64,000 nucleotides of DNA from Capnocytophaga bilenii. Its GTDB lineage: Bacteria > Bacteroidota > Bacteroidia > Flavobacteriales > Flavobacteriaceae. The position numbers and the translations under genes were made by a program. Positions 1-64,000 of the stretch are shown piece after piece (within the stretch, counting starts at the first letter, position 1; every line of letters begins with the position of its first letter). The notes under the pieces were generated by a model. That model was not told the DNA's origin and did not search any database. It saw nothing but the letters and a program-made list of their open reading frames with translations. The DNA is taken from NCBI RefSeq assembly GCF_017565765.1, contig NZ_JAGDYP010000003.1, positions 248,001-312,000 on the forward strand, in the 5' to 3' direction.

Positions 1-197
1 TAGTGCCAGCACACAGCTTTAAGTTTGCAGCTGAATTGCAAGCAAAACAAACCGGCAGTAACCCTATACTTATAAGGATAGAAACCAATGCAGGACACGG
101 CGCAGGCACACCCGTTAGCAAAATAATAGAACAAAGTGCTGACGAACGCGCTTTCACCCTCTGGAATATGGGTGTAAAAGAGTTACCAAAAAAATAA
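1..197 (+). CDS. Prolyl oligopeptidase family protein, C-terminal end (partial)
   Basis: Only the last 65 or so codons are in the window; the frame is open to the left edge. The peptide starts with V-P-A-H-S, as in the DDRVVPAHS stretch that carries the catalytic Asp of S9A prolyl oligopeptidases, and it contains N-A-G-H-G-A-G, the usual setting of the catalytic His. These enzymes cut short peptides after proline. The catalytic Ser lies outside the window. The apparent GTG at position 3 is an internal valine, not a start. Family assignment is good; cellular location cannot be judged without the N-terminus. Confidence 0.85.
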
Positions 198-232
198 TAA
201 AAAAGAGAAAGTATAAAATATTTTGGGAAAAT

Positions 233-247
233 AACACGAGTGTTTTT
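233..247 (+). terminator. Weak possible terminator after the oligopeptidase gene
   Basis: A 5-bp stem (AACAC, loop GA, GTGTT) is followed by a run of T. It lies about 35 bp after the stop codon. The stem is short, so this is tentative. Confidence 0.3.
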
Positions 248-374
248 TTATATCTACAACACTTTTCTTAAACAGATTTTTTTAATGTTTTTTTACATTT
301 CAGTAAATAAGAGTTTGTAAAATGTAAAAGAACTGTTAAATTTCTATGTTTGTGAAAAAATTAATGTAATTAAG

Positions 375-406
375 TTTGCGGGTATAAAATAAAATGCGTA
401 CGTTTG
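375..406 (+). promoter_or_regulatory. Bacteroidota-type promoter for gldKLMN
   Basis: TTTG at 375-378 and TACGTTTG at 399-406 are 20 bp apart, matching the Bacteroidota -33/-7 consensus (TTTG, N19-20, TAnnTTTG). The gldK start codon follows 27 bp downstream, which leaves a short leader. The surrounding 200-433 gap is very AT-rich and shows no gene. Confidence 0.7.
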
Positions 407-433
407 CACCCTAATTAAATGTGAATTTAAACA

Positions 434-1810
434 ATGTTTATGGCAAGAAGAATATTTGTAGTGCTACTGTTACTTATGGTAACAACTGCGTGTATGCGTG
501 GTGGTGGCGATAACAAAGGAGAGCTTGTAGGTGTAGGAGGTAAAAGCTGGAAACAACCTACGCCCTATGGTATGACGCTTATTCCGAGTGGTTCTTTCAT
601 TATGGGTAGTTCCGATGATGATAAAACTGCGAGTTTTAACGCTACGGTAAAAACTGTGAGTGTAGGGTCATTCTATATGGATGAAACTGAAATCACAAAT
701 AGTGAGTACAGACAGTTCGTCAATTGGGTACGCGATTCTATTATCCGTACACAATTAGCCGATATGGCTGAGCAAACAGGTCAAACTTCCGGAGGCGGCG
801 GTATAGGTGATTATGCCTATCTTGACGCTAATACCGAGAAAATGAATGCTTGGCAACAGTACTTGCAAAATACTTACGGCGACCAAAAAGCCCGAAAGCT
901 GAACAAGAAAAAACAGCTTATTTGGGATGTTAACAAATTCCCCGATGAGTACTATTCTGAGGTAATGGACAAAATGTACCTACCTGAAGAACAGGCTTAT
1001 AACGGAAAGAGAATTATGGACGTTCAAAAATTCGAGTTTAAATACCAATGGCTCGATATGGAAAAAGCTGCACGTGCAAGAGGTAACCGTAAAGACTTTA
1101 TAAAAGAAGAAATAGTAAAAGTTTATCCTGACACTACTGTTTGGATTCGCGACTTTAACTACTCTTATAACGAGCCAATGCATAATGACTACTTCTGGCA
1201 CGAGGCTTATGGTGAATACCCTGTAGTGGGCGTTACTTGGATACAAGCTAAAGCTTTCTGCGAATGGCGTACCCTAAACAAAAATGCTTACCAAAAAGCT
1301 AAAGGCGATTATACAGTGAATGCCTTCCGCTTACCAATTGAGTCAGAATGGGAATATGCTGCACGTGGAGGACTACCAGGAGGTACCTACCCTTGGGGAG
1401 GACCTTACGCTTATGACGATAAAGCTTGTTTCTCTGCAAACTTTAAACCTTTACGAGGTGACTATGCTTCAGATAATGCCTTATATACTGTTGAAGCAAA
1501 ATCATACGAGCCTAATGGATATAACCTATATAATATGGCAGGTAACGTATCGGAATGGACTAACACTTCTTATGACCCTAACTCATACGAGTATATGTCG
1601 ACAATGAACCCTAACGTATTGGATGATAGCAACAGACGTAAAGTAATACGTGGTGGTTCTTGGAAGGACGTTGCCTTTATGTTGCAAGTAAATACCCGTG
1701 ATTATGAGTACCAAGACTCTGCTCGTAGCTACATAGGATTCCGTACAGTACAAGACTTTATGGGTATTAGCGAAAAACAACAAGCTAAATCAGCTCGTGG
1801 ATTTAGATAA
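434..1810 (+). CDS. gldK: Gliding motility / type IX secretion lipoprotein GldK
   Basis: This is an outer-membrane-associated lipoprotein that, with GldN, forms the periplasmic ring of the type IX secretion system. The N-terminus is a lipoprotein signal peptide: a basic start, a hydrophobic Leu/Val core and the lipobox T-T-A-C at about residue 20. The rest has the formylglycine-generating-enzyme fold: an I-P-S-G-S-F-I-M-G segment near residue 50, R-L-P-I-E-S-E-W-E-Y-A-A-R-G near 300, N-M-A-G-N-V-S-E-W near 358 and G-F-R-T-V near 438. In GldK this fold is structural. It is first of four co-directional genes in the order gldK-L-M-N, which fixes the identity. An ATG six bases downstream is an alternative start. 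Confidence 0.96.
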   Translation: MFMARRIFVVLLLLMVTTACMRGGGDNKGELVGVGGKSWKQPTPYGMTLIPSGSFIMGSSDDDKTASFNATVKTVSVGSFYMDETEITNSEYRQFVNWVRDSIIRTQLADMAEQTGQTSGGGGIGDYAYLDANTEKMNAWQQYLQNTYGDQKARKLNKKKQLIWDVNKFPDEYYSEVMDKMYLPEEQAYNGKRIMDVQKFEFKYQWLDMEKAARARGNRKDFIKEEIVKVYPDTTVWIRDFNYSYNEPMHNDYFWHEAYGEYPVVGVTWIQAKAFCEWRTLNKNAYQKAKGDYTVNAFRLPIESEWEYAARGGLPGGTYPWGGPYAYDDKACFSANFKPLRGDYASDNALYTVEAKSYEPNGYNLYNMAGNVSEWTNTSYDPNSYEYMSTMNPNVLDDSNRRKVIRGGSWKDVAFMLQVNTRDYEYQDSARSYIGFRTVQDFMGISEKQQAKSARGFR

Positions 1811-1876
1811 AAAAAAACAATAATAACAAAAATAGAAAATCAACTTATTTAAACAACAATTAAAAAAAATAGTATT

Positions 1877-2551
1877 ATGGCAGGAAGTAAATTGCAAAAA
1901 AAGATTTTTAATTACGCTTATGGTATCGGTGCCTCTGTGGTAATCGTGGGAGCGTTGGCTAAGATTTTGCATACAGATATTATGGGTATCAACGGTAGCG
2001 TACTGTTGGCTGTAGGTATGGGTACTGAAGCTTTGATCTTCTTTATGTCGGCTTTTGAACCAATAGAAGAAGAATTGGACTGGTCTTTGGTATATCCAGA
2101 ATTAAAAGGTGGAGCTCCTGTAGCTCGCCAAGTAGCTCAAGTACAACAAGTAATTGACCCCGTTGAAGAAAAAGTATTGAAAGAATCGCTATCAGAAAAA
2201 TTAGATAGCATAATGGAAGAAGCTAAGATAGATGCTAACTTAATGCGCAACTTGGGTAAATCAATAGAAAACTTTGCTGATGCTACCAAAGAAATAGCTC
2301 CTATTGCTGGTACTTTGGCATCTACTCACAAGTTTGGCGAAGAATTATCTGAAGCAGCTTCTAACTTAGAATCATTGAATAGCCTATACAAATTACAATT
2401 AGAAAGAACAGAACGCCAAGTATCTGCTCAAGCTGGTATCGCCGATAACCTCGACACCCTAAATCAGCAAGTACTTTCATTCAAAGATAACTTGAAATCA
2501 TTGAACACTATCTATGGAGGTATGCTTTCTGCTATGGGAGGAGCGCGATAA
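1877..2551 (+). CDS. gldL: Type IX secretion motor protein GldL
   Basis: GldL is the inner-membrane partner of GldM; together they form the proton-driven motor that powers gliding and type IX secretion. Two hydrophobic helices lie at about residues 15-32 and 38-60. The second carries Glu51 in G-T-E-A-L-I, equivalent to the buried Glu known to be needed for proton-driven rotation in the Flavobacterium protein (residue 49 there). Lys29 in the first helix is the other conserved polar residue. The C-terminal 160 residues are mostly predicted helix and cytoplasmic. It lies 66 bp after gldK and 41 bp before gldM. Confidence 0.97.
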   Translation: MAGSKLQKKIFNYAYGIGASVVIVGALAKILHTDIMGINGSVLLAVGMGTEALIFFMSAFEPIEEELDWSLVYPELKGGAPVARQVAQVQQVIDPVEEKVLKESLSEKLDSIMEEAKIDANLMRNLGKSIENFADATKEIAPIAGTLASTHKFGEELSEAASNLESLNSLYKLQLERTERQVSAQAGIADNLDTLNQQVLSFKDNLKSLNTIYGGMLSAMGGAR

Positions 2552-2592
2552 GAAATAAAATTAGTTAACAACTTATTAAAAAATAACAGCTT

Positions 2593-4164
2593 ATGGGAGG
2601 AGGTAAGGCAAGTCCTAGACAGAAGATGATTAACCTGATGTATATGGTATTCTTGGCGATGATTGCTTTGAATATGGGTAAGCAAGTGCTTGATGCATTC
2701 GGGTTAGTTAATTTAAAATTTGAAACGGCGAATACACGTTCGACAAATGTGATAAATGCTGCGTTTGAAGATTTGCAAACTAAAGCAGGTGAAAACCCAG
2801 CTCAGTACGCTCAGATTTTGGAACAAGCCAAACAAATTAAAGCATTATCATCAGATTTGTATAATTATATTGGCGAGTTTAAAACAGGAGTGGAAGACGT
2901 TATCGGGCAAAAAGATGTCCCTGTAGATGAAAAAGATTATCAATCAATGGATAAATCTGATTATACAGACCATTTGTTCTTTGCCGAAGGCGCTACTAAA
3001 GGAGATGAGTTCGTAAACAAAATCAATACCTATCGCGAAGAAGTCCTTAAAATATTAGGTACTAACAAAGCTTACGCTTCATTGGCAGCTAAAGTAAAGG
3101 ATAACTTTAAAACAGACGATAGAAAAGATAGAGATGGTAACACTGTAAAATGGTTGTCTTTTAACTTTGAAGGTTTCCCTTATATTGCTACCTTAGCTAA
3201 ATTCTCAATGATGCAATCAGATATCTTGTCAGTACAACAAGATTTCTTCTCTGAGGCTTTAGCAGGAAGCTTGAAATCTCAAGTATCTATGACCAATTAT
3301 ACTACTTTGCTTGAGCAAGGTAAAGGTGCTTACTACCAAGGTGAAAAATTTGATGGTGCTATCGTATTAGGTCGTAAAGATGCTTCTACTCGCCCTAACC
3401 AAGTAGATATATCATTAGATGGCAGAAAACTATCTGCAAGTGAATATTCTATTGAAGATGGTCGTGTAAAACTAAACGTTAGTGCTGGTAACACAGGTGA
3501 ACACAAAATCACAGGTAACTTGTACTTTGACCAAGAAGGTGAGCGTATTGCAGTACCTGTATCACAATCATTCTCTACAATACCTAAACCAAATTCAGCA
3601 GTTATTTCGGCTGATAAGATGAATGTTGTGTATCGTGGTGTTGATAACCCAATCACAATTTCTATGCCTGGTGTTCCTGATAATAAGATTATGGCTTCAG
3701 GACAAGGGCTTTCAAAAGCTTCAGGTACAGGAGCTTGGGTAATGAGACCAGGACAAGGTAAAGACGTTACTATCACAGTTACAGGTGAACTTGACGGTCA
3801 ACGCTTCAGCTCTTCAAAACTATTCCGTATTAAGAGTATTCCTCGTGCTTCTACAAGCATCGGTGGACAAATATTGGAAGCTAAATTGCCAAAAGCTAAC
3901 TTAGGGGTACTTCCTATAAATGCAGTACTTGAAGACTTTGACTTCGACTTGAAGTTGCAAGTAAATGAGTTCAAAGTATTTATACCAGGGCAACCTAGTG
4001 TGGCTGTAAAGGGTAACAAGTTCAACGAAGCTGCAAGAAATGCTGTGATGCGTGCTAGGAAAGGTGATAAGGTTCAAATATTTGATGTAAAAGCTAATAT
4101 AGTAGGTAACTCTACACTTAAATTACCTCCTGTATCGCCTATCACTGTTGAAATAACAAACTAA
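2593..4164 (+). CDS. gldM: Type IX secretion motor protein GldM
   Basis: GldM has one N-terminal transmembrane helix (about residues 14-34) and a long periplasmic stalk of successive beta domains that reaches the GldK/GldN ring. The N-terminus begins M-G-G-G-K-A-S-P-R-Q-K. Arg9 is the residue known to pair with the conserved Glu of GldL. The 523-residue length is normal for the family. The start is well placed, because the glycine-rich leader is conserved in GldM proteins. gldN begins 7 bp after the stop, so the genes are surely co-transcribed. Confidence 0.97.
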   Translation: MGGGKASPRQKMINLMYMVFLAMIALNMGKQVLDAFGLVNLKFETANTRSTNVINAAFEDLQTKAGENPAQYAQILEQAKQIKALSSDLYNYIGEFKTGVEDVIGQKDVPVDEKDYQSMDKSDYTDHLFFAEGATKGDEFVNKINTYREEVLKILGTNKAYASLAAKVKDNFKTDDRKDRDGNTVKWLSFNFEGFPYIATLAKFSMMQSDILSVQQDFFSEALAGSLKSQVSMTNYTTLLEQGKGAYYQGEKFDGAIVLGRKDASTRPNQVDISLDGRKLSASEYSIEDGRVKLNVSAGNTGEHKITGNLYFDQEGERIAVPVSQSFSTIPKPNSAVISADKMNVVYRGVDNPITISMPGVPDNKIMASGQGLSKASGTGAWVMRPGQGKDVTITVTGELDGQRFSSSKLFRIKSIPRASTSIGGQILEAKLPKANLGVLPINAVLEDFDFDLKLQVNEFKVFIPGQPSVAVKGNKFNEAARNAVMRARKGDKVQIFDVKANIVGNSTLKLPPVSPITVEITN

Positions 4165-4171
4165 GAATTAT

Positions 4172-5074
4172 ATGTTGTATATGAAGAATATAATAGTACT
4201 ATTAATTTTACTCTTTGCTTTTCAGTTGTCTTCGGCACAGGTGAATATTTTGAATGCTAAAGTAGCTTCAGAAATAGGAGTGAAAACAGCAGCTCAAAAG
4301 GAAGCTGATAACGACAGACCGCTACCTTACGGATATGTAGATGATCGTGATATTCTTTGGTCGGTAGAGGTATGGGAAGTAATAGACCTTAATGAACGTG
4401 CAAACTTTCCGCTTTTGTTTCCTACAGATACATTGGAGGTAGATGCTTACAGACGTTCTCTATACGATGTATTGCTAAAGAATATCAAAAATGGTAAAAT
4501 AAAAGATTTGTATTCTGACTCTTATTTTACTCAAACAAAGACAACAGCGCAAATAGAGGCATCTATGTCTAAAATAGATACTTTGGATGTGGGATATGAA
4601 GAATTGAATGCAGGACAACCTCTTTCACCTGAATATATCACAAGACGTAACTTAGAGGCTTCAGATATTGCTCAATATCACATTCGTGGTATATGGTATT
4701 TTGATAAACGCCAAGGTGAGCTTAAATATCGCTTGTTAGCTTTAGCTCCTGTTGCTCCTGATGTAAACTTTATAGACTCTGATGACTCTACAATGTCGGC
4801 ATTAGTACCTTTGTTTTGGATATTTTACCCTCAGGTGCGTGAGATATTACACGAGGCTAAGACTTTCAACAGAAAGAATGATGCTCGCCCAATGTCATTT
4901 GACCACTTACTGAATGCCCGTATGTTTAGCTCGGTGATTTATCAGGAAGCTAACGTATATGGCGATAGGAAAATAAAAGATTACATTCCTAATAATGCCT
5001 TGTTACAACTCTTGGAATCGGATAAGATTAAAGAGAAGATACGTGATAGGGAACAGGATATGTGGGCAAACTAA
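4172..5074 (+). CDS. gldN: Type IX secretion ring protein GldN
   Basis: GldN is the periplasmic partner of GldK in the type IX secretion ring. A signal peptide ends near L-S-S-A-Q at about residue 23. The mature protein contains the family segments R-P-L-P-Y-G-Y-V-D-D-R-D-I-L-W-S at about 48-63 and an internal region beginning R-G-I-W-Y-F-D near 170. It is last in the gldKLMN operon and is followed by a clear hairpin terminator. A second ATG nine bases downstream would give an equally good signal peptide. Confidence 0.96.
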   Translation: MLYMKNIIVLLILLFAFQLSSAQVNILNAKVASEIGVKTAAQKEADNDRPLPYGYVDDRDILWSVEVWEVIDLNERANFPLLFPTDTLEVDAYRRSLYDVLLKNIKNGKIKDLYSDSYFTQTKTTAQIEASMSKIDTLDVGYEELNAGQPLSPEYITRRNLEASDIAQYHIRGIWYFDKRQGELKYRLLALAPVAPDVNFIDSDDSTMSALVPLFWIFYPQVREILHEAKTFNRKNDARPMSFDHLLNARMFSSVIYQEANVYGDRKIKDYIPNNALLQLLESDKIKEKIRDREQDMWAN

Positions 5075-5094
5075 TTTTAAATTCACACAGTATT

Positions 5095-5152
5095 CATAAC
5101 TGTTTTGAAAGTACGTATTTTGAGTGTACTTTTAAAACAGTTATGATTTTTT
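5095..5152 (+). terminator. Terminator of the gldKLMN operon
   Basis: A near-perfect 20-bp inverted repeat pairs 5095-5114 with 5126-5145 (one mismatch), with an 11-base loop and a T-rich tail. It lies 20 bp after the gldN stop codon. Confidence 0.85.
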
Positions 5153-5178
5153 AAAAATACAAAAAAGGATAATTAAGT

Positions 5179-5598
5179 ATGAAAAAATTTATTACTTTTC
5201 TAATTACTAATTTCTTAGTGATTGTTTTTAGTAATTGGCTTATGTTGGAGATTGTACATCCTTTATGGGCTGGTTATTGGTTAAAAATAGGCACTGTAGT
5301 TACGCTATTGGTGCTTTGTAGCGTTTATCCGCTTATCAATAGCATCAAGTTGTGGTATGCTCGCCATTTATGGCTTTATGGGGCTGTGGTAGCTATTTTG
5401 TTTTCGTATTGGTTTTTTGCTACCTTAACTTTTGAACAAGCAAGCGTATTATGGTCGTTGAAAACAGCTATTGAAGGAGCTACTTTTGGGCAAGTATTTG
5501 GTATGTGGATTGCTTATCCAGCGTTGATAATGATGAATTACGGTTTAGGGAAGTACTTTTTTAAAGAAAATCAATTATTGAGTAAATATGAATATTAA
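5179..5598 (+). CDS. Small integral membrane protein of unknown function
   Basis: The 139-residue protein has four hydrophobic segments, at about residues 5-25, 33-52, 62-84 and 100-125, so it is probably a four-helix inner-membrane protein. I do not recognise the family. Its 3' end overlaps the next gene by 11 bp, so the two are likely translationally coupled. It sits after the gldN terminator, so it probably has its own promoter in the AT-rich 5150-5178 stretch, although no strong TAnnTTTG motif is visible there. Confidence 0.75.
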   Translation: MKKFITFLITNFLVIVFSNWLMLEIVHPLWAGYWLKIGTVVTLLVLCSVYPLINSIKLWYARHLWLYGAVVAILFSYWFFATLTFEQASVLWSLKTAIEGATFGQVFGMWIAYPALIMMNYGLGKYFFKENQLLSKYEY

Positions 5599-5917
5599 GA
5601 ATGCACAATTGGAGGTTGATAATTGGATTAAAGAGCACGGCGTGCGCTATTTCAATGAATTGACGAATATGGCTCAGCTTACTGAAGAGGTGGGCGAGGT
5701 AGCTCGTATTATTGCGAGGCGTTATGGTGAGCAATCAGAAAAAGAGAGTGATAAAGATAAAGATTTAGGCGAAGAGCTTGCTGATGTAGTGTTTGTAGTA
5801 CTTTGTTTGGCAAATCAAACAGGTATTGATTTACAGGAGGCTTTTGATAAGAAGATGATTAAAAAAACGAAACGTGATCATCAGCGGCATCAGGATAATA
5901 AAAAACTCAGAGCTTAG
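5588..5917 (+). CDS. MazG-like nucleotide pyrophosphohydrolase
   Basis: This 109-residue all-alpha NTP pyrophosphohydrolase is of the MazG/MazG-like type, which hydrolyses nucleoside triphosphates to monophosphates and pyrophosphate and is usually seen as a house-cleaning enzyme. The metal-binding motif is visible as L-T-E-E-V-G-E-V-A-R at about 31-40 (EExxE), with the second acidic site G-E-E-L-A-D-V-V-F-V-V near 65-75 (ExxD). It overlaps the membrane protein upstream. The stop codon lies inside the loop of a terminator shared with recA. Confidence 0.85.
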   Translation: MNIKNAQLEVDNWIKEHGVRYFNELTNMAQLTEEVGEVARIIARRYGEQSEKESDKDKDLGEELADVVFVVLCLANQTGIDLQEAFDKKMIKKTKRDHQRHQDNKKLRA

Positions 5918-5933
5918 TACTCTGAGTTTTTTT
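5902..5933. terminator. Bidirectional terminator between mazG-like gene and recA
   Basis: CTCAGAG (5906-5912) pairs with CTCTGAG (5920-5926). The stem is flanked by A's on the left and T's on the right, so it can end transcription from both converging genes. The stop codon of the plus-strand gene is in the loop. Confidence 0.8.
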
Positions 5934-5945
5934 ATGGTTGATAAT

Positions 5946-7112
5946 TTACTCTTCTTCTTCGTAAGTATCATCATCGTCTTCGTATTCCTCCTCTTCATAT
6001 TCTTCTTCATCAGGAGTTTCATTCTTTTTGGCTTTTGCCACTGATTTTTTTCCTTTTTTAGGTTTTGATGGCAGTTCGTTGTGTTTTAACCACTCTCTGA
6101 TTTGTTTTTCTAATTCTTCAGCCAATTCAGGGTTATCCTTCAACATTTTGAGGGCAGCATCTCGTCCTTGTCCCAATTTTGTCCCTTGGTAGCTAAACCA
6201 AGCACCACTTTTTACTATAATATCGGTATCTACCCCTATATCCAATATTTCACCTACTTTTGAGATTCCTTGTCCGAATATAATGTCAAATTCTGTGCTT
6301 TTAAAAGGAGAGGCAACTTTGTTTTTTACGATTTTTACTTTAGTGCGATTTCCTATAATTTCGCCATTCCCGTCTTTAATTGCTGCAGTACCCTGAGGAC
6401 CTCCTGCTTTTCTGATATCGATACGAACTGAGGAGTAAAACTTAAGTGCATTACCTCCTGTAGTGGTTTCGGGGCTACCGAATGATACACCTATTTTATC
6501 ACGCAATTGGTTGATAAAAATAACGATACAATTTGCTTTGCTGATGCTTCCTGTGATTTTTCGCAGTGCTTGCGACATCAAGCGAGCGTGTAGTCCCATT
6601 TTAGAATCACCCATATCGCCGTCTATTTCGCTTTTTGGGGTGAGGGCAGCTACAGAGTCAATTACGATAAGGTCTACAGCTGCTGAACGTATAAGAGCAT
6701 CGGCAATTTCAAGAGCTTGTTCTCCACTATCGGGCTGGCTTATTAGGAGTGTTTTTACATCTACGCCAAGGCTTTGTGCGTATACAGGGTCAAAGGCGTG
6801 TTCAGCGTCTATAAAGGCTGCTGTTCCTTTTGCTTTTTGTACTTCGGCGATAGCGTGTAGAGTGAGGGTCGTTTTCCCTGATGATTCAGGCCCATATATT
6901 TCAATAACACGCCCTTTGGGGTATCCTCCTACGCCCAATATAGCGTCAATACCTATAGAGCCTGTTGAGTATACTTCTACATCTTCTACGGGCGTGTCGC
7001 CCAAGGCGCGTACAGTTCCTTTTCCGTAAGCCTTATCCAATTTTGCAAGTGTTAGTTTTAAGGCTTCTTTACGTTGTTCTTCTACGCTTACTTCTTTATT
7101 ATTTTTTGCCAT
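5946..7112 (-). CDS. recA: Recombinase RecA
   Basis: RecA is the ATP-dependent strand-exchange protein of homologous recombination and the co-protease of any SOS response. The Walker A box G-P-E-S-S-G-K-T is at 74-81, Walker B-like [10 protein letters not shown] near 145-154, and the DNA-binding loop region follows ([11 protein letters not shown] near 215-225). At 388 residues it is about 40-50 longer than many RecA proteins. The extra part is a Lys-rich patch (K-P-K-K-G-K-K) followed by about 25 mostly Glu/Asp residues. A TACCTTTG promoter lies 25 bp before the start. Confidence 0.98.
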
Positions 7113-7136
7113 AATTGTCTTATTTTTTTAGCGTTG

Positions 7137-7144
7137 CAAAGGTA
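7137..7144 (-). promoter_or_regulatory. -7 promoter element of recA
   Basis: On the minus strand this reads TACCTTTG, a perfect Bacteroidota -7 element, 25 bp before the recA start. No LexA-like palindrome was recognised next to it. Confidence 0.65.
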
Positions 7145-7179
7145 GTGATAATAATTTTAAAATGCAAATGATTTCCAAC

Positions 7180-7962
7180 TTAAGGATTACTATCGGGTAG
7201 GGGATAGGTAGTGAGTTGTAGCTCTTTTCCGTCAAATAAGGCATAGGTGTAGTAATGTATCCAATCCCCAGTATTGATGTAAGTAGCCCCCCCTTTTAAG
7301 GGTATCGTCATTGGCAAGTGCCTATGTCCAAACAGAAAGTAGTCGTAATGAGCGGTTTGTAGCTTTTTTAGGCAATATTGCACGAGCCATTCATTCTCCT
7401 CACCTAGAAAGTGAACATCTTCAGCACCCGATATAAGCTTGTTTTTCACCGATAAATATTGTGCCAAACGCACCCCAATATCAGGGTGTAGCCATCTAAA
7501 AAGCCATTGGCAAAAAGGGTTTGTAAATACCTTTTTCATCCGTTTATAACCCTTATCACCAGGTCCTAATCCATCACCGTGCCCCACCAAAAAACGCTTC
7601 CCACAGCACACAATTTCTTGCGGCTTATGAAACACATCTATGCCAAGTTCTTTACTGAAGTAATCATTCATCCATAAGTCGTGGTTACCTACAAAGAAGT
7701 AAATAGGAATCCCACTATCGCGAAGCTTCGCCAGCGTACCCAAAGTGCGTACAAAACCCTTAGGCACTACCGTTTTGTATTCAAACCAAAAATCAAAAAG
7801 GTCTCCCAGCAAGAAGATAGCCCCAGCCTCATCTTTTATTTGTTCCAACCAAGCCACAAACCGCCGCTCACGTGGCAAGCTTTCAGCAGCTGTTGGGGCT
7901 CCAAGATGATTATCTGAGGCAAAATAAAGATTCTTACCTGCTTCTAAGGCTATTTCTATCAT
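7180..7962 (-). CDS. lpxH: UDP-2,3-diacylglucosamine diphosphatase (LpxH family)
   Basis: This metallophosphoesterase hydrolyses UDP-2,3-diacylglucosamine to lipid X and UMP in lipid A synthesis, at the inner face of the inner membrane. The motif series is complete: S-D-N-H-L-G at 16-21, G-D-L-F-D-F-W near 53-59, G-N-H-D near 92-95, H-G-D-G near 128-131 and G-H-R-H near 213-216. The C-terminus has the T-Y-I-N-T-G-D-W segment seen in the family. The start overlaps hemD by 4 bp. It is the last gene of the long minus-strand block. Confidence 0.87.
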   Translation of the reverse strand: MIEIALEAGKNLYFASDNHLGAPTAAESLPRERRFVAWLEQIKDEAGAIFLLGDLFDFWFEYKTVVPKGFVRTLGTLAKLRDSGIPIYFFVGNHDLWMNDYFSKELGIDVFHKPQEIVCCGKRFLVGHGDGLGPGDKGYKRMKKVFTNPFCQWLFRWLHPDIGVRLAQYLSVKNKLISGAEDVHFLGEENEWLVQYCLKKLQTAHYDYFLFGHRHLPMTIPLKGGATYINTGDWIHYYTYALFDGKELQLTTYPLPDSNP

Positions 7963-8708
7963 TTTTTACCATTTACTTTCCCCAAATAATGGTCTAAAGC
8001 CACCGTCATCGAAGGGCTTTCTGGCGATGGTGCTTTTATATCAATCACCAAGCCAGCCTCTTCAGCCGCCTTCAATGTCGTATCTCCATATACCGCTATA
8101 CGCGTCTTCTTCTGCGAAAAATCAGGAAAACTCTTAAAAAGTGCCTCTATACCCGCCGGACTGAAAAACGTCAGTATATCATATTTATTATTCTTTATAG
8201 CCGAAATATCGCAGTACACCGTACGGTAAAAAACCACACGCTCCCATTTTATCTTCAAATTATCAAGCGCCAATTCAGCTTCTGGTTTAGGAACATCCGA
8301 ACCAGGAAACAAAAACTTCTCCTCTTTATACTTCTTCAGTATAGGCAAAAGTTCCGAAAATTCCTTTTTACCCACATATATCTTGCGCTTCCTATAAGTA
8401 ATATACTTTTGCAAATAAAAAGCAATTGCTTCCGATTGGCAGAAGTATTTCATCGTATCAGGTACTTTGAAACGCATCTCTTCAGCTATGCGGAAGTAGT
8501 GGTCTACCGATTTTCTACTCGTTAGTATTACAGCTGTAAATTTCGTGAGATCTATCTTCTGCATTCTTACATCTTTAGCTGTCATACCTTCCACTTTCAC
8601 AAAAGGTACAAAATCTACTTTCACATTATGGTTCTCAATGATTTGAGCGTAGGGCGAGTTATCAGCTTTTGGCTCTGGCTGCGAAACTAAGATTGATTTT
8701 ACTTTCAT
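7959..8708 (-). CDS. hemD: Uroporphyrinogen-III synthase
   Basis: HemD cyclises hydroxymethylbilane to uroporphyrinogen III in haem synthesis. The protein shows the two-domain HemD pattern: I-L-V-S-Q-P-E-P at 6-13, F-T-A-V-I-L-T-S-R-K-S-V near 57-68, and in the second half D-I-L-T-F-F-S-P-A-G-I-E-A-L near 177-190. HemD sequences are poorly conserved overall, so these are the telling segments. It overlaps lpxH by 4 bp and follows the DUF4271 gene, a neighbour order seen in other flavobacteria. Confidence 0.88.
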   Translation of the reverse strand: MKVKSILVSQPEPKADNSPYAQIIENHNVKVDFVPFVKVEGMTAKDVRMQKIDLTKFTAVILTSRKSVDHYFRIAEEMRFKVPDTMKYFCQSEAIAFYLQKYITYRKRKIYVGKKEFSELLPILKKYKEEKFLFPGSDVPKPEAELALDNLKIKWERVVFYRTVYCDISAIKNNKYDILTFFSPAGIEALFKSFPDFSQKKTRIAVYGDTTLKAAEEAGLVIDIKAPSPESPSMTVALDHYLGKVNGKK

Positions 8709-8744
8709 AGTATATTTCTTTACACTTCTCTAAAGGTTGCTCTT

Positions 8745-9416
8745 TTATTCATTGCCAAACAGTGTTTTTACACCGTAAAACAAATAAACATAGGGCGCGA
8801 TTTCAAGGGTGCAAAGATACAAAATAAAATATAATAAGTATGATTTTATTTCTTTACGATTTGCATTTATGATTTTTACCCAACTTAATATGCTGATTAT
8901 CAGTAGCAACAATAGTAAAGTGTATAGTAATATTCTGTTTATCATTTGGCAATAAACGCCTATAAAAAGTACTAAAATCATCATTATTGAGGCGTATGAT
9001 GTATAAGATATGCGGCTGAAGATGTATTCTTTGCTGAACTCCGATAGCTCAAAAAGACTGCTTATCCATCGTTGGAAAAGTAGTTTTATGCTCAGAACTA
9101 TTATAACTATCACCAAGAGTTCAAGATACATAAAGCGTTGGTTGAAGAGTTGAGTGATACCTTCACTTTTAAGCCATATATACAGAAATAAGGAAAGACT
9201 GATGCATTGCAAGAAGTATAGAACGATGGTAAAGAGGTGTCCTCTTGTTTCTTTTTTCCCGTAGATAACAATATATTTGTTATTAACAAGCAAGCGTTGG
9301 TAATCGGCGAAGTGTTTTGGGTAAAAGGTACGCAAGAAAGCCACCAGTCCAAAGACCAGTAGGAAGGCAGGAAATACCCAGTTTAGGTATGAAGTATGTA
9401 GAGCTATTGATTCCAA
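8745..9416 (-). CDS. DUF4271 family membrane protein
   Basis: The 223-residue protein has about six hydrophobic helices and no soluble domain. It matches the DUF4271 pattern of Bacteroidota: an N-terminal aromatic/Leu-rich helix, a K-Y-I-V-I-Y-G-K segment near 47-54, and a C-terminus ending in a short L-F-Y-G-V-K-T-L-F stretch. The function is unknown. In flavobacterial genomes the family is regularly found next to hemD, as here. The start lies 8 bp after the stop of the DUF4296 gene, so the two are co-transcribed. Confidence 0.75.
   Translation of the reverse strand: MESIALHTSYLNWVFPAFLLVFGLVAFLRTFYPKHFADYQRLLVNNKYIVIYGKKETRGHLFTIVLYFLQCISLSLFLYIWLKSEGITQLFNQRFMYLELLVIVIIVLSIKLLFQRWISSLFELSEFSKEYIFSRISYTSYASIMMILVLFIGVYCQMINRILLYTLLLLLLIISILSWVKIINANRKEIKSYLLYFILYLCTLEIAPYVYLFYGVKTLFGNE
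8812..8819 (-). promoter_or_regulatory. Possible internal promoter for hemD-lpxH
   Basis: The minus strand reads TATCTTTG inside the 3' end of the DUF4271 gene, about 100 bp before the hemD start. The -7 match is good but no TTTG is found at the -33 spacing, so this is moderate evidence only. Confidence 0.4.
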
Positions 9417-9424
9417 AGAATATG

Positions 9425-9862
9425 TTATTGTATGCTTAAGCTATCTGTGTTGTTAAATTGATCTACCTTGTTGATTTGATCGAGCTCTGGCTGTTTAGAT
9501 TCACTTTTTGGGGTAGGGCGATTTTGGATAGCTTGGAGGCTATCGCGTTGTTCCTTTAGCCGTGTGTCTACGTTATGTACAATTTGGTCATATACTTTGG
9601 GAAAAGAAGCGTAATAAATCATATTTTGAGCGATAGCAATACTATCAGTACCATATTTGTTGTAGATGTATTCTTGGGGCGTTCCTTGCAGAGAATCAAG
9701 GTATTGCGCATCATAGTTTTTGATGCTTTCCAAGAGAGCCAAATCATACAGAAGTTGCTCCATTTGTTTAGCATCCAAAAAATGATCAGGTTTAGGCACT
9801 ATATTCCTTTTGCAGCCACCAAAAAACAAAGCAATTACTACAATATACAAAAAACTCCTCAT
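9425..9862 (-). CDS. DUF4296 family lipoprotein
   Basis: The 145-residue protein starts with a short signal sequence ending in the lipobox F-F-G-G-C at about residue 17, so it is probably anchored in a membrane facing the periplasm. The core (L-Y-D-L-A-L-L-E-S-I near 39-48, then K-Y-G-T-D-S) matches the DUF4296 family of Bacteroidota, whose function is unknown. The C-terminal 40 residues are Gln/Asn/Ser-rich and probably disordered. It is spaced 3 bp after pyrC, inside the same transcription unit. Confidence 0.75.
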   Translation of the reverse strand: MRSFLYIVVIALFFGGCKRNIVPKPDHFLDAKQMEQLLYDLALLESIKNYDAQYLDSLQGTPQEYIYNKYGTDSIAIAQNMIYYASFPKVYDQIVHNVDTRLKEQRDSLQAIQNRPTPKSESKQPELDQINKVDQFNNTDSLSIQ

Positions 9863-9865
9863 AGC

Positions 9866-11203
9866 CTAACGATTAAAACACACCCGCGCACCATAGCAAG
9901 CAGGGATAACCCCACCATTATCATACGCCAAATTACCATTCACCCACGTACTTACAATGCGACTGCGGAAGCCTTGCCCTTCCATTGGGCTCCAACCACA
10001 TTTATACAGCAAATTATCTTTTGCCACCACCCAAGGAGAGTTCATATCCACCAATACCACATCAGCAAAATACCCCTCGCGCAAGTAGCCCCTATCAGCA
10101 ATATCAAATAAAATAGCAGGGTTATGGCACATCTTTTCTACAACTTTTTCTACCGAAATAACCCCCTCCTGAACTTTTTCAAGCATAGCAACCAACGAAT
10201 GTTGCACCAAAGGCGCCCCCGAAGGAATACGACCATACCCCACCTGATGCTTCTCCTCCCACGTATGAGGCGCGTGGTCAGTAGCAATCACGTCCAAGCG
10301 GTCGTCCAATAGTGCAGTCCATAGCGCACCCCTGTCCTCAGCCGTCTTCACGGCAGGGTTCCATTTTATCAGGCTACCCTTTTCAGCGTAATCAGCATCG
10401 CTAAACCATAAGTGATGCACACACACCTCAGCGGTTATTTTTTTATCTTTTAGCGGAATATCATTTCTGAAGAGAGCCGTCTCGCGAGCAGTAGATAGGT
10501 GAAATACGTGTAGGCGAGCCCCTGTTTTTTTAGCTAGGGCAATAGCTTTACTGCTCGATAAGTAACAAGCCTCAGCACTCCGTATCAAAGGGTGAGTCCC
10601 CATCGGAATATTTTCGCCATACACCGATTCGTAATAACCCAAGTTTTTACGTATAGTAGCCTCATCTTCACAATGCGCCGCAATCACCAAATCCACATTG
10701 CTAAAAATCTCCTCAATAGTACGCTCGTTATCCACAAGCATATTCCCAGTCGAAGAACCCAAGAAAAGTTTTACCCCAGCACAAGCCTTGCGGTCTAAGC
10801 GCTTCAGTTCTTCCAAGTTATCATTAGTACCCCCCAAGAAAAAGGAATAATTAGCATACGAAGTACGTCCAGCGATAGCAAATTTCTCCTCCAAACGCTC
10901 AATACTTATCGTTTGAGGCATCGTATTAGGCTGCTCAAAAAAAGTAGTAACCCCACCAGCTACAGCCGCTGCACTTTCACTCCCAATAGTCGCTTTATGA
11001 GTCAACCCCGGTTCACGAAAATGCACTTGGTCGTCAATAGCACCAGGCAAAAGCAATTTACCACCAGCATCTATCACCTTACAATTCCCTACAGGGGTGA
11101 TATCTTTTGCAATTTTCTCAATCCTATCACCAGCAATCAGCAAATCCCCTTCACCAATGCAGCCGTCACTCACCATACGAGCATTTTTTATAAGCGTCTT
11201 CAT
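9866..11203 (-). CDS. pyrC: Dihydroorotase
   Basis: Dihydroorotase closes the ring of carbamoyl-aspartate in pyrimidine synthesis. It is an amidohydrolase of the longer class I type (445 residues). The first metal motif is D-D-Q-V-H-F-R-E-P near 57-65. The Lys that would be carboxylated is in G-V-K-L-F-L-G near 143-149. Further ligands are in A-A-H-C-E-D near 175-180 and H-V-F-H-L-S-T near 232-238, and the catalytic Asp is in I-A-T-D-H-A-P-H near 308-315. Neighbours are unrelated housekeeping genes. Confidence 0.95.
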   Translation of the reverse strand: MKTLIKNARMVSDGCIGEGDLLIAGDRIEKIAKDITPVGNCKVIDAGGKLLLPGAIDDQVHFREPGLTHKATIGSESAAAVAGGVTTFFEQPNTMPQTISIERLEEKFAIAGRTSYANYSFFLGGTNDNLEELKRLDRKACAGVKLFLGSSTGNMLVDNERTIEEIFSNVDLVIAAHCEDEATIRKNLGYYESVYGENIPMGTHPLIRSAEACYLSSSKAIALAKKTGARLHVFHLSTARETALFRNDIPLKDKKITAEVCVHHLWFSDADYAEKGSLIKWNPAVKTAEDRGALWTALLDDRLDVIATDHAPHTWEEKHQVGYGRIPSGAPLVQHSLVAMLEKVQEGVISVEKVVEKMCHNPAILFDIADRGYLREGYFADVVLVDMNSPWVVAKDNLLYKCGWSPMEGQGFRSRIVSTWVNGNLAYDNGGVIPACYGARVCFNR

Positions 11204-11221
11204 ATTTTTAGAAATTAAAGT

Positions 11222-11761
11222 TCAGAATAATACCAAATGTTTATACACACCACCGGCAAGAGCCTGCTGGTTAGCATACACAAAGCCCAATCTATTGTAA
11301 AGCCGCTCAGCTTCAGCATTATTCACATCCACCAGTAGCCCCAAAGGCAATCTATGAAGCCCCTTCAAGTGATTGATAAGTGCCGAGCCAATACCACTGC
11401 CCTGAGCCAAAGGCAACACACTCAGCGTATCTATGTAAAGCTCCCCAGCGCCAGTTTCATCTTCCAGTACAATTTCGGTGCCATAGCGCTCCTTTATAAG
11501 TTCCAATACAGGCAACCGCAAAGCGTACAATTCTCCACCATCATAAGCCACTACCGACCCCACTATGCCTCGCTCATCCTCATATACCCACGCATTTTCA
11601 TACGAATACTGATTTCCCCCCTTTGCAAAAAGCAACTCCAGAAAACCAATACCCTCATACCTATCAGCACGCCCAATCATCTTATAAACAATCTCTTCCA
11701 TAGCCTGAAACATTAGCGGAGCCACCGCTGTAGCATCCTCAGGTCTTGCCGCTCGTATCAT
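11222..11761 (-). CDS. GNAT family N-acetyltransferase
   Basis: This 179-residue acetyl-CoA-dependent acetyltransferase has unknown substrate. Motif A, which binds the CoA pyrophosphate, is clear: L-Y-I-D-T-L-S-V followed by Q-G-S-G-I-G-S-A-L-I near 118-127. The C-terminal N-N-A-E-A-E-R-L-Y-N-R-L-G-F near 145-158 is the usual motif B end. It lies 18 bp upstream of pyrC and 4 bp after the DUF721 gene, so it is in the operon. Nothing in the context points to a substrate. Confidence 0.85.
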   Translation of the reverse strand: MIRAARPEDATAVAPLMFQAMEEIVYKMIGRADRYEGIGFLELLFAKGGNQYSYENAWVYEDERGIVGSVVAYDGGELYALRLPVLELIKERYGTEIVLEDETGAGELYIDTLSVLPLAQGSGIGSALINHLKGLHRLPLGLLVDVNNAEAERLYNRLGFVYANQQALAGGVYKHLVLF

Positions 11762-11765
11762 ATAT

Positions 11766-12080
11766 TTAAGTCAAAAAAATCAATTTATCTATGAGTTCTT
11801 CACCCAAAGCCTCATTAAGGTAAGCAATAATTTTGTGTTTCCCATAGCTCAATTCATTAGCAAGAGCAGGCGAATTGAGTTGTACGTATAAGGTTCGTTT
11901 ATCAAGAGATACCAGCGTAGTATGTTTTGCCACCGCATCACCCAGAATATCACCCCAAAGCTGCGGAAGCCTAGCCCGCTGCAATCCACGTTTCAATTTT
12001 CCTTGCGCAATAATCAGCTCAATCACCTCACCCAGCGAATGCACATTCTTATCCACAAAATCCCTGTCCTCAGCCTCCAT
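11766..12080 (-). CDS. DUF721 / DciA-like protein
   Basis: This 104-residue protein of the DUF721 family has relatives (DciA) that help load the replicative helicase DnaB in bacteria without DnaC. The visible signature is P-Q-L-W-G-D-I-L-G-D-A-V-A-K-H near 40-54, then T-L-Y-V-Q-L-N-S-P-A-L-A-N-E-L-S near 67-82, the KH-like fold of the family. Flavobacterial members are short and often lie near unrelated housekeeping genes. The role in replication is inferred from the family. Confidence 0.78.
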   Translation of the reverse strand: MEAEDRDFVDKNVHSLGEVIELIIAQGKLKRGLQRARLPQLWGDILGDAVAKHTTLVSLDKRTLYVQLNSPALANELSYGKHKIIAYLNEALGEELIDKLIFLT

Positions 12081-12094
12081 AGTTCCAAAAAAAA

Positions 12095-12982
12095 TTACAC
12101 TTTATTTCTTCTATCCTCTCCCCACAACAATTTGCTGCGAAGCGTTTTTACAAAGCTATCACCCCCCAAGCGTATCATCCGTACCACAAACGGAGCCCGC
12201 CTGATAATCACACCACGTTTGTTAGGCAACGATAGTATTTGCGAATCCAGCGACAGCAAATACTTCTTCGCCCTGCCCGAAATAGAAAGCCTTACCTCCG
12301 TATCTTCAGGAATAATCAAGGGGCGAGCACTCAAGTTATGCGGTGCGATGGGTGTCAATACAAAATTCTTAGCAGTAGGCAAAATTACAGGACCACCACA
12401 ACTCAGCGAATAGCCCGTAGAGCCCGTAGGCGTAGCAATCATAAGCCCATCAGCCCAATACGAACAAAGGTAATCACCATCCAATTCCGTATCAATAGTA
12501 ATCATCGAAGCCGTATTTTTTCGCGTAACAGTAATTTCGTTCATCGCAAAATTAACCTCAGCCACAGGCGTCAAATCATCGCTAAATACAGCCTCTATCA
12601 CCGAGCGTTCTACAATTTCGTACGAACGTTCCCGCAATTGTTGCACCACCGTTTGCAAATTATCCTTATGAGCCGTAGCCAAAAAACCCAGCCTACCTGA
12701 GTTAATACCCAGTACAGGAATTTCCAAATCCCTAATATAGCCAATACTCTTCAGCAGCGTACCATCGCCACCAATAGTCAGCATCACATCAAACGAATCG
12801 TCCAAGTCCTCAAAACCGCCAAAACCACACAAACCCTCAAATCTATCACTATGCGTTCTAAGCTCATTTAGTATTTCATTCTCAACACACACCCTATCCC
12901 CATCGTCCAGCAACCCCAACAAAGTATCCAGTATCCCCTCATTTTCAGCACTATACTGCCGTATATAAATAGCTATTTTCAT
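12095..12982 (-). CDS. nadK: NAD kinase
   Basis: NAD kinase phosphorylates NAD to NADP in the cytoplasm. The diagnostic motif G-G-D-G-T lies near 72-76, preceded by hydrophobic L-T-I. N-S-G-R-L-G-F-L-A is near 94-102, and the second conserved motif G-S-T-G-Y-S-L-S-C-G-G-P is near 187-198. The 295-residue length is normal. It is the first housekeeping gene after the acyltransferase that ends the sugar locus, with a 20-bp gap, so it may be read from the sugar operon as well as its own promoter. Confidence 0.95.
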   Translation of the reverse strand: MKIAIYIRQYSAENEGILDTLLGLLDDGDRVCVENEILNELRTHSDRFEGLCGFGGFEDLDDSFDVMLTIGGDGTLLKSIGYIRDLEIPVLGINSGRLGFLATAHKDNLQTVVQQLRERSYEIVERSVIEAVFSDDLTPVAEVNFAMNEITVTRKNTASMITIDTELDGDYLCSYWADGLMIATPTGSTGYSLSCGGPVILPTAKNFVLTPIAPHNLSARPLIIPEDTEVRLSISGRAKKYLLSLDSQILSLPNKRGVIIRRAPFVVRMIRLGGDSFVKTLRSKLLWGEDRRNKV

Positions 12983-13002
12983 CTTCTTTTTTTACCCACA
13001 AT

Positions 13003-14022
13003 TCAAAATTTTATTAGTTTTCTTATCCATATTTCTGCTTTGGTAACTCCGTATGATAATCCTGTAATAGCTATAAATAATGGCAAAGGAATACAAAACG
13101 AATTAATTACTCCTCCAGCAGCAGTATGTATTTTATCTATAAAGAAAAGTAGTATAGGCTCTTGTAACAAGTAAAAACTATAACTAATAAACCCAAAAAA
13201 CAATAAAAATTTATTCTGAAAAACAAAACGTACTTTTTCAAATACTAAAGGTATAAAAAACACTGCAATGATAGTTATAACAGTTATGAAATATTCCACA
13301 AAATATTCTTTTGACAATGCAGATAGTATAATAGCTGCTAAAGTAATGCCACCCGAAAGATAAAGGTATTTATCTATTTGAGTTTTAAAATATAAATAAG
13401 CATAACATCCCCCAGCAAACCACCCATAATATATAAAAAGTTCTGCAATCTTCATTACAAATTCATTATGACAAACCAAAGATGTAATAATTGAAAAACA
13501 CCATAGTATGACCAGAAATAATATAGATTTATGGACGTTTTTTCTCAATAGAAAAAATACACCTCCAAAAATAGCATAAAACTTCACCTCTACAAATAAT
13601 GTCCAAAAGCTGGGTGATAAAGCTTTTATAGTGTCTATATGCAATAGTTTTTTATAAAAGTACGGTTCTGTAAAAGTAAGACCAGGCAGGAGGTTGTAAT
13701 ACGGGATCCATTTCTCACAAAATAGATAATAACCCACATAGAAAAGCAAAGTAACGATTGCCATTGCAGGAAACAACCGCAACCAACGTTTATACAGAAA
13801 GTTAATAAAACTCCTGCTACGTTCTAAAGTCATCAAGATAACAAACCCCGAAATAAGAAAGAACAACTCTACTCCCAAGTACCCATATTTTAAAAGAGGA
13901 AAAGAAGCATATTCAAAGCCATAAGGGAAATGTTCATATCGCGCATAAGCGTGATACAACACCACCAGCCATACCGCTATTCCACGTATAGCGTCCAAAT
14001 AATCAATCCTCTTTACTTTCAC
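13003..14022 (-). CDS. Acyltransferase 3 family membrane protein
   Basis: This integral membrane acyltransferase of the OafA type usually puts acetyl groups on surface sugars. The N-terminal helix carries the family signature Y-L-D-A-I-R-G-I-A-V-W with V-V-L-Y-H near 18-22, and L-G-V-E-L-F-F-L-I-S-G-F-V near 49-61. About ten hydrophobic segments follow. It is placed 3 bp after the putative glycosyltransferase, so it probably decorates the sugar made by this locus, perhaps by O-acetylation. The exact target is not visible. Confidence 0.85.
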   Translation of the reverse strand: MKVKRIDYLDAIRGIAVWLVVLYHAYARYEHFPYGFEYASFPLLKYGYLGVELFFLISGFVILMTLERSRSFINFLYKRWLRLFPAMAIVTLLFYVGYYLFCEKWIPYYNLLPGLTFTEPYFYKKLLHIDTIKALSPSFWTLFVEVKFYAIFGGVFFLLRKNVHKSILFLVILWCFSIITSLVCHNEFVMKIAELFIYYGWFAGGCYAYLYFKTQIDKYLYLSGGITLAAIILSALSKEYFVEYFITVITIIAVFFIPLVFEKVRFVFQNKFLLFFGFISYSFYLLQEPILLFFIDKIHTAAGGVINSFCIPLPLFIAITGLSYGVTKAEIWIRKLIKF

Positions 14023-14025
14023 AAT

Positions 14026-15177
14026 TTAAATCTTACAATTTACAATCTCTTTTACAAAAATCTCTCCCGAATTGAGTTTCTCAGTCTCCTTATTTGTCAA
14101 AAAATTATATTTATACTCCTCATAACGCCCCTTATCCACTACAGGAATAGAAAAATCAGCCTCAGTATCGTCTAAAAGAAAAACCTTAGTATTTAAGTAC
14201 TCACCCAAAAAATTAATATACTGATAAATGCGATGTATATTTTGCTTGTACAACAACGCATTCAAAAATACCAAAGGCTTTTCAGTAGCGATAGCATACC
14301 CTATCGAAGTACTACAATGAGCAAGTACGCACACACTATTTTTTACCAATTCAGCTGTTTTGCCAAAAAGCACCTCCCTGCCTTCGTAATAATTATGCGT
14401 CCTGTACAATTCCGCTTTGGGGTGGGCGGCTATTACTACAGGCAGCTGGCAAGCAGCTTCTATTTTTTTAAAAAAAGTATTCAGTTGCTTGTAATAAATA
14501 TCCTCACCAATAGTAGCCTCTCCAAACATTTTAAAGTCAGGGTGAAAAGGAAGGTACTCATCTAAAAAGACAATGTATTTATAAGCAAAAGGTACTTCTT
14601 CAGTATCTCTAATACGCTCAAAATCACACGTATTTACACCGATAATCTTTGCTTGTGCTACATCGTATTGCCATCCCAAGCCAATGTTACACAATGAAGT
14701 TCCACAGTTAAACACATATTTGTATTTCTGTACATAACCTACCTTTTTCAGCAAGATAGTTCCCACCTTTTTCAGGTAACTAAAGTATTGTGAGGGTTGT
14801 CGTAATTTGTTAATGATTTTGTCGGTTATAGGCATAGCTGGGAACGCCCCACGAGTTAGAGCTACAAGTTGGCAGTTGTATTTCTTAAACAACCTAAAAA
14901 GGCGCACCACTATATCTGTAAAGGTAAGCCGTGAAACAAAAAGCGTATCCTTAGAAAATCCAGCTATTACCCTCTCCAATTCACTAAACGAACCAATATA
15001 ATGTATCTTTATTCCTTCAAACGATACTTCTTTACAGAATGAAGGAAAGTACAACCGTGTCAAGTCCAAATACTCCACACAGCAACCTGCACTAACCAAT
15101 TGCCCCAAGTAGTAATCGTCATACACCTGCTGCGATAACGGCTGATAGTCAAAATATACAATGGTACGCTTTGTCAT
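14026..15177 (-). CDS. Putative GT-B glycosyltransferase, sialyltransferase-like
   Basis: No close family is certain. The C-terminal half has the layout of CMP-sugar-using GT-B enzymes (polysialyltransferase, GT52 and KpsC/KpsS-like groups): an acidic L-D-E-Y-L-P at about 205-210, A-A-H-P-K with the HP dipeptide at 252-253, and H-C-S-T-S-I-G-Y-A at 287-295. The HP and Ser/Thr motifs bind the CMP part of the donor in those families. There is no signal peptide or membrane helix. Together with NeuA, NeuB and NeuC in the same operon, this makes it the best candidate for transferring the nonulosonate. The function is inferred. Confidence 0.5.
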   Translation of the reverse strand: MTKRTIVYFDYQPLSQQVYDDYYLGQLVSAGCCVEYLDLTRLYFPSFCKEVSFEGIKIHYIGSFSELERVIAGFSKDTLFVSRLTFTDIVVRLFRLFKKYNCQLVALTRGAFPAMPITDKIINKLRQPSQYFSYLKKVGTILLKKVGYVQKYKYVFNCGTSLCNIGLGWQYDVAQAKIIGVNTCDFERIRDTEEVPFAYKYIVFLDEYLPFHPDFKMFGEATIGEDIYYKQLNTFFKKIEAACQLPVVIAAHPKAELYRTHNYYEGREVLFGKTAELVKNSVCVLAHCSTSIGYAIATEKPLVFLNALLYKQNIHRIYQYINFLGEYLNTKVFLLDDTEADFSIPVVDKGRYEEYKYNFLTNKETEKLNSGEIFVKEIVNCKI

Positions 15178-15189
15178 ATTATCTCTGTG

Positions 15190-15957
15190 TTACAATGTAA
15201 AACCATCATCCACCACAATATTCTGCCCGTTTACATACTCCGAAAGGTCTGATAGCAAGAATAGTACTGTCCCCGATACATCCTTAGCATCCAGCATCCC
15301 CTTGTTCAAGCAAAATTCCTTATAAGCCTTCAAAAAAGGCTCAGGTTGGCGGTCTTCAATTCCTCCCAACGAGATGGTATTCACCCGGATATGTTTCCCT
15401 TTAAAATACTTAGCCATATATTTTGTAAGGTGTATCAACCCCGATTTAATAGCCGCATATTCCACTGCAGATGTCATTGGTGTATTGTCGTAAATCTGAA
15501 AACGTGGTGCTATCACCCCATATATCGATGCCAAATTAATAATATTGCCATATCCCTGCTTGTAAAAGTACTTCGCAAATAGCTGTGAGGTAAGAAAATA
15601 CCCCCCTAAGTTCATTCCCAAATTCTCACAAAAATCTTCGTACTCCACATCAAAAAAATGCTTCCCGAAATTTTTGTTACGAGGGTAAGCACTATTTACT
15701 AAAGCATCTATTTTGCCATATTTTTCTGAAATAGTAGCAATAAGTGCCGAAACAGAATCTTTGTTAGTAATATCCACTTGGGCAGGTACTATAAGGCTAT
15801 TTCCCAAAGCATTACATACTTTTTCTGCTACCGAAAGGTCATATTCTGCCATTACAGCAATAGCTCCATTAGCAGCAATAGCTTGGCAAAACTCCTTGCC
15901 CAACAAGCCAGCACCTCCAGTAATTACCACTATTTTATCTTCTATCAATCCGCTCAT
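15190..15957 (-). CDS. Short-chain dehydrogenase/reductase, PtmA-like
   Basis: This classical SDR of 255 residues has the NAD(P)-binding T-G-G-A-G-L-L-G near 14-21, the catalytic Ser in N-L-A-S-I-Y-G near 142-148, and the Y-A-A-I-K pair (YxxxK) near 168-172. The C-terminus G-Q-N-I-V-V-D-D-G-F-T-L is typical. Genes of this type (ptmA) accompany legionaminic acid genes in Campylobacter. The start overlaps the nitrilase gene by 4 bp. The substrate is probably a sugar or sugar precursor, but the sequence does not say which. Confidence 0.8.
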   Translation of the reverse strand: MSGLIEDKIVVITGGAGLLGKEFCQAIAANGAIAVMAEYDLSVAEKVCNALGNSLIVPAQVDITNKDSVSALIATISEKYGKIDALVNSAYPRNKNFGKHFFDVEYEDFCENLGMNLGGYFLTSQLFAKYFYKQGYGNIINLASIYGVIAPRFQIYDNTPMTSAVEYAAIKSGLIHLTKYMAKYFKGKHIRVNTISLGGIEDRQPEPFLKAYKEFCLNKGMLDAKDVSGTVLFLLSDLSEYVNGQNIVVDDGFTL

Positions 15958-16745
15958 AATATATCTTTGTATAGCGTTATTTTTCTGTCGTTTTTTACAG
16001 GAAATTCCTTCCTATATTGGGCTACCTCCCCAAGGTCAATTTCATATACAGCAACCTCTTCAGAAAGTGATACCCCTTTCAGTTCCTCGCCATACGGCGA
16101 TACAATTTCCGATGAAGCTACATATTGCAAGCCATTACCATCTTTCCCTATACGATTTACACCCACCACAAACACTTGGTTCTCTATAGCCCTTGCTTTA
16201 ATAAGTGCCTTCCAATGAGTTACCCTCCGTTCAGGCCAATTAGCTATATTTAGCAACACTTGGCAATCTTTAGAATATCCCTGATAAAGCTCCGGAAAAC
16301 GCAAGTCGTAGCAGATAGTCAGCCCTATAGTTGCACCTCCTATATTTACTTTTTTTAGGCTATTACCCGCTTGGTAATGAGCATCTTCATTAGCATACGA
16401 AAAAGGGTGTATTTTAGTGTAAGTAGTGAGCAGCACTCCTTGCCCACTCACTACCGCCAAACAATTACCAGCCTTGTCGCCTTTTGCTAAAACAACCCCA
16501 AAGGCTATATTTACACCGTATTTTTTAGCCTGTTCTTCAAAAAAAGCAATCGTGTCAGAGCTCCCTTCCGCTTCTTTTATTCTTTCGCTCTCCATCGTAA
16601 AACCCGTAAGGGTCATTTCAGGATATACCACCAAGTCTATACCAGTGCAGCGCGATGCAATAAGTGCCAATGTAGCTGCTACTTTTTGCTTGTTAGCAAC
16701 CTTGTTTTCCCATTGCTGGTCAAGCGAAACTAATGCTATTTTCAT
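15954..16745 (-). CDS. Nitrilase-superfamily carbon-nitrogen hydrolase
   Basis: The Glu-Lys-Cys catalytic triad is visible: Y-P-E-M-T-L near 40-45, Y-T-K-I-H-P-F near 109-115 and L-T-I-C-Y-D-L-R-F-P-E near 142-152. At 263 residues it resembles omega-amidase/YafV-like members, which hydrolyse small amides. The placement is odd: it overlaps an aminotransferase by 1 bp upstream and an SDR by 4 bp downstream, in a sugar operon. A role in removing an amide made during amino transfer is possible, but this is an inference. Confidence 0.85.
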   Translation of the reverse strand: MKIALVSLDQQWENKVANKQKVAATLALIASRCTGIDLVVYPEMTLTGFTMESERIKEAEGSSDTIAFFEEQAKKYGVNIAFGVVLAKGDKAGNCLAVVSGQGVLLTTYTKIHPFSYANEDAHYQAGNSLKKVNIGGATIGLTICYDLRFPELYQGYSKDCQVLLNIANWPERRVTHWKALIKARAIENQVFVVGVNRIGKDGNGLQYVASSEIVSPYGEELKGVSLSEEVAVYEIDLGEVAQYRKEFPVKNDRKITLYKDIL

Positions 16746-18037
16746 TAGTTATATTTTCTAAATACAGGTTTTACAACTTCACCCACCAAGTATTTTTCCA
16801 CTCCTTCCTCAAGTGCTTTTTTGTATACTTGTAAAGCTTTGCGCGTAGCTTCAAATGTTCTGTCTAATTCTCTTTGCTTATGAGCATACGAAAAAACAAT
16901 TACAGGCATTAACACTCCGTTTTTAATCATTTCTTGCGAAAAAAGTGTCCTAAAAGCCATTGATACTTCTTTATTAGCATCTTTAGTAAGATAATAAGGG
17001 CTGCATTCTATACCGCCTGCTGAAAAGTAATCCTCTATACCTAACTCTTTAGCAATAGCATTCATCCCAGCAACAATTTTAGTACCATAATCCCACAAAT
17101 GTCCTATTACATCGTGTTCTTTATAGAATTTTATAGTTTCTACCAAAGCTCCTAAGCCACTCATCTCAGCTCCGTGAGTAGTTGAAGTCAAGAAAACACG
17201 TTCAGCACCTATCTCCTTAATGCCTCCAATCTTCATAAACTCGCGTTTGCCACAAAGAGCTGCTACCGAAAAACCATTTGCCATACCCTTACCAAAAGTA
17301 CATAGGTCAGGCTCTACACCATAATAAGTTTGTGCCCCTTGCAAATGCCAACGGAAGCCCGTAATCATTTCATCAAGAATAAATAAAGCCCCATTTTTAT
17401 GGCATAAATCTCTTACTTTTTGCAAAAAGTTATCTTTAGGGTGTTCAGTAGTAGCAGGCTCTAAAATCACACCCGCCACTTCATTAGGATGTTGAGCAAA
17501 TAAAACCTCTAATGATTGTATATCGTTATACCTAAAGTTTACAGTATGTTCGTGGCTTTCTTTAGGAATACCACGAGTAATTACAGTATCACCTATAAAC
17601 CAGTCGTCATACGAAAAGAAAGGGTGGTCAAAACAACGGATAATATATTTCCTACCTGTATAAGCACGCGCCATCTTCACTGCTGCTGAAGTTACAGTCG
17701 AGCCATTTTTTGCAAATTTCACCATATCCACACTAGGTATAAGGTCTACCATCGCCTCAGCTGCTTCTAGTTCTATTACCGAAGCACGTGTAAGGTTATT
17801 ACCCTTCCATATTTGCTCAATAGCTGCATTAGCAATTCTCTTTTCTCCATAGCCTATCGTAACGGCACGTAGTGCCATACCATAGTCTAAAAACTCCTTC
17901 CCATCAGGAGTATAAGTATAAGCCCCTTCACCTCTTTCAAATATTTGTGGGGCATTTTCAGGATATTGGTCATCACCACGACTATATGTGTGGCAACCTC
18001 CAGGTATCAAATTATTTAATCGTTCGCTATAAGTCAT
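16745..18037 (-). CDS. Class III PLP-dependent aminotransferase, glutamate-1-semialdehyde aminomutase-like
   Basis: The 430-residue protein has the class III fold: P-G-G-C-H-T-Y-S-R-G near 12-21 as in glutamate-1-semialdehyde aminomutase, D-E-M-I-T-G-F-R near 221-228 and the PLP lysine in F-G-K-G-M-A-N-G near 247-254. It is unlikely to be HemL: it lies in a sugar operon, next to an SDR, a nitrilase and NeuA. Relatives are common in surface-polysaccharide clusters, where they aminate a keto sugar or sugar-like acid. The substrate is unknown. Confidence 0.82.
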   Translation of the reverse strand: MTYSERLNNLIPGGCHTYSRGDDQYPENAPQIFERGEGAYTYTPDGKEFLDYGMALRAVTIGYGEKRIANAAIEQIWKGNNLTRASVIELEAAEAMVDLIPSVDMVKFAKNGSTVTSAAVKMARAYTGRKYIIRCFDHPFFSYDDWFIGDTVITRGIPKESHEHTVNFRYNDIQSLEVLFAQHPNEVAGVILEPATTEHPKDNFLQKVRDLCHKNGALFILDEMITGFRWHLQGAQTYYGVEPDLCTFGKGMANGFSVAALCGKREFMKIGGIKEIGAERVFLTSTTHGAEMSGLGALVETIKFYKEHDVIGHLWDYGTKIVAGMNAIAKELGIEDYFSAGGIECSPYYLTKDANKEVSMAFRTLFSQEMIKNGVLMPVIVFSYAHKQRELDRTFEATRKALQVYKKALEEGVEKYLVGEVVKPVFRKYN

Positions 18038-18041
18038 CTTG

Positions 18042-18758
18042 TTATAATATATTTTTTAATTTTAATTCTAAAATTCTTTCTACAATATAGAAATCTACTA
18101 TATCGTCTATTTCGTATGCTTTATATTTAGGTACTATGTAAGGCAGCGTAAGATGATGATAAAAAGTATGTTCTTTTATATAAAAGTTGATATCCGATAA
18201 ATATAAAGAACCCTCAAAAAAATATAAATCATTTAAATCTTGCCTTCTTAACACCTTCATTTCTCCCAAATAGGGCTCTAATAATCCTTCTTTAGATAAA
18301 TTTACCAAGAAAGCAGGATGAGTAGCTTCTACTTTCGAAACGCCTACAATACTTTTAGCACTCTTATGATTTAATAACTGCTCTATAGCGGTATTTATAT
18401 CTGCAACATCACGCAGTGGCGAAGTAGGCTCCAACAGCAGTATATAATCAAACTCCTGTCCTTGGCTGCGGTAGTAATCAATTGTGTGTAGTACAAATTC
18501 CGAAGATGGCGAAGTATCAGTCGCCAATTCCGCAGGTCTCAAAAAAGGTACTTTTATCCCAAAACTCTCAGCCACCGAAGCTATTTCGGCACTGTCAGTC
18601 GATACGAATATCTCATCAATATAGTTGCTTGCTTGGGCTTGTTCTATGCTCCAACCTATTAATGGTTTGCCACATAAAGGCTTTATGTTTTTATTAGGCA
18701 ATCCCTTACTACCTCCTCTTGCAGGGATAATAGCCAATATTTTTTTATTATTATACAT
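18042..18758 (-). CDS. neuA: CMP-nonulosonate cytidylyltransferase (NeuA / LegF family)
   Basis: This enzyme activates a nine-carbon keto sugar acid with CTP to give CMP-nonulosonate. The CTP-binding N-terminus I-I-P-A-R-G-G-S-K-G-L-P-N-K-N-I near 10-25 is the family hallmark. It is followed by S-T-D-S-A-E-I-A near 53-60 and L-L-E-P-T-S-P-L-R near 106-114. At 238 residues it has only the synthetase domain, without the esterase domain of some NeuA proteins. The gap to the nucleotidyltransferase upstream is 3 bp. Whether the substrate is Neu5Ac, legionaminate or a relative cannot be settled from sequence. Confidence 0.9.
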   Translation of the reverse strand: MYNNKKILAIIPARGGSKGLPNKNIKPLCGKPLIGWSIEQAQASNYIDEIFVSTDSAEIASVAESFGIKVPFLRPAELATDTSPSSEFVLHTIDYYRSQGQEFDYILLLEPTSPLRDVADINTAIEQLLNHKSAKSIVGVSKVEATHPAFLVNLSKEGLLEPYLGEMKVLRRQDLNDLYFFEGSLYLSDINFYIKEHTFYHHLTLPYIVPKYKAYEIDDIVDFYIVERILELKLKNIL

Positions 18759-18761
18759 TGC

Positions 18762-19805
18762 TTAGCGTTCTAAATGTTTTATAAACTCTTGTGCGTGCTC
18801 GTAATCCACTGTTTTCCCAATGTCTATCCAATAACCTATAATAGGGTCATAAACCAATCTACCACCACTGGCTACCAAGCGCTCCATCACATCCGTTATA
18901 TCACAATATTTTCCTCGCTCTATAGTAGAAATTAGCGAGCGCTCTAGTATATAAATACCAGCATTAGAGTGGTATATAAAGCTCGGCTTCTCTTTAAAGT
19001 TCGTTACTCGCCCATCTTTAGTCTCAAATACAGCATAAGGCACATCCACCTTGTATTCTGTCGATGCTACTGCCATAGCAGCCCCTTCATTTAGCAATTT
19101 TAGGTATAGTGATTCAAAGTCCACATTGGTAAACAAATCACTATTCATCACCAGCACGTGTTCCGTACTAAAGTCATCTATCAGAGCCAAAGCGCCTGCA
19201 GTACCCAGAGGTTCATCTTCCCACACATATTCTATAGTAATCCCCTTTTGGCTGCCATCACCCAAATAATCCACTATCTGCTCACCAAGATATTTTACCG
19301 ATATATAGATTTTCTTAATCCCAAAACTAATCAATCGGTCTATATTATACTCTATAATAGGCTTACTCCCCAGCTTAAGCATCGGCTTAGGAATCGTATC
19401 CGTTAGCGGACTTAAGCGCTTCCCACGACCACCTGCCATTATTACCGCCTCCAAAGGAAGTTGAGCCTCTGTATATTCCAAGTCTATCAAATCCACCATC
19501 CTGCCTTCATCATCCAGAATAGGTAAAATTTTTATATCGCTCTTACGGTATTTCTTAAAACTCTGGTACGAAGATAGCTGGGTTAGGTAAGTAAAACCCT
19601 TGTAACAAATATCTCCCAACTTCTTTTCTAAATGCTGTTCACTTACTATCGCACGCCTTATGTCTCCATCAGTAACCGAACCTATCACACGCCCATTATC
19701 ATCTACCACAAATAGTATCAACCTACTGATGTTCCGTAAAGCATTCAGCTTCTGCAAGCCCTCTACTAAGTTCTTATCCTTATGAATTAATAGGTCTGAT
19801 CTCAT
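18762..19805 (-). CDS. CBS-domain nucleotidyltransferase (PtmE-like)
   Basis: Two CBS motifs fill about residues 1-120 (R-V-I-G-S-V-T-D-G-D-I-R near 39-50). A sugar-1-phosphate nucleotidyltransferase domain follows from about 127, with the pyrophosphorylase signature M-A-G-G-R-G-K-R-L near 129-137 and P-K-P-M-L near 145-149. In Campylobacter jejuni a protein with this domain order, PtmE, makes GDP-glucosamine to start legionaminic acid synthesis. The neighbours here (NeuA, NeuB, NeuC) match that setting. The CBS part may sense a nucleotide. The GDP specificity is inferred. Confidence 0.83.
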   Translation of the reverse strand: MRSDLLIHKDKNLVEGLQKLNALRNISRLILFVVDDNGRVIGSVTDGDIRRAIVSEQHLEKKLGDICYKGFTYLTQLSSYQSFKKYRKSDIKILPILDDEGRMVDLIDLEYTEAQLPLEAVIMAGGRGKRLSPLTDTIPKPMLKLGSKPIIEYNIDRLISFGIKKIYISVKYLGEQIVDYLGDGSQKGITIEYVWEDEPLGTAGALALIDDFSTEHVLVMNSDLFTNVDFESLYLKLLNEGAAMAVASTEYKVDVPYAVFETKDGRVTNFKEKPSFIYHSNAGIYILERSLISTIERGKYCDITDVMERLVASGGRLVYDPIIGYWIDIGKTVDYEHAQEFIKHLER

Positions 19806-19807
19806 TG

Positions 19808-20479
19808 TTATTTGTCAATATATTTGATAAGTTGAAAAGCCTCGGCATATTCTACTCCCACACTTGCTCCTCTATAAGTTGCTAATGCTTCTATATTTCT
19901 TAAACTCCTTGGAAAAGGATGCTCTCCTACCTCAGATTCATAAATTTTCATCAGCTCTAATTTTTCTTCTAAAAAAGATGAAATGTCTACAAAATAGTTA
20001 GGTATAAATACTTTTTCAGGTAACTGAGGTGCAAATTCAGTTTCAGAAATACATTCATACATAAGCACTTGTTTAATAAAAGGGTATCTAAAAGATTTTG
20101 TACAAGCCATTACTGCATCAAATGTAATTCTATGATCTGAATGAGCATCCGAACGATTCAAACAATACACTATTTCGGGTTCTATCTCAGTAAAAACTTT
20201 TGATATTTTTGGAACCATTTCAATCAATGTACTTGTTGAAAGGGACATTGTGGGATAATTCAATAAGAATACCTTTTCTACACCCAATGCCTCAGAAATT
20301 TTTTCTATTTCTTTTTGTCGGCTACAAACACGTTCTTTAGAGAAGCCACAACTTTCCAAAACATTAGTTACAATAAGCCAATATATCTTATCACCATTTT
20401 TTTTATGTTTTAACAAAGTCCCACCAGCTCCTAAAATCTCATCATCAGGATGTGCCGATATAACTATAACTTTTTTCAT
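19808..20479 (-). CDS. PIG-L / LmbE family zinc deacetylase
   Basis: This zinc-dependent de-N-acetylase removes acetyl groups from amino sugars. The metal and catalytic motif A-H-P-D-D-E is at 9-14, followed by I-L-G-A-G-G-T-L, and the second motif N-R-S-D-A-H-S-D-H-R near 109-118 supplies the third ligand. It overlaps the formyltransferase by 4 bp. A deacetylase coupled to a formyltransferase suggests exchange of an N-acetyl for an N-formyl group on one sugar. No signal peptide is visible, so it should act in the cytoplasm on a nucleotide sugar or free precursor. Confidence 0.87.
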   Translation of the reverse strand: MKKVIVISAHPDDEILGAGGTLLKHKKNGDKIYWLIVTNVLESCGFSKERVCSRQKEIEKISEALGVEKVFLLNYPTMSLSTSTLIEMVPKISKVFTEIEPEIVYCLNRSDAHSDHRITFDAVMACTKSFRYPFIKQVLMYECISETEFAPQLPEKVFIPNYFVDISSFLEEKLELMKIYESEVGEHPFPRSLRNIEALATYRGASVGVEYAEAFQLIKYIDK

Positions 20480-21366
20480 AAGTATTGTCCTTTTTTTGGA
20501 AGTTCTAAGAACTCGTGTTCTATAATTTGAATTGCCCCATCATATGTTTTTACAAGTATCTTGTTGTTTTCTACTTCTAAAACTTTTCCCGGCTCATAAT
20601 TTACAAAAGTACAACTTTTTTTTATAACTTTCCATATTTTTACCTCTTTTTCTCCATCCAATTTTATATGAGCTCCTACATAAGGGTGCGTCAATGCCCT
20701 TACCAAATTGTAAATAGCTTCCGATGACATCCTAAAGTCTATCTGTCCATCTACTTTTCCTCTTTTTCTCCACGCATTACCCTCTGCTATATTTTGCTTT
20801 CTCCTTTCTATATTTTCACCTTTCAGTTCAAATTCTTTAGAAAAATCTATAATTTGCTTTATTGCAATTTCACCTACTTTTTTATAAAGTGTTTCAGCAG
20901 TATCAGTCTCTTCTATAGCTACTATTTCTTGTGAAATAATATCTCCTGTATCTGCACCCTCATCCATTATAAAAAATGTACTTGCAGTTCTTTTTAATCC
21001 TAAAAAAATAGCCCATATTAGGGGGTGACGCCCTCTGTTGTTGGGAAGTTCAGTAGGGTGAAAACCTACTACTCCGTATTTTGGAATTGATAATATCTCA
21101 GAGGGAAGTATATGCGACCAACCAAAACAATAAATCACATCAGGTTTTTTTTCTTTTAAGAAAGCTATAAGCTCTTCTTCATTATCCTTTTTTCTAAAAA
21201 AAACAGGAATATGATATTTATCCGTTAAAGGTGTTAAATCACAGAAATCAGCGTTAAAATCTGATTTTCTTTTGGTAATAACCCCCACTACATCAAAATT
21301 ATGTTCTATAAGCGCCTCCAATGCTCTATATGAAAAATCAACAGTACCTATAAAAACTATTCTCAT
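20476..21366 (-). CDS. Sugar N-formyltransferase, Fmt-like fold
   Basis: The protein has an N-terminal N10-formyltetrahydrofolate-dependent formyltransferase domain (about 1-190) and an OB-like C-terminal domain (about 200-296). The active-site loop reads G-F-H-P-T-E-L-P-N-N-R-G-R-H-P near 101-115, and the catalytic Asp is in M-D-E-G-A-D-T-G-D-I near 138-147. Methionyl-tRNA formyltransferase normally has Asn two residues before the loop His; here it is Gly, so this is not the housekeeping enzyme. The neighbours point to an amino sugar as acceptor. It overlaps the deacetylase by 4 bp. Confidence 0.82.
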   Translation of the reverse strand: MRIVFIGTVDFSYRALEALIEHNFDVVGVITKRKSDFNADFCDLTPLTDKYHIPVFFRKKDNEEELIAFLKEKKPDVIYCFGWSHILPSEILSIPKYGVVGFHPTELPNNRGRHPLIWAIFLGLKRTASTFFIMDEGADTGDIISQEIVAIEETDTAETLYKKVGEIAIKQIIDFSKEFELKGENIERRKQNIAEGNAWRKRGKVDGQIDFRMSSEAIYNLVRALTHPYVGAHIKLDGEKEVKIWKVIKKSCTFVNYEPGKVLEVENNKILVKTYDGAIQIIEHEFLELPKKGQYL

Positions 21367-21369
21367 CTC

Positions 21370-22530
21370 TTATAAATCATAAAATGGTTTCTTGAGTATA
21401 TCTTCCAAATCTATACTTTTTAAAACTTTAACTATTTCTTCCGAAGGAGCATCTACTCCCTTAAACGGATTTTCTACAGTTTTTAGTAACGTTTTAAACT
21501 CGCTCGAAATGGCTTTGTTAATAGCAGCTTCAATATCTTGTGATGAACTATCACATTGTATCACACTTTCTGCCATTATTCTACCTCTTTGTCTATCACC
21601 TATATTTACAGTAGCAATTTTAAAACTTGGAGCCTCTACTATACCACTCGATGAGTTTCCTATCATAGCATCTACATATTGTAATGCCGAAAGGTAGCGC
21701 AGTTGCCCCAGAGAGGTAAAACAAACTGCTTTTGAAGAATTTTTAGCCACATACTCTTCTATCATTTGGTTTACAATTCGCCCATCAGTGTCAGAGTTTG
21801 ATTTAGTAAATATGATTTTGCAATTATCAATCTTATCCAACGCATTTAATAATTGTTGTGTTTGTACTGCTGAAGTTGCTTTTTCAAGTGTAACAGGGTG
21901 AAAAGTAACTAAAAAAGTGTATTTTTTATCTAATTTAAAATTAATTGAGGTTTCAAAATCTTCTTTAGATAAAAGTTTTAACTTCAAAATATTTTCAAGA
22001 GCTAAAGCACCTATATTAAAAACCTTATTTGGTGTTTCGCCTAATTGTATAATCCTTTTTTTATATATTTCAGTAGCACAAAAGTGTATCTGAGACATTT
22101 TGGTAATACTATGCCTAATAGCCTCATCTATTAGCCCCTCTGTTGCTTCTCCCCCGTGACAATGTGCCACAGGAATACGAGCTATCATAGCTGCACTCAC
22201 TGCCGAAAAGATTTCAAATCTATCACCTAAAACTAAGATAATATCAGGCTTAAGCTCCGCAAAGGCTTCCGAAAAAGAAATCATTGCAAGCCCCATACTT
22301 TTAGAGATTCCTACAGGAGTATCAGAAGAAAGAAGAATTTCTATCTTTTTATCAATCGTAAATCCTGCGTTTTCAATATCTTTATAAGTTAAACCAAACT
22401 CAGGGGAAAGATGCATTCCCGTTGCAATCAATTGAAGTTGCAATGTTTTATCCTCTTCAATTGCTTTTATAGTATGATGTAGCAAGCCAAATTCGGCTCT
22501 TGTACCCGTTATAACACAAACTTTTCTCAT
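21370..22530 (-). CDS. neuC: Hydrolysing NDP-N-acyl-hexosamine 2-epimerase (NeuC / LegG family)
   Basis: The enzyme epimerises and cleaves an NDP-amino sugar to free ManNAc or its 6-deoxy-4-amino analogue, the substrate of NeuB. The start I-T-G-T-R-A-E-F-G-L near 7-16 is the family signature, L-G-D-R-F-E-I near 93-99 and A-H-C-H-G-G-E-A-T-E-G near 113-123 follow, and G-N-S-S-S-G-I-V-E near 289-297 is the uracil/phosphate site. It overlaps NeuB by 4 bp. NeuC and LegG cannot be told apart by eye; the presence of LegB/LegC-type genes in the window favours a LegG-like role. Confidence 0.9.
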   Translation of the reverse strand: MRKVCVITGTRAEFGLLHHTIKAIEEDKTLQLQLIATGMHLSPEFGLTYKDIENAGFTIDKKIEILLSSDTPVGISKSMGLAMISFSEAFAELKPDIILVLGDRFEIFSAVSAAMIARIPVAHCHGGEATEGLIDEAIRHSITKMSQIHFCATEIYKKRIIQLGETPNKVFNIGALALENILKLKLLSKEDFETSINFKLDKKYTFLVTFHPVTLEKATSAVQTQQLLNALDKIDNCKIIFTKSNSDTDGRIVNQMIEEYVAKNSSKAVCFTSLGQLRYLSALQYVDAMIGNSSSGIVEAPSFKIATVNIGDRQRGRIMAESVIQCDSSSQDIEAAINKAISSEFKTLLKTVENPFKGVDAPSEEIVKVLKSIDLEDILKKPFYDL

Positions 22531-23534
22531 AGCTCAATAAAATCATCTTCTTCAAAATCTCTTATCGCCTTGGTACCTATCACCTCATTCCATCGCATAG
22601 GCGAAAGCCCCGTGCCAGGTCGTTTAACAATAAGATTCTCTTCTGTAAGCAATTCCCCTTTTTTTATAGCCCTATTAGCTATAATGCTTCTTCTTACAAT
22701 AGGCTCATTTTTAGCTTCAGAAGCCGATACCTCTTTCACCCCCAAGCCTCCTATCGCTTTTTCTATATTGCGAATAGCACTTACCATAGCTTTTAGCTCT
22801 TTAGGCTCAAGAGAAGCCTTATGGTCAGGGCCTGGTAAATTTTTGTCTAAGGTAAAGTGTTTTTCAATTACCGTAGCTCCTAAAGCTACCGCTGCTATAG
22901 GTACTTCTATTCCTAAAGTATGGTCAGAATAACCCACCGCTACACCCAATTCTTGCTGAATATGTAGCATCGCCTTTAGGTTTACATCCTCCATAGGAGT
23001 AGGATATTCTGTATTGCAATGCAATATCGTAATTTTATCTTTGCACACCCCATTATCAGTAAGCACCTTTACAGCCTCTTTTATTTCTGCAATCGTAGCC
23101 ATTCCCGTACTCATAATAATAGGCAAACCCATCTTTGCCACTTTAACTAAGTATGGATAATTAGTAATTTCACCAGAAGGAATCTTAAAAAAATCCATAT
23201 TTAATTCCTTTAGAGTATCTATAGATACTAAATCAAAGGGCGTTGAAGCAAATTTTATATTCTTTGTTTCAGCATATTGTGATAAAATCTTAAAATCAGA
23301 TAATGGCAAGTGAATTTTCTTAGTCATTTCTAACTGAGACTCTTTTATCCCTAAGTTCTGGATTTGATATTCCGTCATAGTCCCTTTTTTTGTAACAACC
23401 AAATTAGGAACTGCAGTTTGAAACTTTACATAATCAGCACCACTTTCTGCAGCAACATCTATTAGCTGCTTGGCTTTATTGAGGTCAGCATTATGATTTA
23501 CCCCAGCCTCTGCTATAATTACTACCTTTTTCAT
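22527..23534 (-). CDS. neuB: N-acetylneuraminate / legionaminate synthase (NeuB / LegI family)
   Basis: NeuB condenses phosphoenolpyruvate with a six-carbon amino sugar to give a nine-carbon nonulosonic acid. The TIM-barrel starts I-I-A-E-A-G-V-N-H-N-A-D near 6-17 and contains S-T-P-F-D near 96-100, I-P-S-G-E near 117-121 and G-Y-S-D-H-T-L-G near 200-207. The C-terminal SAF/antifreeze-like domain runs from R-R-S-I-I-A near residue 277 through K-R-P-G-T-G-L near 300. It overlaps both neighbours by 4 bp. It is the committed enzyme of the pathway, so the locus surely makes a nonulosonic acid. Confidence 0.94.
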   Translation of the reverse strand: MKKVVIIAEAGVNHNADLNKAKQLIDVAAESGADYVKFQTAVPNLVVTKKGTMTEYQIQNLGIKESQLEMTKKIHLPLSDFKILSQYAETKNIKFASTPFDLVSIDTLKELNMDFFKIPSGEITNYPYLVKVAKMGLPIIMSTGMATIAEIKEAVKVLTDNGVCKDKITILHCNTEYPTPMEDVNLKAMLHIQQELGVAVGYSDHTLGIEVPIAAVALGATVIEKHFTLDKNLPGPDHKASLEPKELKAMVSAIRNIEKAIGGLGVKEVSASEAKNEPIVRRSIIANRAIKKGELLTEENLIVKRPGTGLSPMRWNEVIGTKAIRDFEEDDFIEL

Positions 23535-23848
23535 TTCTTTATTTTCTCTTTTAGTATACTATTCATACTTTCCCAATTTGTAAAAGGTAAAGCCCTATCG
23601 TCTATCCATACATCTCCAATAGGTTTCCCCATTACCAATTGATGATATTTAAAACCATTTTTTTTGAGCCAGTCGGTTGTCATTTCAAACTCCATCCAAG
23701 TTCTAGCTGTATAAAAAATAATGGTATGCCCCTCATCATATAAAGCATTTACAGAAGAAACAGCATCTTTAAGAGGACGTGCTAATGAACGACTATAGGT
23801 CTTTTCTTCAGTACAAATAGTACCATCAATATCTATTATTATTTGCAT
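23531..23848 (-). CDS. Small HAD-family phosphatase-like protein of sugar clusters
   Basis: The 105-residue protein has the HAD nucleophile motif I-D-I-D-G-T-I at 4-10, a second motif F-Y-T-A-R-T near 45-50 and the acidic W-I-D-D-R-A near 82-87. It is too small to have a cap domain. Such proteins are commonly paired with ATP-grasp genes in capsule loci, as here: the ATP-grasp gene ends 1 bp upstream. The phosphorylated substrate is unknown; a sugar or acyl phosphate made in the locus is likely. Confidence 0.8.
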   Translation of the reverse strand: MQIIIDIDGTICTEEKTYSRSLARPLKDAVSSVNALYDEGHTIIFYTARTWMEFEMTTDWLKKNGFKYHQLVMGKPIGDVWIDDRALPFTNWESMNSILKEKIKK

Positions 23849-23849
23849 C

Positions 23850-24788
23850 TTAAATTGTTTTATAATATTCTTTGAAAGCCCGTATCATCATAAAATTCCC
23901 CTTCCATTCTTGATAAGAGTTAGGCAATCCTAAAAAGTCTTTTAACAAACACATCGTACTATCAGCTCCTGCCATAATAGAATTTAAAACACCCCCTCCA
24001 AAACGAGGGTTAATTTCCATAAAGAAAAGTTCTTTTTCCTCATTTTCCAATATTTGTAACGTAATAGCCCCTATTAAATTTGTTTTTAGAATAACTTCTT
24101 TAGCAAAAGCTTCTATATTTTCATTCTTTATAGTAATTGATTTTATTGACTCTCCCCCTTGAGTTTCTAACCTCTGTCTTGGCACTATAGATAATATCTT
24201 ACCCGTTTTTGGACTTCTGTAAATATCAATAGTATATTCATTACCTTTTATAAATTTCTGTATTAGGTATTTTTCACGATTTAAAAGGTTTAGAAGTTCA
24301 GATTCATTATTTAACACTACAATCCCCTTAGAAGCAGAGCCTTCTAAAGGCTTAGCTATTAGGGGATAGATAGATAAATTAGTATCAGGTACTTTTATAT
24401 CATTCTTTATACACCATTCATTAGATAATTTTTTATTAAAAAAAATAACACAAGAATCTATGTCAGAAACAGGAATAAAAACATCCTCCTCTTGCAAAAT
24501 ATTTTTCAAATTAGCTGCTATAATAGTAGCGGGGTCTACAAAAGGTAATAGAATATGAATTTTATATTCCTTGATTACCCTCTTCAAATCATCTAAAATA
24601 GATTTATCACTCCATTTACACCCTTTTATTACTGTTCCTACGAAAGCAATAGGGCAATCCTCATTCAGTTCATATGAAAAAATAGAAACTTCAAAACCTA
24701 ATGTTTTACCAGCCTCTATAAATCTTTCTGCAATAGAAACTCTTTTAGCACCTCCTAAAAAAAGAATATTTATTTTTTTACCATTCAT
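23850..24788 (-). CDS. ATP-grasp ligase of the nonulosonate operon
   Basis: The 312-residue protein has an N-terminal Rossmann-like part (L-F-L-G-G-A-K-R near 10-17), an ATP-grasp Lys/Gly-rich loop in A-K-P-L-E-G-S-A-S-K-G near 168-178, and the metal-binding motif F-M-E-I-N-P-R-F-G-G-G near 267-277. It resembles CarB-like and PylC-like ATP-grasp enzymes, which join a carboxylate to an amine through an acyl phosphate. It is the first gene of the operon. A ligase here could add an amino acid or another acyl group to the sugar; the substrate is unknown. Confidence 0.82.
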   Translation of the reverse strand: MNGKKINILFLGGAKRVSIAERFIEAGKTLGFEVSIFSYELNEDCPIAFVGTVIKGCKWSDKSILDDLKRVIKEYKIHILLPFVDPATIIAANLKNILQEEDVFIPVSDIDSCVIFFNKKLSNEWCIKNDIKVPDTNLSIYPLIAKPLEGSASKGIVVLNNESELLNLLNREKYLIQKFIKGNEYTIDIYRSPKTGKILSIVPRQRLETQGGESIKSITIKNENIEAFAKEVILKTNLIGAITLQILENEEKELFFMEINPRFGGGVLNSIMAGADSTMCLLKDFLGLPNSYQEWKGNFMMIRAFKEYYKTI

Positions 24789-24905
24789 TTTAATATAGGT
24801 TATTATTGATACAATGAGTATTAATTATTATAACTCATATGTATTACTCCGCTTGGGATATTACAACTCTTATTCCTAACTATTCAGTGTTACCAAGGTC
24901 AGTCT

Positions 24906-24913
24906 CAAAGATA
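24906..24913 (-). promoter_or_regulatory. Likely promoter of the nonulosonate operon
   Basis: The minus strand reads TATCTTTG in the cysD-ATP-grasp gap, about 118 bp before the ATP-grasp start. It is the only good -7 element in this gap, and the genes downstream are packed with overlaps, so it probably drives the whole block. No TTTG at the -33 spacing is clear. Confidence 0.5.
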
Positions 24914-24926
24914 TGAAGCATTTCTT

Positions 24927-25826
24927 TTAAAAATACCCTCCTTTTTTTCTATCCTCCATAGCCGCTTCTGTTACTTTGTCGTCAATACGCGTTTCACCGC
25001 GTTCCGAAATGCGCGAAGCCGTAATTTCAGCCACCACTTCTTCCAAGGTAGCAGCATTACTTTCCACTGCTGCCGTACAAGTCATATCGCCCACAGTGCG
25101 GTAGCGTACGCGTTTGTTTTGTATTACATCGTTTTCATCAATTTGTATATAAGGCGATACCGCTATCAATCGTCCTTCGTGTTCAATCACATCACGATTA
25201 TGAGCAAAGTAAATCGAAGGCAAAGCAATCCCCTCTTGTGCTATATAGCTCCACACGTCCAATTCCGTCCAATTCGAAATAGGAAATACACGCACATTTT
25301 CACCTTTCTGAATACGTCCGTTGTAGATATTCCAAAGCTCCGAACGCTGCAATTTAGGATCCCACTGCCCAAACTCATCACGTACCGAGAAAAAACGCTC
25401 TTTAGCGCGAGCCTTTTCCTCATCGCGGCGAGCACCCCCTATGCAAGCATCAAAGTGAAATTCCTCAATAGTATCCAGCAAAGTATGCGTTTGCAACCAG
25501 TTGCGCGAAGCAAATTTACCTTTAGGTTCAGTAAGTCCTTTAGCAGCGATAGTATCTTCCACCTTTCGCACGATTAGTTCAGCCCCCAACTCAGCAGCCA
25601 AAGCATCGCGGTAAGCCAAAGCCTCAGGAAAGTTATGCCCCGTATCTATATGCACCAAAGGAAAAGGTATTTTCATCGGAGCAAAAGCCTTAGCCGCCAA
25701 GTGCACCAGCGTAATAGAATCTTTACCACCACTAAACAGCAAGGCAGGGCGTTCAAACTGAGCCGCCACCTCACGCATAACGTAAATACTTTCAGCCTCC
25801 AATTGTCTCAAATGCTCTTTATTCAT
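24927..25826 (-). CDS. cysD: Sulfate adenylyltransferase subunit 2
   Basis: CysD is the PP-loop subunit of ATP sulfurylase, which makes adenosine 5'-phosphosulfate from sulfate and ATP. The PP-loop S-G-G-K-D-S is near 32-37, H-I-D-T-G-H-N-F-P-E is near 59-68, and G-G-A-R-R-D-E-E-K-A-R near 131-141 is the usual second motif. Length (299) is normal. The GTPase partner CysN is not adjacent: upstream is a DUF6934 pair and downstream is the nonulosonate operon on the same strand. Function therefore needs a cysN elsewhere. Confidence 0.95.
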   Translation of the reverse strand: MNKEHLRQLEAESIYVMREVAAQFERPALLFSGGKDSITLVHLAAKAFAPMKIPFPLVHIDTGHNFPEALAYRDALAAELGAELIVRKVEDTIAAKGLTEPKGKFASRNWLQTHTLLDTIEEFHFDACIGGARRDEEKARAKERFFSVRDEFGQWDPKLQRSELWNIYNGRIQKGENVRVFPISNWTELDVWSYIAQEGIALPSIYFAHNRDVIEHEGRLIAVSPYIQIDENDVIQNKRVRYRTVGDMTCTAAVESNAATLEEVVAEITASRISERGETRIDDKVTEAAMEDRKKGGYF

Positions 25827-25954
25827 CTTCTATATCTTCTATATTTTTATGTCTTTGTTTATTATCTCTGCTAAACATTTTTTGTTTTTTTGCCCCCCGC
25901 TGGCGCAAGCTTGCAGCTTGTGCCCAATTCAAAATTCACAATTCACCCGTGCAG

Positions 25955-26176
25955 TTATTTAGCATTAGTAAAAAATTCCTCTGCTATTTCAGTTTTTGTC
26001 AAAGAAGAAGCAACCCCTTCAATGAAGCGCCCTTTACTAAGAGTTTTTTTAGCATCAGCTATTTTTTTTTGAAAAGCCTCACTATTTCTAAATCTTTCAA
26101 AAGCACCATCTTTAGTTCCAGGAGTCAACTCATAGGTGTCCCAAGTTTCCCATATATCTTGTTCTTTTGTTACCAT
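25955..26176 (-). CDS. Small partner protein of a DUF6934 gene (copy 1)
   Basis: The 73-residue soluble, charged protein is of unknown function. It overlaps the DUF6934 gene upstream by 7 bp. It is related to the 65-residue protein at 47718-47915: both contain R-N-S-E-(A/E)-F near the middle followed by a Lys-rich helix and S-(K/R)-x-R-F. The same two-gene order occurs at both places, so the pair is a unit. A small second gene overlapping a larger one recalls toxin-antitoxin layouts, but there is no direct evidence for that. Confidence 0.65.
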   Translation of the reverse strand: MVTKEQDIWETWDTYELTPGTKDGAFERFRNSEAFQKKIADAKKTLSKGRFIEGVASSLTKTEIAEEFFTNAK

Positions 26177-26622
26177 AGTTCTTTTGTTTTTCGTTGAATT
26201 ATAAAAGCCTCATAGTCAGAATTAGAATTAAAGTATTCAAACTCTTCATTTTCCAATTCACCCCAAATAATAAAATCCTCAAGAGCTTGTGTTAAGTATT
26301 TTGTAATGCCTCTTCTGTACAATCTGTTACGTGAGTGAGTACTCCCTTTAGCATATACATAAGCATTAGGATACCTTTCTGTAAATAAATAAACCGATTT
26401 AACAACAGTTGCTAGTATTTTTTCAGTATCATCATTTGCAGTAACAGCACTATCTTCCCATTCTCCTGTTATAGGATTATTATCCGCCAAAGTCAAATTA
26501 AAAATACCTTCAGCTATTTCTTCATAATGTATAATCTTTTTTATAGCACCATTTTTCCCTTTGCTAATAAAATAAAAAGTACATCCATCATCAGGAGCAA
26601 ATTCATATTGTGGTAGTTCCAT
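26170..26622 (-). CDS. DUF6934 family protein (copy 1)
   Basis: The 150-residue protein matches the DUF6934 family as I recall it from Bacteroidota. The start M-E-L-P-Q-Y-E-F is followed by N-(L/V)-T-L-A-D-N-N-P-I-T-G near 44-55, D-D-T-E-K-I-L-A-T-V near 65-74 and the best conserved block G-S-T-H-S-R-N-R-L-Y-R-R-G near 92-104. Its paralogue at 47266-47715 shares all of these. The function is unknown. The Arg-rich S-R-N-R-L-Y-R block suggests contact with nucleic acid or phosphate, which is inference only. Confidence 0.75.
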   Translation of the reverse strand: MELPQYEFAPDDGCTFYFISKGKNGAIKKIIHYEEIAEGIFNLTLADNNPITGEWEDSAVTANDDTEKILATVVKSVYLFTERYPNAYVYAKGSTHSRNRLYRRGITKYLTQALEDFIIWGELENEEFEYFNSNSDYEAFIIQRKTKELW

Positions 26623-26695
26623 ATTAGTTAATTTTTATATCGTTTTTTCCAGCAACCACCAGTCCCACCAGTCCTACCAGTCCTACCCGTCCCAC

Positions 26696-26742
26696 TAATT
26701 CAAAATTCAGAATTTACAATTCACAATTCAGAATTCACAATC
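26696..26742. repeat. AATTC palindromic repeat cluster
   Basis: The segment is built from units such as AATTCAAAATTCAGAATT and AATTCACAATTC. It overlaps the end of the methyltransferase gene and supplies its stop codon. The same family occurs at 25926-25945, 27984-28007, 28158-28219, 58584-58617 and 63559-63672. Confidence 0.8.
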
Positions 26743-27827
26743 GCCACCTCAAAAAGCGTATGGCTATTGCCACTACCCAAATTGTCGTAAATAGCAACCA
26801 CCTCCAGTCCAGCACGTTTCACACATTCTATCATATCAGCCGAGTAGTACATCTTGCTGTTACCATTAGCCATAGCCGTAAAGTACAAACTAATTTGCGT
26901 CAAGCAGTAAGCACCCGTTTCGTGTTCTTGTCTATCCCAATAAGCCTCCAAAATATACAACCGAGTCGAAGCATCCATCACCTTAGCCACAGCCTTTAGT
27001 ATCCGTACCACCTCATCAGGCGAGAAGCAATCCAAAAACTGACTCATCCATATCACATCGTGCCCCGTAGGCAACACCGGCGCTTCAGCTAGCAAATTAC
27101 AAGCAAATCCCTCTATCCGTTCAGCACCCAGCTGTCCGTCAATATGCTTGCGCATCAACCCCAACTGACCAGGCAAGTCCACAATCGTAACATTCACATC
27201 CGCATTCTCAGCCACCACCTTCAGAGCAAACCTACCCGTATTGCCCCCCACGTCCAATAATTTGCGTACAGGTGTTTTAAAAATAATCCCCAAGGCATCT
27301 GCAAACGAATAGTCAGAGTAATAATGGTCAAAAGCAAACCATTTTTCCTGTGCCTCTTTAGGAAGTTGCGACAACCCCTCGTAGATAGTCGCCCAATTGC
27401 CAAAAACCTTCAGTCCAGCAGGCTTACCAGTGCGAAGCGCCTCCTCCAAATGAAACATCCCCTCATAACACACCGATTGTACAAAGTCCATATTCACACG
27501 CGTAGTCCTATCGCACAACAAATACCAACCCGTTTTTGTAAGGTGAAACGTGTCATCCTCCTTCACCATTACCGTCCCTATCGAAAGCGAAGCCTCTAAA
27601 AGCACCTGCACCGCATAAGGCGACAGCCCCGTAACATTTGCTATTTCAGCCTGCGAAAGTCCTAGCGGAGCGTTGTACAGCACCTCCAAAATGCCCAACT
27701 TTACCATCAAGTGCGACACCTGAAAAGCAATAGGAGCAAAGGCAATCTCTTGAGCCAAGCGTTGTGCTTGCAATGCAGTTTTCGTTTCGGTAGTATATTG
27801 TTTATCCAAATCAGGAGTTAAGTTCAT
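26721..27827 (-). CDS. SAM-dependent methyltransferase, O-methyltransferase type
   Basis: The enzyme has an N-terminal winged-helix dimerisation domain (about residues 20-110, with L-S-Q-A-E-I-A-N-V-T-G-L) and a C-terminal SAM domain with motif I L-L-D-V-G-G-N-T-G-R near 194-203 and a D-V-I-W-M-S-Q-F-L-D segment near 256-265. The layout is that of plant-caffeate-type O-methyltransferases (acetylserotonin/hydroxyneurosporene family). The substrate is unknown. The open frame extends upstream to 27941, but a promoter element at 27854-27861 lies inside that extension, so I place the start at 27827. The last residues N-S-E-L are encoded by an AATTC repeat. Confidence 0.8.
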   Translation of the reverse strand: MNLTPDLDKQYTTETKTALQAQRLAQEIAFAPIAFQVSHLMVKLGILEVLYNAPLGLSQAEIANVTGLSPYAVQVLLEASLSIGTVMVKEDDTFHLTKTGWYLLCDRTTRVNMDFVQSVCYEGMFHLEEALRTGKPAGLKVFGNWATIYEGLSQLPKEAQEKWFAFDHYYSDYSFADALGIIFKTPVRKLLDVGGNTGRFALKVVAENADVNVTIVDLPGQLGLMRKHIDGQLGAERIEGFACNLLAEAPVLPTGHDVIWMSQFLDCFSPDEVVRILKAVAKVMDASTRLYILEAYWDRQEHETGAYCLTQISLYFTAMANGNSKMYYSADMIECVKRAGLEVVAIYDNLGSGNSHTLFEVAIVNSEL

Positions 27828-27853
27828 AAACCACAAATCACTAATATCAGCTG

Positions 27854-27861
27854 CAAAGATA
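27854..27861 (-). promoter_or_regulatory. -7 promoter element of the methyltransferase gene
   Basis: The minus strand reads TATCTTTG, 26 bp upstream of the ATG at 27827. It settles the start choice, because the upstream extension of the reading frame runs through it. Confidence 0.55.
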
Positions 27862-27942
27862 CGAAATAATTTTAAATTACGAATTTTGAATTGCGAAAAT
27901 TCACACCCCACCAATTCCACCCATAGTATATTTTCGCACACA

Positions 27943-28219
27943 CTTTGGCAAACTTTAAGAGTTTGTCAAAGTTTTTCTACCCCACAATTCAAAATTCAGA
28001 ATTCAAAAGTACATTTTCGCACACACTTTGGCAAACTTTCAGAGTTTGACAAAGTTAATTACTCTGATAATCAATCGCTTTTATTCACATTGTAGGGGCG
28101 ATTGGCAAATCGCCCTCACGAAACAAAACTTTTCGGACAGGCTCTTTTTCTACCCCCTAATTCAAAATTCTTCTCCGTACCCTCCCAATTCAAAATTCAG
28201 AATTCAGAATTCAAAATTG
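27943..28219. repeat. Repeat-rich gap with three palindromic families
   Basis: The 27828-28430 gap has no gene. It holds two copies (27943-27971 and 28026-28054) of a 29-base imperfect palindrome of the form CTTTGGCAAACT...AGTTTGnCAAAG. It also holds one copy (28096-28115) of the perfect stem GGGCGATT-ggca-AATCGCCC followed by CAAAAC and TTTCGGACAG, and two AATTC repeat clusters (27984-28007 and 28158-28219). The same three families recur at 58.0-58.6 kb, 30 kb away. They look like dispersed non-coding repeats, not a transposon with a gene. Confidence 0.8.
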
Positions 28220-28221
28220 TT

Positions 28222-28335
28222 CCCCAGCGAACCTTGAGCGAAGGATGAGCGAAGGATCACCGAAGGATAAAAGCCCGTGCGGCTCGCACAGAGCTGGCGC
28301 AGCCGAGTATGTGACGAAGGAATGTCGGCAAGGAT
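28222..28335. repeat. GCGAAGGATGA-type dispersed repeat
   Basis: The segment contains short units of GAGCGAAGGATGAGCGAAGG and the string GAGCTGGCGCAGCCGAGTATGTG. Related pieces occur at 47169-47220, 56703-56750 and 58264-58290 (GAGCTGGCGCAGCGGAGTATGTG). No open frame of note runs through it. The origin is unknown; it is richer in G and C than its surroundings. Confidence 0.6.
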
Positions 28336-28367
28336 AACCTCTCACAATTTAAAAAAATAAAGAAAAA

Positions 28368-28399
28368 TTTGGCAGATATTATTTTATTTCGTACCTTTG
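28368..28399 (+). promoter_or_regulatory. Promoter of the CBS-phoH unit
   Basis: TTTG at 28368-28371 and TACCTTTG at 28392-28399 are separated by 20 bp, a full Bacteroidota promoter. The CBS gene starts 31 bp downstream. Confidence 0.75.
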
Positions 28400-28430
28400 T
28401 AGTGTAAAAAATCAAAATAAATAAATCATT

Positions 28431-28847
28431 ATGAAACAACGAGTACCAGTATCACAGATTATGAGTAAAGACCTAGTCGTTCTTACTCCCACACAGTCAC
28501 TTTACGAAGCCGAACGCCTATTCAAAAAGCACAATATTCGCCATATACCCGTAGTTGAAGGCGATAAGCTCATCGGTATCGTAAGCTATTCCGACTTGTT
28601 GCGCATCAGCTTCGCTGATATGACCGATGGCGAAGAAGAAGTAACCTCAGTAGTGTACGATATGTACACCATACCCCAGATAATGGCAAAAAGCCCCCTA
28701 ACGGTTGATGCCAATACCTCTATCAAAGAAGTAGCCGAGATATTATCACAACAAAGTTTCCACTCCATACCCGTAGTTGAAAACGGCAAATTAGTAGGGC
28801 TCGTTACCACTACCGATTTGGTGAAATACCTCCTCGAACAGTATTAA
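28431..28847 (+). CDS. Two-CBS-domain protein
   Basis: The whole 138-residue protein is a Bateman pair: one CBS motif at about 7-60 (V-V-E-G-D-K-L-I-G-I-V-S-Y-S-D-L) and one at about 83-136 (V-V-E-N-G-K-L-V-G-L-V-T-T-T-D-L). Such pairs bind adenine nucleotides. There is no effector domain, so it probably acts by binding a partner protein. It lies 10 bp before phoH and probably shares its transcript. The function is unknown. Confidence 0.88.
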   Translation: MKQRVPVSQIMSKDLVVLTPTQSLYEAERLFKKHNIRHIPVVEGDKLIGIVSYSDLLRISFADMTDGEEEVTSVVYDMYTIPQIMAKSPLTVDANTSIKEVAEILSQQSFHSIPVVENGKLVGLVTTTDLVKYLLEQY

Positions 28848-28857
28848 TAAACAACGA

Positions 28858-29817
28858 ATGAACGATTCAACAAACGAATTAACATTAGAACTCACCGAAG
28901 TATCCCCTCAGTTGCTCTTCGGCGAAGACGAAAGCAATATCAAGCATCTCCGCAACTTATTTCCCAAAGTGAAAATAGTAGCACGAGGCAACAAGCTCAT
29001 CGCCTTCGCCGATGCGCTGCAACTCAATGATTTTGAAAAACAAATCAAAAAACTTATTGCCTATGCCAATAAGTACAACCAGCTAACCCCCCATATCATC
29101 GATCGTATCTTTGAAGATGAAGCCGCTCCCGATAAGGCAATCATTGCCAAAAGCGACATTATCGTACACGGCAATAATGGCAAAATTATCAAGCCACAAA
29201 CCAAAAACCAGCAAGAACTCGTCAAGCTGATGCAAACCAACGATATGGTCTTTGCCGTAGGACCTGCTGGTACAGGGAAAACTTACGTAGGGGTAGCCTT
29301 AGCCGTAAAAGCGCTCAAAGAAAAGCAAGTGCGCCGTATTATCCTTACGCGCCCTGCCGTAGAAGCAGGCGAAAATTTAGGCTTCCTACCCGGTGATCTT
29401 AAAGAAAAGTTAGATCCTTATATGCAGCCCCTCTACGATGCCCTACGCGATATGATACCCCCCGAAAAGCTAAATGCTTTTATCGAAGCAGGGATTATTG
29501 AAATCGCACCTTTGGCTTTTATGCGCGGACGTACCTTAGACAATGCCTTTGTCATACTCGATGAAGCTCAAAACACCACACACGCACAAATGAAAATGTT
29601 CCTTACACGTATGGGGTGCAATGCCAAATTTATGATTACTGGCGACCCTGGTCAAATCGACCTGCCTCGTAAAGTATCCTCCGGACTAAAAGAAGCGATG
29701 CTCATACTCCAGAACGTAAAAGGCATCGCTTTCCTCCATCTAAACGATACCGATGTGGTGCGACATCCCTTAGTGCGACATATTATTGAAGCGTATAAAA
29801 CCGCTGAAAATGAGTAA
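28858..29817 (+). CDS. phoH: PhoH family ATPase
   Basis: This PhoH/YbeZ-type P-loop protein is linked in other bacteria to RNA metabolism and ribosome work. An N-terminal KH-like region (about 1-110) is followed by the ATPase domain: Walker A G-P-A-G-T-G-K-T near 139-146, R-P-A-V-E-A-G-E-N-L-G-F-L-P-G near 170-184, and Walker B V-I-L-D-E-A-Q-N-T near 237-245, then T-G-D-P-G-Q-I-D near 265-272. The length of 319 is normal. The usual partner YbeY is not in the window. Confidence 0.93.
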   Translation: MNDSTNELTLELTEVSPQLLFGEDESNIKHLRNLFPKVKIVARGNKLIAFADALQLNDFEKQIKKLIAYANKYNQLTPHIIDRIFEDEAAPDKAIIAKSDIIVHGNNGKIIKPQTKNQQELVKLMQTNDMVFAVGPAGTGKTYVGVALAVKALKEKQVRRIILTRPAVEAGENLGFLPGDLKEKLDPYMQPLYDALRDMIPPEKLNAFIEAGIIEIAPLAFMRGRTLDNAFVILDEAQNTTHAQMKMFLTRMGCNAKFMITGDPGQIDLPRKVSSGLKEAMLILQNVKGIAFLHLNDTDVVRHPLVRHIIEAYKTAENE

Positions 29818-29860
29818 TTGTGCGTAAAGTGTAAAAATTGTTGTTAAATACATTTTTTAT

Positions 29861-29891
29861 TTTGGTAGTTGCAAAAATGTTTGTACATTTG
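29861..29891 (+). promoter_or_regulatory. Promoter of ugd and the polysaccharide locus
   Basis: TTTG at 29861-29864 and TACATTTG at 29884-29891 are 19 bp apart. The ugd start follows 26 bp downstream. It is the only strong promoter before the run of genes that continues to about 37.6 kb. Confidence 0.75.
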
Positions 29892-29917
29892 CAGCGAAAT
29901 TGTAAATAGAGATTACG

Positions 29918-31237
29918 ATGAAAATAGCAGTTATAGGCACAGGTTATGTGGGTTTAGTATCGGGTACTTGCTTTGCCGAGATGGGCAACAAAGTAACTTG
30001 CGTAGATATAAATGCCGAGAAAATAGAAAAACTCAAGCAAGGTATTATTCCTATCTACGAACCTGGTTTAGAAGAAATGGTACTGAGCAATGTAGCTCAT
30101 AAAAACCTATTTTTCACTACTAATATAGCTGAGGCTATCAAAGAGGCTGAAGTGGCTTTTATAGCCGTAGGTACCCCTATGGGCGATGATGGTTCAGCCG
30201 ATTTGCAATATGTTCTATCTGTAGCTCAGTCTATAGGCGAAACTATGCAGGGCGAACTTATAGTAGTTGATAAATCAACCGTACCTGTTGGAACTGCCGA
30301 TAAAGTACGTGCTACTGTGCAAACTGCTTTAGATAAACGCGGGGTAAGTTACCCTTTTCACGTGGTGTCCAACCCCGAGTTCTTAAAAGAAGGAAAAGCC
30401 ATTGAGGACTTTATGAAACCCGATAGGGTCGTAATAGGTGCTGATAATGAGCAAGCCCTCAAAAAAATGAAAGAGCTTTATAGTCCGTTTTATATGCAAA
30501 ATGAACGAATGATAACAATGGATATTCGTTCAGCCGAGATGACTAAATACGCTGCCAATACAATGCTGGCTACCAAAATATCGTTTATGAACGAGATAGC
30601 CAATATCTGTGAGCGTGTAGGCGCTGATGTAAACAAAGTGCGTATCGGGATAGGCTCTGATAGCCGCATTGGCTATAGTTTTATTTACCCCGGCTGCGGT
30701 TATGGAGGGTCGTGTTTTCCAAAAGATGTGTTAGCACTCAAAAAATTAGCAGAAGAAGTCAATTATAAGGCAGAATTGATAGAGTCCGTAGATAATGTAA
30801 ATAACCGTCAGAAATACGTAATAGCACAAAAGGTAATTAAGAAATACGGCGAAGACCTTACAGGTAAAACATTTGCAGTTTGGGGCTTGTCGTTCAAACC
30901 CGAAACTGACGATATGCGCGAGGCACCTGCTATCTACATTATTAAAGAATTGGTAAAGAGAGGTGCTAAGGTACAAGCATACGACCCTAAGGCAGTACAC
31001 GAAGCGAAAGTATGCTACCTAAAAGGTATAGAGGTTACCTATGTAGACAGCAAATACGATGCTTTGAAAGGGGCAGATGCCTTGTTGTTGCTTACTGAAT
31101 GGAAAGAGTTCCGCGTTCCCGACTTTGAAGAAATTGCCAAGTTACTAAAAGAAAAAGTAATCTTTGACGGACGCAATCAGTACAACGCTTTCAACTTGCC
31201 TCAAAAAGGCTGGGAATATATCCAAATAGGAGTATAG
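29918..31237 (+). CDS. ugd: UDP-glucose 6-dehydrogenase
   Basis: Ugd oxidises UDP-glucose to UDP-glucuronic acid with two NAD. The N-terminal Rossmann motif is I-G-T-G-Y-V-G-L-V at 6-14. The catalytic Cys is in Y-P-G-C-G-Y-G-G-S-C-F-P-K-D near 253-266. The C-terminal NAD/UDP domain has W-G-L-S-F-K-P-E-T-D-D-M-R near 322-334. Length (439) fits UDP-glucose over GDP-mannose dehydrogenase. It opens the polysaccharide locus; the epimerase at 32139 can use its product. Confidence 0.93.
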   Translation: MKIAVIGTGYVGLVSGTCFAEMGNKVTCVDINAEKIEKLKQGIIPIYEPGLEEMVLSNVAHKNLFFTTNIAEAIKEAEVAFIAVGTPMGDDGSADLQYVLSVAQSIGETMQGELIVVDKSTVPVGTADKVRATVQTALDKRGVSYPFHVVSNPEFLKEGKAIEDFMKPDRVVIGADNEQALKKMKELYSPFYMQNERMITMDIRSAEMTKYAANTMLATKISFMNEIANICERVGADVNKVRIGIGSDSRIGYSFIYPGCGYGGSCFPKDVLALKKLAEEVNYKAELIESVDNVNNRQKYVIAQKVIKKYGEDLTGKTFAVWGLSFKPETDDMREAPAIYIIKELVKRGAKVQAYDPKAVHEAKVCYLKGIEVTYVDSKYDALKGADALLLLTEWKEFRVPDFEEIAKLLKEKVIFDGRNQYNAFNLPQKGWEYIQIGV

Positions 31238-31247
31238 AAATAGAGAT

Positions 31248-32090
31248 ATGAAAATATTAGTAACAGGAGGAGCAGGCTTTGTGGGCTCAAACCTTTGTGA
31301 AGCCTTAGCAAAAAACACTAATAATGAAGTATATTCGTTAGATAACTATTTTACAGGTAGCCGAGAAAACCACGTAGAGGGGGTTACTTATATAGAAGGT
31401 AGTACCGAACATATTTTTGAATTGATAGATTTTGTTCCAGATCTTGTGTATCACTTAGGTGAGTACTCACGTGTAGAACAAAGTTTTGATGATATAGATA
31501 AAGTACTTTTATTTAACAAAATAGGTACACTAAAAGTATTAGAGTTCTGTCGCAAACGCCACTGCAAGATAATATATGCAGGCAGCAGTACTAAATTTGG
31601 TGATGGGGGATTGGGCAAAGACCAAAGTCCCTATGCGTGGAGTAAATCATCCAATACCGAGCTAGTGAAAAACTATGGAACTTGGTATGGTTTGGAGTAT
31701 GCTATAGTCTATTTTTATAATGTATATGGCAAGCGAGAGATACGTACAGGTAAATATGCAACCCTTATAGCGCTTTTTACTGAAAAAATGAAGAAAGGCG
31801 AACCACTTACAGTAGTAAGTCCGGGTACGCAGCAGCGCAACTTTACCCATATAGATGATATCGTAGCAGGGCTACTCATCGTTGGCGAAAAAGGTAAAGG
31901 CGATGGTTATGGTATAGGAAGCCCCGAAACTTATTCAATTTTAGAAATAGCAAAACTATTTGGTGGAAAAATAGAAATGTTACCAGAGCGCAAAGGCAAT
32001 CGTATGACCGCCGAAGTGGTTACCCAAAAAACAGAAGAGCTTGGCTGGAAAGCTCAAAAGCATATAAAGAAATTTATAGCAAGTTTGTAA
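31248..32090 (+). CDS. NAD-dependent nucleotide-sugar epimerase/dehydratase
   Basis: This extended SDR of 280 residues has T-G-G-A-G-F-V-G-S-N at 6-15, A-G-S-S-T-K-F-G near 114-121 and Y-A-W-S-K (YxxxK) near 131-135. The Q-R-N-F-T-H-I-D-D-I segment near 200-209 is the usual substrate-side motif. At 280 residues it is short: a GalE-like enzyme is about 330. The exact reaction is not visible. It lies 10 bp after ugd, so UDP-glucuronate or UDP-glucose is a reasonable substrate. Confidence 0.82.
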   Translation: MKILVTGGAGFVGSNLCEALAKNTNNEVYSLDNYFTGSRENHVEGVTYIEGSTEHIFELIDFVPDLVYHLGEYSRVEQSFDDIDKVLLFNKIGTLKVLEFCRKRHCKIIYAGSSTKFGDGGLGKDQSPYAWSKSSNTELVKNYGTWYGLEYAIVYFYNVYGKREIRTGKYATLIALFTEKMKKGEPLTVVSPGTQQRNFTHIDDIVAGLLIVGEKGKGDGYGIGSPETYSILEIAKLFGGKIEMLPERKGNRMTAEVVTQKTEELGWKAQKHIKKFIASL

Positions 32091-32138
32091 AATAATAAAA
32101 TAATAAATTAAAAATAACTGCCATTGCGGTTCTCATAG

Positions 32139-33155
32139 GTGAAAATACTAGTAACAGGAGCAGCAGGCTTTATAGGAGCCTTTGTTTGTAAATCTTTAGT
32201 AGAAAATGGACATCAAGTTGTAGGAATTGATAATCTTAATACTTATTATGATGTAAATCTGAAATATGGAAGATTAGCATTTTTAGGTATTGAAAAAGAT
32301 AAATGTGTTATAAATAAGCTTGTAAACAGCAAGTTATACCCTACATTTCAATTTGCAAAAATGGATATTACCGATAAGCAAACTTTGGCATCATTGGTTA
32401 AAGAGCAACAATTTGAGGTAATATGTAATTTAGCGGCACAAGCAGGTGTAAGGTACTCTATTGAAAATCCAGATTCATATATACAATCTAATATATTGGG
32501 TTTTACTAATATATTGGAGTGTTGTCGTCATTTTTCAGTAAAACATTTGGTATATGCAAGTAGTTCAAGTGTATATGGAATGAATGCTAAGATTCCTTTT
32601 TCTGAAAAGGATCAAGTTGATGCCCCAGTAAGCCTATATGCTGCTACTAAAAAAAGCAATGAATTGATGGCACATACTTATACTCATCTTTATAAGTTTG
32701 CAAGTACTGGATTGCGTTTTTTTACTGTTTATGGTCCTTGGGGGCGTCCTGATATGTCACCTATTTTATTTGCCAATGCCATCGCACAAGAAGAAGCTAT
32801 AAAAGTGTTCAATAACGGCGATATGGAACGCGATTTTACTTATATTAATGATATTGTAAAAGGTGTGGTAACTATTATAGAAAAACCTATTACAGATTTT
32901 AGGTCTCTGTACAAAATATATAATATAGGAAATAATAATTCTGTAAAGTTAATGGACTTTATAGCTACTATTGAAAAATATATGGGTAAGAAAGCTAAAA
33001 AAGAGATGTATCCTATGCAAATGGGAGATGTAAAACGTACTTGGGCTGATGTAAGTGAATTAATAAAAGACTATAACTATAAACCTTCAACAAGTATAGA
33101 AGAGGGTATAAAACAGTTTATAACTTGGTATAAAGAGTATTATAAAATTAATTAA
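32139..33155 (+). CDS. UDP-glucuronate 4-epimerase-like enzyme
   Basis: This extended SDR of 338 residues has T-G-A-A-G-F-I-G-A-F at 6-15, A-S-S-S-S-V-Y-G near 142-149 and Y-A-A-T-K near 166-170. The segment F-F-T-V-Y-G-P-W-G-R-P-D-M near 191-203 followed by R-D-F-T-Y-I-N-D-I near 227-235 is typical of UDP-glucuronate 4-epimerases. With ugd this would give UDP-galacturonate. Translation appears to begin at GTG: the next ATG is far into the fold. It ends 1 bp before the next gene. Confidence 0.82.
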   Translation: MKILVTGAAGFIGAFVCKSLVENGHQVVGIDNLNTYYDVNLKYGRLAFLGIEKDKCVINKLVNSKLYPTFQFAKMDITDKQTLASLVKEQQFEVICNLAAQAGVRYSIENPDSYIQSNILGFTNILECCRHFSVKHLVYASSSSVYGMNAKIPFSEKDQVDAPVSLYAATKKSNELMAHTYTHLYKFASTGLRFFTVYGPWGRPDMSPILFANAIAQEEAIKVFNNGDMERDFTYINDIVKGVVTIIEKPITDFRSLYKIYNIGNNNSVKLMDFIATIEKYMGKKAKKEMYPMQMGDVKRTWADVSELIKDYNYKPSTSIEEGIKQFITWYKEYYKIN

Positions 33156-33156
33156 T

Positions 33157-34239
33157 ATGAAGAAGTGTCTTTTTCTTGATTATCAAAAATCTGATAAAGC
33201 AGCAGAAAATCGTTTAAGTTTAGTTATGCAAGGCTTTAAAGAAAATAATTTTTCCGTAGATTATATTTATATAGTAAAAAATAAATATATATATATATAT
33301 GATATACTAAAACAAATAATTAGGTATTTTAGATTATTATCTAAGATGGATAAAGGAGATATTCTTTATGTTTATGGTGAAATTCATTTACCTTTTTTAC
33401 TGCTTTATGCAAAAAGAAAAGGAGTTAGAATTTTTACCGAAAGAACAGAATACCCATTTGAAATTATTTTTCCTGAGAAAGTAAGTTATAAGACAAAAAC
33501 ACTAAGTTACCTCTATAGGAAAAGTTTAAAAAAAATGGATTTATTTATCGTTGGAACTTATGCTTTAAAAGAATATTATCAAAGATTTGCAGCAGAGGAA
33601 ACTCAGTTTTTAGTAATACCATTCTTAATTGATTTAACTAAATTTCAAGATGGTATAAATATAAAAAAAGAGAACATTATTACTTATTGTGGTTATATGG
33701 GGAGTAATAATAAGGATGGAGTAGAAAACATTATAGATGTATTTTGTAAAAGTGAGTATGCATATAAAAACTTTAATCTGATTTTAATAGGGGATGCAGC
33801 TCCAGATGAATTTCAAAAGTTAAAAGAAATTGTAGCACAAAGAGATAGTAATAAAAAGATTATTTTTACAGGAAGACTAAAAGAGCATCAAGAAGTAATA
33901 AACTATCTAATGAAATCAAAACTACATATTTTAGCTAAGCCTAATACTAAAAGAAATAAAGGTGCTTTTCCTTCTAAGATAGCAGAATATTTAGCAACAT
34001 CTACACCTTCTATTGTGACAAATGTAGGAGATGTCTCTATTTATCTAAGAGATAATGAGAGTATTTTTTTAGTGGAACCAGATGATAATATGAAATTTTC
34101 TGAAAGACTAACTGATGTTTTAAAAAACAAAGAGCTTATGAGTAAAGTTGGTAAGAAAGGTAGAGAGGTTGTAGAGGAATATACTCCTAAAAAACAAATA
34201 AAAAAAATATTAGAATTTGCTAATTTTGAAAAACAATAA
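33157..34239 (+). CDS. Glycosyltransferase, GT4-like
   Basis: This GT-B glycosyltransferase has 360 residues. The C-terminal donor domain shows I-I-T-Y-C-G-Y-M-G near 172-180, K-I-I-F-T-G-R-L-K-E-H near 228-238, and P-S-K-I-A-E-Y-L-A-T-S-T-P near 268-280, which is the GT4 end of domain with its conserved Glu. It probably adds one sugar of the repeat unit at the cytoplasmic face. From here to about 43.5 kb the DNA is visibly more AT-rich than the flanks. The 3' end overlaps the flippase frame by about 23 bp. Confidence 0.82.
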   Translation: MKKCLFLDYQKSDKAAENRLSLVMQGFKENNFSVDYIYIVKNKYIYIYDILKQIIRYFRLLSKMDKGDILYVYGEIHLPFLLLYAKRKGVRIFTERTEYPFEIIFPEKVSYKTKTLSYLYRKSLKKMDLFIVGTYALKEYYQRFAAEETQFLVIPFLIDLTKFQDGINIKKENIITYCGYMGSNNKDGVENIIDVFCKSEYAYKNFNLILIGDAAPDEFQKLKEIVAQRDSNKKIIFTGRLKEHQEVINYLMKSKLHILAKPNTKRNKGAFPSKIAEYLATSTPSIVTNVGDVSIYLRDNESIFLVEPDDNMKFSERLTDVLKNKELMSKVGKKGREVVEEYTPKKQIKKILEFANFEKQ

Positions 34240-35632
34240 TTTTATAAAATCTTTTTTGATATATGGATTAACATCAGGAATTAGTCGATTTGTATCTTTA
34301 TTGTTAATTCCTTTATATGTCAGGATTTTTTCTACTTCAGAAAATGGAGTAATAGATATGATTCAAACTATAATCCAAGCATCAATGATTTTTGGATTAT
34401 TGCAATTGGAGTCATCACTCCAGCGTTATTATTATGAATTAGATAATAGAAATAGAAAGATAATGATTTCAACGATTATTATTTTTGTATTTGTTTTATC
34501 ATTGTTAATATCTATTTCATTGTGTTTATCAGCAGATAATATTTCAACCTATTTTTTTAAAACAGATCTTTATTCAGTAGAAATTTGTATTGCTGCTATG
34601 ATAATACCACTTATTAATATTAGTATTTTAAACTTTATTATTTTACGTTATAAGAAAAGATCTATTGTTTTTTCAGTAATAACATTTATACAAGTGCTAT
34701 TAACTTCATCTTTAATAATTCTTTTTTCTCTAAATTTTAAATGGGGTATTAAGAGTGTTTTTATAGGACAATTATTTGGTTATTTTTTTGTTATAGTAGC
34801 TCAGTTTGTATATATAAAAAATGATGTTGGGTTTATTTTTAATAAAGAAGCATTAAAAAAATATTTAAAATTTTCTCTGCCGGAGCTCCCAGCTCGGATA
34901 GGAAGTGAAAGTGTTAGTAGAATGAATCGTTTTATATTAATTACATATCTTTCTACTTCTGCATTGGGTATTTATGCAGTAGCTGTAAAGTTTGCTTCTT
35001 CTATAGAACTAATAAATAGTGCTTTTATTATGTCTTGGAAACCTTATATGTATGAATCGCTGAAAACTGATAATTATAAAACAAAATTCTTACAAATATA
35101 CAAAACAACTCTATATTTTTCTTTTTTTATTATAATATCTCTATCATTATACTCACCAGAAATAATTTCTTTGTTTACTACACGAGAATATTATGAGGCA
35201 AAATTTTTATTACCAGGATTATTTTTATTTAATGGCTTATATATTATTAAAAGTGTAGTTGATATAGGGCCAAGTGTTTCTAAAAAAATGATATATGTCA
35301 CTTATATTTATTTTACAGTAGCTATAATAAATATTGTTTTCTTATTTTTAGGAGTCAAAGCTTTTGGATTAAAAGGAGTCGTCTACGCATTGATTTTGAC
35401 AAATTTTATACTTATTATTTTTAGTTGGTACATAACAGAGAGAATACATCCTATTGGATTTGAAATAAAAAAATTCATTATTAAATTTCTGTTATTATCA
35501 TTTATAATATTGATACTAATGAATGTAGAATTGCATTTGGTAATTAGAGTATTTATAAATTTGTTTTTAATGGTGTTTTTTTTAATATATGTATTAAAAA
35601 ATAAAGAATTATGGAGAAAATTGCATTTTTAG
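34217..35632 (+). CDS. Wzx-like polysaccharide flippase
   Basis: This polytopic membrane protein of the MATE/MOP superfamily has about 12-14 hydrophobic helices. The N-terminus Y-G-L-T-S-G-I-S-R-F-V-S-L-L-L-I-P-L-Y near 17-35 is the typical Wzx first helix. It should flip the lipid-linked repeat unit across the inner membrane. The start is uncertain: the frame has no ATG near the beginning, so TTG at 34217 or 34226 must serve, overlapping the glycosyltransferase before it. Together with the polymerase at 40191 it indicates Wzx/Wzy-dependent assembly. Confidence 0.85.
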   Translation: MLILKNNNFIKSFLIYGLTSGISRFVSLLLIPLYVRIFSTSENGVIDMIQTIIQASMIFGLLQLESSLQRYYYELDNRNRKIMISTIIIFVFVLSLLISISLCLSADNISTYFFKTDLYSVEICIAAMIIPLINISILNFIILRYKKRSIVFSVITFIQVLLTSSLIILFSLNFKWGIKSVFIGQLFGYFFVIVAQFVYIKNDVGFIFNKEALKKYLKFSLPELPARIGSESVSRMNRFILITYLSTSALGIYAVAVKFASSIELINSAFIMSWKPYMYESLKTDNYKTKFLQIYKTTLYFSFFIIISLSLYSPEIISLFTTREYYEAKFLLPGLFLFNGLYIIKSVVDIGPSVSKKMIYVTYIYFTVAIINIVFLFLGVKAFGLKGVVYALILTNFILIIFSWYITERIHPIGFEIKKFIIKFLLLSFIILILMNVELHLVIRVFINLFLMVFFLIYVLKNKELWRKLHF

Positions 35633-36708
35633 GAGATTTTGTTTTAACAAATATTATAAATAATAAGAATAGTTATTTTTTAGACTTTATAAAATTTATA
35701 GAAGATAAAAAAATTAAAACTATTATAAACTTAGAATCTCCCGCTATAGAAACAAATATGAAGAGAATAAAAGAAAAGATTACTCTTCATTGTTCAAAAG
35801 AGGATTTAGCTTATTTGAAATGTTTTAACCCTTACCTAATTAATTTATCTAACAATCATATTAATGATTACGGGAATGATTCGGTTGAACTAACTATAAG
35901 AACATTAAAAGATAATAATTTAGCTTATTGGGGAGTTGGATATGATCAAGAAAAAGAAAAAAAAATTTTTTTTAAAGATGAGCAAACAAAAATAATTTAT
36001 CTGAGTTATTGTTCTCGTACATCAGATTTAACAGGAAGTAGATTGTTTGCTGAAAAAGAATTTATAGGGGGGTGGCAAGAAGATATAAATGAGATAGCAT
36101 ATTTCAGAAAAGAAAATAGTAATTATTTTATTATTGTTAATATTCATTGGGGAATTGAGAATATTAAATATCCAGAAACTGAAAAATGTTTATTAGCTAG
36201 AAAAATTATAGATGCTGGAGCAGACTTGATAATAGGACATCATCCTCATATTATACAACCTTTTGAAATATATAAGGGGAAGTACATATTCTACTCTATA
36301 GGGAACTTCTATTTTCCAAGTATTATAGAATTTGAACTACAAGGGAAAACGCAATTATTAGAAACTCTTCCTCATCAAAAAAAAGGAATAGTGCCAATAA
36401 TAGCTGTAGCAGATGAAAAATTGATAATAGAACAAATTTTATTAGTTGAAAATTTGGAATGTAATCAAAAAATAACTAAAAATTTTAAACTACAAAAGAT
36501 TGTAACTAACACATTAATATATAATATTAAAACAAAAAGTTATTATTATATAGGGAAGATTTGTGATTTTATAAGATATAAATTGAAAATAATAATCACT
36601 AATCCTAAATACTTTTTCAAAAATTATTTCAAAAATTATTCTTATGGAAAAGAAATTAGTTATAATACAGGATGGAATGCTTTTCCCTCAGAGGATAAAT
36701 GCATTTGA
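35611..36708 (+). CDS. CapA-family metallophosphatase-like protein
   Basis: The 365-residue protein matches the CapA/PgsA family, named after poly-gamma-glutamate capsule genes and related to calcineurin-like phosphatases. The signature is visible: F-L-G-D-F near 6-10, N-L-E-S-P near 41-45, N-L-S-N-N-H-I-N-D-Y-G near 78-88, N-I-H-W-G near 176-180, and G-H-H-P-H near 210-214 followed by Y-S-I-G-N-F. It lacks a signal peptide, unusual for the family. It overlaps the flippase by 22 bp and the ATP-grasp gene by 65 bp. Confidence 0.85.
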   Translation: MEKIAFLGDFVLTNIINNKNSYFLDFIKFIEDKKIKTIINLESPAIETNMKRIKEKITLHCSKEDLAYLKCFNPYLINLSNNHINDYGNDSVELTIRTLKDNNLAYWGVGYDQEKEKKIFFKDEQTKIIYLSYCSRTSDLTGSRLFAEKEFIGGWQEDINEIAYFRKENSNYFIIVNIHWGIENIKYPETEKCLLARKIIDAGADLIIGHHPHIIQPFEIYKGKYIFYSIGNFYFPSIIEFELQGKTQLLETLPHQKKGIVPIIAVADEKLIIEQILLVENLECNQKITKNFKLQKIVTNTLIYNIKTKSYYYIGKICDFIRYKLKIIITNPKYFFKNYFKNYSYGKEISYNTGWNAFPSEDKCI

Positions 36709-37648
36709 ATCTTTAAAGTTAGAGATTATTACACGAGAATTTCTCAAAAATAATTTTCAAATAATCAATACTACTTTTGAAAAGATTGTTAATAGAGGGG
36801 AACAGATAACAGACAGTTATATTTTTTATGCCAGTTCTCAAATACCTGAAAGAAAGGCTTATATAGATGATGTATTGTATTATTTAAATATGCCTATTAA
36901 TAACAATATACTACTTCCTAAATATGAAATTTTTAAGTGTCACGAAAACAAAGGATTTCAGGAACTATATAAAAATATGATAGGATTGAAAAGTTTAAAT
37001 GGCACTTATCATATAGATAAACAAGAAAATAATGAATTTCCTTTTGTATTGAAGCTATTAGAAGGATATGGTAGCAGAAGTGTTTTTTTAGTAAAAAATA
37101 GTATTTCTTTAAAGAAAATATATCATTCTAAAGTGGTATTAAAAAACAAATATCTTTTATTGAAACACTATCTTAGGTCTTTTTTGGGTAGAAATACAAA
37201 AGAGAAAAAAAATTATGAAATACAATTACAAACAAGGAGATATATAACGCAACCTTTTGTACCTAATCTAGAGTATGACTATAAAGTATTAGTCTTTTTT
37301 GAAAAGGTGTATGTTTTAAAACGTTACGTTAAGAAAAATGACTTTAGAGCTAGCGGAAGTGGTTTATGGGAGTTTACTGATGACAAAAATGTTCCAAAGG
37401 CAGTTTTAGATTTTTCTTACAGCTGTTATGAAAAATTAGATCTTCCCTTTGTTTCCTTAGATATTTGCTCTGATGAGAAACAATGTTATTTAATAGAATT
37501 TCAGGGAAATCATTTTGGTCCTGTTACACTACTTAACTCAAAAGGATATTTTGACTATAACCAATCTTGGAATTTTATAACAAAAACATCTGATTTAGAA
37601 ATAGAAATAGCAAATAGTTTATTGGCATATATTCAAAAAAAGAAATAA
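36644..37648 (+). CDS. ATP-grasp-like ligase paired with CapA
   Basis: The 334-residue protein shows ATP-grasp features in its second half: F-P-F-V-L-K-L-L-E-G-Y-G-S-R-S-V near 129-144 (Lys and glycine loop), Q-P-F-V-P-N near 201-206, D-Y-K-V-L-V near 210-215, and the metal end L-I-E-F-Q-G-N-H-F-G near 292-301. Such ligases often attach an amino acid to a sugar carboxylate. Its 65-bp overlap with CapA and the UDP-uronate genes nearby fit that, but it is inference. It ends the first run of the AT-rich core. Confidence 0.7.
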   Translation: MEKKLVIIQDGMLFPQRINAFESLKLEIITREFLKNNFQIINTTFEKIVNRGEQITDSYIFYASSQIPERKAYIDDVLYYLNMPINNNILLPKYEIFKCHENKGFQELYKNMIGLKSLNGTYHIDKQENNEFPFVLKLLEGYGSRSVFLVKNSISLKKIYHSKVVLKNKYLLLKHYLRSFLGRNTKEKKNYEIQLQTRRYITQPFVPNLEYDYKVLVFFEKVYVLKRYVKKNDFRASGSGLWEFTDDKNVPKAVLDFSYSCYEKLDLPFVSLDICSDEKQCYLIEFQGNHFGPVTLLNSKGYFDYNQSWNFITKTSDLEIEIANSLLAYIQKKK

Positions 37649-37954
37649 ATCTTTTTATTTATAAATATATTTTCTTTATATTTGTAAATTACAATTTAGT
37701 ACAATATTTTTTAATAGACTTTTAAAAGAAATCTTAAACTAGTGATGTCTGTAAAGCCTATTTACTAAATACAAAAGTGAAAAGAATTGTAAAAGATCTA
37801 AGCACATTAAAGGCTGTGTAAAAAACACAATAGCTATTGTTTCTATGGACAAACAGCAGGTGCAACGCTTTTTCTAGAGAGTAAAATTTGTTTTACAAAA
37901 GGCATTTTTTATTGAAGAAAAACAGAATGTAAATTTATAAAATAATAGCTCTAA
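37649..37954. other. Non-coding gap with a promoter-like motif and possible gene remnant
   Basis: The 306-bp gap has TATATTTG at 37677-37684, a good -7 element about 270 bp before the next gene. The part 37780-37890 reads as short broken frames on the plus strand, for example a stretch with M-D-K-Q-Q-V-Q-R-F-F before a stop, which hints at a decayed gene. I could not assign it to a family. Nothing else is seen. Confidence 0.35.
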
Positions 37955-38995
37955 ATGAAAAAAATATTTATAGCAGGAGACTTTTCTTATTACATATATG
38001 AACGATCTGTCATTGAAAGCCTTTCTAGATTGGGATATAATGATATTCAAGAGTTTCATTTTAAAAAATACTTTTCTAATATTATAGGTAAAATAGAAAG
38101 ACATTTTGTTTTTGTAGGGATTTGTACCTTATTAATGAACTTGTGCTTATGGATAAAAGTTTTTATAAAAAAACCTGATATACTATTAGTCTGGCGAGGC
38201 ACTATGGTGCTACCTATTACTTTGTGGTTGATAAAAAAGACTGTAAGCACAACTTTGGTATCATATAATAATGATGACCCTTTTTCTGAATTTTATAAAA
38301 AAAACTTGCAAAAAGTAAGCTGGAAAAATAGAATGAACCAGCGTAGATTATGGACATATTTTGTAAAAGGATTACCTTTTTTTGACCTAAATTTTGTGTA
38401 TCGACAAAAGAATATAGAGGAATATAAGACAGCTGGCGCTAAGCAAGTAAAGCTATTTATGCCTTACTATATTCCTTCACAATTACCACAGCAACCTCAA
38501 ACAAAAGTATATGATATTATATTCATAGGACACTATGAAAAAGATCACAGAGTAACGTGTATTGATGCTCTTTGCCAAGCAAATATATCTATTGCTGTTT
38601 TTGGAGCGGGTTGGGAAAATAAGTTGTCGCATTATAATAAATATATATATCCTATATATGAAAAAGAATACTATGAAACTATTAGCAAGGCAAAGATATC
38701 ATTAGTATTTATGTCTAAGCGTAACAACGATGAATATACCCGCCGTTGTTTTGAAATACCAGCTTGTGGAACAATGATGCTTTCAGAGCGTACCCCTGCC
38801 TTGCAACGATTATATAAAGAGAATGATGAAATAGTCTTTTTTGACACTCCTGATGATTTGGTACAAAAAGCGACATATTATTTGCAAAATAATCGTTATG
38901 AAATAGTTGGGAAGAATAGCCAAAACAGAGCTGCACAAAGTGGTTATGATATAGATAGTAGAGTTAAACAATTATTAAATGATATTTTCGAATGA
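37955..38995 (+). CDS. CgeB-like glycosyltransferase
   Basis: The 346-residue protein has the CgeB/DUF3880-type layout: an N-terminal part with Y-N-N-D-D-P-F near 106-112, then D-I-I-F-I-G-H-Y-E-K-D near 187-197, and a C-terminal R-R-C-F-E-I-P-A-C-G near 261-270 with L-S-E-R-T. These enzymes transfer sugars in spore-coat, glycan and surface-polysaccharide synthesis. The conserved Glu in the F-E-I-P-A-C-G block is the usual donor-binding residue. It overlaps the next glycosyltransferase by 4 bp. Confidence 0.78.
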   Translation: MKKIFIAGDFSYYIYERSVIESLSRLGYNDIQEFHFKKYFSNIIGKIERHFVFVGICTLLMNLCLWIKVFIKKPDILLVWRGTMVLPITLWLIKKTVSTTLVSYNNDDPFSEFYKKNLQKVSWKNRMNQRRLWTYFVKGLPFFDLNFVYRQKNIEEYKTAGAKQVKLFMPYYIPSQLPQQPQTKVYDIIFIGHYEKDHRVTCIDALCQANISIAVFGAGWENKLSHYNKYIYPIYEKEYYETISKAKISLVFMSKRNNDEYTRRCFEIPACGTMMLSERTPALQRLYKENDEIVFFDTPDDLVQKATYYLQNNRYEIVGKNSQNRAAQSGYDIDSRVKQLLNDIFE

Positions 38996-40131
38996 AAACA
39001 TATATTTTTATACAGAACATTATAGCTCCATATAGAGTATCTTTTTTTAATGATCTTTTCACAAAAGGGTTCAATTTTAAAGTATTTTATATGAGAGAAA
39101 GTGAAATGGGGAGAAGTTGGAGGATTGACTTGAAAAAGCTAAATTATCCTCATTTTATTGATACAAAAGGGTTCTATTTTTTTCTTAAGAAAATAGGTTT
39201 TCATTTTCATTTTAATCCTTTTCTTATTTATAGGCTTTTGAAAGAAAAAGAATCTGAACTTATTCTAGGAGGTTCTTGGAATGATATAAATGTAATTACT
39301 TTGTGTGTTTTAAAAAGACTAGGAATTACTAAAAAGAGGTTTCATATATGGTCTGAAGCTAATATGAATACACTTGGTGCTAGGAAAGATAGTTTAATAA
39401 AAAGGACTATTAGAAATTTTGTTTTTAATACTATTGATGGCAATTTTATAGTACCAGGGAAAATGGCGGAGCTAACTTTTGAAAAATGGAATATTAAGCC
39501 TAAAAAATTTGTACATCTTCCTAATTTAATTGATGAAAATGTATTTCAGTTAGAAAATAATTATTTAGAAAAACGTAAACAAAATCCATTGCCAGTTTTT
39601 TTTATACCTATACGCTTAATAGAATCTATAAAAGGAGCACTTAATTTTTTTAATGCTATAGGCATCGAAAATATTAAAAGATCAATATTCCTGATAGCAG
39701 GGGATGGGGATGATGAAGATTTATATAAAGAGTATATAAAAAATAATGAACTACAAGAAAATATATTTTTGTTAGGATTTCAGAATTACCAACAAATAAA
39801 TAATTTATATAATAAAGCTAATATCTTTTTATTACCTTCATTTTCAGATCCATCTCCATTATCTATTGTAGAGGCTTTGAAAATGAAGCTCCCCCTATTA
39901 GTGTCTACATATTGTGGAAATCATTATGAGGCACTTAAAGAAGGTATTAATGGATATGGCTTTAATCCACATAATTCTAATGAAATTAAGGAAAAATACG
40001 AAAAACTAATGTCAGAAAAAGAAATGTTTGATGAATATGGATTAAATAGTTTTCAGATCTATTTGAATAATTTTGATAAAAACACAAGAATTGAAAACTT
40101 TACACGTCAAATGAGAGAAGATAAATTATAG
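38992..40131 (+). CDS. Glycosyltransferase, GT4-like
   Basis: This GT-B fold protein has 379 residues. The donor domain shows P-V-F-F-I-P-I-R-L-I-E-S-I-K-G near 201-215, F-L-L-G-F-Q-N-Y-Q-Q-I-N-N-L-Y near 259-273 and P-S-F-S-D-P-S-P-L-S-I-V-E-A-L near 282-296, with the second Glu of the EX7E motif in the last block. It likely adds one sugar of the repeat unit. It is followed by a 59-bp gap and then the polymerase. Confidence 0.83.
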   Translation: MKTYIFIQNIIAPYRVSFFNDLFTKGFNFKVFYMRESEMGRSWRIDLKKLNYPHFIDTKGFYFFLKKIGFHFHFNPFLIYRLLKEKESELILGGSWNDINVITLCVLKRLGITKKRFHIWSEANMNTLGARKDSLIKRTIRNFVFNTIDGNFIVPGKMAELTFEKWNIKPKKFVHLPNLIDENVFQLENNYLEKRKQNPLPVFFIPIRLIESIKGALNFFNAIGIENIKRSIFLIAGDGDDEDLYKEYIKNNELQENIFLLGFQNYQQINNLYNKANIFLLPSFSDPSPLSIVEALKMKLPLLVSTYCGNHYEALKEGINGYGFNPHNSNEIKEKYEKLMSEKEMFDEYGLNSFQIYLNNFDKNTRIENFTRQMREDKL

Positions 40132-40190
40132 TATAGTAGTTGTTAATATAAGTAAAGGATAAGAACAGAACAAGTTGCTAAATATATAGA

Positions 40191-41501
40191 ATGATGTCAT
40201 ATAGCTATTTGCTTTCTATTTTTGTAAGATTGCTAATATACATATTGGTAATCTTGTATTCTTTTTTTGAAGAATCTTCTAAATTGTTACTGTCGTTAGC
40301 GATAGTAGCCAATCTTTCTATTATATTTAAAACTTATAAGAGTTTGCCTATACTCTTGATGTTTTTGTTTTTTCTTACTTATATAGTAAATGTCATCCCA
40401 TTTTTTTTCATGGGAGAATATATATTTGCTTATCATCCTACAAAAGGTTTTTATGAAACACTACAAATACATACTATTTTTTTATGTACTTTAGACACTT
40501 TTTTGCAACCTATAAAAAAGAACATATATATCAATGAAAAAATACCTCAAGCAAAGAATGTACTTTTATATTTATTTTTAACTGCATTTTTTGTGTTTTT
40601 TCTTCTATTTGCAATAAGAGGAGATACAATTTTAGACACAGGAGGATATGGGCAGCAAGGAAATACAACAAGTCTAGGAGGGGTAGGGGAATATTTTCTT
40701 TTACTTATTCCTTTATTATATATATATAGTGGAAAAAGCTATATAATGAAAAAAATACTTCATATTCTAATGCTCTTGATGAGTGTAAAGTTATTGTTAT
40801 ATGGAGGACGTATTGGAGTATTGATGATGGGGTTGTTATACTTTACATTGTATTATGATACTCAAAAAAATCATATATCATTATTTAAGATTTTTTGTTA
40901 TGTAACTCCCATATTATATATTTTTGTATTAATGGGAGCTATCAGAGGGAATATTACTTTGGCATCAACTTCTTCTTGGTATGAACTTTTTCTTTTGCCT
41001 TTTAGAGGAGATTTTTTAAAAACTTTTAAAGAATTTTTTGGGAACCAGAATGATATTTTTTACTCTTCTACCATACTTAATCAAACAGCTCTGTCAGACA
41101 CCTTAAATGTATATACACGTTTAGAAATATTTTTCTATAATATACTTTCTTTATTTCTACCCTATTCTTGGCTTCCTGAAAAAGCATCTGTAATAACTTA
41201 TATTCAGAAAAATATTGCACATACAGGAGGAGGGGCTCTTATTAGTGCTTATTCATACTTTTACCTTTCTTATCCAGGAGTGATTCTTATAGGTTATTAT
41301 ATAGCTTCTCTAATAAATAAATTACAAAAAAGTAAAAATATTTATTTTATATTGTATAGTATTGTAGTCTTAGCGACCTATCCACGCTGGTTTGGGTATA
41401 ATGCAATTGGATTATTTAAAATATCATTTTATATAATTCCTTTATATTTAGCAACAACATTACTTCTGAAAAAAAATGAAAAACATACTATTCGTGGGTG
41501 A
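40191..41501 (+). CDS. Wzy-like O-antigen / capsule polymerase
   Basis: The 436-residue integral membrane protein has about 11-12 hydrophobic helices. A large periplasmic loop carries G-G-Y-G-Q-Q-G-N-T-T-S-L-G-G near 152-165, and a conserved-looking Y-G-G-R-I-G-V-L-M-M-G near 203-213 is typical of oligosaccharide repeat unit polymerases. A second loop contains H-T-G-G-G-A-L near 344-350. Wzy proteins have little sequence similarity, so the call rests on topology, these motifs and the position in the cluster. It overlaps the next gene by 26 bp. Confidence 0.78.
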   Translation: MMSYSYLLSIFVRLLIYILVILYSFFEESSKLLLSLAIVANLSIIFKTYKSLPILLMFLFFLTYIVNVIPFFFMGEYIFAYHPTKGFYETLQIHTIFLCTLDTFLQPIKKNIYINEKIPQAKNVLLYLFLTAFFVFFLLFAIRGDTILDTGGYGQQGNTTSLGGVGEYFLLLIPLLYIYSGKSYIMKKILHILMLLMSVKLLLYGGRIGVLMMGLLYFTLYYDTQKNHISLFKIFCYVTPILYIFVLMGAIRGNITLASTSSWYELFLLPFRGDFLKTFKEFFGNQNDIFYSSTILNQTALSDTLNVYTRLEIFFYNILSLFLPYSWLPEKASVITYIQKNIAHTGGGALISAYSYFYLSYPGVILIGYYIASLINKLQKSKNIYFILYSIVVLATYPRWFGYNAIGLFKISFYIIPLYLATTLLLKKNEKHTIRG

Positions 41502-42528
41502 ATTGCCTCCTAAAACTATTCACGGAGTAAGTAACTCTAGTGCTATGAATATTAAAATACTTTCACAGTGTTTTAATCTATTTCCTATTGAAGAATACAT
41601 TCCTTTGTCTAATCACAATCAATTTACTCTATCAAAAATAAAGCAAATATACTATATTGTAAGACAAATTAGAAAAAAGGTTAGGCAAACAAGTTTTGAT
41701 TTTTTTTATGCTAATATGGCAATATCATATTTGGGGATGCTTAAGAATATTCTTTACTTAATGGCTTTTAAACAAAAAAGTAAGGGTAAGGCGATTTTTC
41801 ATATTCATCGCGGCGACTTTGAATCTTTTTATAATCATTCTATTATTTCTAAATTGCTTATTAATTTTTTTGTAAAAAGAGCAGATAAACTTATTTTTTT
41901 GAGTGAAACTTTAGTTCCTAAACATTTAGAAGGGAATACAAAGGTATGTTGTTTAGCCAATACTATTATTCCTGAGAGGGAATATCTTATAAGAGAAAAT
42001 AATAAGAACAACTTACTATATTTATCAAACTATATAGCTGAAAAAGGAATTATAGATTTGTTAAATGTTTTCAAAACGATAGAAGATAATAATTTGACAC
42101 TAAATTGCTATGGGAGCTTTACTGATAAAAAGTTAGAAAAACAAATAAGAACTTATCAAAGTAATTCAGTACGTATAAATAGTGTTTTAATAGAAGAAAA
42201 GTTTAATACAATTCATAATGCCGATGCTCTTGTGTTACCTTCTTATAATGAAGGACAACCCTTAATTATCTTAGAAGCTATGATGTGTGGTACTATAGTA
42301 ATAGCTTCTGACGTTGGTGATATTAGAAATATGTTAGGAGATGATTACCCGTTTTTGTTTCAAGCTAAGGATTTGGAAGGGCTAAAAAAAACAATTTATT
42401 TATATCTAAAAACAGATAAAGAAACATTAACAAATCTATCAGAACACTTACAAAAACGATATTTTAAGTTTTATTCAAATAAAATCCATAAAGAAAGAAT
42501 ATTAAAGATATTTGATTATGAAAGTTAG
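41476..42528 (+). CDS. Glycosyltransferase, GT4-like
   Basis: This 350-residue GT-B protein has the N-terminal start L-F-V-G-E-L-P-P-K-T-I-H-G near 5-17, which is a common acceptor-domain motif. In the donor domain, L-L-Y-L-S-N-Y-I-A-E-K-G near 178-189 and L-P-S-Y-N-E-G-Q-P-L-I-I-L-E-A-M near 252-267 carry the conserved Lys and Glu residues of GT4. It probably acts on the lipid-linked repeat unit. The overlap with the polymerase gene suggests coupled translation. Confidence 0.85.
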   Translation: MKNILFVGELPPKTIHGVSNSSAMNIKILSQCFNLFPIEEYIPLSNHNQFTLSKIKQIYYIVRQIRKKVRQTSFDFFYANMAISYLGMLKNILYLMAFKQKSKGKAIFHIHRGDFESFYNHSIISKLLINFFVKRADKLIFLSETLVPKHLEGNTKVCCLANTIIPEREYLIRENNKNNLLYLSNYIAEKGIIDLLNVFKTIEDNNLTLNCYGSFTDKKLEKQIRTYQSNSVRINSVLIEEKFNTIHNADALVLPSYNEGQPLIILEAMMCGTIVIASDVGDIRNMLGDDYPFLFQAKDLEGLKKTIYLYLKTDKETLTNLSEHLQKRYFKFYSNKIHKERILKIFDYES

Positions 42529-43267
42529 TATTGTTACACCTACCTATAATAGTGCAAAAACAATTGTTGATACAATTTTATCAGTCAATAAACAAGATTA
42601 CGCTAATATAGAACATATTATCATAGATGGAGGGTCTAAAGATAATACACTTGAGCTTATAAGAAACACTCCCAATAGAGTAAAAAAAATAATTTCAGAG
42701 CCTGATAAAGGGATTTATGATGCAATGAATAAAGGAGTTGCGCTTGCTACAGGTGATATTGTTGGCATTCTCAATTCAGATGATTTTTATAATTCAAATG
42801 ATGTAATAGCGAAAGTCGTAAAAACTTTTCAAGAAGGAGAATATGAAGGAGTGTATGGAGATTTAGAATATGTAGACGCAAGGAACACCAATAGAGTTCT
42901 TCGTTATTGGGAATCTAAAGCTTATAAAGAAGGTTTGTTTAAAAAAGGGTGGCACCCTGCCCATCCAACTTTTTTTGTGAAAAAAGAAGTATATGATAAG
43001 TATGGCAACTTTAATCTGAAGTATAAAATAGGAGCAGATTATGAAATAATGCTACGTTTTATAGAAAAAAATAGAATTAAAGTCGCATATATACCTGAAA
43101 CCTTGGTAAAAATGCGAGTAGGAGGAGCTAGTAACCAAAGTATAAAAAACATTATTAAAGCTAATATAGAATGCTATAATGCCTGGAAAGATAATGGTTT
43201 ATCTATTTTGCCATTTGTATTTATCTTAAAACCACTCTCAAAAACTCTACAATATTTAAGAAAATGA
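42518..43267 (+). CDS. Glycosyltransferase family 2
   Basis: This GT-A glycosyltransferase has about 249 residues. The start V-S-I-V-T-P-T-Y-N-S near 2-11 is the family 2 signature, I-I-D-G-G-S-K-D-N-T near 35-44 carries the nucleotide-binding Asp, and L-N-S-D-D-F-Y near 87-93 is the DXD-like metal motif. R-V-G-G-A-S-N-Q near 202-209 occurs in WcaA-like members. I place the start at the ATG at 42518, six bases after the first possible TTG. It overlaps the preceding gene by 11 bp. Confidence 0.88.
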   Translation: MKVSIVTPTYNSAKTIVDTILSVNKQDYANIEHIIIDGGSKDNTLELIRNTPNRVKKIISEPDKGIYDAMNKGVALATGDIVGILNSDDFYNSNDVIAKVVKTFQEGEYEGVYGDLEYVDARNTNRVLRYWESKAYKEGLFKKGWHPAHPTFFVKKEVYDKYGNFNLKYKIGADYEIMLRFIEKNRIKVAYIPETLVKMRVGGASNQSIKNIIKANIECYNAWKDNGLSILPFVFILKPLSKTLQYLRK

Positions 43268-43538
43268 ATACTTATCTTAGTAATAAACTAAAAATTTTAT
43301 CACTAATAGCAATGGTATTAGTGGTGTTTATTCATTCCTACATTGAAACTACTACAAATAATACTCTAATGTCTGAATCCATAGCTTTTTTGCAGTATTT
43401 CATTAGTCAAGGGGAGGCTCGTGTACCAATCCCCATTTTTTTAATGTCATTATTACAATAATTTTATGTATTATTATAGCTAAAGGACTGCAAAAATATA
43501 TGCCTAACTTGTATAGTATCATTATCAGAGGAAGATAA
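43264..43538 (+). pseudogene. Acyltransferase 3 gene with its middle deleted
   Basis: The first 60 codons encode the start of a membrane acyltransferase: K-L-K-I-L-S-L-I-A-M-V-L-V-V-F-I-H-S-Y near 8-26 and I-S-Q-G-E-A-R-V-P-I-P-I-F near 47-59. The frame then stops at 43459-43461. Starting at about 43459 in another frame, the sequence encodes I-I-L-C-I-I-I-A-K-G-L-Q-K-Y-M-P-N-L-Y-S, a typical acyltransferase C-terminus, ending with TAA at 43536-43538. About 200-250 codons are missing between the two. This is a remnant, not a working enzyme. Confidence 0.72.
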
Positions 43539-43573
43539 ATGAAAATGTATCAAGGAAAATAAAATAAATTTTG

Positions 43574-43581
43574 TACCTTTG
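43574..43581 (+). promoter_or_regulatory. -7 promoter element of gmd
   Basis: TACCTTTG lies 15 bp before the ATG at 43597. It shows that the longer open frame starting at 43579 cannot be the coding start. Confidence 0.65.
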
Positions 43582-43596
43582 CAAAAAATATTGGAA

Positions 43597-44754
43597 ATGA
43601 ATAAAAAAGCACTTATCACAGGAATTACAGGGCAAGACGGAGCGTATCTCGCAGAGTACCTGCTTAAAAAAGGTTATGAAGTACATGGTATGAAACGCCG
43701 TTCGTCTTTGTTTAATACTGATCGTATTGATCACCTTTACCAAGACCCTCATCTTGAAAATAGAAATCTTATACTTCATTACGGCGACCTGACCGATAGT
43801 ATGAATATCACGCGTCTTATCCAAGAGGTACAACCCGATGAAATCTATAACCTTGCAGCGATGAGCCACGTACACGTGAGTTTCCAAACTCCAGAATATG
43901 TGGGTAATGCAGATGGCTTGGGCACCCTTCGTATCCTTGAAGCGGTACGCTTGTTGGGACTTACTGAAAAAACTCGCATCTACCAAGCTTCTACTTCTGA
44001 GCTTTACGGTTTGGTACAGCAAGTCCCTCAGAGCGAAAAAACACCTTTCTACCCTCGCTCACCCTATGCAGTTGCAAAACTCTATGCCTATTGGATTACC
44101 GTGAATTATCGTGAAGCTTATAAAATGCACGCTTCTAATGGTATATTGTTTAACCACGAATCGCCTATACGAGGGGAAACTTTCGTAACTCGTAAGGTAA
44201 CCCGTGCGCTTAGTAGAGTCGCCCTAGGTATGCAAGAAAAATTTTATATGGGCAACCTTAGTTCGCAACGCGACTGGGGGCACGCTAAAGACTATATCAA
44301 GGCGATGTACCTCATCTTGCAGCAAGATACTCCAAGCGACTATGTAATTGCTACTGGTATTACCACAGCTATTCGTGATTTTATTAGCTTAGCAGCACAA
44401 GAAATAGGACTTACCATAGAATTTAAAGGCGAAGGAGTTAATGAAAAAGGCTATATAACAGCTGTAAACAAAGCTGTTTTTAGTGAAAAAGTAGGTGAAA
44501 AGTACCTTGCACATATAGAAGATAAAATAGCTAAAAATGAAGCTGTAGTACTAGTTGACCCTCAGTATTTCCGACCAACAGAGGTAGATTTGCTTATTGG
44601 AGACCCTACAAAATCACAGACAGTTTTAGGATGGAAACCACAATATGACCTTAAAGGATTGATAGAAGATATGATGCGTTCGGACATTAAACTTTTCAAA
44701 CGCGATGCTTACCTCAAAGAAGGTGGTTTTACAATAATGAATTACTTTGAATAA
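43597..44754 (+). CDS. gmd: GDP-mannose 4,6-dehydratase
   Basis: Gmd turns GDP-mannose into GDP-4-keto-6-deoxymannose, the precursor of GDP-fucose. The N-terminus has [13 protein letters not shown] near 8-20, and R-R-S-S-L-F-N-T near 36-43 and S-T-S-E-L-Y-G-L-V near 129-137 follow. The catalytic YxxxK is in S-P-Y-A-V-A-K near 150-156. At about 385 residues it is longer than most Gmd. The extra residues are an insertion of about 30 near 285-320 (around [10 protein letters not shown]), known in Bacteroidota members. fcl begins at the base of its stop codon. Confidence 0.94.
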
Positions 44755-45830
44755 TGGATAAAAACGCTAAAATATACATTGCAGGACATAATGGCTTAGT
44801 AGGTTCAGCAATTTGGAAAAATCTTACAGAGAAAGGCTACACTAATCTTGTAGGCAGAAACAGTACAGAATTAGACTTGCGCGATAACCAAGCTGTGATT
44901 GATTTTTTTGCACAAGAACAACCAGAATATGTATTCTTAGCAGCAGCTAAAGTGGGAGGTATTATGGCTAATAATACGTATCGTGCCGACTTTATCTACG
45001 ACAACTTGATGATTCAGAATAACGTAATTCACGCAGCGTTTCAATATAAGGTAAAAAAATTACTTTTCTTGGGCAGTACTTGTATTTATCCTAAAGAGGC
45101 TCCGCAGCCAATGTCAGAGAATTGTTTGCTTACTTCGCCCTTAGAATATACAAACGAACCGTATGCTATTGCTAAAATAGCGGGAATCAAACTTTGCGAA
45201 AGTTACAATTTGCAGTATGGCACCAATTTCATAGCAGTAATGCCAACCAATCTTTATGGGCCTAATGATAATTTTCACCTTGAAAATTCGCACGTATTAC
45301 CTGCTATGGTTCGCAAAATACATTTATCAAACTTATTGCGACATAATGATTGGGAAGGCGTACGAAAAGACCTTGATAAACGACCTGTAGAAGGCGTTTT
45401 AGGGCAAAATACAGACAATGAAATAGCCGCTATATTAGCTAAATATGGCATTACAGCGCAAAAAGTAACTTTGTGGGGTACAGGAACTCCCTATCGTGAG
45501 TTTTTATGGAGTGAAGATATGGCAGATGCGTGTGTTTTTGTGATGGAGCGTGTCGATTTCAAAGATACTTATCCCGTAGGAGCTAAAGAGGTTCGCAATA
45601 CTCATATCAATATAGGAACAGGTAAGGAAGTTACAATTAAAGAGCTTGCCTACTATATAAAGCAAACCATTGGTTATGAAGGCGAAATAGAATTTGACAC
45701 CACCAAACCCGATGGTACAATGCGTAAACTTACCGACCCAAGCAAGCTACACAATTTAGGTTGGAAACATAAGATTGAACTGCAAGAGGGAATTAAACTG
45801 ATGTATCAAAATTATTTACAAACCATTTAA
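44754..45830 (+). CDS. fcl: GDP-L-fucose synthase
   Basis: Fcl epimerises and reduces GDP-4-keto-6-deoxymannose to GDP-L-fucose. It shows [10 protein letters not shown] near 8-17, [11 protein letters not shown] near 62-72, G-S-T-C-I-Y-P near 107-113 and the catalytic Y-A-I-A-K near 136-140. At 358 residues it has a 35-residue insertion after W-E-G-V-R-K-D near 201-207, as in many Bacteroidota Fcl. The start overlaps the gmd stop by 1 bp. A strong terminator follows. Confidence 0.95.
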
Positions 45831-45851
45831 TTTTTTTCCTCAATCTCACCC

Positions 45852-45895
45852 AAAACTTTGCCAATGCTTACCACAGTATTGGCAAAGTTTTTTTA
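45852..45895 (+). terminator. Terminator after fcl
   Basis: A perfect 14-bp stem pairs 45852-45865 with 45878-45891, and a run of T follows. The stem sequence AACTTTGCCAAT resembles the CTTTGGCAAACT palindromic repeats of the window. Confidence 0.88.
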
Positions 45896-45937
45896 TGCTT
45901 ATACACAGCAAATTACCTATAATTGATAATTATTTAC

Positions 45938-45945
45938 TACCTTTG
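45938..45945 (+). promoter_or_regulatory. -7 promoter element of the LegB-type dehydratase gene
   Basis: TACCTTTG lies 14 bp before the start codon, after the fcl terminator. It begins a new transcription unit for the 46-49 kb genes. Confidence 0.65.
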
Positions 45946-45959
45946 CAAAAAATATCCAG

Positions 45960-47168
45960 ATGATACACCTCCACGAGTTTATAGATAAATACGTTACCAA
46001 GCGTCCTGAAAGTATGTTTAGGGCAGATTTGCACGCCCATCAATCAGCATTAGCAAAAGCCATCGAAGGCAAAAGCGTATTAGTTATTGGTGGAGCAGGT
46101 TCTATTGGCAGTTCGTTTATAAAAGCTCTTTTGCCTTTCAGTCCTAAATCATTAGTAGTCGTAGATATCAATGAAAACGCACTTACCGAGCTTACGCGCG
46201 AGTTGCGTAGCACTTCAGCCTTTACCGTGCCTACCGACTATGTAACTTACCCGATGAGCTATGCCGATGAAGTTTTTGTAAAGATGTTCAAGGCACGCGC
46301 AGGTTTTGATATTGTAGCCAATTTTTCGGCACATAAGCACGTACGAAGCGAAAAAGATAAATATTCAGTAGAAGCATTGCTCAAAAACAACGTAGTAAAT
46401 GCCAAAAAACTATTAGATTTATTGTGCGATTACCCCCCACAACACTTCTTTTGCGTCTCTACCGACAAGGCTGCCAACCCCGTAAATATAATGGGCGGCA
46501 GCAAAAAAATTATGGAAGATATGATAATGGCTTATGCCAAACACTTCCCTGTAACTACCGCTCGCTTTGCCAATGTAGCCTTTTCCAACGGTTCGCTGCC
46601 CGCAGGATTCTTAGAGCGCATTGCCAAAAACCAACCCCTATCAGCTCCTTGCGATGTAACCCGCTATTTTGTGTCGCCCGAAGAAAGCGGACAAATATGC
46701 CTAATGGCTTGTATATTAGGCAGTAGCGGACAGATATACTTCCCAAAGCTAAAGAAAGAACAAGTACTTACCTTCTCAGAAATAGCCACCCAGTTGCTCA
46801 AAGAATTAGGTTATACGCCACTTGAGTGCCAAAGCGAAGCCGAAGCAATCGCCAAAGCCGAAAGCAGAAAAGAAACCGACAAATGGTACCCCGTTTATTT
46901 CTCAAAAAGCGACACCACAGGCGAAAAACCCTATGAAGAGTTTTATACTGAAGGCGAAAAGGTAGATTTAAACAACTATACATCTTTAGGCGTTATCAGT
47001 TTGCAATCGTTTAAAGAAGTTTCTGAAATAGAAAGTTTTATAAATAAGTTAACCCAACTATTCAACAACCCTGCTACCGAGAAGAGCGATATTACCGCAC
47101 TGATGAAAGAATTTTTGGTAAATTTCGACCATCACGAAACAGGACGCTATTTAGATAGTAAGATGTAA
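45960..47168 (+). CDS. UDP-N-acetylglucosamine 4,6-dehydratase-like protein (LegB-type)
   Basis: This is a soluble protein of the Polysacc_synt_2 family. The Rossmann motif V-I-G-G-A-G-S-I-G-S is near 42-51, S-A-H-K-H-V-R near 121-127, and the active-site block S-T-D-K-A-A-N-P-V-N-I-M-G-G-S-K-K near 161-177. Such enzymes make UDP-4-keto-6-deoxy-GlcNAc. A LegC-family aminotransferase follows in the same direction, with only a DUF6934 pair between, so it probably makes the first intermediate of the 6-deoxy nonulosonate pathway (as LegB). It has no membrane helices, unlike PglF/WbpM. Confidence 0.8.
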   Translation: MIHLHEFIDKYVTKRPESMFRADLHAHQSALAKAIEGKSVLVIGGAGSIGSSFIKALLPFSPKSLVVVDINENALTELTRELRSTSAFTVPTDYVTYPMSYADEVFVKMFKARAGFDIVANFSAHKHVRSEKDKYSVEALLKNNVVNAKKLLDLLCDYPPQHFFCVSTDKAANPVNIMGGSKKIMEDMIMAYAKHFPVTTARFANVAFSNGSLPAGFLERIAKNQPLSAPCDVTRYFVSPEESGQICLMACILGSSGQIYFPKLKKEQVLTFSEIATQLLKELGYTPLECQSEAEAIAKAESRKETDKWYPVYFSKSDTTGEKPYEEFYTEGEKVDLNNYTSLGVISLQSFKEVSEIESFINKLTQLFNNPATEKSDITALMKEFLVNFDHHETGRYLDSKM

Positions 47169-47220
47169 AAGCCGAGCGAAGGTTGAGCGAAGAAAACTCA
47201 CCAATTGCCGAATATGTAAC
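47169..47220. repeat. GCGAAGG-type dispersed repeat before the second DUF6934 pair
   Basis: A piece with AGCCGAGCGAAGGTTGAGCGAAG and GCCGAATATGTAAC follows the dehydratase stop. It is related to the segments at 28222-28335 and 56703-56750. Confidence 0.5.
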
Positions 47221-47265
47221 AAAAATTATCTGAACTACAGATAATACTTAAAGAGATTAATCAAT

Positions 47266-47715
47266 ATGGAACTACCACGTTATGAAATACTTCCTAATAA
47301 GGAAGTGAATAGTTTTACTTTCATTAGTGAAGGGAAAAAAGGAAAGATACAAAAGGGAATATTTTATGAGCAAACAACCATAAAGGGTGTTTTCAATTTA
47401 GTATTGGGTGATAGAGACCCACTAACAGGTAAGTTAGATGATAAAGTAGTTACCGATAATGGTGATACCGAAAAAGTATTAGCTACTGTTGCTGCTACAG
47501 TTTATTCATTTACAGATAGTAATCCTACAGCTTATATATTTGCAAGAGGCAGCACACATTCACGAAATAGACTATATCGGAGAGGGATTACTAAGTACTT
47601 ATCGCAAGCTCTTGAAGATTTTATAATCTATGGAATGTTACCAAATGAAGAATTTGAAATTTTTACCCCAACTACTGATTATATAGGATTTTTAATTCAA
47701 CGAAAAATGAAATAG
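47266..47715 (+). CDS. DUF6934 family protein (copy 2)
   Basis: The 149-residue protein is a paralogue of the protein at 26170-26622. Shared parts include M-E-L-P-R-Y-E-I at the start, N-L-V-L-G-D-R-D-P-L-T-G near 45-56, G-D-T-E-K-V-L-A-T-V near 66-75, and G-S-T-H-S-R-N-R-L-Y-R-R-G near 93-105 followed by I-T-K-Y-L-S-Q-A-L-E-D-F. There is no signal peptide or membrane helix. It sits between the LegB-type and LegC-type genes on the same strand, although nothing suggests a sugar role. The function is unknown. Confidence 0.78.
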   Translation: MELPRYEILPNKEVNSFTFISEGKKGKIQKGIFYEQTTIKGVFNLVLGDRDPLTGKLDDKVVTDNGDTEKVLATVAATVYSFTDSNPTAYIFARGSTHSRNRLYRRGITKYLSQALEDFIIYGMLPNEEFEIFTPTTDYIGFLIQRKMK

Positions 47716-47717
47716 TT

Positions 47718-47915
47718 ATGAATAAAGAAGAACAAAAAGCATTTGAAAAAAAAATGTGGGATAAATACCAAATAAAACTAAAGTTTAGAGAGGACGAAGA
47801 TGATTTTATCTCTAATTACAGAAATAGTGAGGAGTTTAAGCAAAAAATGAATGAAGTAAATAAACTCCTTAGCAGAGTTCGTTTTCCTGAGAAACTTTCT
47901 AACCAAATAAACTAA
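47718..47915 (+). CDS. Small partner protein of a DUF6934 gene (copy 2)
   Basis: This is a 65-residue charged protein, 2 bp after the DUF6934 stop. It matches the 73-residue partner at 25955-26176 in its C-terminal half: Y-R-N-S-E-E-F-K-Q-K-M near 34-44 and L-L-S-R-V-R-F near 50-56. The N-terminal halves differ. Predicted mostly helical, with Lys/Glu-rich helices. Because the same order and spacing occur twice, the small gene is likely real in spite of its size. Confidence 0.68.
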   Translation: MNKEEQKAFEKKMWDKYQIKLKFREDEDDFISNYRNSEEFKQKMNEVNKLLSRVRFPEKLSNQIN

Positions 47916-47923
47916 TAACCACA

Positions 47924-49069
47924 ATGAATATACCTGAAACCATAGCCTTTATACGAGATCTTTACGGCGAAAAAGATGCATTTATACCTCTACACGCACC
48001 CACTTTTGCAGGTAACGAAAAAAAATATTTAGAAGAATGCATCGATACAACTTTCGTATCGAGTGTAGGTAAATTTGTCGACCTCTTCGAGCAAAAAGTG
48101 GCAGAATATACAGCTGCCAAACACGCCGTAGTGTGTGTAAATGGTACCAATGCACTCCATATTGCCTTGAAAATTAGTGGGGTAGAGGAGGGGGATATGG
48201 TAATTACCCAACCTCTTACTTTTATTGCAACTACCAATGCTATCGTCTATGCAGGTGCAGTTCCCGCCTTTGTAGATGTTGATAAAGATACTATGGGGCT
48301 TTCGCCTACATCATTGGAACGATTTTTGCAGGACAATGCCCAGCTACGCAACGGAGCGTGTTATCACAAACAAACAGGTAGGCGTATCAAAGCCTGCTTG
48401 CCAATGCACACCTTCGGACACGCCTGCCGTATAGAAGAAATTATAGCCATTTGTGAACACTATCACATCGCTGTAGTGGAAGACGCTGCCGAGGCAATGG
48501 GTAGCTACTACAAGGGCAAACACTTAGGCACCTTTGCCCCCATAGGAGCTATTTCCTTCAACGGTAATAAAACCATTACCACAGGTGGTGGCGGAATGAT
48601 ACTCACCAATGATGAAACCATAGCACATAGGGCAAAGCACCTTACCACACAAGCCAAACTGCCCCACGCTTGGGAGTTTGTGCACGATGAAATAGGCTAT
48701 AATTACCGAATGCCTAATATTAATGCCGCTTTAGGAGTCGCTCAATTAGAACAGTTAGACGGCTTTTTAGCCAATAAGCGGGCTACAGCCGAAGCCTATA
48801 AAGCCTATTTTGAAAAACAAGGCATTGCGTTTTTTGCCGAACGAGAAAACGAAAAATGCAACTACTGGCTTAATGCTATTATTTTAAAAGATAAAGAAGA
48901 GCGCAACGCCTTTCTTACTGAGGCAAATGCACAAGGAGTAATGAGTCGCCCCATATGGCAACTGATGAACCGTTTGCCAATGTTTGTAAATTGTGAGCGG
49001 GGCAACCTTAGCAACGCCGAATGGCTTGAAGCAAGAGTTGTAAATATCCCAAGCGGAGTAAGAAAATAA
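47924..49069 (+). CDS. LegC-family PLP-dependent aminotransferase
   Basis: This is a DegT/DnrJ/EryC1/StrS-fold aminotransferase of the LegC family. The start P-L-H-A-P-T-F-A-G-N-E-K near 23-34 and F-V-S-S-V-G-K-F-V-D near 44-53 are hallmarks of this family. The PLP lysine is in F-N-G-N-K-T-I-T-T-G-G-G-G near 198-210. LegC aminates the 4-keto-6-deoxy sugar made by LegB on the way to legionaminic acid. The rest of that pathway (NeuB, NeuC, NeuA) is on the other strand about 24 kb away. It starts 8 bp after the small DUF6934 partner gene. Confidence 0.87.
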   Translation: MNIPETIAFIRDLYGEKDAFIPLHAPTFAGNEKKYLEECIDTTFVSSVGKFVDLFEQKVAEYTAAKHAVVCVNGTNALHIALKISGVEEGDMVITQPLTFIATTNAIVYAGAVPAFVDVDKDTMGLSPTSLERFLQDNAQLRNGACYHKQTGRRIKACLPMHTFGHACRIEEIIAICEHYHIAVVEDAAEAMGSYYKGKHLGTFAPIGAISFNGNKTITTGGGGMILTNDETIAHRAKHLTTQAKLPHAWEFVHDEIGYNYRMPNINAALGVAQLEQLDGFLANKRATAEAYKAYFEKQGIAFFAERENEKCNYWLNAIILKDKEERNAFLTEANAQGVMSRPIWQLMNRLPMFVNCERGNLSNAEWLEARVVNIPSGVRK

Positions 49070-49136
49070 ACCAAGTAAAAAAGAGAATGTAATAAATAAA
49101 AAAGAGAATGTAAAAGAGAAACTAAATAATAATTTT

Positions 49137-49544
49137 ATGAGAAAAAAACTTTTTTTTTGTTTGTTGTCTTTTAGCACATTGAGCGTCTTTTCGCAGGAAC
49201 GCCTTGATCTTATCAACAAACATTTTACAGGAGCTATCAATAAAATTGTAGTTGGCGACAGCATCAGCAGTATGCAGTCTATGAAAATCCGTTTTTTGAA
49301 AGACAAGGCTATTATTGAAGAAGAAAGACTATCAGTTGCTAAAAAACCACGTCTTATCTACAAGGTAGAAGTAGCTTGGCGCATCAACAAGCGCAACAAC
49401 CAAGTTATCTTCTCAGCTGCTAACAACAACTATTCGTATCAGGATTACAATTTCTATTTTAGAGATCAGTTCTTGAGAGGTGTTTACAATAAAGAAGATG
49501 ATAAAATAGTAGTGTTAGACATTAACTTTGCAGAGACAAACTAA
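49137..49544 (+). CDS. Small secreted protein of unknown function
   Basis: The 135-residue protein begins with a signal peptide (K-K-L-F-F-C-L-L-S-F near 4-13) ending near V-F-S-Q-E at about 20. The mature part is mixed and charged, with F-Y-F-R-D-Q-F-L-R near 106-114. I do not recognise a family. The gap before it holds a short direct repeat (AAAAAAGAGAATGTAA twice). It lies 58 bp before the GH130 gene, so co-transcription is possible. Confidence 0.65.
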   Translation: MRKKLFFCLLSFSTLSVFSQERLDLINKHFTGAINKIVVGDSISSMQSMKIRFLKDKAIIEEERLSVAKKPRLIYKVEVAWRINKRNNQVIFSAANNNYSYQDYNFYFRDQFLRGVYNKEDDKIVVLDINFAETN

Positions 49545-49602
49545 CACAACAAAAACAAATGATTATAAATAGTTGAAAAACAAAAATCAAAACAAAAAAA
49601 TA

Positions 49603-50571
49603 ATGAGTAATAAAATTCCTTGGCAAGATCGCCCAGCGGGGTGCAATGATGTGCTATGGCGTTATAGCGAAAACCCTATTATTGGAAGATACGACATTCC
49701 AAGTTCAAACAGTATCTTCAATTCAGCAGTGGTACCCTTTGGCGATGGCTATGCAGGTGTATTTCGCTGCGATAATAAAGCTGTGCAAATGAACATATTT
49801 GCAGGCTTTAGCAAAGATGGATTGCATTGGGAAATCAACCACGACCCAATAGTGATGAAAGCGGGTAACACAAGCTTTATCCCTTCCGACTATAAGTACG
49901 ACCCTCGCGTTACTTTTATTGAAGACAGATATTGGGTAACGTGGTGCAATGGCTATTGCGGGCCTACTATCGGCATTGCCTACACCTATGATTTTAAAGA
50001 GTTTTTCCAATGCGAAAACGCCTTCCTTCCGTTCAATCGTAATGGAGTGCTTTTCCCTGAAAAAATAAACGGCAAATACGCAATGCTTAGTCGCCCAAGC
50101 GATAATGGGCATACCCCTTTTGGTGATATTTTTGTGAGCTATAGTCCTGATATGAAATACTGGGGCGAACATCGTTGTGTGATGAAAGTATCTCCTTTTA
50201 TGGATAGTGCTTGGCAATGTACTAAAATTGGTGCAGGAGCAGTGCCTATCAAAACAGCTGAAGGCTGGTTATTGTTTTATCACGGTGTAATCAATACCTG
50301 CAACGGCTTCCGTTACTCTATGGGGGCAGCTTTGCTCGATTTAGAAGACCCAAGCCGAGTGATCGCGCGCACACAACCTTATCTTTTAGCGCCTGCTACC
50401 TTGTACGAAACTACTGGCGATGTGCCTAATGTAGTATTCCCTTGTGCAGCTTTGCACAGTACTGAAGAGGATAAGGTAGCTGTATATTATGGTGCTGCCG
50501 ATACTGTAGTAGGGGTTGCCTTTGGACATATCAGCGAGATAGTGAAATTTACAAAAGAAAATTCACTGTAG
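49603..50571 (+). CDS. GH130 family beta-mannoside phosphorylase
   Basis: Glycoside hydrolase family 130 enzymes phosphorolyse beta-mannosides such as mannosyl-glucose, mannosyl-GlcNAc or mannooligosaccharides to mannose 1-phosphate. Visible family parts are [10 protein letters not shown] near 18-27, [11 protein letters not shown] near 38-48, D-P-R-V-T near 97-101 with the downstream acidic pair, and F-Y-H-G-V near 219-223. The ATG at 49603 begins the conserved [11 protein letters not shown]; the open frame starts 30 bp earlier. No transporter is adjacent. A very strong hairpin follows. Confidence 0.85.
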
Positions 50572-50585
50572 TTTAAAAGGATAGC

Positions 50586-50638
50586 AAAATAAGAAAAATT
50601 GCGTGATTTTCCGTAAATCACGCAATTTTTCTTATTTT
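50586..50638 (+). terminator. Very strong terminator with a perfect 24-bp stem
   Basis: Bases 50586-50609 pair perfectly with 50615-50638 around the loop TCCGT. The core is ATTGCGTGATTT / AAATCACGCAAT. The right arm ends in T-rich sequence and overlaps a promoter-like TATTTTTG at 50633-50640. Confidence 0.9.
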
Positions 50639-50646
50639 TGCATTTC

Positions 50647-50785
50647 AAAACCCTATAACAATGATAGAAACACCGACCTAAAGCAATTAGTTGATTTAGG
50701 ATTTTTAGAAGTAATACCCGTCAATAAGAAGAAACAAAGCTATATAAAGTCGGCTTCGTTTTACAACTTGCTGCAGAGAAGGTAG
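50647..50785 (+). pseudogene. Remnant of a Fic-like or winged-helix protein C-terminus
   Basis: Downstream of the terminator the frame reads N-D-R-N-T-D-L-K-Q-L-V-D-L-G-F-L-E, then P-V-N-K-K-K-Q-S-Y-I near the end. This resembles the winged-helix tail of Fic-type proteins of Bacteroidota, where a recognition helix reads D-L-x-x-L-V-x-L-G. There is no upstream coding part, so it is at most a fragment. The rest of the 50572-50980 gap is AT-rich and empty apart from the pdhB promoter. Confidence 0.4.
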
Positions 50786-50925
50786 TTATTTCATATTGGG
50801 CTCTATACCTGTATTTTATAAATGAGCAACAAAATTCCATATTTATAAAATATTATAAAACAATACATTAGAAAAAAAACACGAAATAAAAATCGCAAAA
50901 ATGTAGGATATTCAATTATTATTAT

Positions 50926-50933
50926 TACTTTTG
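50926..50933 (+). promoter_or_regulatory. -7 promoter element of the pyruvate dehydrogenase E1 beta gene
   Basis: TACTTTTG lies 47 bp before the ATG at 50981. It fits the TAnnTTTG consensus. Confidence 0.55.
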
Positions 50934-50980
50934 CGTTTGAAAAAGAAAAATTTAATCATACAATTTTTATCTTAATATAA

Positions 50981-51958
50981 ATGAGAACAATACAGTTTAG
51001 AGAAGCCGTATGCGAGGCAATGAGCGAAGAGATGCGTCGCGATGAATCGGTTTATTTAATAGGTGAAGAAGTAGCCGAATACAACGGTGCTTACAAAGCC
51101 TCTAAAGGAATGCTCGATGAGTTTGGACCAAAACGCATTATCGATACCCCTATTGCCGAAAGCGGTTTTGCAGGTATCTCGGTAGGAGCAGCAATGAATG
51201 GTAACCGTCCTATAGTTGAATTTATGACGTTCAACTTTTCATTGGTAGCTATAGACCAAATTATCAACAATGCTGCCAAAATGCGCCAAATGTCTGGCGG
51301 ACAATTTACTGTGCCTATCGTTTTTAGAGGCCCTACCGCATCAGCAGGACAATTAGCCGCAACTCACTCTCAAGCGTTTGAAAATTGGTATGCCAACTGC
51401 CCTGGTTTGAAAGTAGTGGTACCTTCTACTCCTTACGATGCTAAAGGATTGCTAAAATCGGCAATACGCGATAACGACCCTGTTATCTTTATGGAATCAG
51501 AACACATGTATGGCGATAAAGGCGAAGTGCCTGAAGAAGAATATACTATTCCATTAGGTGTTGCTGATATTAAACGTGCAGGTAATGATGTTACAATAGT
51601 ATCTTTTGGTAAAATCATCAAAGAGGCTCACAAAGCTGCTGAACAATTAGCAAAAGAAGGTATTGAGTGTGAAATCATCGATTTGCGTACTGTGCGCCCG
51701 TTAGATTTTGAAACTATATTCAATTCTGTAAAGAAAACCAATCGTTTGGTTATTTTAGAAGAAGCTTGGCCTTTCAGTAGTGTATCTTCAGAAATCACAT
51801 ACCAAGTGCAAGAGCATATTTTTGATTACTTAGATGCACCTGTACAACGTATCACCACTACCGATACACCAGCTCCTTTCTCTTCAGAATTATTGAAAGA
51901 GTTTTTACCTAATGCTGAAGATGTGGTAAAAGCAGTAAAAAAAGTGCTTTATAAATAA
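50981..51958 (+). CDS. pdhB: Pyruvate dehydrogenase E1 component, beta subunit
   Basis: The beta subunit of the thiamine-pyrophosphate E1 enzyme helps oxidise pyruvate to acetyl-CoA. It shows R-E-A-V-C-E-A-M-S-E-E-M near 7-18, G-E-E-V-A-E-Y-N-G-A-Y-K near 28-39 (TPP-contacting Glu), F-G-P-K-R-I-I-D-T-P-I-A-E near 48-60 and F-M-E-S-E-H-M-Y-G near 169-177. Length is 325, normal for the family. The alpha subunit and E2 genes are not beside it. A hairpin terminator follows, so it is a one-gene unit. Confidence 0.93.
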   Translation: MRTIQFREAVCEAMSEEMRRDESVYLIGEEVAEYNGAYKASKGMLDEFGPKRIIDTPIAESGFAGISVGAAMNGNRPIVEFMTFNFSLVAIDQIINNAAKMRQMSGGQFTVPIVFRGPTASAGQLAATHSQAFENWYANCPGLKVVVPSTPYDAKGLLKSAIRDNDPVIFMESEHMYGDKGEVPEEEYTIPLGVADIKRAGNDVTIVSFGKIIKEAHKAAEQLAKEGIECEIIDLRTVRPLDFETIFNSVKKTNRLVILEEAWPFSSVSSEITYQVQEHIFDYLDAPVQRITTTDTPAPFSSELLKEFLPNAEDVVKAVKKVLYK

Positions 51959-51981
51959 GATAGTTATAATTCATTTCATTG

Positions 51982-52017
51982 AAGCATCCTTGCTAATTTT
52001 AGTAAGGGTGCTTTTTT
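51982..52017 (+). terminator. Terminator after pdhB
   Basis: AAGCATCCTTGCTAA pairs with TTAGTAAGGGTGCTT (a few mismatches) around 51982-52012, followed by T's. The rest of the 51959-52283 gap is AT-rich and has no gene. Confidence 0.75.
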
Positions 52018-52250
52018 ATTCCCTGAAAACTACAGATAATTAAGCATAAAATGCTTAAAGTACTGTTAAAATTAATCTATAGCTGTGTTAAATTTTAAAT
52101 TGCTTATATTGACGGATTTTAACTATATAAACAGATGTTACTCTTAATTTATACACAAAAATTAAGAATAAACTCAAGAAAATTAACAAACCAATTATGT
52201 TAAAGAAAAAAAGTCTTTTTTTCATACTTTGGATTTTATCAAAAAATAAT

Positions 52251-52258
52251 TACCTTTG
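52251..52258 (+). promoter_or_regulatory. -7 promoter element of the phosphopantetheinyl transferase gene
   Basis: TACCTTTG lies 25 bp before the ATG at 52284. It is inside the upstream extension of the open frame, so it fixes the start. Confidence 0.65.
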
Positions 52259-52283
52259 CTGCAGAATAGATGAAAGAAATAAT

Positions 52284-52898
52284 ATGCCATTAGTAAGAAC
52301 ATTCGAGATCGATCCTCACACAGTCTTATATGTATGGACTGTAGAGGAAGCCCTTGCGAAATTACAACAAGGGGTCTCACTATCGCCTGAACAGCAAAAC
52401 CTGTTTGAGGCTATTCACAACGAGGCGGCTAAGAAAAATTTTTTAGCAGCTCGTTTGCTCCTGAAAGAGTTAGGCTACGATGCCACCGCTCTTTATTACG
52501 ATTCTTATGGCAAACCATTACTCAAGAGTGGCTATCAAATATCAATAAGTCATTCGTTTAACAAAGTATCTATCATTATAAGCACCAAGCACAAGGTAGG
52601 TGTTGATATAGAAAAAAAGCGAGAAAAAATTGTCCGCATTGCAAGTAAATTTACGCAATGGAACTACAGCAAAGCTGCTTTTTCCGAAGATACTATTGTT
52701 CAAAAACTCACAATGATATGGTGTGCTAAAGAAGTCGGGTTTAAAATCCATAATACACCTTCCCTTACACTCAATGATGTAAAAGTACGTGACTTTTTCC
52801 CTACCGATAAATGTACGGAAATAAAAATAGACAATACCTTTTACACCGTTTATTTCAAAAACTTGGAAGAGTATGTATTAGGATATTGTTATGAGTAA
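52284..52898 (+). CDS. 4'-phosphopantetheinyl transferase superfamily protein
   Basis: These enzymes move phosphopantetheine from CoA to carrier proteins, turning apo-ACP or peptide-synthetase carriers into the active form. The Sfp-type motifs are present: K-V-G-V-D-I-E near 107-113 and W-C-A-K-E-V-G-F-K near 147-155. At 204 residues it is close to the Sfp type rather than the 120-residue AcpS type. The start is placed at 52284, because a promoter lies upstream inside the longer frame. The neighbours give no hint of the carrier partner. Confidence 0.87.
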   Translation: MPLVRTFEIDPHTVLYVWTVEEALAKLQQGVSLSPEQQNLFEAIHNEAAKKNFLAARLLLKELGYDATALYYDSYGKPLLKSGYQISISHSFNKVSIIISTKHKVGVDIEKKREKIVRIASKFTQWNYSKAAFSEDTIVQKLTMIWCAKEVGFKIHNTPSLTLNDVKVRDFFPTDKCTEIKIDNTFYTVYFKNLEEYVLGYCYE

Positions 52899-52922
52899 TT
52901 TAATTTTGTTTTCATTAATCAC

Positions 52923-52957
52923 AGCTTAGAAGGCTACAGCTTTCTAAGCTTTTTTTG
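52923..52957 (+). terminator. Terminator after the phosphopantetheinyl transferase gene
   Basis: AGCTTAGAA (52923-52931) pairs with TTCTAAGCT (52942-52950), followed by TTTTTTTG. Confidence 0.85.
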
Positions 52958-53045
52958 TGCCCTAAAATACATCGCATTTAGATAAGCAAAATGTTAAAAT
53001 TTTTATTATATTGCATATATTTTTTTGATGTGTCTAAAAATGTTG

Positions 53046-53053
53046 TATATTTG
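53046..53053 (+). promoter_or_regulatory. -7 promoter element of the TonB receptor gene
   Basis: TATATTTG lies 32 bp before the receptor start codon. It fits the consensus. No Fur-box-like palindrome was clear nearby. Confidence 0.6.
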
Positions 53054-53085
53054 CACCGAATTAATTAATTAAATGAATAACCATA

Positions 53086-55374
53086 ATGAAAACATTCTTT
53101 ACTGCTATTTGTTTAGCAATCAGTGCCATAGCACTTGCTCAAGAAGGTACTTTCAAGGGGCATATCACTTCTGATGACCTTCCTTTAGAGGCCGTATCAG
53201 TGCAATTAGAAAGCAATAACATTAAAAAATGGACAACCTCCAACCGAAAAGGTGAGTTTTCCTTGTCCCTCCCTGCGGGTGAATATCGCCTAAAAGTACT
53301 TTCATTAGGCTATATACCCTATAACGATAAGGTAACCATTACCGCAGGCGAAACTACCGAGCAAAATATCGCTCTAAAAGAAGATGTACTCGGTATAGAC
53401 GAAGTTGTTATTACCGCCACCAAAACCAAAGAAAACCGCAAAGATGCCCCTGTGCTGGTAAGCATAACCTCACAAAAAGAGCTTACTATTGTAAAAGCTC
53501 ACAGCCTTATCGATGCGTTAGTATTTCAACCCGGCTTGCGTACCGAAGTAAACTGCCAAAACTGTGGTACTACACAAGTGCGCATCAATGGTATGGAAGG
53601 CTCCTACTCACAAATCCTCATCGATAGCCGCCCCATATTTGGTTCGCTCAATGGCGTTTATGGCTTAGACCAAATCCCTGCTAATATGATTGAGCGTATT
53701 GAAGTAATTCGCGGTGGTGGTTCAGCACTCTTCGGCTCTAATGCTATCGCAGGTACTATCAACGTTATTACCAAAGACCCTATCAAAAACGAAGCACAAG
53801 CAGGTATCGTAAGCAACCTCATTGGTGGTAAATCTGCCGACATCATAAGCACCTTCAACGGCTCTATTGTAAGCGACAATTATATGCGAGGCATTTCTTT
53901 CCACGCCTTCAACCGCAATCGCCAAAGTTACGATGCCAACGGCGATGATTTTAGCGAAATTACACGCCTACAAAACCTAAATGCAGGGGCTAAACTTTTC
54001 AACCACTTCACCGACCGTCATAAATTTACTGCCGAACTCAATATGAGCGATGAAGACAGACGCGGAGGGAATAAATTAGACCTTCCAGAACACCTTGCCG
54101 ACGTTGCCGAAAGCATCCGTACCAAAGTAATAGGAGGTAATGCCAATTACGACTATTTCTCAGCAGCCTACAACCACAAACTATCAGCCTACGCTAGTGC
54201 CGAACGCACACGTGCCGATAACTACTACGGCAGCTTCGATGGTACCGATATAGAAAAATCAACAGGTAATTATGGTCTTACCAAAGAACATATCTGGGTA
54301 CTCGGCGGGCAACACACCTACTACCTGCCCACCGCTAAAGGACAGTTGCAACTCACTTCAGGAGCCGAGTTCAACCACGATGTCCTTTCAGAAACACGAC
54401 AAAACCCCAATATTTTCGCTATAAATCAAAAATCGAACACCTTTGGATTGTTTAGCCAAGCCGACTGGAAAATATCACCTAAATTCAAAGTTTTAGGAGG
54501 CTTGCGTTTAGACCACGTCAATGCTTCTCTACTTAAAGAAAGCATCACCGTGCTAAACCCTCGTGCAAGTGCTCTTTATAATATCAACGAAAACTTTATT
54601 CTACGCGGAAGTTACGCACGCGGTTTCCGAGCTCCAATGTTTTATTCAGAAGATGTTCACGCCGAGCTTATTGAAGGGGATATACGCCGCGTAAAATTAG
54701 CCGAAGACCTCAAAAAAGAAACTTCCGATAGCTATACAGCCTCTTTCGAGTATAATCATACCCACGACACTCACCAGCTTATCGCTATGATTGAAGGATT
54801 TTACACCGCCCTACACGACCGATTCGATTATGAAGAAATAGGCAAAGAAAACGGCTTCCGTGTAAGACAAAAAATCAATACCGATGGAGCGGTCGTAAAA
54901 GGGGTAAATATAGAAGTGAAATATAGCCCTAATCCCAAATGGCAATGCCAACTTGCAGCTACTATGCAAAGTGCTAAATACAACAGCCCTCAAACTCCCG
55001 AAGATGGTATAACTTCCGATGAAATATTGCGTACCCCCAACCTATACGGAAACCTAATGGCTACCTATCGCCCTGTGCCACAGTGGAATATCAACCTCGT
55101 TACCGTATACACAGGCAGTATGAAAGTACCTCATAGAACAGGTTATATCACCGAAAACCGATTGGAAACTACTAAAGGAATGGTTGATTTTGGGCTCAAT
55201 ACTTCTTATGAGTTCAAATGGAAGAAATTCTTCCCGTTAGAAGTGAGCTGCGGTGTTAAAAATATGTTCAACCAATACCAAAACGACTTTGATAAAGGTG
55301 CCGACCGCGATTCCGATTACATCTACGGACCTTCACTACCACGAACTATCTTTGTAGGACTCAAGATAAAATAA
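53086..55374 (+). CDS. TonB-dependent outer-membrane receptor
   Basis: This 762-residue outer-membrane barrel takes up a substrate with energy from TonB. A signal peptide ends near I-A-L-A-Q-E at about 20. A carboxypeptidase-regulatory-like domain fills about 22-105. The plug follows with V-V-I-T-A-T-K-T-K near 107-115, a C-Q-N-C-G pair near 148-152, and R-G-G-G-S-A-L-F-G-S-N-A-I-A-G-T near 207-222. The barrel ends in the outer-membrane type C-terminus. No SusD partner is present, so glycan uptake is less likely; a metal, haem or vitamin substrate is possible. Confidence 0.92.
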   Translation: MKTFFTAICLAISAIALAQEGTFKGHITSDDLPLEAVSVQLESNNIKKWTTSNRKGEFSLSLPAGEYRLKVLSLGYIPYNDKVTITAGETTEQNIALKEDVLGIDEVVITATKTKENRKDAPVLVSITSQKELTIVKAHSLIDALVFQPGLRTEVNCQNCGTTQVRINGMEGSYSQILIDSRPIFGSLNGVYGLDQIPANMIERIEVIRGGGSALFGSNAIAGTINVITKDPIKNEAQAGIVSNLIGGKSADIISTFNGSIVSDNYMRGISFHAFNRNRQSYDANGDDFSEITRLQNLNAGAKLFNHFTDRHKFTAELNMSDEDRRGGNKLDLPEHLADVAESIRTKVIGGNANYDYFSAAYNHKLSAYASAERTRADNYYGSFDGTDIEKSTGNYGLTKEHIWVLGGQHTYYLPTAKGQLQLTSGAEFNHDVLSETRQNPNIFAINQKSNTFGLFSQADWKISPKFKVLGGLRLDHVNASLLKESITVLNPRASALYNINENFILRGSYARGFRAPMFYSEDVHAELIEGDIRRVKLAEDLKKETSDSYTASFEYNHTHDTHQLIAMIEGFYTALHDRFDYEEIGKENGFRVRQKINTDGAVVKGVNIEVKYSPNPKWQCQLAATMQSAKYNSPQTPEDGITSDEILRTPNLYGNLMATYRPVPQWNINLVTVYTGSMKVPHRTGYITENRLETTKGMVDFGLNTSYEFKWKKFFPLEVSCGVKNMFNQYQNDFDKGADRDSDYIYGPSLPRTIFVGLKIK

Positions 55375-55380
55375 TTTTTT

Positions 55381-56625
55381 TCATCGTGCTACTGCAGCCA
55401 TAAAAGCCGCAGTAGCACCTTTTTTTTGCCCTATATATTTGCGATTGATAGCCCCTATAACCTCACGCTTTTCAGCATTGGTTACCAGTTCGCCCATAAC
55501 TTTCTCAAAACCCTCAGCCGAAGCCACCGAAATGACCCCACCTAAGCCAACCAGCTCACGTGCTTCGTTAAACTTCTCGTAATTCTTCCCTATCACTACA
55601 GGAATACCAAAAACGGCAGGTTCCAGCACATTGTGCAAGCCCTGCGTACCCATACCGCCGCCCACATAAGCCACATCGGCATAGCTGTATATTTTCGTCA
55701 GCAATCCCACCGTATCAACGATAAGCACTTCGGCAGTAGTCAAATCGGCAGTATCCTTTTCGCTGTAAAGCACTACTTTTTTATTGAGTTTGTCCCGTAA
55801 CGCCCCTATCTCATTAGCGTGAATGTTATGAGGCGCTATGATAAACTTCACATTCTCGCATTGGTTGATAAAATTTGCGTAAATAGCCTCATCTAAAGCC
55901 CACGAGCTGCCAAAAACCATACATAATCTATCTCCCTTAAAATGCGCTACAAAATCCAACTGATTATCGCGCTGCAAAATTTCATACACCCGGTCAAAAC
56001 GCGTGTCGCCACTCACCGTTACATTCTCAAAACCCAAACCGCTGAGCAGCATAGCCGAATCCTCATTCTGTACAAAAAAGTGAGTAAAGCAGCGCAAGCC
56101 CTCACGCATCACCCCGCCATACCATTTAAAAAACGCTTGTTCGGAACGAAAAATCCCCGATAGCAGGTAAGTAGGCACGCCAGCGCCCTTTAGCGTATGC
56201 AAATAGTGCAACCAAAACTCATATTTCACAAAAATAGCCATCACAGGGCGCACAGTCTCCACAAAACGCTTCGCATTGGCAGTCGTATCAAGCGGTAAAT
56301 AAACAATCAGGTCGGCATCTTGGCTATTTTTGCGTACTTCATAGCCCGAAGGAGAGAAAAACGTTACCAAAATGCGATAACCTTGCCCCCTAAGTGCCTT
56401 AATGACAGGCAACCCCTGTTCAAACTCACCGAGCGAAGCCGTATGCACCCACACATAACGCCCATTAGGCACCAATCCCGAAGCGAGCCTATCCCACACC
56501 ACCTTACGACCATTCACAAACAAACGAATTTTCTTATTAAAACAGCCCACCAGCGGCAACAATCCCTTTATAAGGTAGATAATAAAGGTATAAAGTTTCA
56601 GAATAACAAATGAAAGTAATTTCAC
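55381..56625 (-). CDS. waaA: 3-deoxy-D-manno-octulosonate transferase
   Basis: WaaA transfers Kdo from CMP-Kdo to lipid IVA at the inner membrane, the first core step of LPS. The N-terminal membrane anchor is followed by V-H-T-A-S-L-G-E-F-E-Q near 59-69, where the Glu is the catalytic base, then N-E-D-S-A near 187-191 and Y-V-G-G-G-M-G near 319-325. The open frame reaches 56685 from a GTG, but the promoter TATCTTTG at 56656-56663 lies within it, so GTG at 56625 is the better start and gives 414 residues. It converges with the TonB receptor, 6 bp apart. Confidence 0.9.
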   Translation of the reverse strand: MKLLSFVILKLYTFIIYLIKGLLPLVGCFNKKIRLFVNGRKVVWDRLASGLVPNGRYVWVHTASLGEFEQGLPVIKALRGQGYRILVTFFSPSGYEVRKNSQDADLIVYLPLDTTANAKRFVETVRPVMAIFVKYEFWLHYLHTLKGAGVPTYLLSGIFRSEQAFFKWYGGVMREGLRCFTHFFVQNEDSAMLLSGLGFENVTVSGDTRFDRVYEILQRDNQLDFVAHFKGDRLCMVFGSSWALDEAIYANFINQCENVKFIIAPHNIHANEIGALRDKLNKKVVLYSEKDTADLTTAEVLIVDTVGLLTKIYSYADVAYVGGGMGTQGLHNVLEPAVFGIPVVIGKNYEKFNEARELVGLGGVISVASAEGFEKVMGELVTNAEKREVIGAINRKYIGQKKGATAAFMAAVAR

Positions 56626-56655
56626 AACGATAAAAGAATATAGTTTTTTCAGCCG

Positions 56656-56663
56656 CAAAGATA
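56656..56663 (-). promoter_or_regulatory. -7 promoter element of waaA
   Basis: The minus strand reads TATCTTTG, 30 bp before the inferred GTG start at 56625. Confidence 0.55.
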
Positions 56664-56702
56664 CGAAATAAAACCCATTGTACACCCCTTGTTTATCTTT
56701 TG

Positions 56703-56750
56703 TTCAAGCGAAGCTTCAGCGAAGGATGAGCGAAGGAAAGTCGGCAAGCT
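56703..56750. repeat. GCGAAGGATGA-type dispersed repeat
   Basis: The segment contains CAGCGAAGGATGAGCGAAGG and GTCGGCAAG. It is related to 28222-28335 and 47169-47220. Confidence 0.5.
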
Positions 56751-56800
56751 CACACCTAAAAAACTAATCATTAAAGTTTTAATCATTAAACATTATTTTG

Positions 56801-56808
56801 TATCTTTG
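56801..56808 (+). promoter_or_regulatory. -7 promoter element of the DegT aminotransferase gene
   Basis: TATCTTTG lies 37 bp before the ATG at 56846 and inside the longer open frame, which it rules out. Confidence 0.6.
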
Positions 56809-56845
56809 CAGCTATAAATTACAAATAGCTAAAAATCATTCTACA

Positions 56846-57970
56846 ATGAAAAAAATACAAATGGTAGACCTACACGGTCAGTATAACCAAATCAAAAACC
56901 AAGTACAAGACGCCTTTGCTGAGGTATTAGAAAGCACTGCCTTTATCAACGGGCCTCAAGTACAACAATTCCAAAAAGAGTTAGAGCAATATTTAGGAGT
57001 AAAACACGTAATTCCCTGCGCCAATGGTACCGATGCCCTACAAATAGCAATGATGGGACTCGGATTAAAACCTGGTGATGAAGTGATCACTGCCGATTTT
57101 ACTTTTGCCGCTACTGTAGAAGTAATAGCACTGTTGCAACTCACCCCAGTGCTTGTAGATGTCTATGACGATACTTTCAACATCAATGTAGAAGCCATCG
57201 AAAAAGCCATAACACCGCGCACCAAAGCGATTGTACCCGTACATCTTTTTGGGCAGCCAGCCAATATGGAAGCGGTAATGGCATTGGCAAAAAAGCACAA
57301 CCTATATGTAATTGAAGACAACGCTCAAGCCATAGGTGCCGATTACACTTTTGCCGATGGACGCACCCAAAAAGTAGGTACCATAGGGCACGTGGGGGCA
57401 ACCTCGTTCTTCCCTTCCAAAAACTTAGGTTGCTATGGCGATGGAGGAGCTATTTTCACCAATGACGATGAGTTGGCTTACACACTGCGAGGCATCGTCA
57501 ATCACGGAATGTACGTGCGCTACCACCACGATGTAGTAGGAGTCAATTCAAGGTTAGATTCCCTGCAAGCAGCCGTATTGCGTGCCAAGTTGCCTCATCT
57601 AAACCAGTACAACCAAGCGCGCCGCAAGGCAGCCCAAAAGTACGATGAGGCGTTAGCTCACAATCCCAATATCGTAACCCCCGTGATAGGCGAAGGCTAC
57701 GACCACGTTTTTCATCAATACACGCTACGCATTCTCAATGGCAAACGCGATGCTTTGGCACAAGCCTTTACAGAAAACGGAGTGCCTTTCGGTATTTATT
57801 ACCCCATACCCTTGCACGCCCAAAAAGCCTATGCACGCTCCACCTACAACGAAGCCGATTTTGCCGTTACTAACCAACTCGTGCAAGAAGTAATTTCATT
57901 ACCAATGCACACCGAGTTAGACGATGAGCAAATAGCATTTATAACTGAGCTTATAAACAAAACAGTATAA
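56846..57970 (+). CDS. DegT/DnrJ/EryC1/StrS aminotransferase, WbpE-like
   Basis: This 374-residue PLP enzyme aminates a keto sugar on a nucleotide. The start M-K-K-I-Q-M-V-D-L is typical of the family, F-I-N-G-P-Q-V near 33-39 follows, and the PLP lysine is in T-S-F-F-P-S-K-N-L-G near 180-189, then G-D-G-G-A. It resembles WbpE and other 3-amino-sugar enzymes more than LegC. It is a single-gene unit with its own promoter and terminator, away from the sugar loci, so its pathway is uncertain. Confidence 0.85.
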   Translation: MKKIQMVDLHGQYNQIKNQVQDAFAEVLESTAFINGPQVQQFQKELEQYLGVKHVIPCANGTDALQIAMMGLGLKPGDEVITADFTFAATVEVIALLQLTPVLVDVYDDTFNINVEAIEKAITPRTKAIVPVHLFGQPANMEAVMALAKKHNLYVIEDNAQAIGADYTFADGRTQKVGTIGHVGATSFFPSKNLGCYGDGGAIFTNDDELAYTLRGIVNHGMYVRYHHDVVGVNSRLDSLQAAVLRAKLPHLNQYNQARRKAAQKYDEALAHNPNIVTPVIGEGYDHVFHQYTLRILNGKRDALAQAFTENGVPFGIYYPIPLHAQKAYARSTYNEADFAVTNQLVQEVISLPMHTELDDEQIAFITELINKTV

Positions 57971-57989
57971 CCCTAATATAATAATGCAA

Positions 57990-58026
57990 CAAAAAAAGTG
58001 CGAGCCTCAAAAGCCCGCACTTTTTA
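57990..58026 (+). terminator. Terminator after the DegT aminotransferase gene
   Basis: AAAAAGTGCGAGC and GCCCGCACTTTTT pair around the short loop CTCAAAA (one mismatch), within 57990-58025. Confidence 0.85.
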
Positions 58027-58515
58027 TTTTTATAGAAGCACGATTGCACCACCTCCCCCCCTTTGCACCACACACTTTGGCAAACTTTAAGAGTTTGACA
58101 AAGTTAATTATTGCACCACCTCTTCCTTTTGGGGCAGGGGGATGTTCATTCACATTGTAAGGGCGATTGGCAAATCGCCCTCACAAAACAAAACCTTTCA
58201 GACAATCTCTTTTTATTTTTATAGAAGCACAATTGCGCCACCTCCCCCTTTTGAAGGAAGTCCGCGAGCTGGCGCAGCGGAGTATGTGTTAAGGGGGGAT
58301 GTTTATTCATATTGTAGGGGCGATTGGCAAATCGCCCCACAAAACAAAACCTCTCGAACAGCCTCTTTTTATTTTTATAGAAGCACGATTGCGTCACCTC
58401 CCCCCCTTTGCACCACACACTTTGGCAAACTTTAAGAGTTTGACAAAGTTAATTATTGCGCCACCTCCCCCTTTTGAAGGGGGGCAGGGGGGATGTTTAA
58501 GAGTTTGCCAAAGTA
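58020..58515. repeat. Tandem block of dispersed palindromic repeats
   Basis: The 57971-58617 gap has no gene. About three imperfect copies of a 160-190-bp unit follow one another. Each begins with TTTTTATTTTTATAGAAGCAC (near 58021, 58210 and 58365). The units hold the palindrome CTTTGGCAAACT...AGTTTGACAAAG (58075-58103, 58420-58448, with a half copy at 58496-58513) and the stem GGGCGATT-ggca-AATCGCCC (58161-58180 and 58318-58337). Short C- and G-rich runs such as CACCTCCCCC link them. The same elements occur once at 27.9-28.2 kb. Confidence 0.85.
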
Positions 58516-58523
58516 TGTAATAC

Positions 58524-58572
58524 AAAAAAACCTGTCCGAAAAGTTTCCTCAACCTTTCGGACAGATTTTTTT
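58524..58572. terminator. Bidirectional terminator before the lactate permease end
   Basis: CTGTCCGAAA (58532-58541) pairs with TTTCGGACAG (58555-58564). A's precede it and T's follow, so it can work on both strands between the converging genes. Confidence 0.8.
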
Positions 58573-58583
58573 TACTAATTTCC

Positions 58584-58617
58584 TAATTCAAAATTCAGAA
58601 TTCAGAATTCAAAATTC
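58584..58617. repeat. AATTC palindromic repeat cluster
   Basis: Units of AATTCAAAATTCAGAATTCAG abut the stop codon of the lactate permease gene. Same family as at 26696-26742 and 63559-63672. Confidence 0.8.
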
Positions 58618-60231
58618 CTAAAATAACAGTGGTATAACAAATAGCGCTACAATAGCCGCTATAATACCATATACAAACATTGGCACGGCAGTAGTCTTGA
58701 TAATCTTTCCTTCAGCCTTATCAATTCCCAATACCGAGCATACTGCGATAATATTATTGATACAAACCATATTACCCATAGCACCCCCTACCGATTGAAG
58801 AGCCAAAATAAGCGGTACCGATAAGCCCGAAGCCATTGCTACCGAGTATTGTACCCCACCAAAGGTAAGGTTCGATACCGTATTAGATCCCGAGAAAAAC
58901 GCTCCTATAGCCCCTAAATACGAAGCAAATACCGTCCAATATTCACCAGTAGCATTTGCCAATCCGTGTCCGATAATCTGTACCATCGAGTTTTCGCCTC
59001 CTATAAGCATCACATTCACCATTATTAAGGCACCCACCAAAGCCAAAAACGGCTTTTGTACCTGTTTAAAAGTAGCCGAAAACAAACTACTCGATTGTTT
59101 AAATGACAGTGAAAAAACAGGAATAGCAATAAGCACTGTAATTACAAAAGGAATCAAAGCAGGCACGTATAGCAACTTGTAGCTCGCACTTTCAGTAGTC
59201 GTAAAAATATCACTAAGCGAGAAGATAAGTCCCTTGCTTAGGTGAAAATTACCCAAGTCGCCAAGGTTCAGGCTGAAAAGCTCCGATGAATCATTAAGCA
59301 TCGCTTTAAAAGGCAATTGTTTAATACGAGTGATAGCCAGCATAAGAATGAGCGAAGCCGTAGGGAAAAGAGCTTTTAGCAATAGCGGTGTGCTCACTTT
59401 CTCGTGATGCATACTGCCTTCGTGAGTTTCGGTATTCTTCGATAAGCCAATACCAGCACTTGCCAAACCTACCGAGATAAACAACCCTATAGCACCTCCC
59501 ACCAAAGAAGGAAACTCGTAGTTAAACCACGCTATAGCCACATAAGGAACGGTACAAGATAGAATACTAAGGATTATAAAAAGAAGATTTTGGCGTATTT
59601 GTTTCCAGCTTACAATTACTTTGAGTGCCAAAATAGGCACTACAAACGCCGCTATAAAGTGAATAACAGCCGTAATCTGTCCTATTTCAGAAAGTTGTGT
59701 ATCGTTGATGTCTCCTTTGTTGATAAGCGTCCCAAAACCAAACCAAGTAGGAGTACCTACGGCTCCAAATGATACGGGTACCGAGTTCATTATCAAAGCA
59801 AGTATCGCAACCTGCAATGGGCGAAACCCTAACCCTACCAATAAAGGTGCTGCAATAGCAGCAGGAGTACCAAAACCACTCGCTCCTTCAATCATAAAAG
59901 CAAATGCCCAGCCTATGATCATCAGTTGGGCTACTGGGTTCGGACTGATATTACCCAGCCAACGGCGCATCACATCCATAGCCCCCGACATTTCCATCAT
60001 TCGGTTGAATAAAACGGCACCAAAAATTACGGTGATAGGAGTCATTACTGATATTAATGCCGAAACAACATTTGCATTTAGCGTCAATAAATCACCATTA
60101 AAATAAAAATACTGAATAGCATAAACCAATGCTGCTATAAGTGGTAATGCTATATATGAAGGCAAGGCGTTGCGCTTTACCATCAAATAAATAAGAAGTA
60201 CAATAGGTAGTACACTAAGAATTAAAGCCAT
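58618..60231 (-). CDS. lctP: L-lactate permease
   Basis: This 537-residue transporter of the LctP/GlcA family takes up lactate or glycolate with protons. About 13-14 hydrophobic helices are visible. The family block I-E-G-A-S-G-F-G-T-P-A-A-I-A-A-P near 114-129 is diagnostic, and F-S-G-S-N-T-V-S-N near 442-450 is the second conserved stretch. No lactate dehydrogenase gene is adjacent. The promoter lies about 30 bp before the start. Confidence 0.92.
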   Translation of the reverse strand: MALILSVLPIVLLIYLMVKRNALPSYIALPLIAALVYAIQYFYFNGDLLTLNANVVSALISVMTPITVIFGAVLFNRMMEMSGAMDVMRRWLGNISPNPVAQLMIIGWAFAFMIEGASGFGTPAAIAAPLLVGLGFRPLQVAILALIMNSVPVSFGAVGTPTWFGFGTLINKGDINDTQLSEIGQITAVIHFIAAFVVPILALKVIVSWKQIRQNLLFIILSILSCTVPYVAIAWFNYEFPSLVGGAIGLFISVGLASAGIGLSKNTETHEGSMHHEKVSTPLLLKALFPTASLILMLAITRIKQLPFKAMLNDSSELFSLNLGDLGNFHLSKGLIFSLSDIFTTTESASYKLLYVPALIPFVITVLIAIPVFSLSFKQSSSLFSATFKQVQKPFLALVGALIMVNVMLIGGENSMVQIIGHGLANATGEYWTVFASYLGAIGAFFSGSNTVSNLTFGGVQYSVAMASGLSVPLILALQSVGGAMGNMVCINNIIAVCSVLGIDKAEGKIIKTTAVPMFVYGIIAAIVALFVIPLLF

Positions 60232-60262
60232 AGTACATTTTTAATTTTTTCTTTTCAGAGCG

Positions 60263-60270
60263 CAAAAATA
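60263..60270 (-). promoter_or_regulatory. -7 promoter element of the lactate permease gene
   Basis: The minus strand reads TATTTTTG, 31 bp before the start codon. Confidence 0.5.
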
Positions 60271-60328
60271 ATACTTTTTTAATAAAATGCAATCATAACG
60301 AAAGAAAAAATATCAAAAACAAAGAAGT

Positions 60329-61216
60329 TTATTTTTTCACCATCCTTGCTCCGAAGAAAAAGAGCAGGAGCACAACAATACCCATCATCCACCATAACAA
60401 TGTGTTAGCTTCTTTTTGGTCGTCATTGGGGGTACTTTTTTTATTACTATCAGGCTTTGTTTTTTGTGTTGAAGTAAGAGTGCCAAAACTTACGTTTGTA
60501 AGCTGTTTCGGAATATCTTTTGTAAAATAGGTGATATCATAAGTAGGTGCGTAATCATTAGCTTTGCCAAAAGCCAAGTAATAACGATACCCCTCGCCTG
60601 CAAAGCGTGCCGTAAAGGTATAAGGCAGAGCATACACCGCCACGCCCTTTATGGGCAACGGCTGGTTATCGGCGTTAGCAATCTCTATTTGTAGTGTTTT
60701 TACAATTTCGGGATTAAAATAAAGGGCATTAGAGGTTCTTGAGCTCAGTACTCCTGTGCCCAAAAGCTGATAATTATCAGCGAGGACTTTCATATAGCGG
60801 TAATAGTCGTAATTAGCTTCCACCGCAACCGATATTTTTGCCAAGCGCATTGCTTCAGGAAGCTGTATGCGCAATATCGTTCTTTTTAGAGTATCCTCAT
60901 TGCGCTCAAAATCTACTTCTTTTCTTACCGAAGTACTATCCACAAAGCCTGTCCGCTTATTGGTAAGGATATAATTGTTGCGGTCTACTATATAAGGTAT
61001 CTCAATAGTATCAACTGCCGATACCCCATAGATGCGCAAATCGTCATAGTCGCTTTTTAGCTTCCCAAAGACAGCTTCGGGCAGTACTACTTTGTGCCAC
61101 TGTTGGGCTCCTACGCCTGTTATTTCCTGCTGATAATCATAAGAAAAAAGCTGCCCGTAGGCAGTAGTGCCTACAAGCAGCCATAGTATGTACAATAATA
61201 ATTTCTTCAAATTCAT
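60329..61216 (-). CDS. DUF3999 family protein
   Basis: The 295-residue protein has a signal peptide ending near T-T-A-Y-G-Q at about 22 and one C-terminal transmembrane helix at about 272-291, followed by a basic tail. The part between is periplasmic and beta-rich. Its start F-S-Y-D-Y-Q-Q-E-I near 24-32 and the V-V-L-P-E-A-V-F segment near 43-50 match DUF3999. The function is unknown. It lies 18 bp downstream of the malic enzyme gene on the same strand, so the two may be co-transcribed. Confidence 0.7.
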   Translation of the reverse strand: MNLKKLLLYILWLLVGTTAYGQLFSYDYQQEITGVGAQQWHKVVLPEAVFGKLKSDYDDLRIYGVSAVDTIEIPYIVDRNNYILTNKRTGFVDSTSVRKEVDFERNEDTLKRTILRIQLPEAMRLAKISVAVEANYDYYRYMKVLADNYQLLGTGVLSSRTSNALYFNPEIVKTLQIEIANADNQPLPIKGVAVYALPYTFTARFAGEGYRYYLAFGKANDYAPTYDITYFTKDIPKQLTNVSFGTLTSTQKTKPDSNKKSTPNDDQKEANTLLWWMMGIVVLLLFFFGARMVKK

Positions 61217-61234
61217 CAGCGTTAAAGCTAAGGG

Positions 61235-63499
61235 TTATTTGTTTTGAGCATCAATTACCGCAAGAGTAGCAAGATTTACCATCTCTTCGGCGGTAGAACC
61301 CAGCGTACAGATATGTATCGATTTAGAAAGTCCCAATATCACAGGCCCTATAGTATCTAAGTGCTGTGTTTCTTTCACCACTTTATAGGTAATATTGGCA
61401 GCTTCCAAGTTCGGGAAGATAAGCACATTTGCCCCTTTGCCATTATTTAGCTTAGAGAAAGGATAATTTTTAGCCAATTTCTCAGGATTGATAGCAAAGT
61501 CAGCTTGTATTTCACCATCTACTACCAATTCAGGGTGGTTTTTATGCAAGTAAGCCACTGCTTCACGCACTTTTAGAGTACTTTCCGAAGTCGCCGAACC
61601 AAAATTAGAGTATGACAACATCGCTACCGAAGGCTCCTGACCAAATATCTGTACAGATTTTGCGGTAAGCAACGCAATATTAGCCAATTCAGTTGCCGAA
61701 GGATTGATGTTGATAGTCGCATCCGAAAGGAATAGAGGACCCTGTTTGGTGAGCATAATGCTCGCAGCCGCTATACGATTTACCCCTGCTTCTTTAGGGA
61801 TAATTTCTAGTACAGGCTTAATAGCGTTAGGGTAGGAGTGTGAATAACCTGTAATCATACCATCTGCCTGACCTGTATACACCAGCATCGTACCAAAATA
61901 ATTGCGTTCCAGCATCTGGTGTTCTGCCACTAATTCTGTGATACCTCTTCTTTCGCGCAGTTTTAAGTATTGCTGTGCAAAAGCATCACGGCGTTCTTTT
62001 TCGTCATCGCATTTAGGGTCTATAATCTCCACTTCGCCTGTAAAGCCTATTTCTTCTTTTAGAGCAGTAATTACATCTTTGCGCCCTAATAGTATAGGGA
62101 TAGCAATGCGGTCTTCGTACACTCGTTGCGCAGCTTTTAGCACTTCCAATTGGTCTGCTTCCGCAAAAACAATGCGCTTAGGATTGCGTTTAGCACGATC
62201 TTGCAACAAACGTATTTCTTTGCTGCCCACCCCTATGCGTTCCATAAGTTCCACTTTGTAGGCTTCCCAGTCTGTAATAGGTTTTTGGGCTACGCCTGTA
62301 GCGATAGCCGCTTGGGCTATTGCAGGGGGTACTTCGTGTATAAGGCGAGGGTCAAAAGGTTTAGGGATAATGTAGTTTTTGCCAAATACGAGGTTTTCAC
62401 CCCCGTATACTAAGCTCACTTGCTGTGGCACAGGCTTTTTAGCGAGTTCCGCAATAGCTCGTACGGCAGCCAACTTCATCTCCTCGTTTATTTTCGTAGC
62501 ACGCACATCTAATGCCCCACGGAATATATACGGAAATCCTAATACATTATTCACCTGATTAGGATAATCCGAACGACCTGTAGCCATAATGATATCCTCA
62601 CGGGTGTTTATTGCTAGGTTGTAATCTATTTCTGGGGTAGGGTTTGCCATTGCAAATACAATAGCATCTTTAGCCATCGAAAGCAACATTGCAGGGGTAA
62701 GCACATCACCTTTTGATAAGCCGATGAATACATCAGCCCCTTTCACAGCCTCTTCCAGAGTATGTACATCGCGGTCTGTCGCAAATTCAGCTTTTTGGGC
62801 AGTGAGGTTTGCCGCATCTTTCCTGATGACCCCTTTGCTGTCGCACATCACAATATTGCGAGGGTCAGCACCCAAAGCCACGTACAAGCGCGTGCAAGAG
62901 ATAGCCGCAGCACCCGCACCATTCACCACAATGCTCACCTTGCTAATATCTTTACCCACAATCTCCAGCGCATTAATAAGCGCAGCTGCCGATATGATAG
63001 CCGTACCGTGTTGGTCATCGTGCATCACAGGTATATCAAGTTCCTCTTTCAGGCGGCGTTCAATCTCAAAAGCCTCAGGAGCTTTAATATCCTCAAGGTT
63101 TATCCCCCCAAACGTAGGTGCAATAGCCTTTACCGTGTCTATAAATTTGTCTACATCGGTAGCATCTACTTCTATATCAAATACATCAATACCTGCAAAT
63201 ATTTTAAATAGCAATCCCTTGCCCTCCATTACAGGTTTTGAAGCGTCAGCCCCTATGTCGCCAAGCCCCAATACAGCAGTACCGTTAGAGATTACTGCCA
63301 CCAAGTTACTTTTAGCGGTATATTTGTAAGCGTTGCTCTTATCAGCTGCTATGGCAAGGCAAGGCTCTGCCACACCAGGCGAGTATGCCAATGCCAAATC
63401 GTGTTGAGTTGCGTGTTTTTTAGTCGGTACAATGGCTATTTTACCAGGTTGTGGAAACTCGTGGTAATGTAAAGCCTCTTCTTTTTTGCGTGTATCCAT
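61235..63499 (-). CDS. maeB: NADP-dependent malic enzyme with phosphotransacetylase-like domain
   Basis: This enzyme decarboxylates malate to pyruvate. The malic enzyme part (about 1-420) has A-Y-S-P-G-V-A-E-P-C-L near 33-43, G-L-G-D-I-G-A-D-A near 76-84, H-D-D-Q-H-G-T-A near 160-167 and the NAD(P) motif V-V-N-G-A-G-A-A-A near 191-199. The C-terminal half (about 430-754) is a phosphotransacetylase-like domain that in MaeB binds acetyl-CoA as a regulator. Length (754) is normal for the fused form. Confidence 0.95.
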   Translation of the reverse strand: MDTRKKEEALHYHEFPQPGKIAIVPTKKHATQHDLALAYSPGVAEPCLAIAADKSNAYKYTAKSNLVAVISNGTAVLGLGDIGADASKPVMEGKGLLFKIFAGIDVFDIEVDATDVDKFIDTVKAIAPTFGGINLEDIKAPEAFEIERRLKEELDIPVMHDDQHGTAIISAAALINALEIVGKDISKVSIVVNGAGAAAISCTRLYVALGADPRNIVMCDSKGVIRKDAANLTAQKAEFATDRDVHTLEEAVKGADVFIGLSKGDVLTPAMLLSMAKDAIVFAMANPTPEIDYNLAINTREDIIMATGRSDYPNQVNNVLGFPYIFRGALDVRATKINEEMKLAAVRAIAELAKKPVPQQVSLVYGGENLVFGKNYIIPKPFDPRLIHEVPPAIAQAAIATGVAQKPITDWEAYKVELMERIGVGSKEIRLLQDRAKRNPKRIVFAEADQLEVLKAAQRVYEDRIAIPILLGRKDVITALKEEIGFTGEVEIIDPKCDDEKERRDAFAQQYLKLRERRGITELVAEHQMLERNYFGTMLVYTGQADGMITGYSHSYPNAIKPVLEIIPKEAGVNRIAAASIMLTKQGPLFLSDATININPSATELANIALLTAKSVQIFGQEPSVAMLSYSNFGSATSESTLKVREAVAYLHKNHPELVVDGEIQADFAINPEKLAKNYPFSKLNNGKGANVLIFPNLEAANITYKVVKETQHLDTIGPVILGLSKSIHICTLGSTAEEMVNLATLAVIDAQNK

Positions 63500-63537
63500 T
63501 TTTTTTCAAAAATTGGTTATAATAATTATTCAGGCGG

Positions 63538-63545
63538 CAAAGTTA
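63538..63545 (-). promoter_or_regulatory. -7 promoter element of maeB
   Basis: The minus strand reads TAACTTTG, 38 bp before the maeB start codon. Confidence 0.55.
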
Positions 63546-63558
63546 CGAAACTATTAAC

Positions 63559-63672
63559 AAATTCAAAATCCAGCCCCCATAATTCAAAATTCAGAACCCA
63601 TAATTCAAAATTCAAAATTCAAAATTCAGAATCCAGCCCCCATAATTCAAAATTCAAAATTCAGAATTCATA
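63559..63672. repeat. Long AATTC palindromic repeat cluster
   Basis: This is the largest cluster: about ten imperfect copies of CATAATTCAAAATTCAGAA in a row, linked by CCCC-containing spacers. It encodes the last residues (N-S-E-F) and the stop codon of the GH3-family gene on the minus strand. Confidence 0.85.
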
Positions 63673-64000
63673 ATTAATAATTCATCCAAGTATTCCCTGC
63701 TGTTAGATAAGCGTGGCACTTTGTTCTGTCCACCCAGTTTTCCTTTCTCTTTCAGCCATTTGTGAAACAGTTCAGGGCGCGCAATATGCACTTTTAGCAT
63801 ATTCAGCGTCATATTGTTATAACGCTTAGCCTCATAGTCCGAATTTAGCTTTTGTAGTTCGCTATCTAATAGCTCGGCAAACTTGTCGATGTCTTTCGGA
63901 GGCTTGCCAAACTCTATTAGCCACTCGTGTCCTCCTTTTTCTTTATCTTGCATAAAAATAGGTGCCACCGTATAGTCGCTAATACTACTTTGGGTAGCAG
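63654..64000 (-). CDS. GH3 auxin-responsive-promoter family protein, C-terminal end (partial)
   Basis: Only the last 115 or so codons are inside the window; the frame is open to the right edge. The segment G-G-H-E-W-L-I-E-F, then L-D-S-E-L-Q-K-L-N-S-D-Y-E-A-K-R and F-H-K-W-L-K-E-K-G-K-L-G-G-Q-N-K-V-P-R-L-S, is the usual C-terminus of bacterial GH3 acyl-acid-amido synthetase-like proteins, which have the acyl-adenylate fold. Bacterial substrates are mostly unknown. The final residues come from the AATTC repeat. Confidence 0.85.
   Translation of the reverse strand, partial: ATQSSISDYTVAPIFMQDKEKGGHEWLIEFGKPPKDIDKFAELLDSELQKLNSDYEAKRYNNMTLNMLKVHIARPELFHKWLKEKGKLGGQNKVPRLSNSREYLDELLIMNSEF

Follow-up and report, generated by a model that had tools for sequence, protein, structure and literature searches.

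How is a legionaminic-type sugar acylated when LegH is not found? This question is raised by a 64,000-nucleotide stretch of Capnocytophaga bilenii DNA (hereafter the window). Like the CMP-legionaminic acid pathway (LegB-C-H-G-I-F with PtmE/PtmA/PtmF), the window has genes for LegC, NeuC, NeuB, a CMP synthetase and PtmE-like and PtmA-like proteins, and the same order of chemistry would be expected. However, LegH is not found, the dehydratase is of the PDB 3pvz type and not a TIGR04180 LegB, and a PtmF-like oxidoreductase is absent among the operon proteins scanned, whereas the window has in addition a formyltransferase/PIG-L pair, ATP-grasp and HAD genes at the LegH position, and glutamate-semialdehyde-aminotransferase-like and carbon-nitrogen hydrolase genes. 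The initial annotation proposed the formyltransferase as a substitute for LegH, which might give an N-formyl sugar, for example one formylated at N7. We place just on the probable side a different reading, that both gene groups of the window form one legionaminic-type CMP-nonulosonate pathway, in which PIG-L and the formyltransferase would provide a 5-N-formyl group and the ATP-grasp and HAD proteins the N7 acyl group.

Enzymes of the 4,6-dehydratase and LegC families convert nucleotide-linked GlcNAc to a 2-acetamido-4-amino-6-deoxy sugar, and the dehydratase (45960..47168) and LegC aminotransferase (47924..49069; TIGR04181, 559 bits, cut-off 420) on the plus strand of the window would do the same. 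The dehydratase had been called LegB-type; this fits its place, as the same type occupies the LegB position in related clusters, but not its family, as it belongs to PF02719 and has no TIGR04180 match at E 1e-3. Its closest PDB entry is 3pvz (E 4e-99), a Vibrio fischeri enzyme. Because the dehydratase is of this type, which is also that of the V. fischeri 8-epi-legionaminic acid pathway, the C8 configuration of the product is possibly the 8-epi form. In the available extracts of the reports, the V. fischeri O-antigen contains 8-epi-legionaminic acid (PMC7940393) and, in contrast to the window, a NeuD gene (VF_0144) is listed for V. fischeri (PMC4481668).

A DUF6934 gene lies between the two plus-strand genes (47266..47715; PF22028) and is a second copy of a minus-strand gene (26170..26622; PF22028). 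The two copies are inverted, with 71% DNA identity over 481 columns, and the minus-strand gene is a possible inversion endpoint. The pathway described initially as split does consist of two gene groups here. In C. periodontitidis both groups form one run, so that the split probably arose by local rearrangement. At locus L019 the dehydratase and LegC genes are contiguous with NeuB-NeuC and 89-90% identical to those of the window, and we rejected on this basis the idea that the dehydratase and LegC serve an unrelated sugar.

The minus-strand genes include a CysD-like sulfate adenylyltransferase subunit (24927..25826; TIGR02039, 416 bits, cut-off 397), an ATP-grasp amide ligase (23850..24788; PF15632 and PF02655 above cut-off) and a small HAD phosphatase (23531..23848), for which HAD families are below the NCBIfam cut-offs and PF08282 is just above its cut-off. 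These are followed by the NeuB/LegI nonulosonate synthase (22527..23534; TIGR03569, 475 bits, cut-off 400), which is the single NeuB match in its genome, and the NeuC/LegG hydrolysing 2-epimerase (21370..22530; TIGR03568, 481 bits, cut-off 236). The sugar N-formyltransferase (20476..21366; PF00551 and PF02911 above cut-off) and the PIG-L (LmbE-type) de-N-acetylase (19808..20479; PF02585, 90 bits, above cut-off) come next, their frames sharing 4 bases (20476-20479). Read by eye, the PIG-L translation contains AHPDDE and AHSDH; AHPDDE and a second His motif are the motifs of PIG-L de-N-acetylases. Beyond the pair are a PtmE-like CBS-domain sugar-1-phosphate nucleotidyltransferase (18762..19805; PF00483 and PF00571), which by analogy with the Campylobacter pathway may supply GDP-GlcNAc, and a CMP-nonulosonate synthetase of the NeuA/LegF/PseF type (18042..18758). 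The genes first annotated as NeuB, NeuC, the CBS-nucleotidyltransferase, LegC and a formyltransferase overlapping PIG-L are borne out as open frames with family matches; that annotated as NeuA is a CMP synthetase (PF02348 above cut-off), but PseF, the nearest family, falls below its cut-off (168 versus 206 bits). The run continues with the glutamate-semialdehyde-aminotransferase-like enzyme (16745..18037; NF004856, 689 bits, cut-off 486), the carbon-nitrogen hydrolase (15954..16745; PF00795, 138 bits) and the PtmA-like short-chain dehydrogenase (15190..15957), which scores 280 bits with the PtmA model (below the cut-off of 350) and 355 bits with the oxidoreductase model NF006619 (above the cut-off of 255). 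Other sugar genes are also present in the locus.

LegH had been described as not visible in either gene group, and a genome-wide search agrees for the NeuD and PseH families. There are 10 matches to TIGR03570, none above cut-off, and they fall in five proteins that score as LpxA, LpxD (two), DapD and a gamma carbonic anhydrase (the last below its own cut-off); the PseH family has three matches, all below cut-off. A LegH of GNAT type may be present in the genome, or in the Bacteroidota locus L111. One GNAT gene of the window (11222-11761) adjoins an NAD kinase gene and gives no NCBIfam match at E 1e-15, and we set it aside as a LegH candidate, although a GNAT-type LegH may lie there or elsewhere. 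For the missing LegH, the ATP-grasp and HAD genes directly upstream of NeuB, which the initial annotation passed over, matter most.

L111 is a compact operon with the order LegB-LegC-ATPgrasp-HAD-NeuB-NeuC-PtmE-NeuA, and neither NeuD nor the formyltransferase/PIG-L pair was found in its 19.9 kb. The order in L075 is dehydratase-ATPgrasp-HAD-NeuB, and PIG-L is absent around the ATP-grasp relatives in L111, L075 and L120. Given that the ATP-grasp and HAD genes take the place of LegH without PIG-L, the ligase would be expected to use an amine that is already free, namely the 4-amino group, and we predict it to be the N4-acylating enzyme. This absence of PIG-L also argues against a swap of roles, with N2 released by PIG-L and acylated by the ATP-grasp enzyme, and N4 left to the formyltransferase. 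Such a swap would suit the Ensifer locus L102, where PIG-L, NeuD and a distant ATP-grasp protein are present and no formyltransferase was found; however, that ATP-grasp protein is only 29% identical to the one in the window, and we consider the swap quite improbable.

Under the preferred reading, two separate acylation modules would follow LegC, one at N4 (N7 of the product) and the other at N2 (N5 of the product). In the first, the ATP-grasp ligase and HAD phosphatase would play the usual LegH/NeuD role and link the 4-amino group to some small carboxylic acid. On a Rickettsiales plasmid, ATP-grasp and HAD genes accompany Gmd and an aminotransferase, another 4-amino-sugar setting. The HAD protein aligned with the neighbors of three related ATP-grasp genes, and an EINPR stretch, a conserved feature of ATP-grasp amide ligases, is invariant in all four ATP-grasp proteins aligned. 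By description, the window resembles Neisseria PglB2, whose ATP-grasp domain, in the available parts of two reports, replaces the N4-acetyltransferase on a 2-acetamido-4-amino-trideoxy sugar and gives a glyceramido sugar instead of the acetylated sugar of PglB; unlike the window enzyme, PglB2 is a fusion with a phosphoglycosyltransferase and works in protein glycosylation (PMC11130364, PMC6959607). By this precedent, glyceryl would be the favored guess for the acyl group.

A point against this reading is that we found only three Leg-type loci with ATP-grasp and HAD genes (the window, L111 and L075). ATP-grasp adjoins LegC in L111 only, the window LegC sitting in the other gene group, and a close LegC is absent from the L075 and L077 genomes (best match 37%; genome G408 is 88% complete). 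At E 1e-42 the ATP-grasp protein is matched in 2 of 395 Bacteroidota genomes, its own included; a search that had no positive control gave 0 of 398 genomes in the phylum of genome G430, and viral contigs and phages gave nothing useful. In the open-licence texts as available, nonulosonic and ATP-grasp co-occur only through a reference.

The formyltransferase/PIG-L pair was compared in 14 related loci, window included. NeuD/LegH is present in nine of these and a second, Asn-type formyltransferase in three, with ATP-grasp and HAD in one (the window) and the last interrupted by a contig end; counting only the 12 loci whose fetched DNA includes NeuB, the corresponding numbers are 7, 3, 1 and 1. All 10 NeuD proteins from the nine loci and L077 exceed the TIGR03570 cut-off, and the second formyltransferase of L019 and L081 is at the LegH position itself, between LegC and NeuB. 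A replacement of LegH, as proposed initially, is therefore not supported, and the pair is better read as an exchange of the 2-N-acetyl group for formyl, at N5 of the product. The related clusters are of nonulosonate, bacillosamine-like (L107, with the pair, NeuD, a LegC-like gene and a large dehydratase; L106, less complete) and pseudaminate-like type (L116, with PIG-L, a distant formyltransferase and a GNAT gene), and their common feature is the 2-N-acetyl group. As the only N-acetyl available to PIG-L in the window is that at position 2 of GlcNAc, which becomes N5, a 5-N-formyl group is likelier than a 7-N-formyl group; an N-formyl nonulosonate is thus still a plausible best guess, with the position changed.

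A product formylated at N7, by a formyltransferase acting at the 4-amino group for LegH with PIG-L in another step, has its own attractions. PseJ modifies the pseudaminate precursor at its 4-amino group. The window enzyme shares with PseJ (PDB 6ci4) the formyltransferase superfamily and a nonulosonate context, although the similarity is distant (E 2e-9), and a Geobacillus formyltransferase is at an acetyltransferase position in the available part of the report (PMC5109656). LegH, moreover, is not found in the genome as searched by the NeuD and PseH families, and Roseibium L115 has the pair while NeuD was not found there. Nevertheless, the pair stands beside NeuD in 9 of the 14 loci and beside a formyltransferase already at the LegH position in L019 and L081, and in the window that position is already taken by ATP-grasp and HAD, as in L111, which makes formylation at N7 unlikely.

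Some loci, Roseibium L115 among them, weigh against the preferred reading. In 11 Pseudobutyrivibrio-type loci NeuD is absent from the fetched flanks, and all 10 of the genomes searched have a NeuD-like match, not necessarily in the cluster. Like Ensifer L102, Sinorhizobium L114 has PIG-L without a formyltransferase neighbor; the genes next to it there encode a sugar transferase and an aminotransferase. In Azospirillum L099 a formyltransferase gene is ∼7 kb from NeuC, and PIG-L and NeuD were not found.

The pair might instead serve a different sugar of the surface polysaccharide, the nonulosonate retaining its N5-acetyl, and in keeping with this no nonulosonate synthase was found in four loci with the pair (L106, L107, L108 and L115), and the window locus has other sugar genes. 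However, NeuC and PtmE flank the pair within the nonulosonate operon, in identical order in the window, L019, L032, L079 and L081, and it accompanies nonulosonate genes in unrelated bacteria too, so that we regard a different sugar as distinctly unlikely.

In the preferred pathway, PIG-L is predicted to remove the 2-N-acetyl group of GlcNAc and the formyltransferase to place formyl on the amine thus exposed, and NeuC, NeuB and the CMP synthetase would complete the synthesis. The predicted product is a nonulosonate of 5-N-formyl-7-N-(ligated acyl) type that lacks both of the usual acetyl groups; these seem to be replaced, one by formyl and the other by a group from a different kind of enzyme. 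The gene content, the conserved neighborhoods, the presence of the modules together with LegH or in its place and the Gly signature are observed, whereas the substrates, the order of the steps, the acyl groups and the C8 configuration are deduced.

Asn-His-Asp is the active-site triad of formyltransferases, with Asn held catalytic. The window enzyme has Gly101-His103-Asp139, and Gly occupies this site in 29 of the 31 non-control formyltransferases aligned, whereas Asn is kept in both second formyltransferases and in all 23 controls, at least two of which repeat sequences already in the set. PIG-L adjoins the Gly-type enzyme on the same strand in 27 of 29 cases; of the others, L031 is cut by a contig end and L098 has PIG-L one gene away on the other strand. 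Judged by record titles or annotation, Gly-type enzymes occur in Capnocytophaga, Lachnospiraceae, Paenibacillaceae, Helicobacteraceae, Holosporales, Chromatiales, Omnitrophota, Roseibium and Halorussus. Housekeeping Fmt was rejected as the identity of the window enzyme, since the genome encodes its Asn-type Fmt separately, on contig C15.

Because Gly replaces an Asn held catalytic, formyl transfer itself by the Gly-type enzyme is, on sequence, not certain. That such enzymes are formyltransferases no longer, and perform another acyl or one-carbon reaction, is nonetheless very improbable: the triad keeps its His and Asp in 56 of 56 entries, both formyltransferase domains match, and a haloarchaeal cluster includes a Gly-type enzyme, while another haloarchaeon, Halorubrum sp. 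PV6, makes a glycan terminating in 5-N-formyl-legionaminic acid, in the available part of the report (PMC6137143). Doubly charged ions there are 151.05 apart, or ∼302.1 Da, which fits one formyl and one acetyl. Like the window, for which an N-formyl nonulosonate is predicted, PV6 has a formyltransferase gene, numbered next to NeuC; it differs in being archaeal and in having LegH and NeuD genes, and the same extract names no deacetylase and assigns the formyltransferase only tentatively (PMC6137143).

A 5-N-formyl nonulosonate is therefore not new in itself, given the Halorubrum report, and the window offers a testable explanation at the gene level, a deacetylase with a formyltransferase class recognizable by one residue, and points to the ATP-grasp/HAD pair as a LegH alternative. 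This suggests a modular build of sialic-acid-like sugars, in which one decoration module can be exchanged for another. A wider scheme, which we put forward tentatively and rate somewhat below an even chance, has mix-and-match acyl modules at two positions of nonulosonic and bacillosamine-type sugars, with PIG-L and the Gly-type formyltransferase serving bacteria and archaea alike as a general module that puts formyl in place of the GlcNAc-derived 2-N-acetyl, ATP-grasp and HAD replacing LegH at the 4-amino group, and the window combining both to make a nonulosonate that has neither of the usual N-acetyl groups. If true, the acyl groups of sialic-acid-like sugars would be predictable from genomes, and it would be easier to correct annotations such as methionyl-tRNA formyltransferase or carbamoyl phosphate synthase-like. 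In the open-licence literature, to which our search was confined, no paper joins formyltransferase, PIG-L and glycan, none of the matches listed has a formyltransferase and deacetylase together, and N-formyl, nonulosonic and deacetylase meet only in work on Leptospira proteins, as far as its available text goes.

Two genes complete the minus-strand run. One encodes a 383-aa protein (14026..15177) with no Pfam match at E<=5 and a mean pLDDT of 33 in a single-sequence structure model, for which a glycosyltransferase is a guess only. The last encodes an acyltransferase-3 family membrane protein (13003..14022; PF01757, 84 bits) that probably O-acylates the glycan.

The assembly that contains the window (contig C14, 248001-312000) is 2.73 Mb in size, is divided into 20 contigs and is 99.93% complete. 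Each gene named in the initial annotation is an open frame located where it had been placed; NeuB, NeuC and LegC all pass curated cut-offs, the formyltransferase (20476-21366, minus strand), the PIG-L deacetylase (19808-20479, minus strand), the CBS-nucleotidyltransferase and the CMP synthetase carry the expected domains, and the overlap of the first two amounts to 4 shared bases. The proposed lack of a LegH homologue extends, for the NeuD and PseH families, to the whole genome. The NeuD family gave 10 matches, none over the cut-off, corresponding by position to five proteins, scored as LpxA, LpxD (two), DapD and a gamma carbonic anhydrase that is under its own cut-off, and the PseH family gave three weak matches, again none over the cut-off. 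A LegH of GNAT type may be located somewhere in the genome. Searching the same genome with NeuB returned a single match, and the formyltransferase (E 1e-20) returned two, the operon gene and Fmt on contig C15.

The formyltransferase had been proposed to take the place of LegH, and the distribution of the formyltransferase/PIG-L pair speaks against this. Among named genomes, Capnocytophaga periodontitidis p1a2 gives the formyltransferase its best match (85%), and nine matches, own included, were obtained from 395 Bacteroidota genomes at E 1e-35. The protein was also compared with 20 genomes of the genus (own included) and in a single scan of the species genome collection, where 18 of the 21 loci have a PIG-L match next to it on the same strand; L031 is cut by the end of its contig, and no PIG-L follows the formyltransferase in L038 and L039. 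L038 adjoins a frame that by eye resembles a deformylase. Fourteen loci combine the pair with nonulosonate-type genes (the window, L019 from C. periodontitidis, L027, L030-L033, L035, L036, L079-L082 and L098 from a Halorussus plasmid; L031 is included with its formyltransferase at the cut end). NeuD is found in nine of them (L027, L030, L032, L033, L035, L036, L079, L080 and L082), a formyltransferase retaining a conserved Asn (Asn type) in three (L019, L081 and L098), ATP-grasp and HAD genes in one, the window, and the remaining locus, L031, is cut. In L027 and L082 LegC is seen and NeuB is absent from the fetched DNA; without these two (n = 12) the counts are seven, three, one and one. All 10 NeuD proteins, from the nine pair loci and from L077, a locus of the same genus that has NeuD and lacks the pair, pass TIGR03570. 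Because NeuD or a second formyltransferase coexists with the pair in most pair loci, the pair, judged from gene content, is not a stand-in for LegH. One NeuD protein compared with 17 genomes at E 1e-12 matched 16, and the sole genome without a match is C. periodontitidis, the carrier of a second formyltransferase. Outside the 14-locus count are 11 Pseudobutyrivibrio-type loci, L106, L107, L108, L115 and L116. NeuD was found in the fetched DNA of none of the 11, and all 10 Pseudobutyrivibrio-type genomes tested (L024 not among them) have a NeuD match somewhere, which does not imply cluster membership. L106 has NeuD next to the pair, L107 has a LegC-like gene and a large dehydratase there in addition to NeuD, and in L108 the pair lies where the contig ends; by eye, these three look like bacillosamine clusters.

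PIG-L enzymes remove existing N-acyl groups. Since there is no LegH in the window, the only N-acetyl of the precursor would be the 2-N-acetyl of GlcNAc, and PIG-L and the formyltransferase together would swap this acetyl for formyl. Acetyl-to-formyl exchange at N2 is the simplest reading of the pair. It is established that C2 and C4 of the hexose become C5 and C7 of the nonulosonate, and therefore formyl at N2 would give a 5-N-formyl sugar. The N-formyl sugar anticipated in the initial annotation is thereby retained as a prediction; its probable position is 5-N in place of the 7-N given there as an example. The observation made there is real and its interest greater than stated, though the reason differs.

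Some loci stand against this reading. In Roseibium (L115), sugar transferase, formyltransferase, PIG-L and DegT-type aminotransferase genes occur together and no NeuD was found, and Ensifer and Sinorhizobium each have a PIG-L with no formyltransferase partner. The Ensifer adhaerens plasmid pA cluster (L102 3910-13224) contains a distant ATP-grasp gene together with NeuD, LegB, LegC, PtmE, NeuC, PIG-L and NeuB; no formyltransferase was seen in it, and it possibly serves another acyl exchange at N2; in Sinorhizobium (L114) PIG-L lies beside a sugar transferase and no adjacent formyltransferase is annotated. NeuC was found on 17 plasmids, seven of which were examined (L097-L103, including that of Ensifer). 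Four of these (L097, L100, L101 and L103) have NeuD and lack the pair, the Azospirillum locus L099 shows no NeuD and no PIG-L, with a formyltransferase gene at the edge, and the Halorussus locus has two formyltransferases and PIG-L without NeuD. The two Halorussus genes (NZ_CP119810.1, L098 5241-7031) lie in an archaeal nonulosonate cluster, one of Asn type and one with Gly at that site (Gly type), and one is annotated as methionyl-tRNA formyltransferase. From Halorubrum, 5-N-formyl-legionaminic acid has been reported and HrrPV6_1050 named as a possible formyltransferase, and the text searched names no deacetylase, the word occurring in it 0 times (PMC6137143). A portable pair of PIG-L and Gly-type formyltransferase, with its residue mark, was not found among the matches listed from one open-licence library.

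The ATP-grasp (23850-24788) and HAD (23531-23848) genes are located directly upstream of NeuB. ATP-grasp enzymes form amide bonds. In Neisseria, the ATP-grasp PglB2 adds a glyceramido group where PglB adds acetyl (PMC11130364, PMC6959607), a likeness in that an ATP grasp takes the place of an acetylating enzyme. Given the LegH position, the amide chemistry and the PglB2 precedent, ATP-grasp and HAD would acylate N4 (C7 of the product). In another family of the same class, L111 has the order LegB-LegC-ATP-grasp (48%)-HAD (71%)-NeuB-NeuC-PtmE-NeuA, with LegB over the TIGR04180 cut-off and neither NeuD nor the pair found in its 19.9 kb. Within the genus, L075 has dehydratase-ATP-grasp (68%)-HAD-NeuB, and no close LegC was found in its genome (88% complete). 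A more distant set, Gmd, aminotransferase, acyltransferase, ATP-grasp (37%) and HAD, lies on Rickettsiales bacterium Ac37b plasmid 2 (L120 7679-13367), resembling a perosamine-type cluster, perhaps for N-acyl-perosamine; the source was a tick (Amblyomma) sample. The EINPR motif of ATP-grasp and the DxDG motif of HAD are kept in all four. Against this assignment, only three Leg-type loci with the two genes were found, two among the 395 Bacteroidota genomes at E 1e-42 (own being one) and L075, and the ATP-grasp had no match in 398 genomes of the phylum of genome G430. ATP-grasp and HAD in the LegH position were likewise not found among the matches listed from that library. A second Capnocytophaga locus (L112 1305-6885 and L113 7290-12771) has a distant ATP-grasp and NeuD-like, LegC-like, large dehydratase-like and, by eye, sugar-transferase-like frames, and resembles a protein glycosylation locus.

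The catalytic triad of formyltransferases is Asn-His-Asp, and Asn is present at the site in Fmt and ArnA. We aligned 56 partly redundant entries (31 non-control, two second formyltransferases and 23 controls), in which Pseudobutyrivibrio copies are close, own Fmt occurs twice and control L074 is the second C. periodontitidis formyltransferase. His and Asp are kept in all 56. At the Asn site, two positions ahead of the His, 29 of the 31 non-control entries have Gly, the Synechococcus entry has Cys and the first Halorussus entry has Asn; both second formyltransferases and all 23 controls keep the Asn. PIG-L adjoins 27 of the 29 Gly-type genes on the same strand. A quick tree without support test places most Gly-type sequences together, with L082, L115 and L106-L108 branching elsewhere, and therefore the Gly type is not necessarily one clade. 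On the Synechococcus plasmid (L116), a pseudaminate-like cluster that includes a GNAT gene carries PIG-L and a short, only distantly similar formyltransferase (6303-7001). This formyltransferase matches PDB 1zgh (E 2e-64), deposited as methionyl-tRNA formyltransferase; in their alignment the conserved Asn is missing in both, and therefore 1zgh may be a sugar enzyme.

The dehydratase described as LegB-type is indeed a dehydratase gene, but the TIGR04180 (LegB) profile gave no match to it. It has 402 residues, belongs to PF02719, and its nearest PDB structure is 3pvz, a Vibrio fischeri enzyme. A reported constituent of the O-antigen of V. fischeri is 8-epi-legionaminic acid (PMC7940393), and because the dehydratase is 3pvz-like the window product may belong to the 8-epi series. 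Plesiomonas LegB has 395 residues and is related to E. coli Elg1 (PMC4481668).

The dehydratase and LegC lie on the plus strand of the window and the remaining pathway genes on the minus strand. In C. periodontitidis the genes form one run, dehydratase-LegC-second formyltransferase-NeuB-NeuC-formyltransferase-PIG-L-PtmE-NeuA-PtmF-GSAM-CN hydrolase-SDR, and in two other genomes of the genus (L075 and L077) UDP-glucose dehydrogenase and epimerase are followed by the dehydratase, then ATP-grasp and HAD or NeuD, then NeuB and NeuC. Two DUF6934 genes (26170-26622 and 47266-47715), 71% identical in DNA over 481 columns, flank the two breaks, one close to each, and point in opposite directions; the split would follow from an inversion with these genes near its edges. 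At another place in the genome, a frame in L085 (3895-4383) also resembles DUF6934 by eye. A CysD-like gene (24927-25826) precedes the ATP-grasp gene, with no CysN-like protein among the operon proteins scanned; a link to sulfation is possible. The GSAM-like aminotransferase, CN hydrolase and PtmA-like SDR (15190-18037) form a block shared with L019 and L077.
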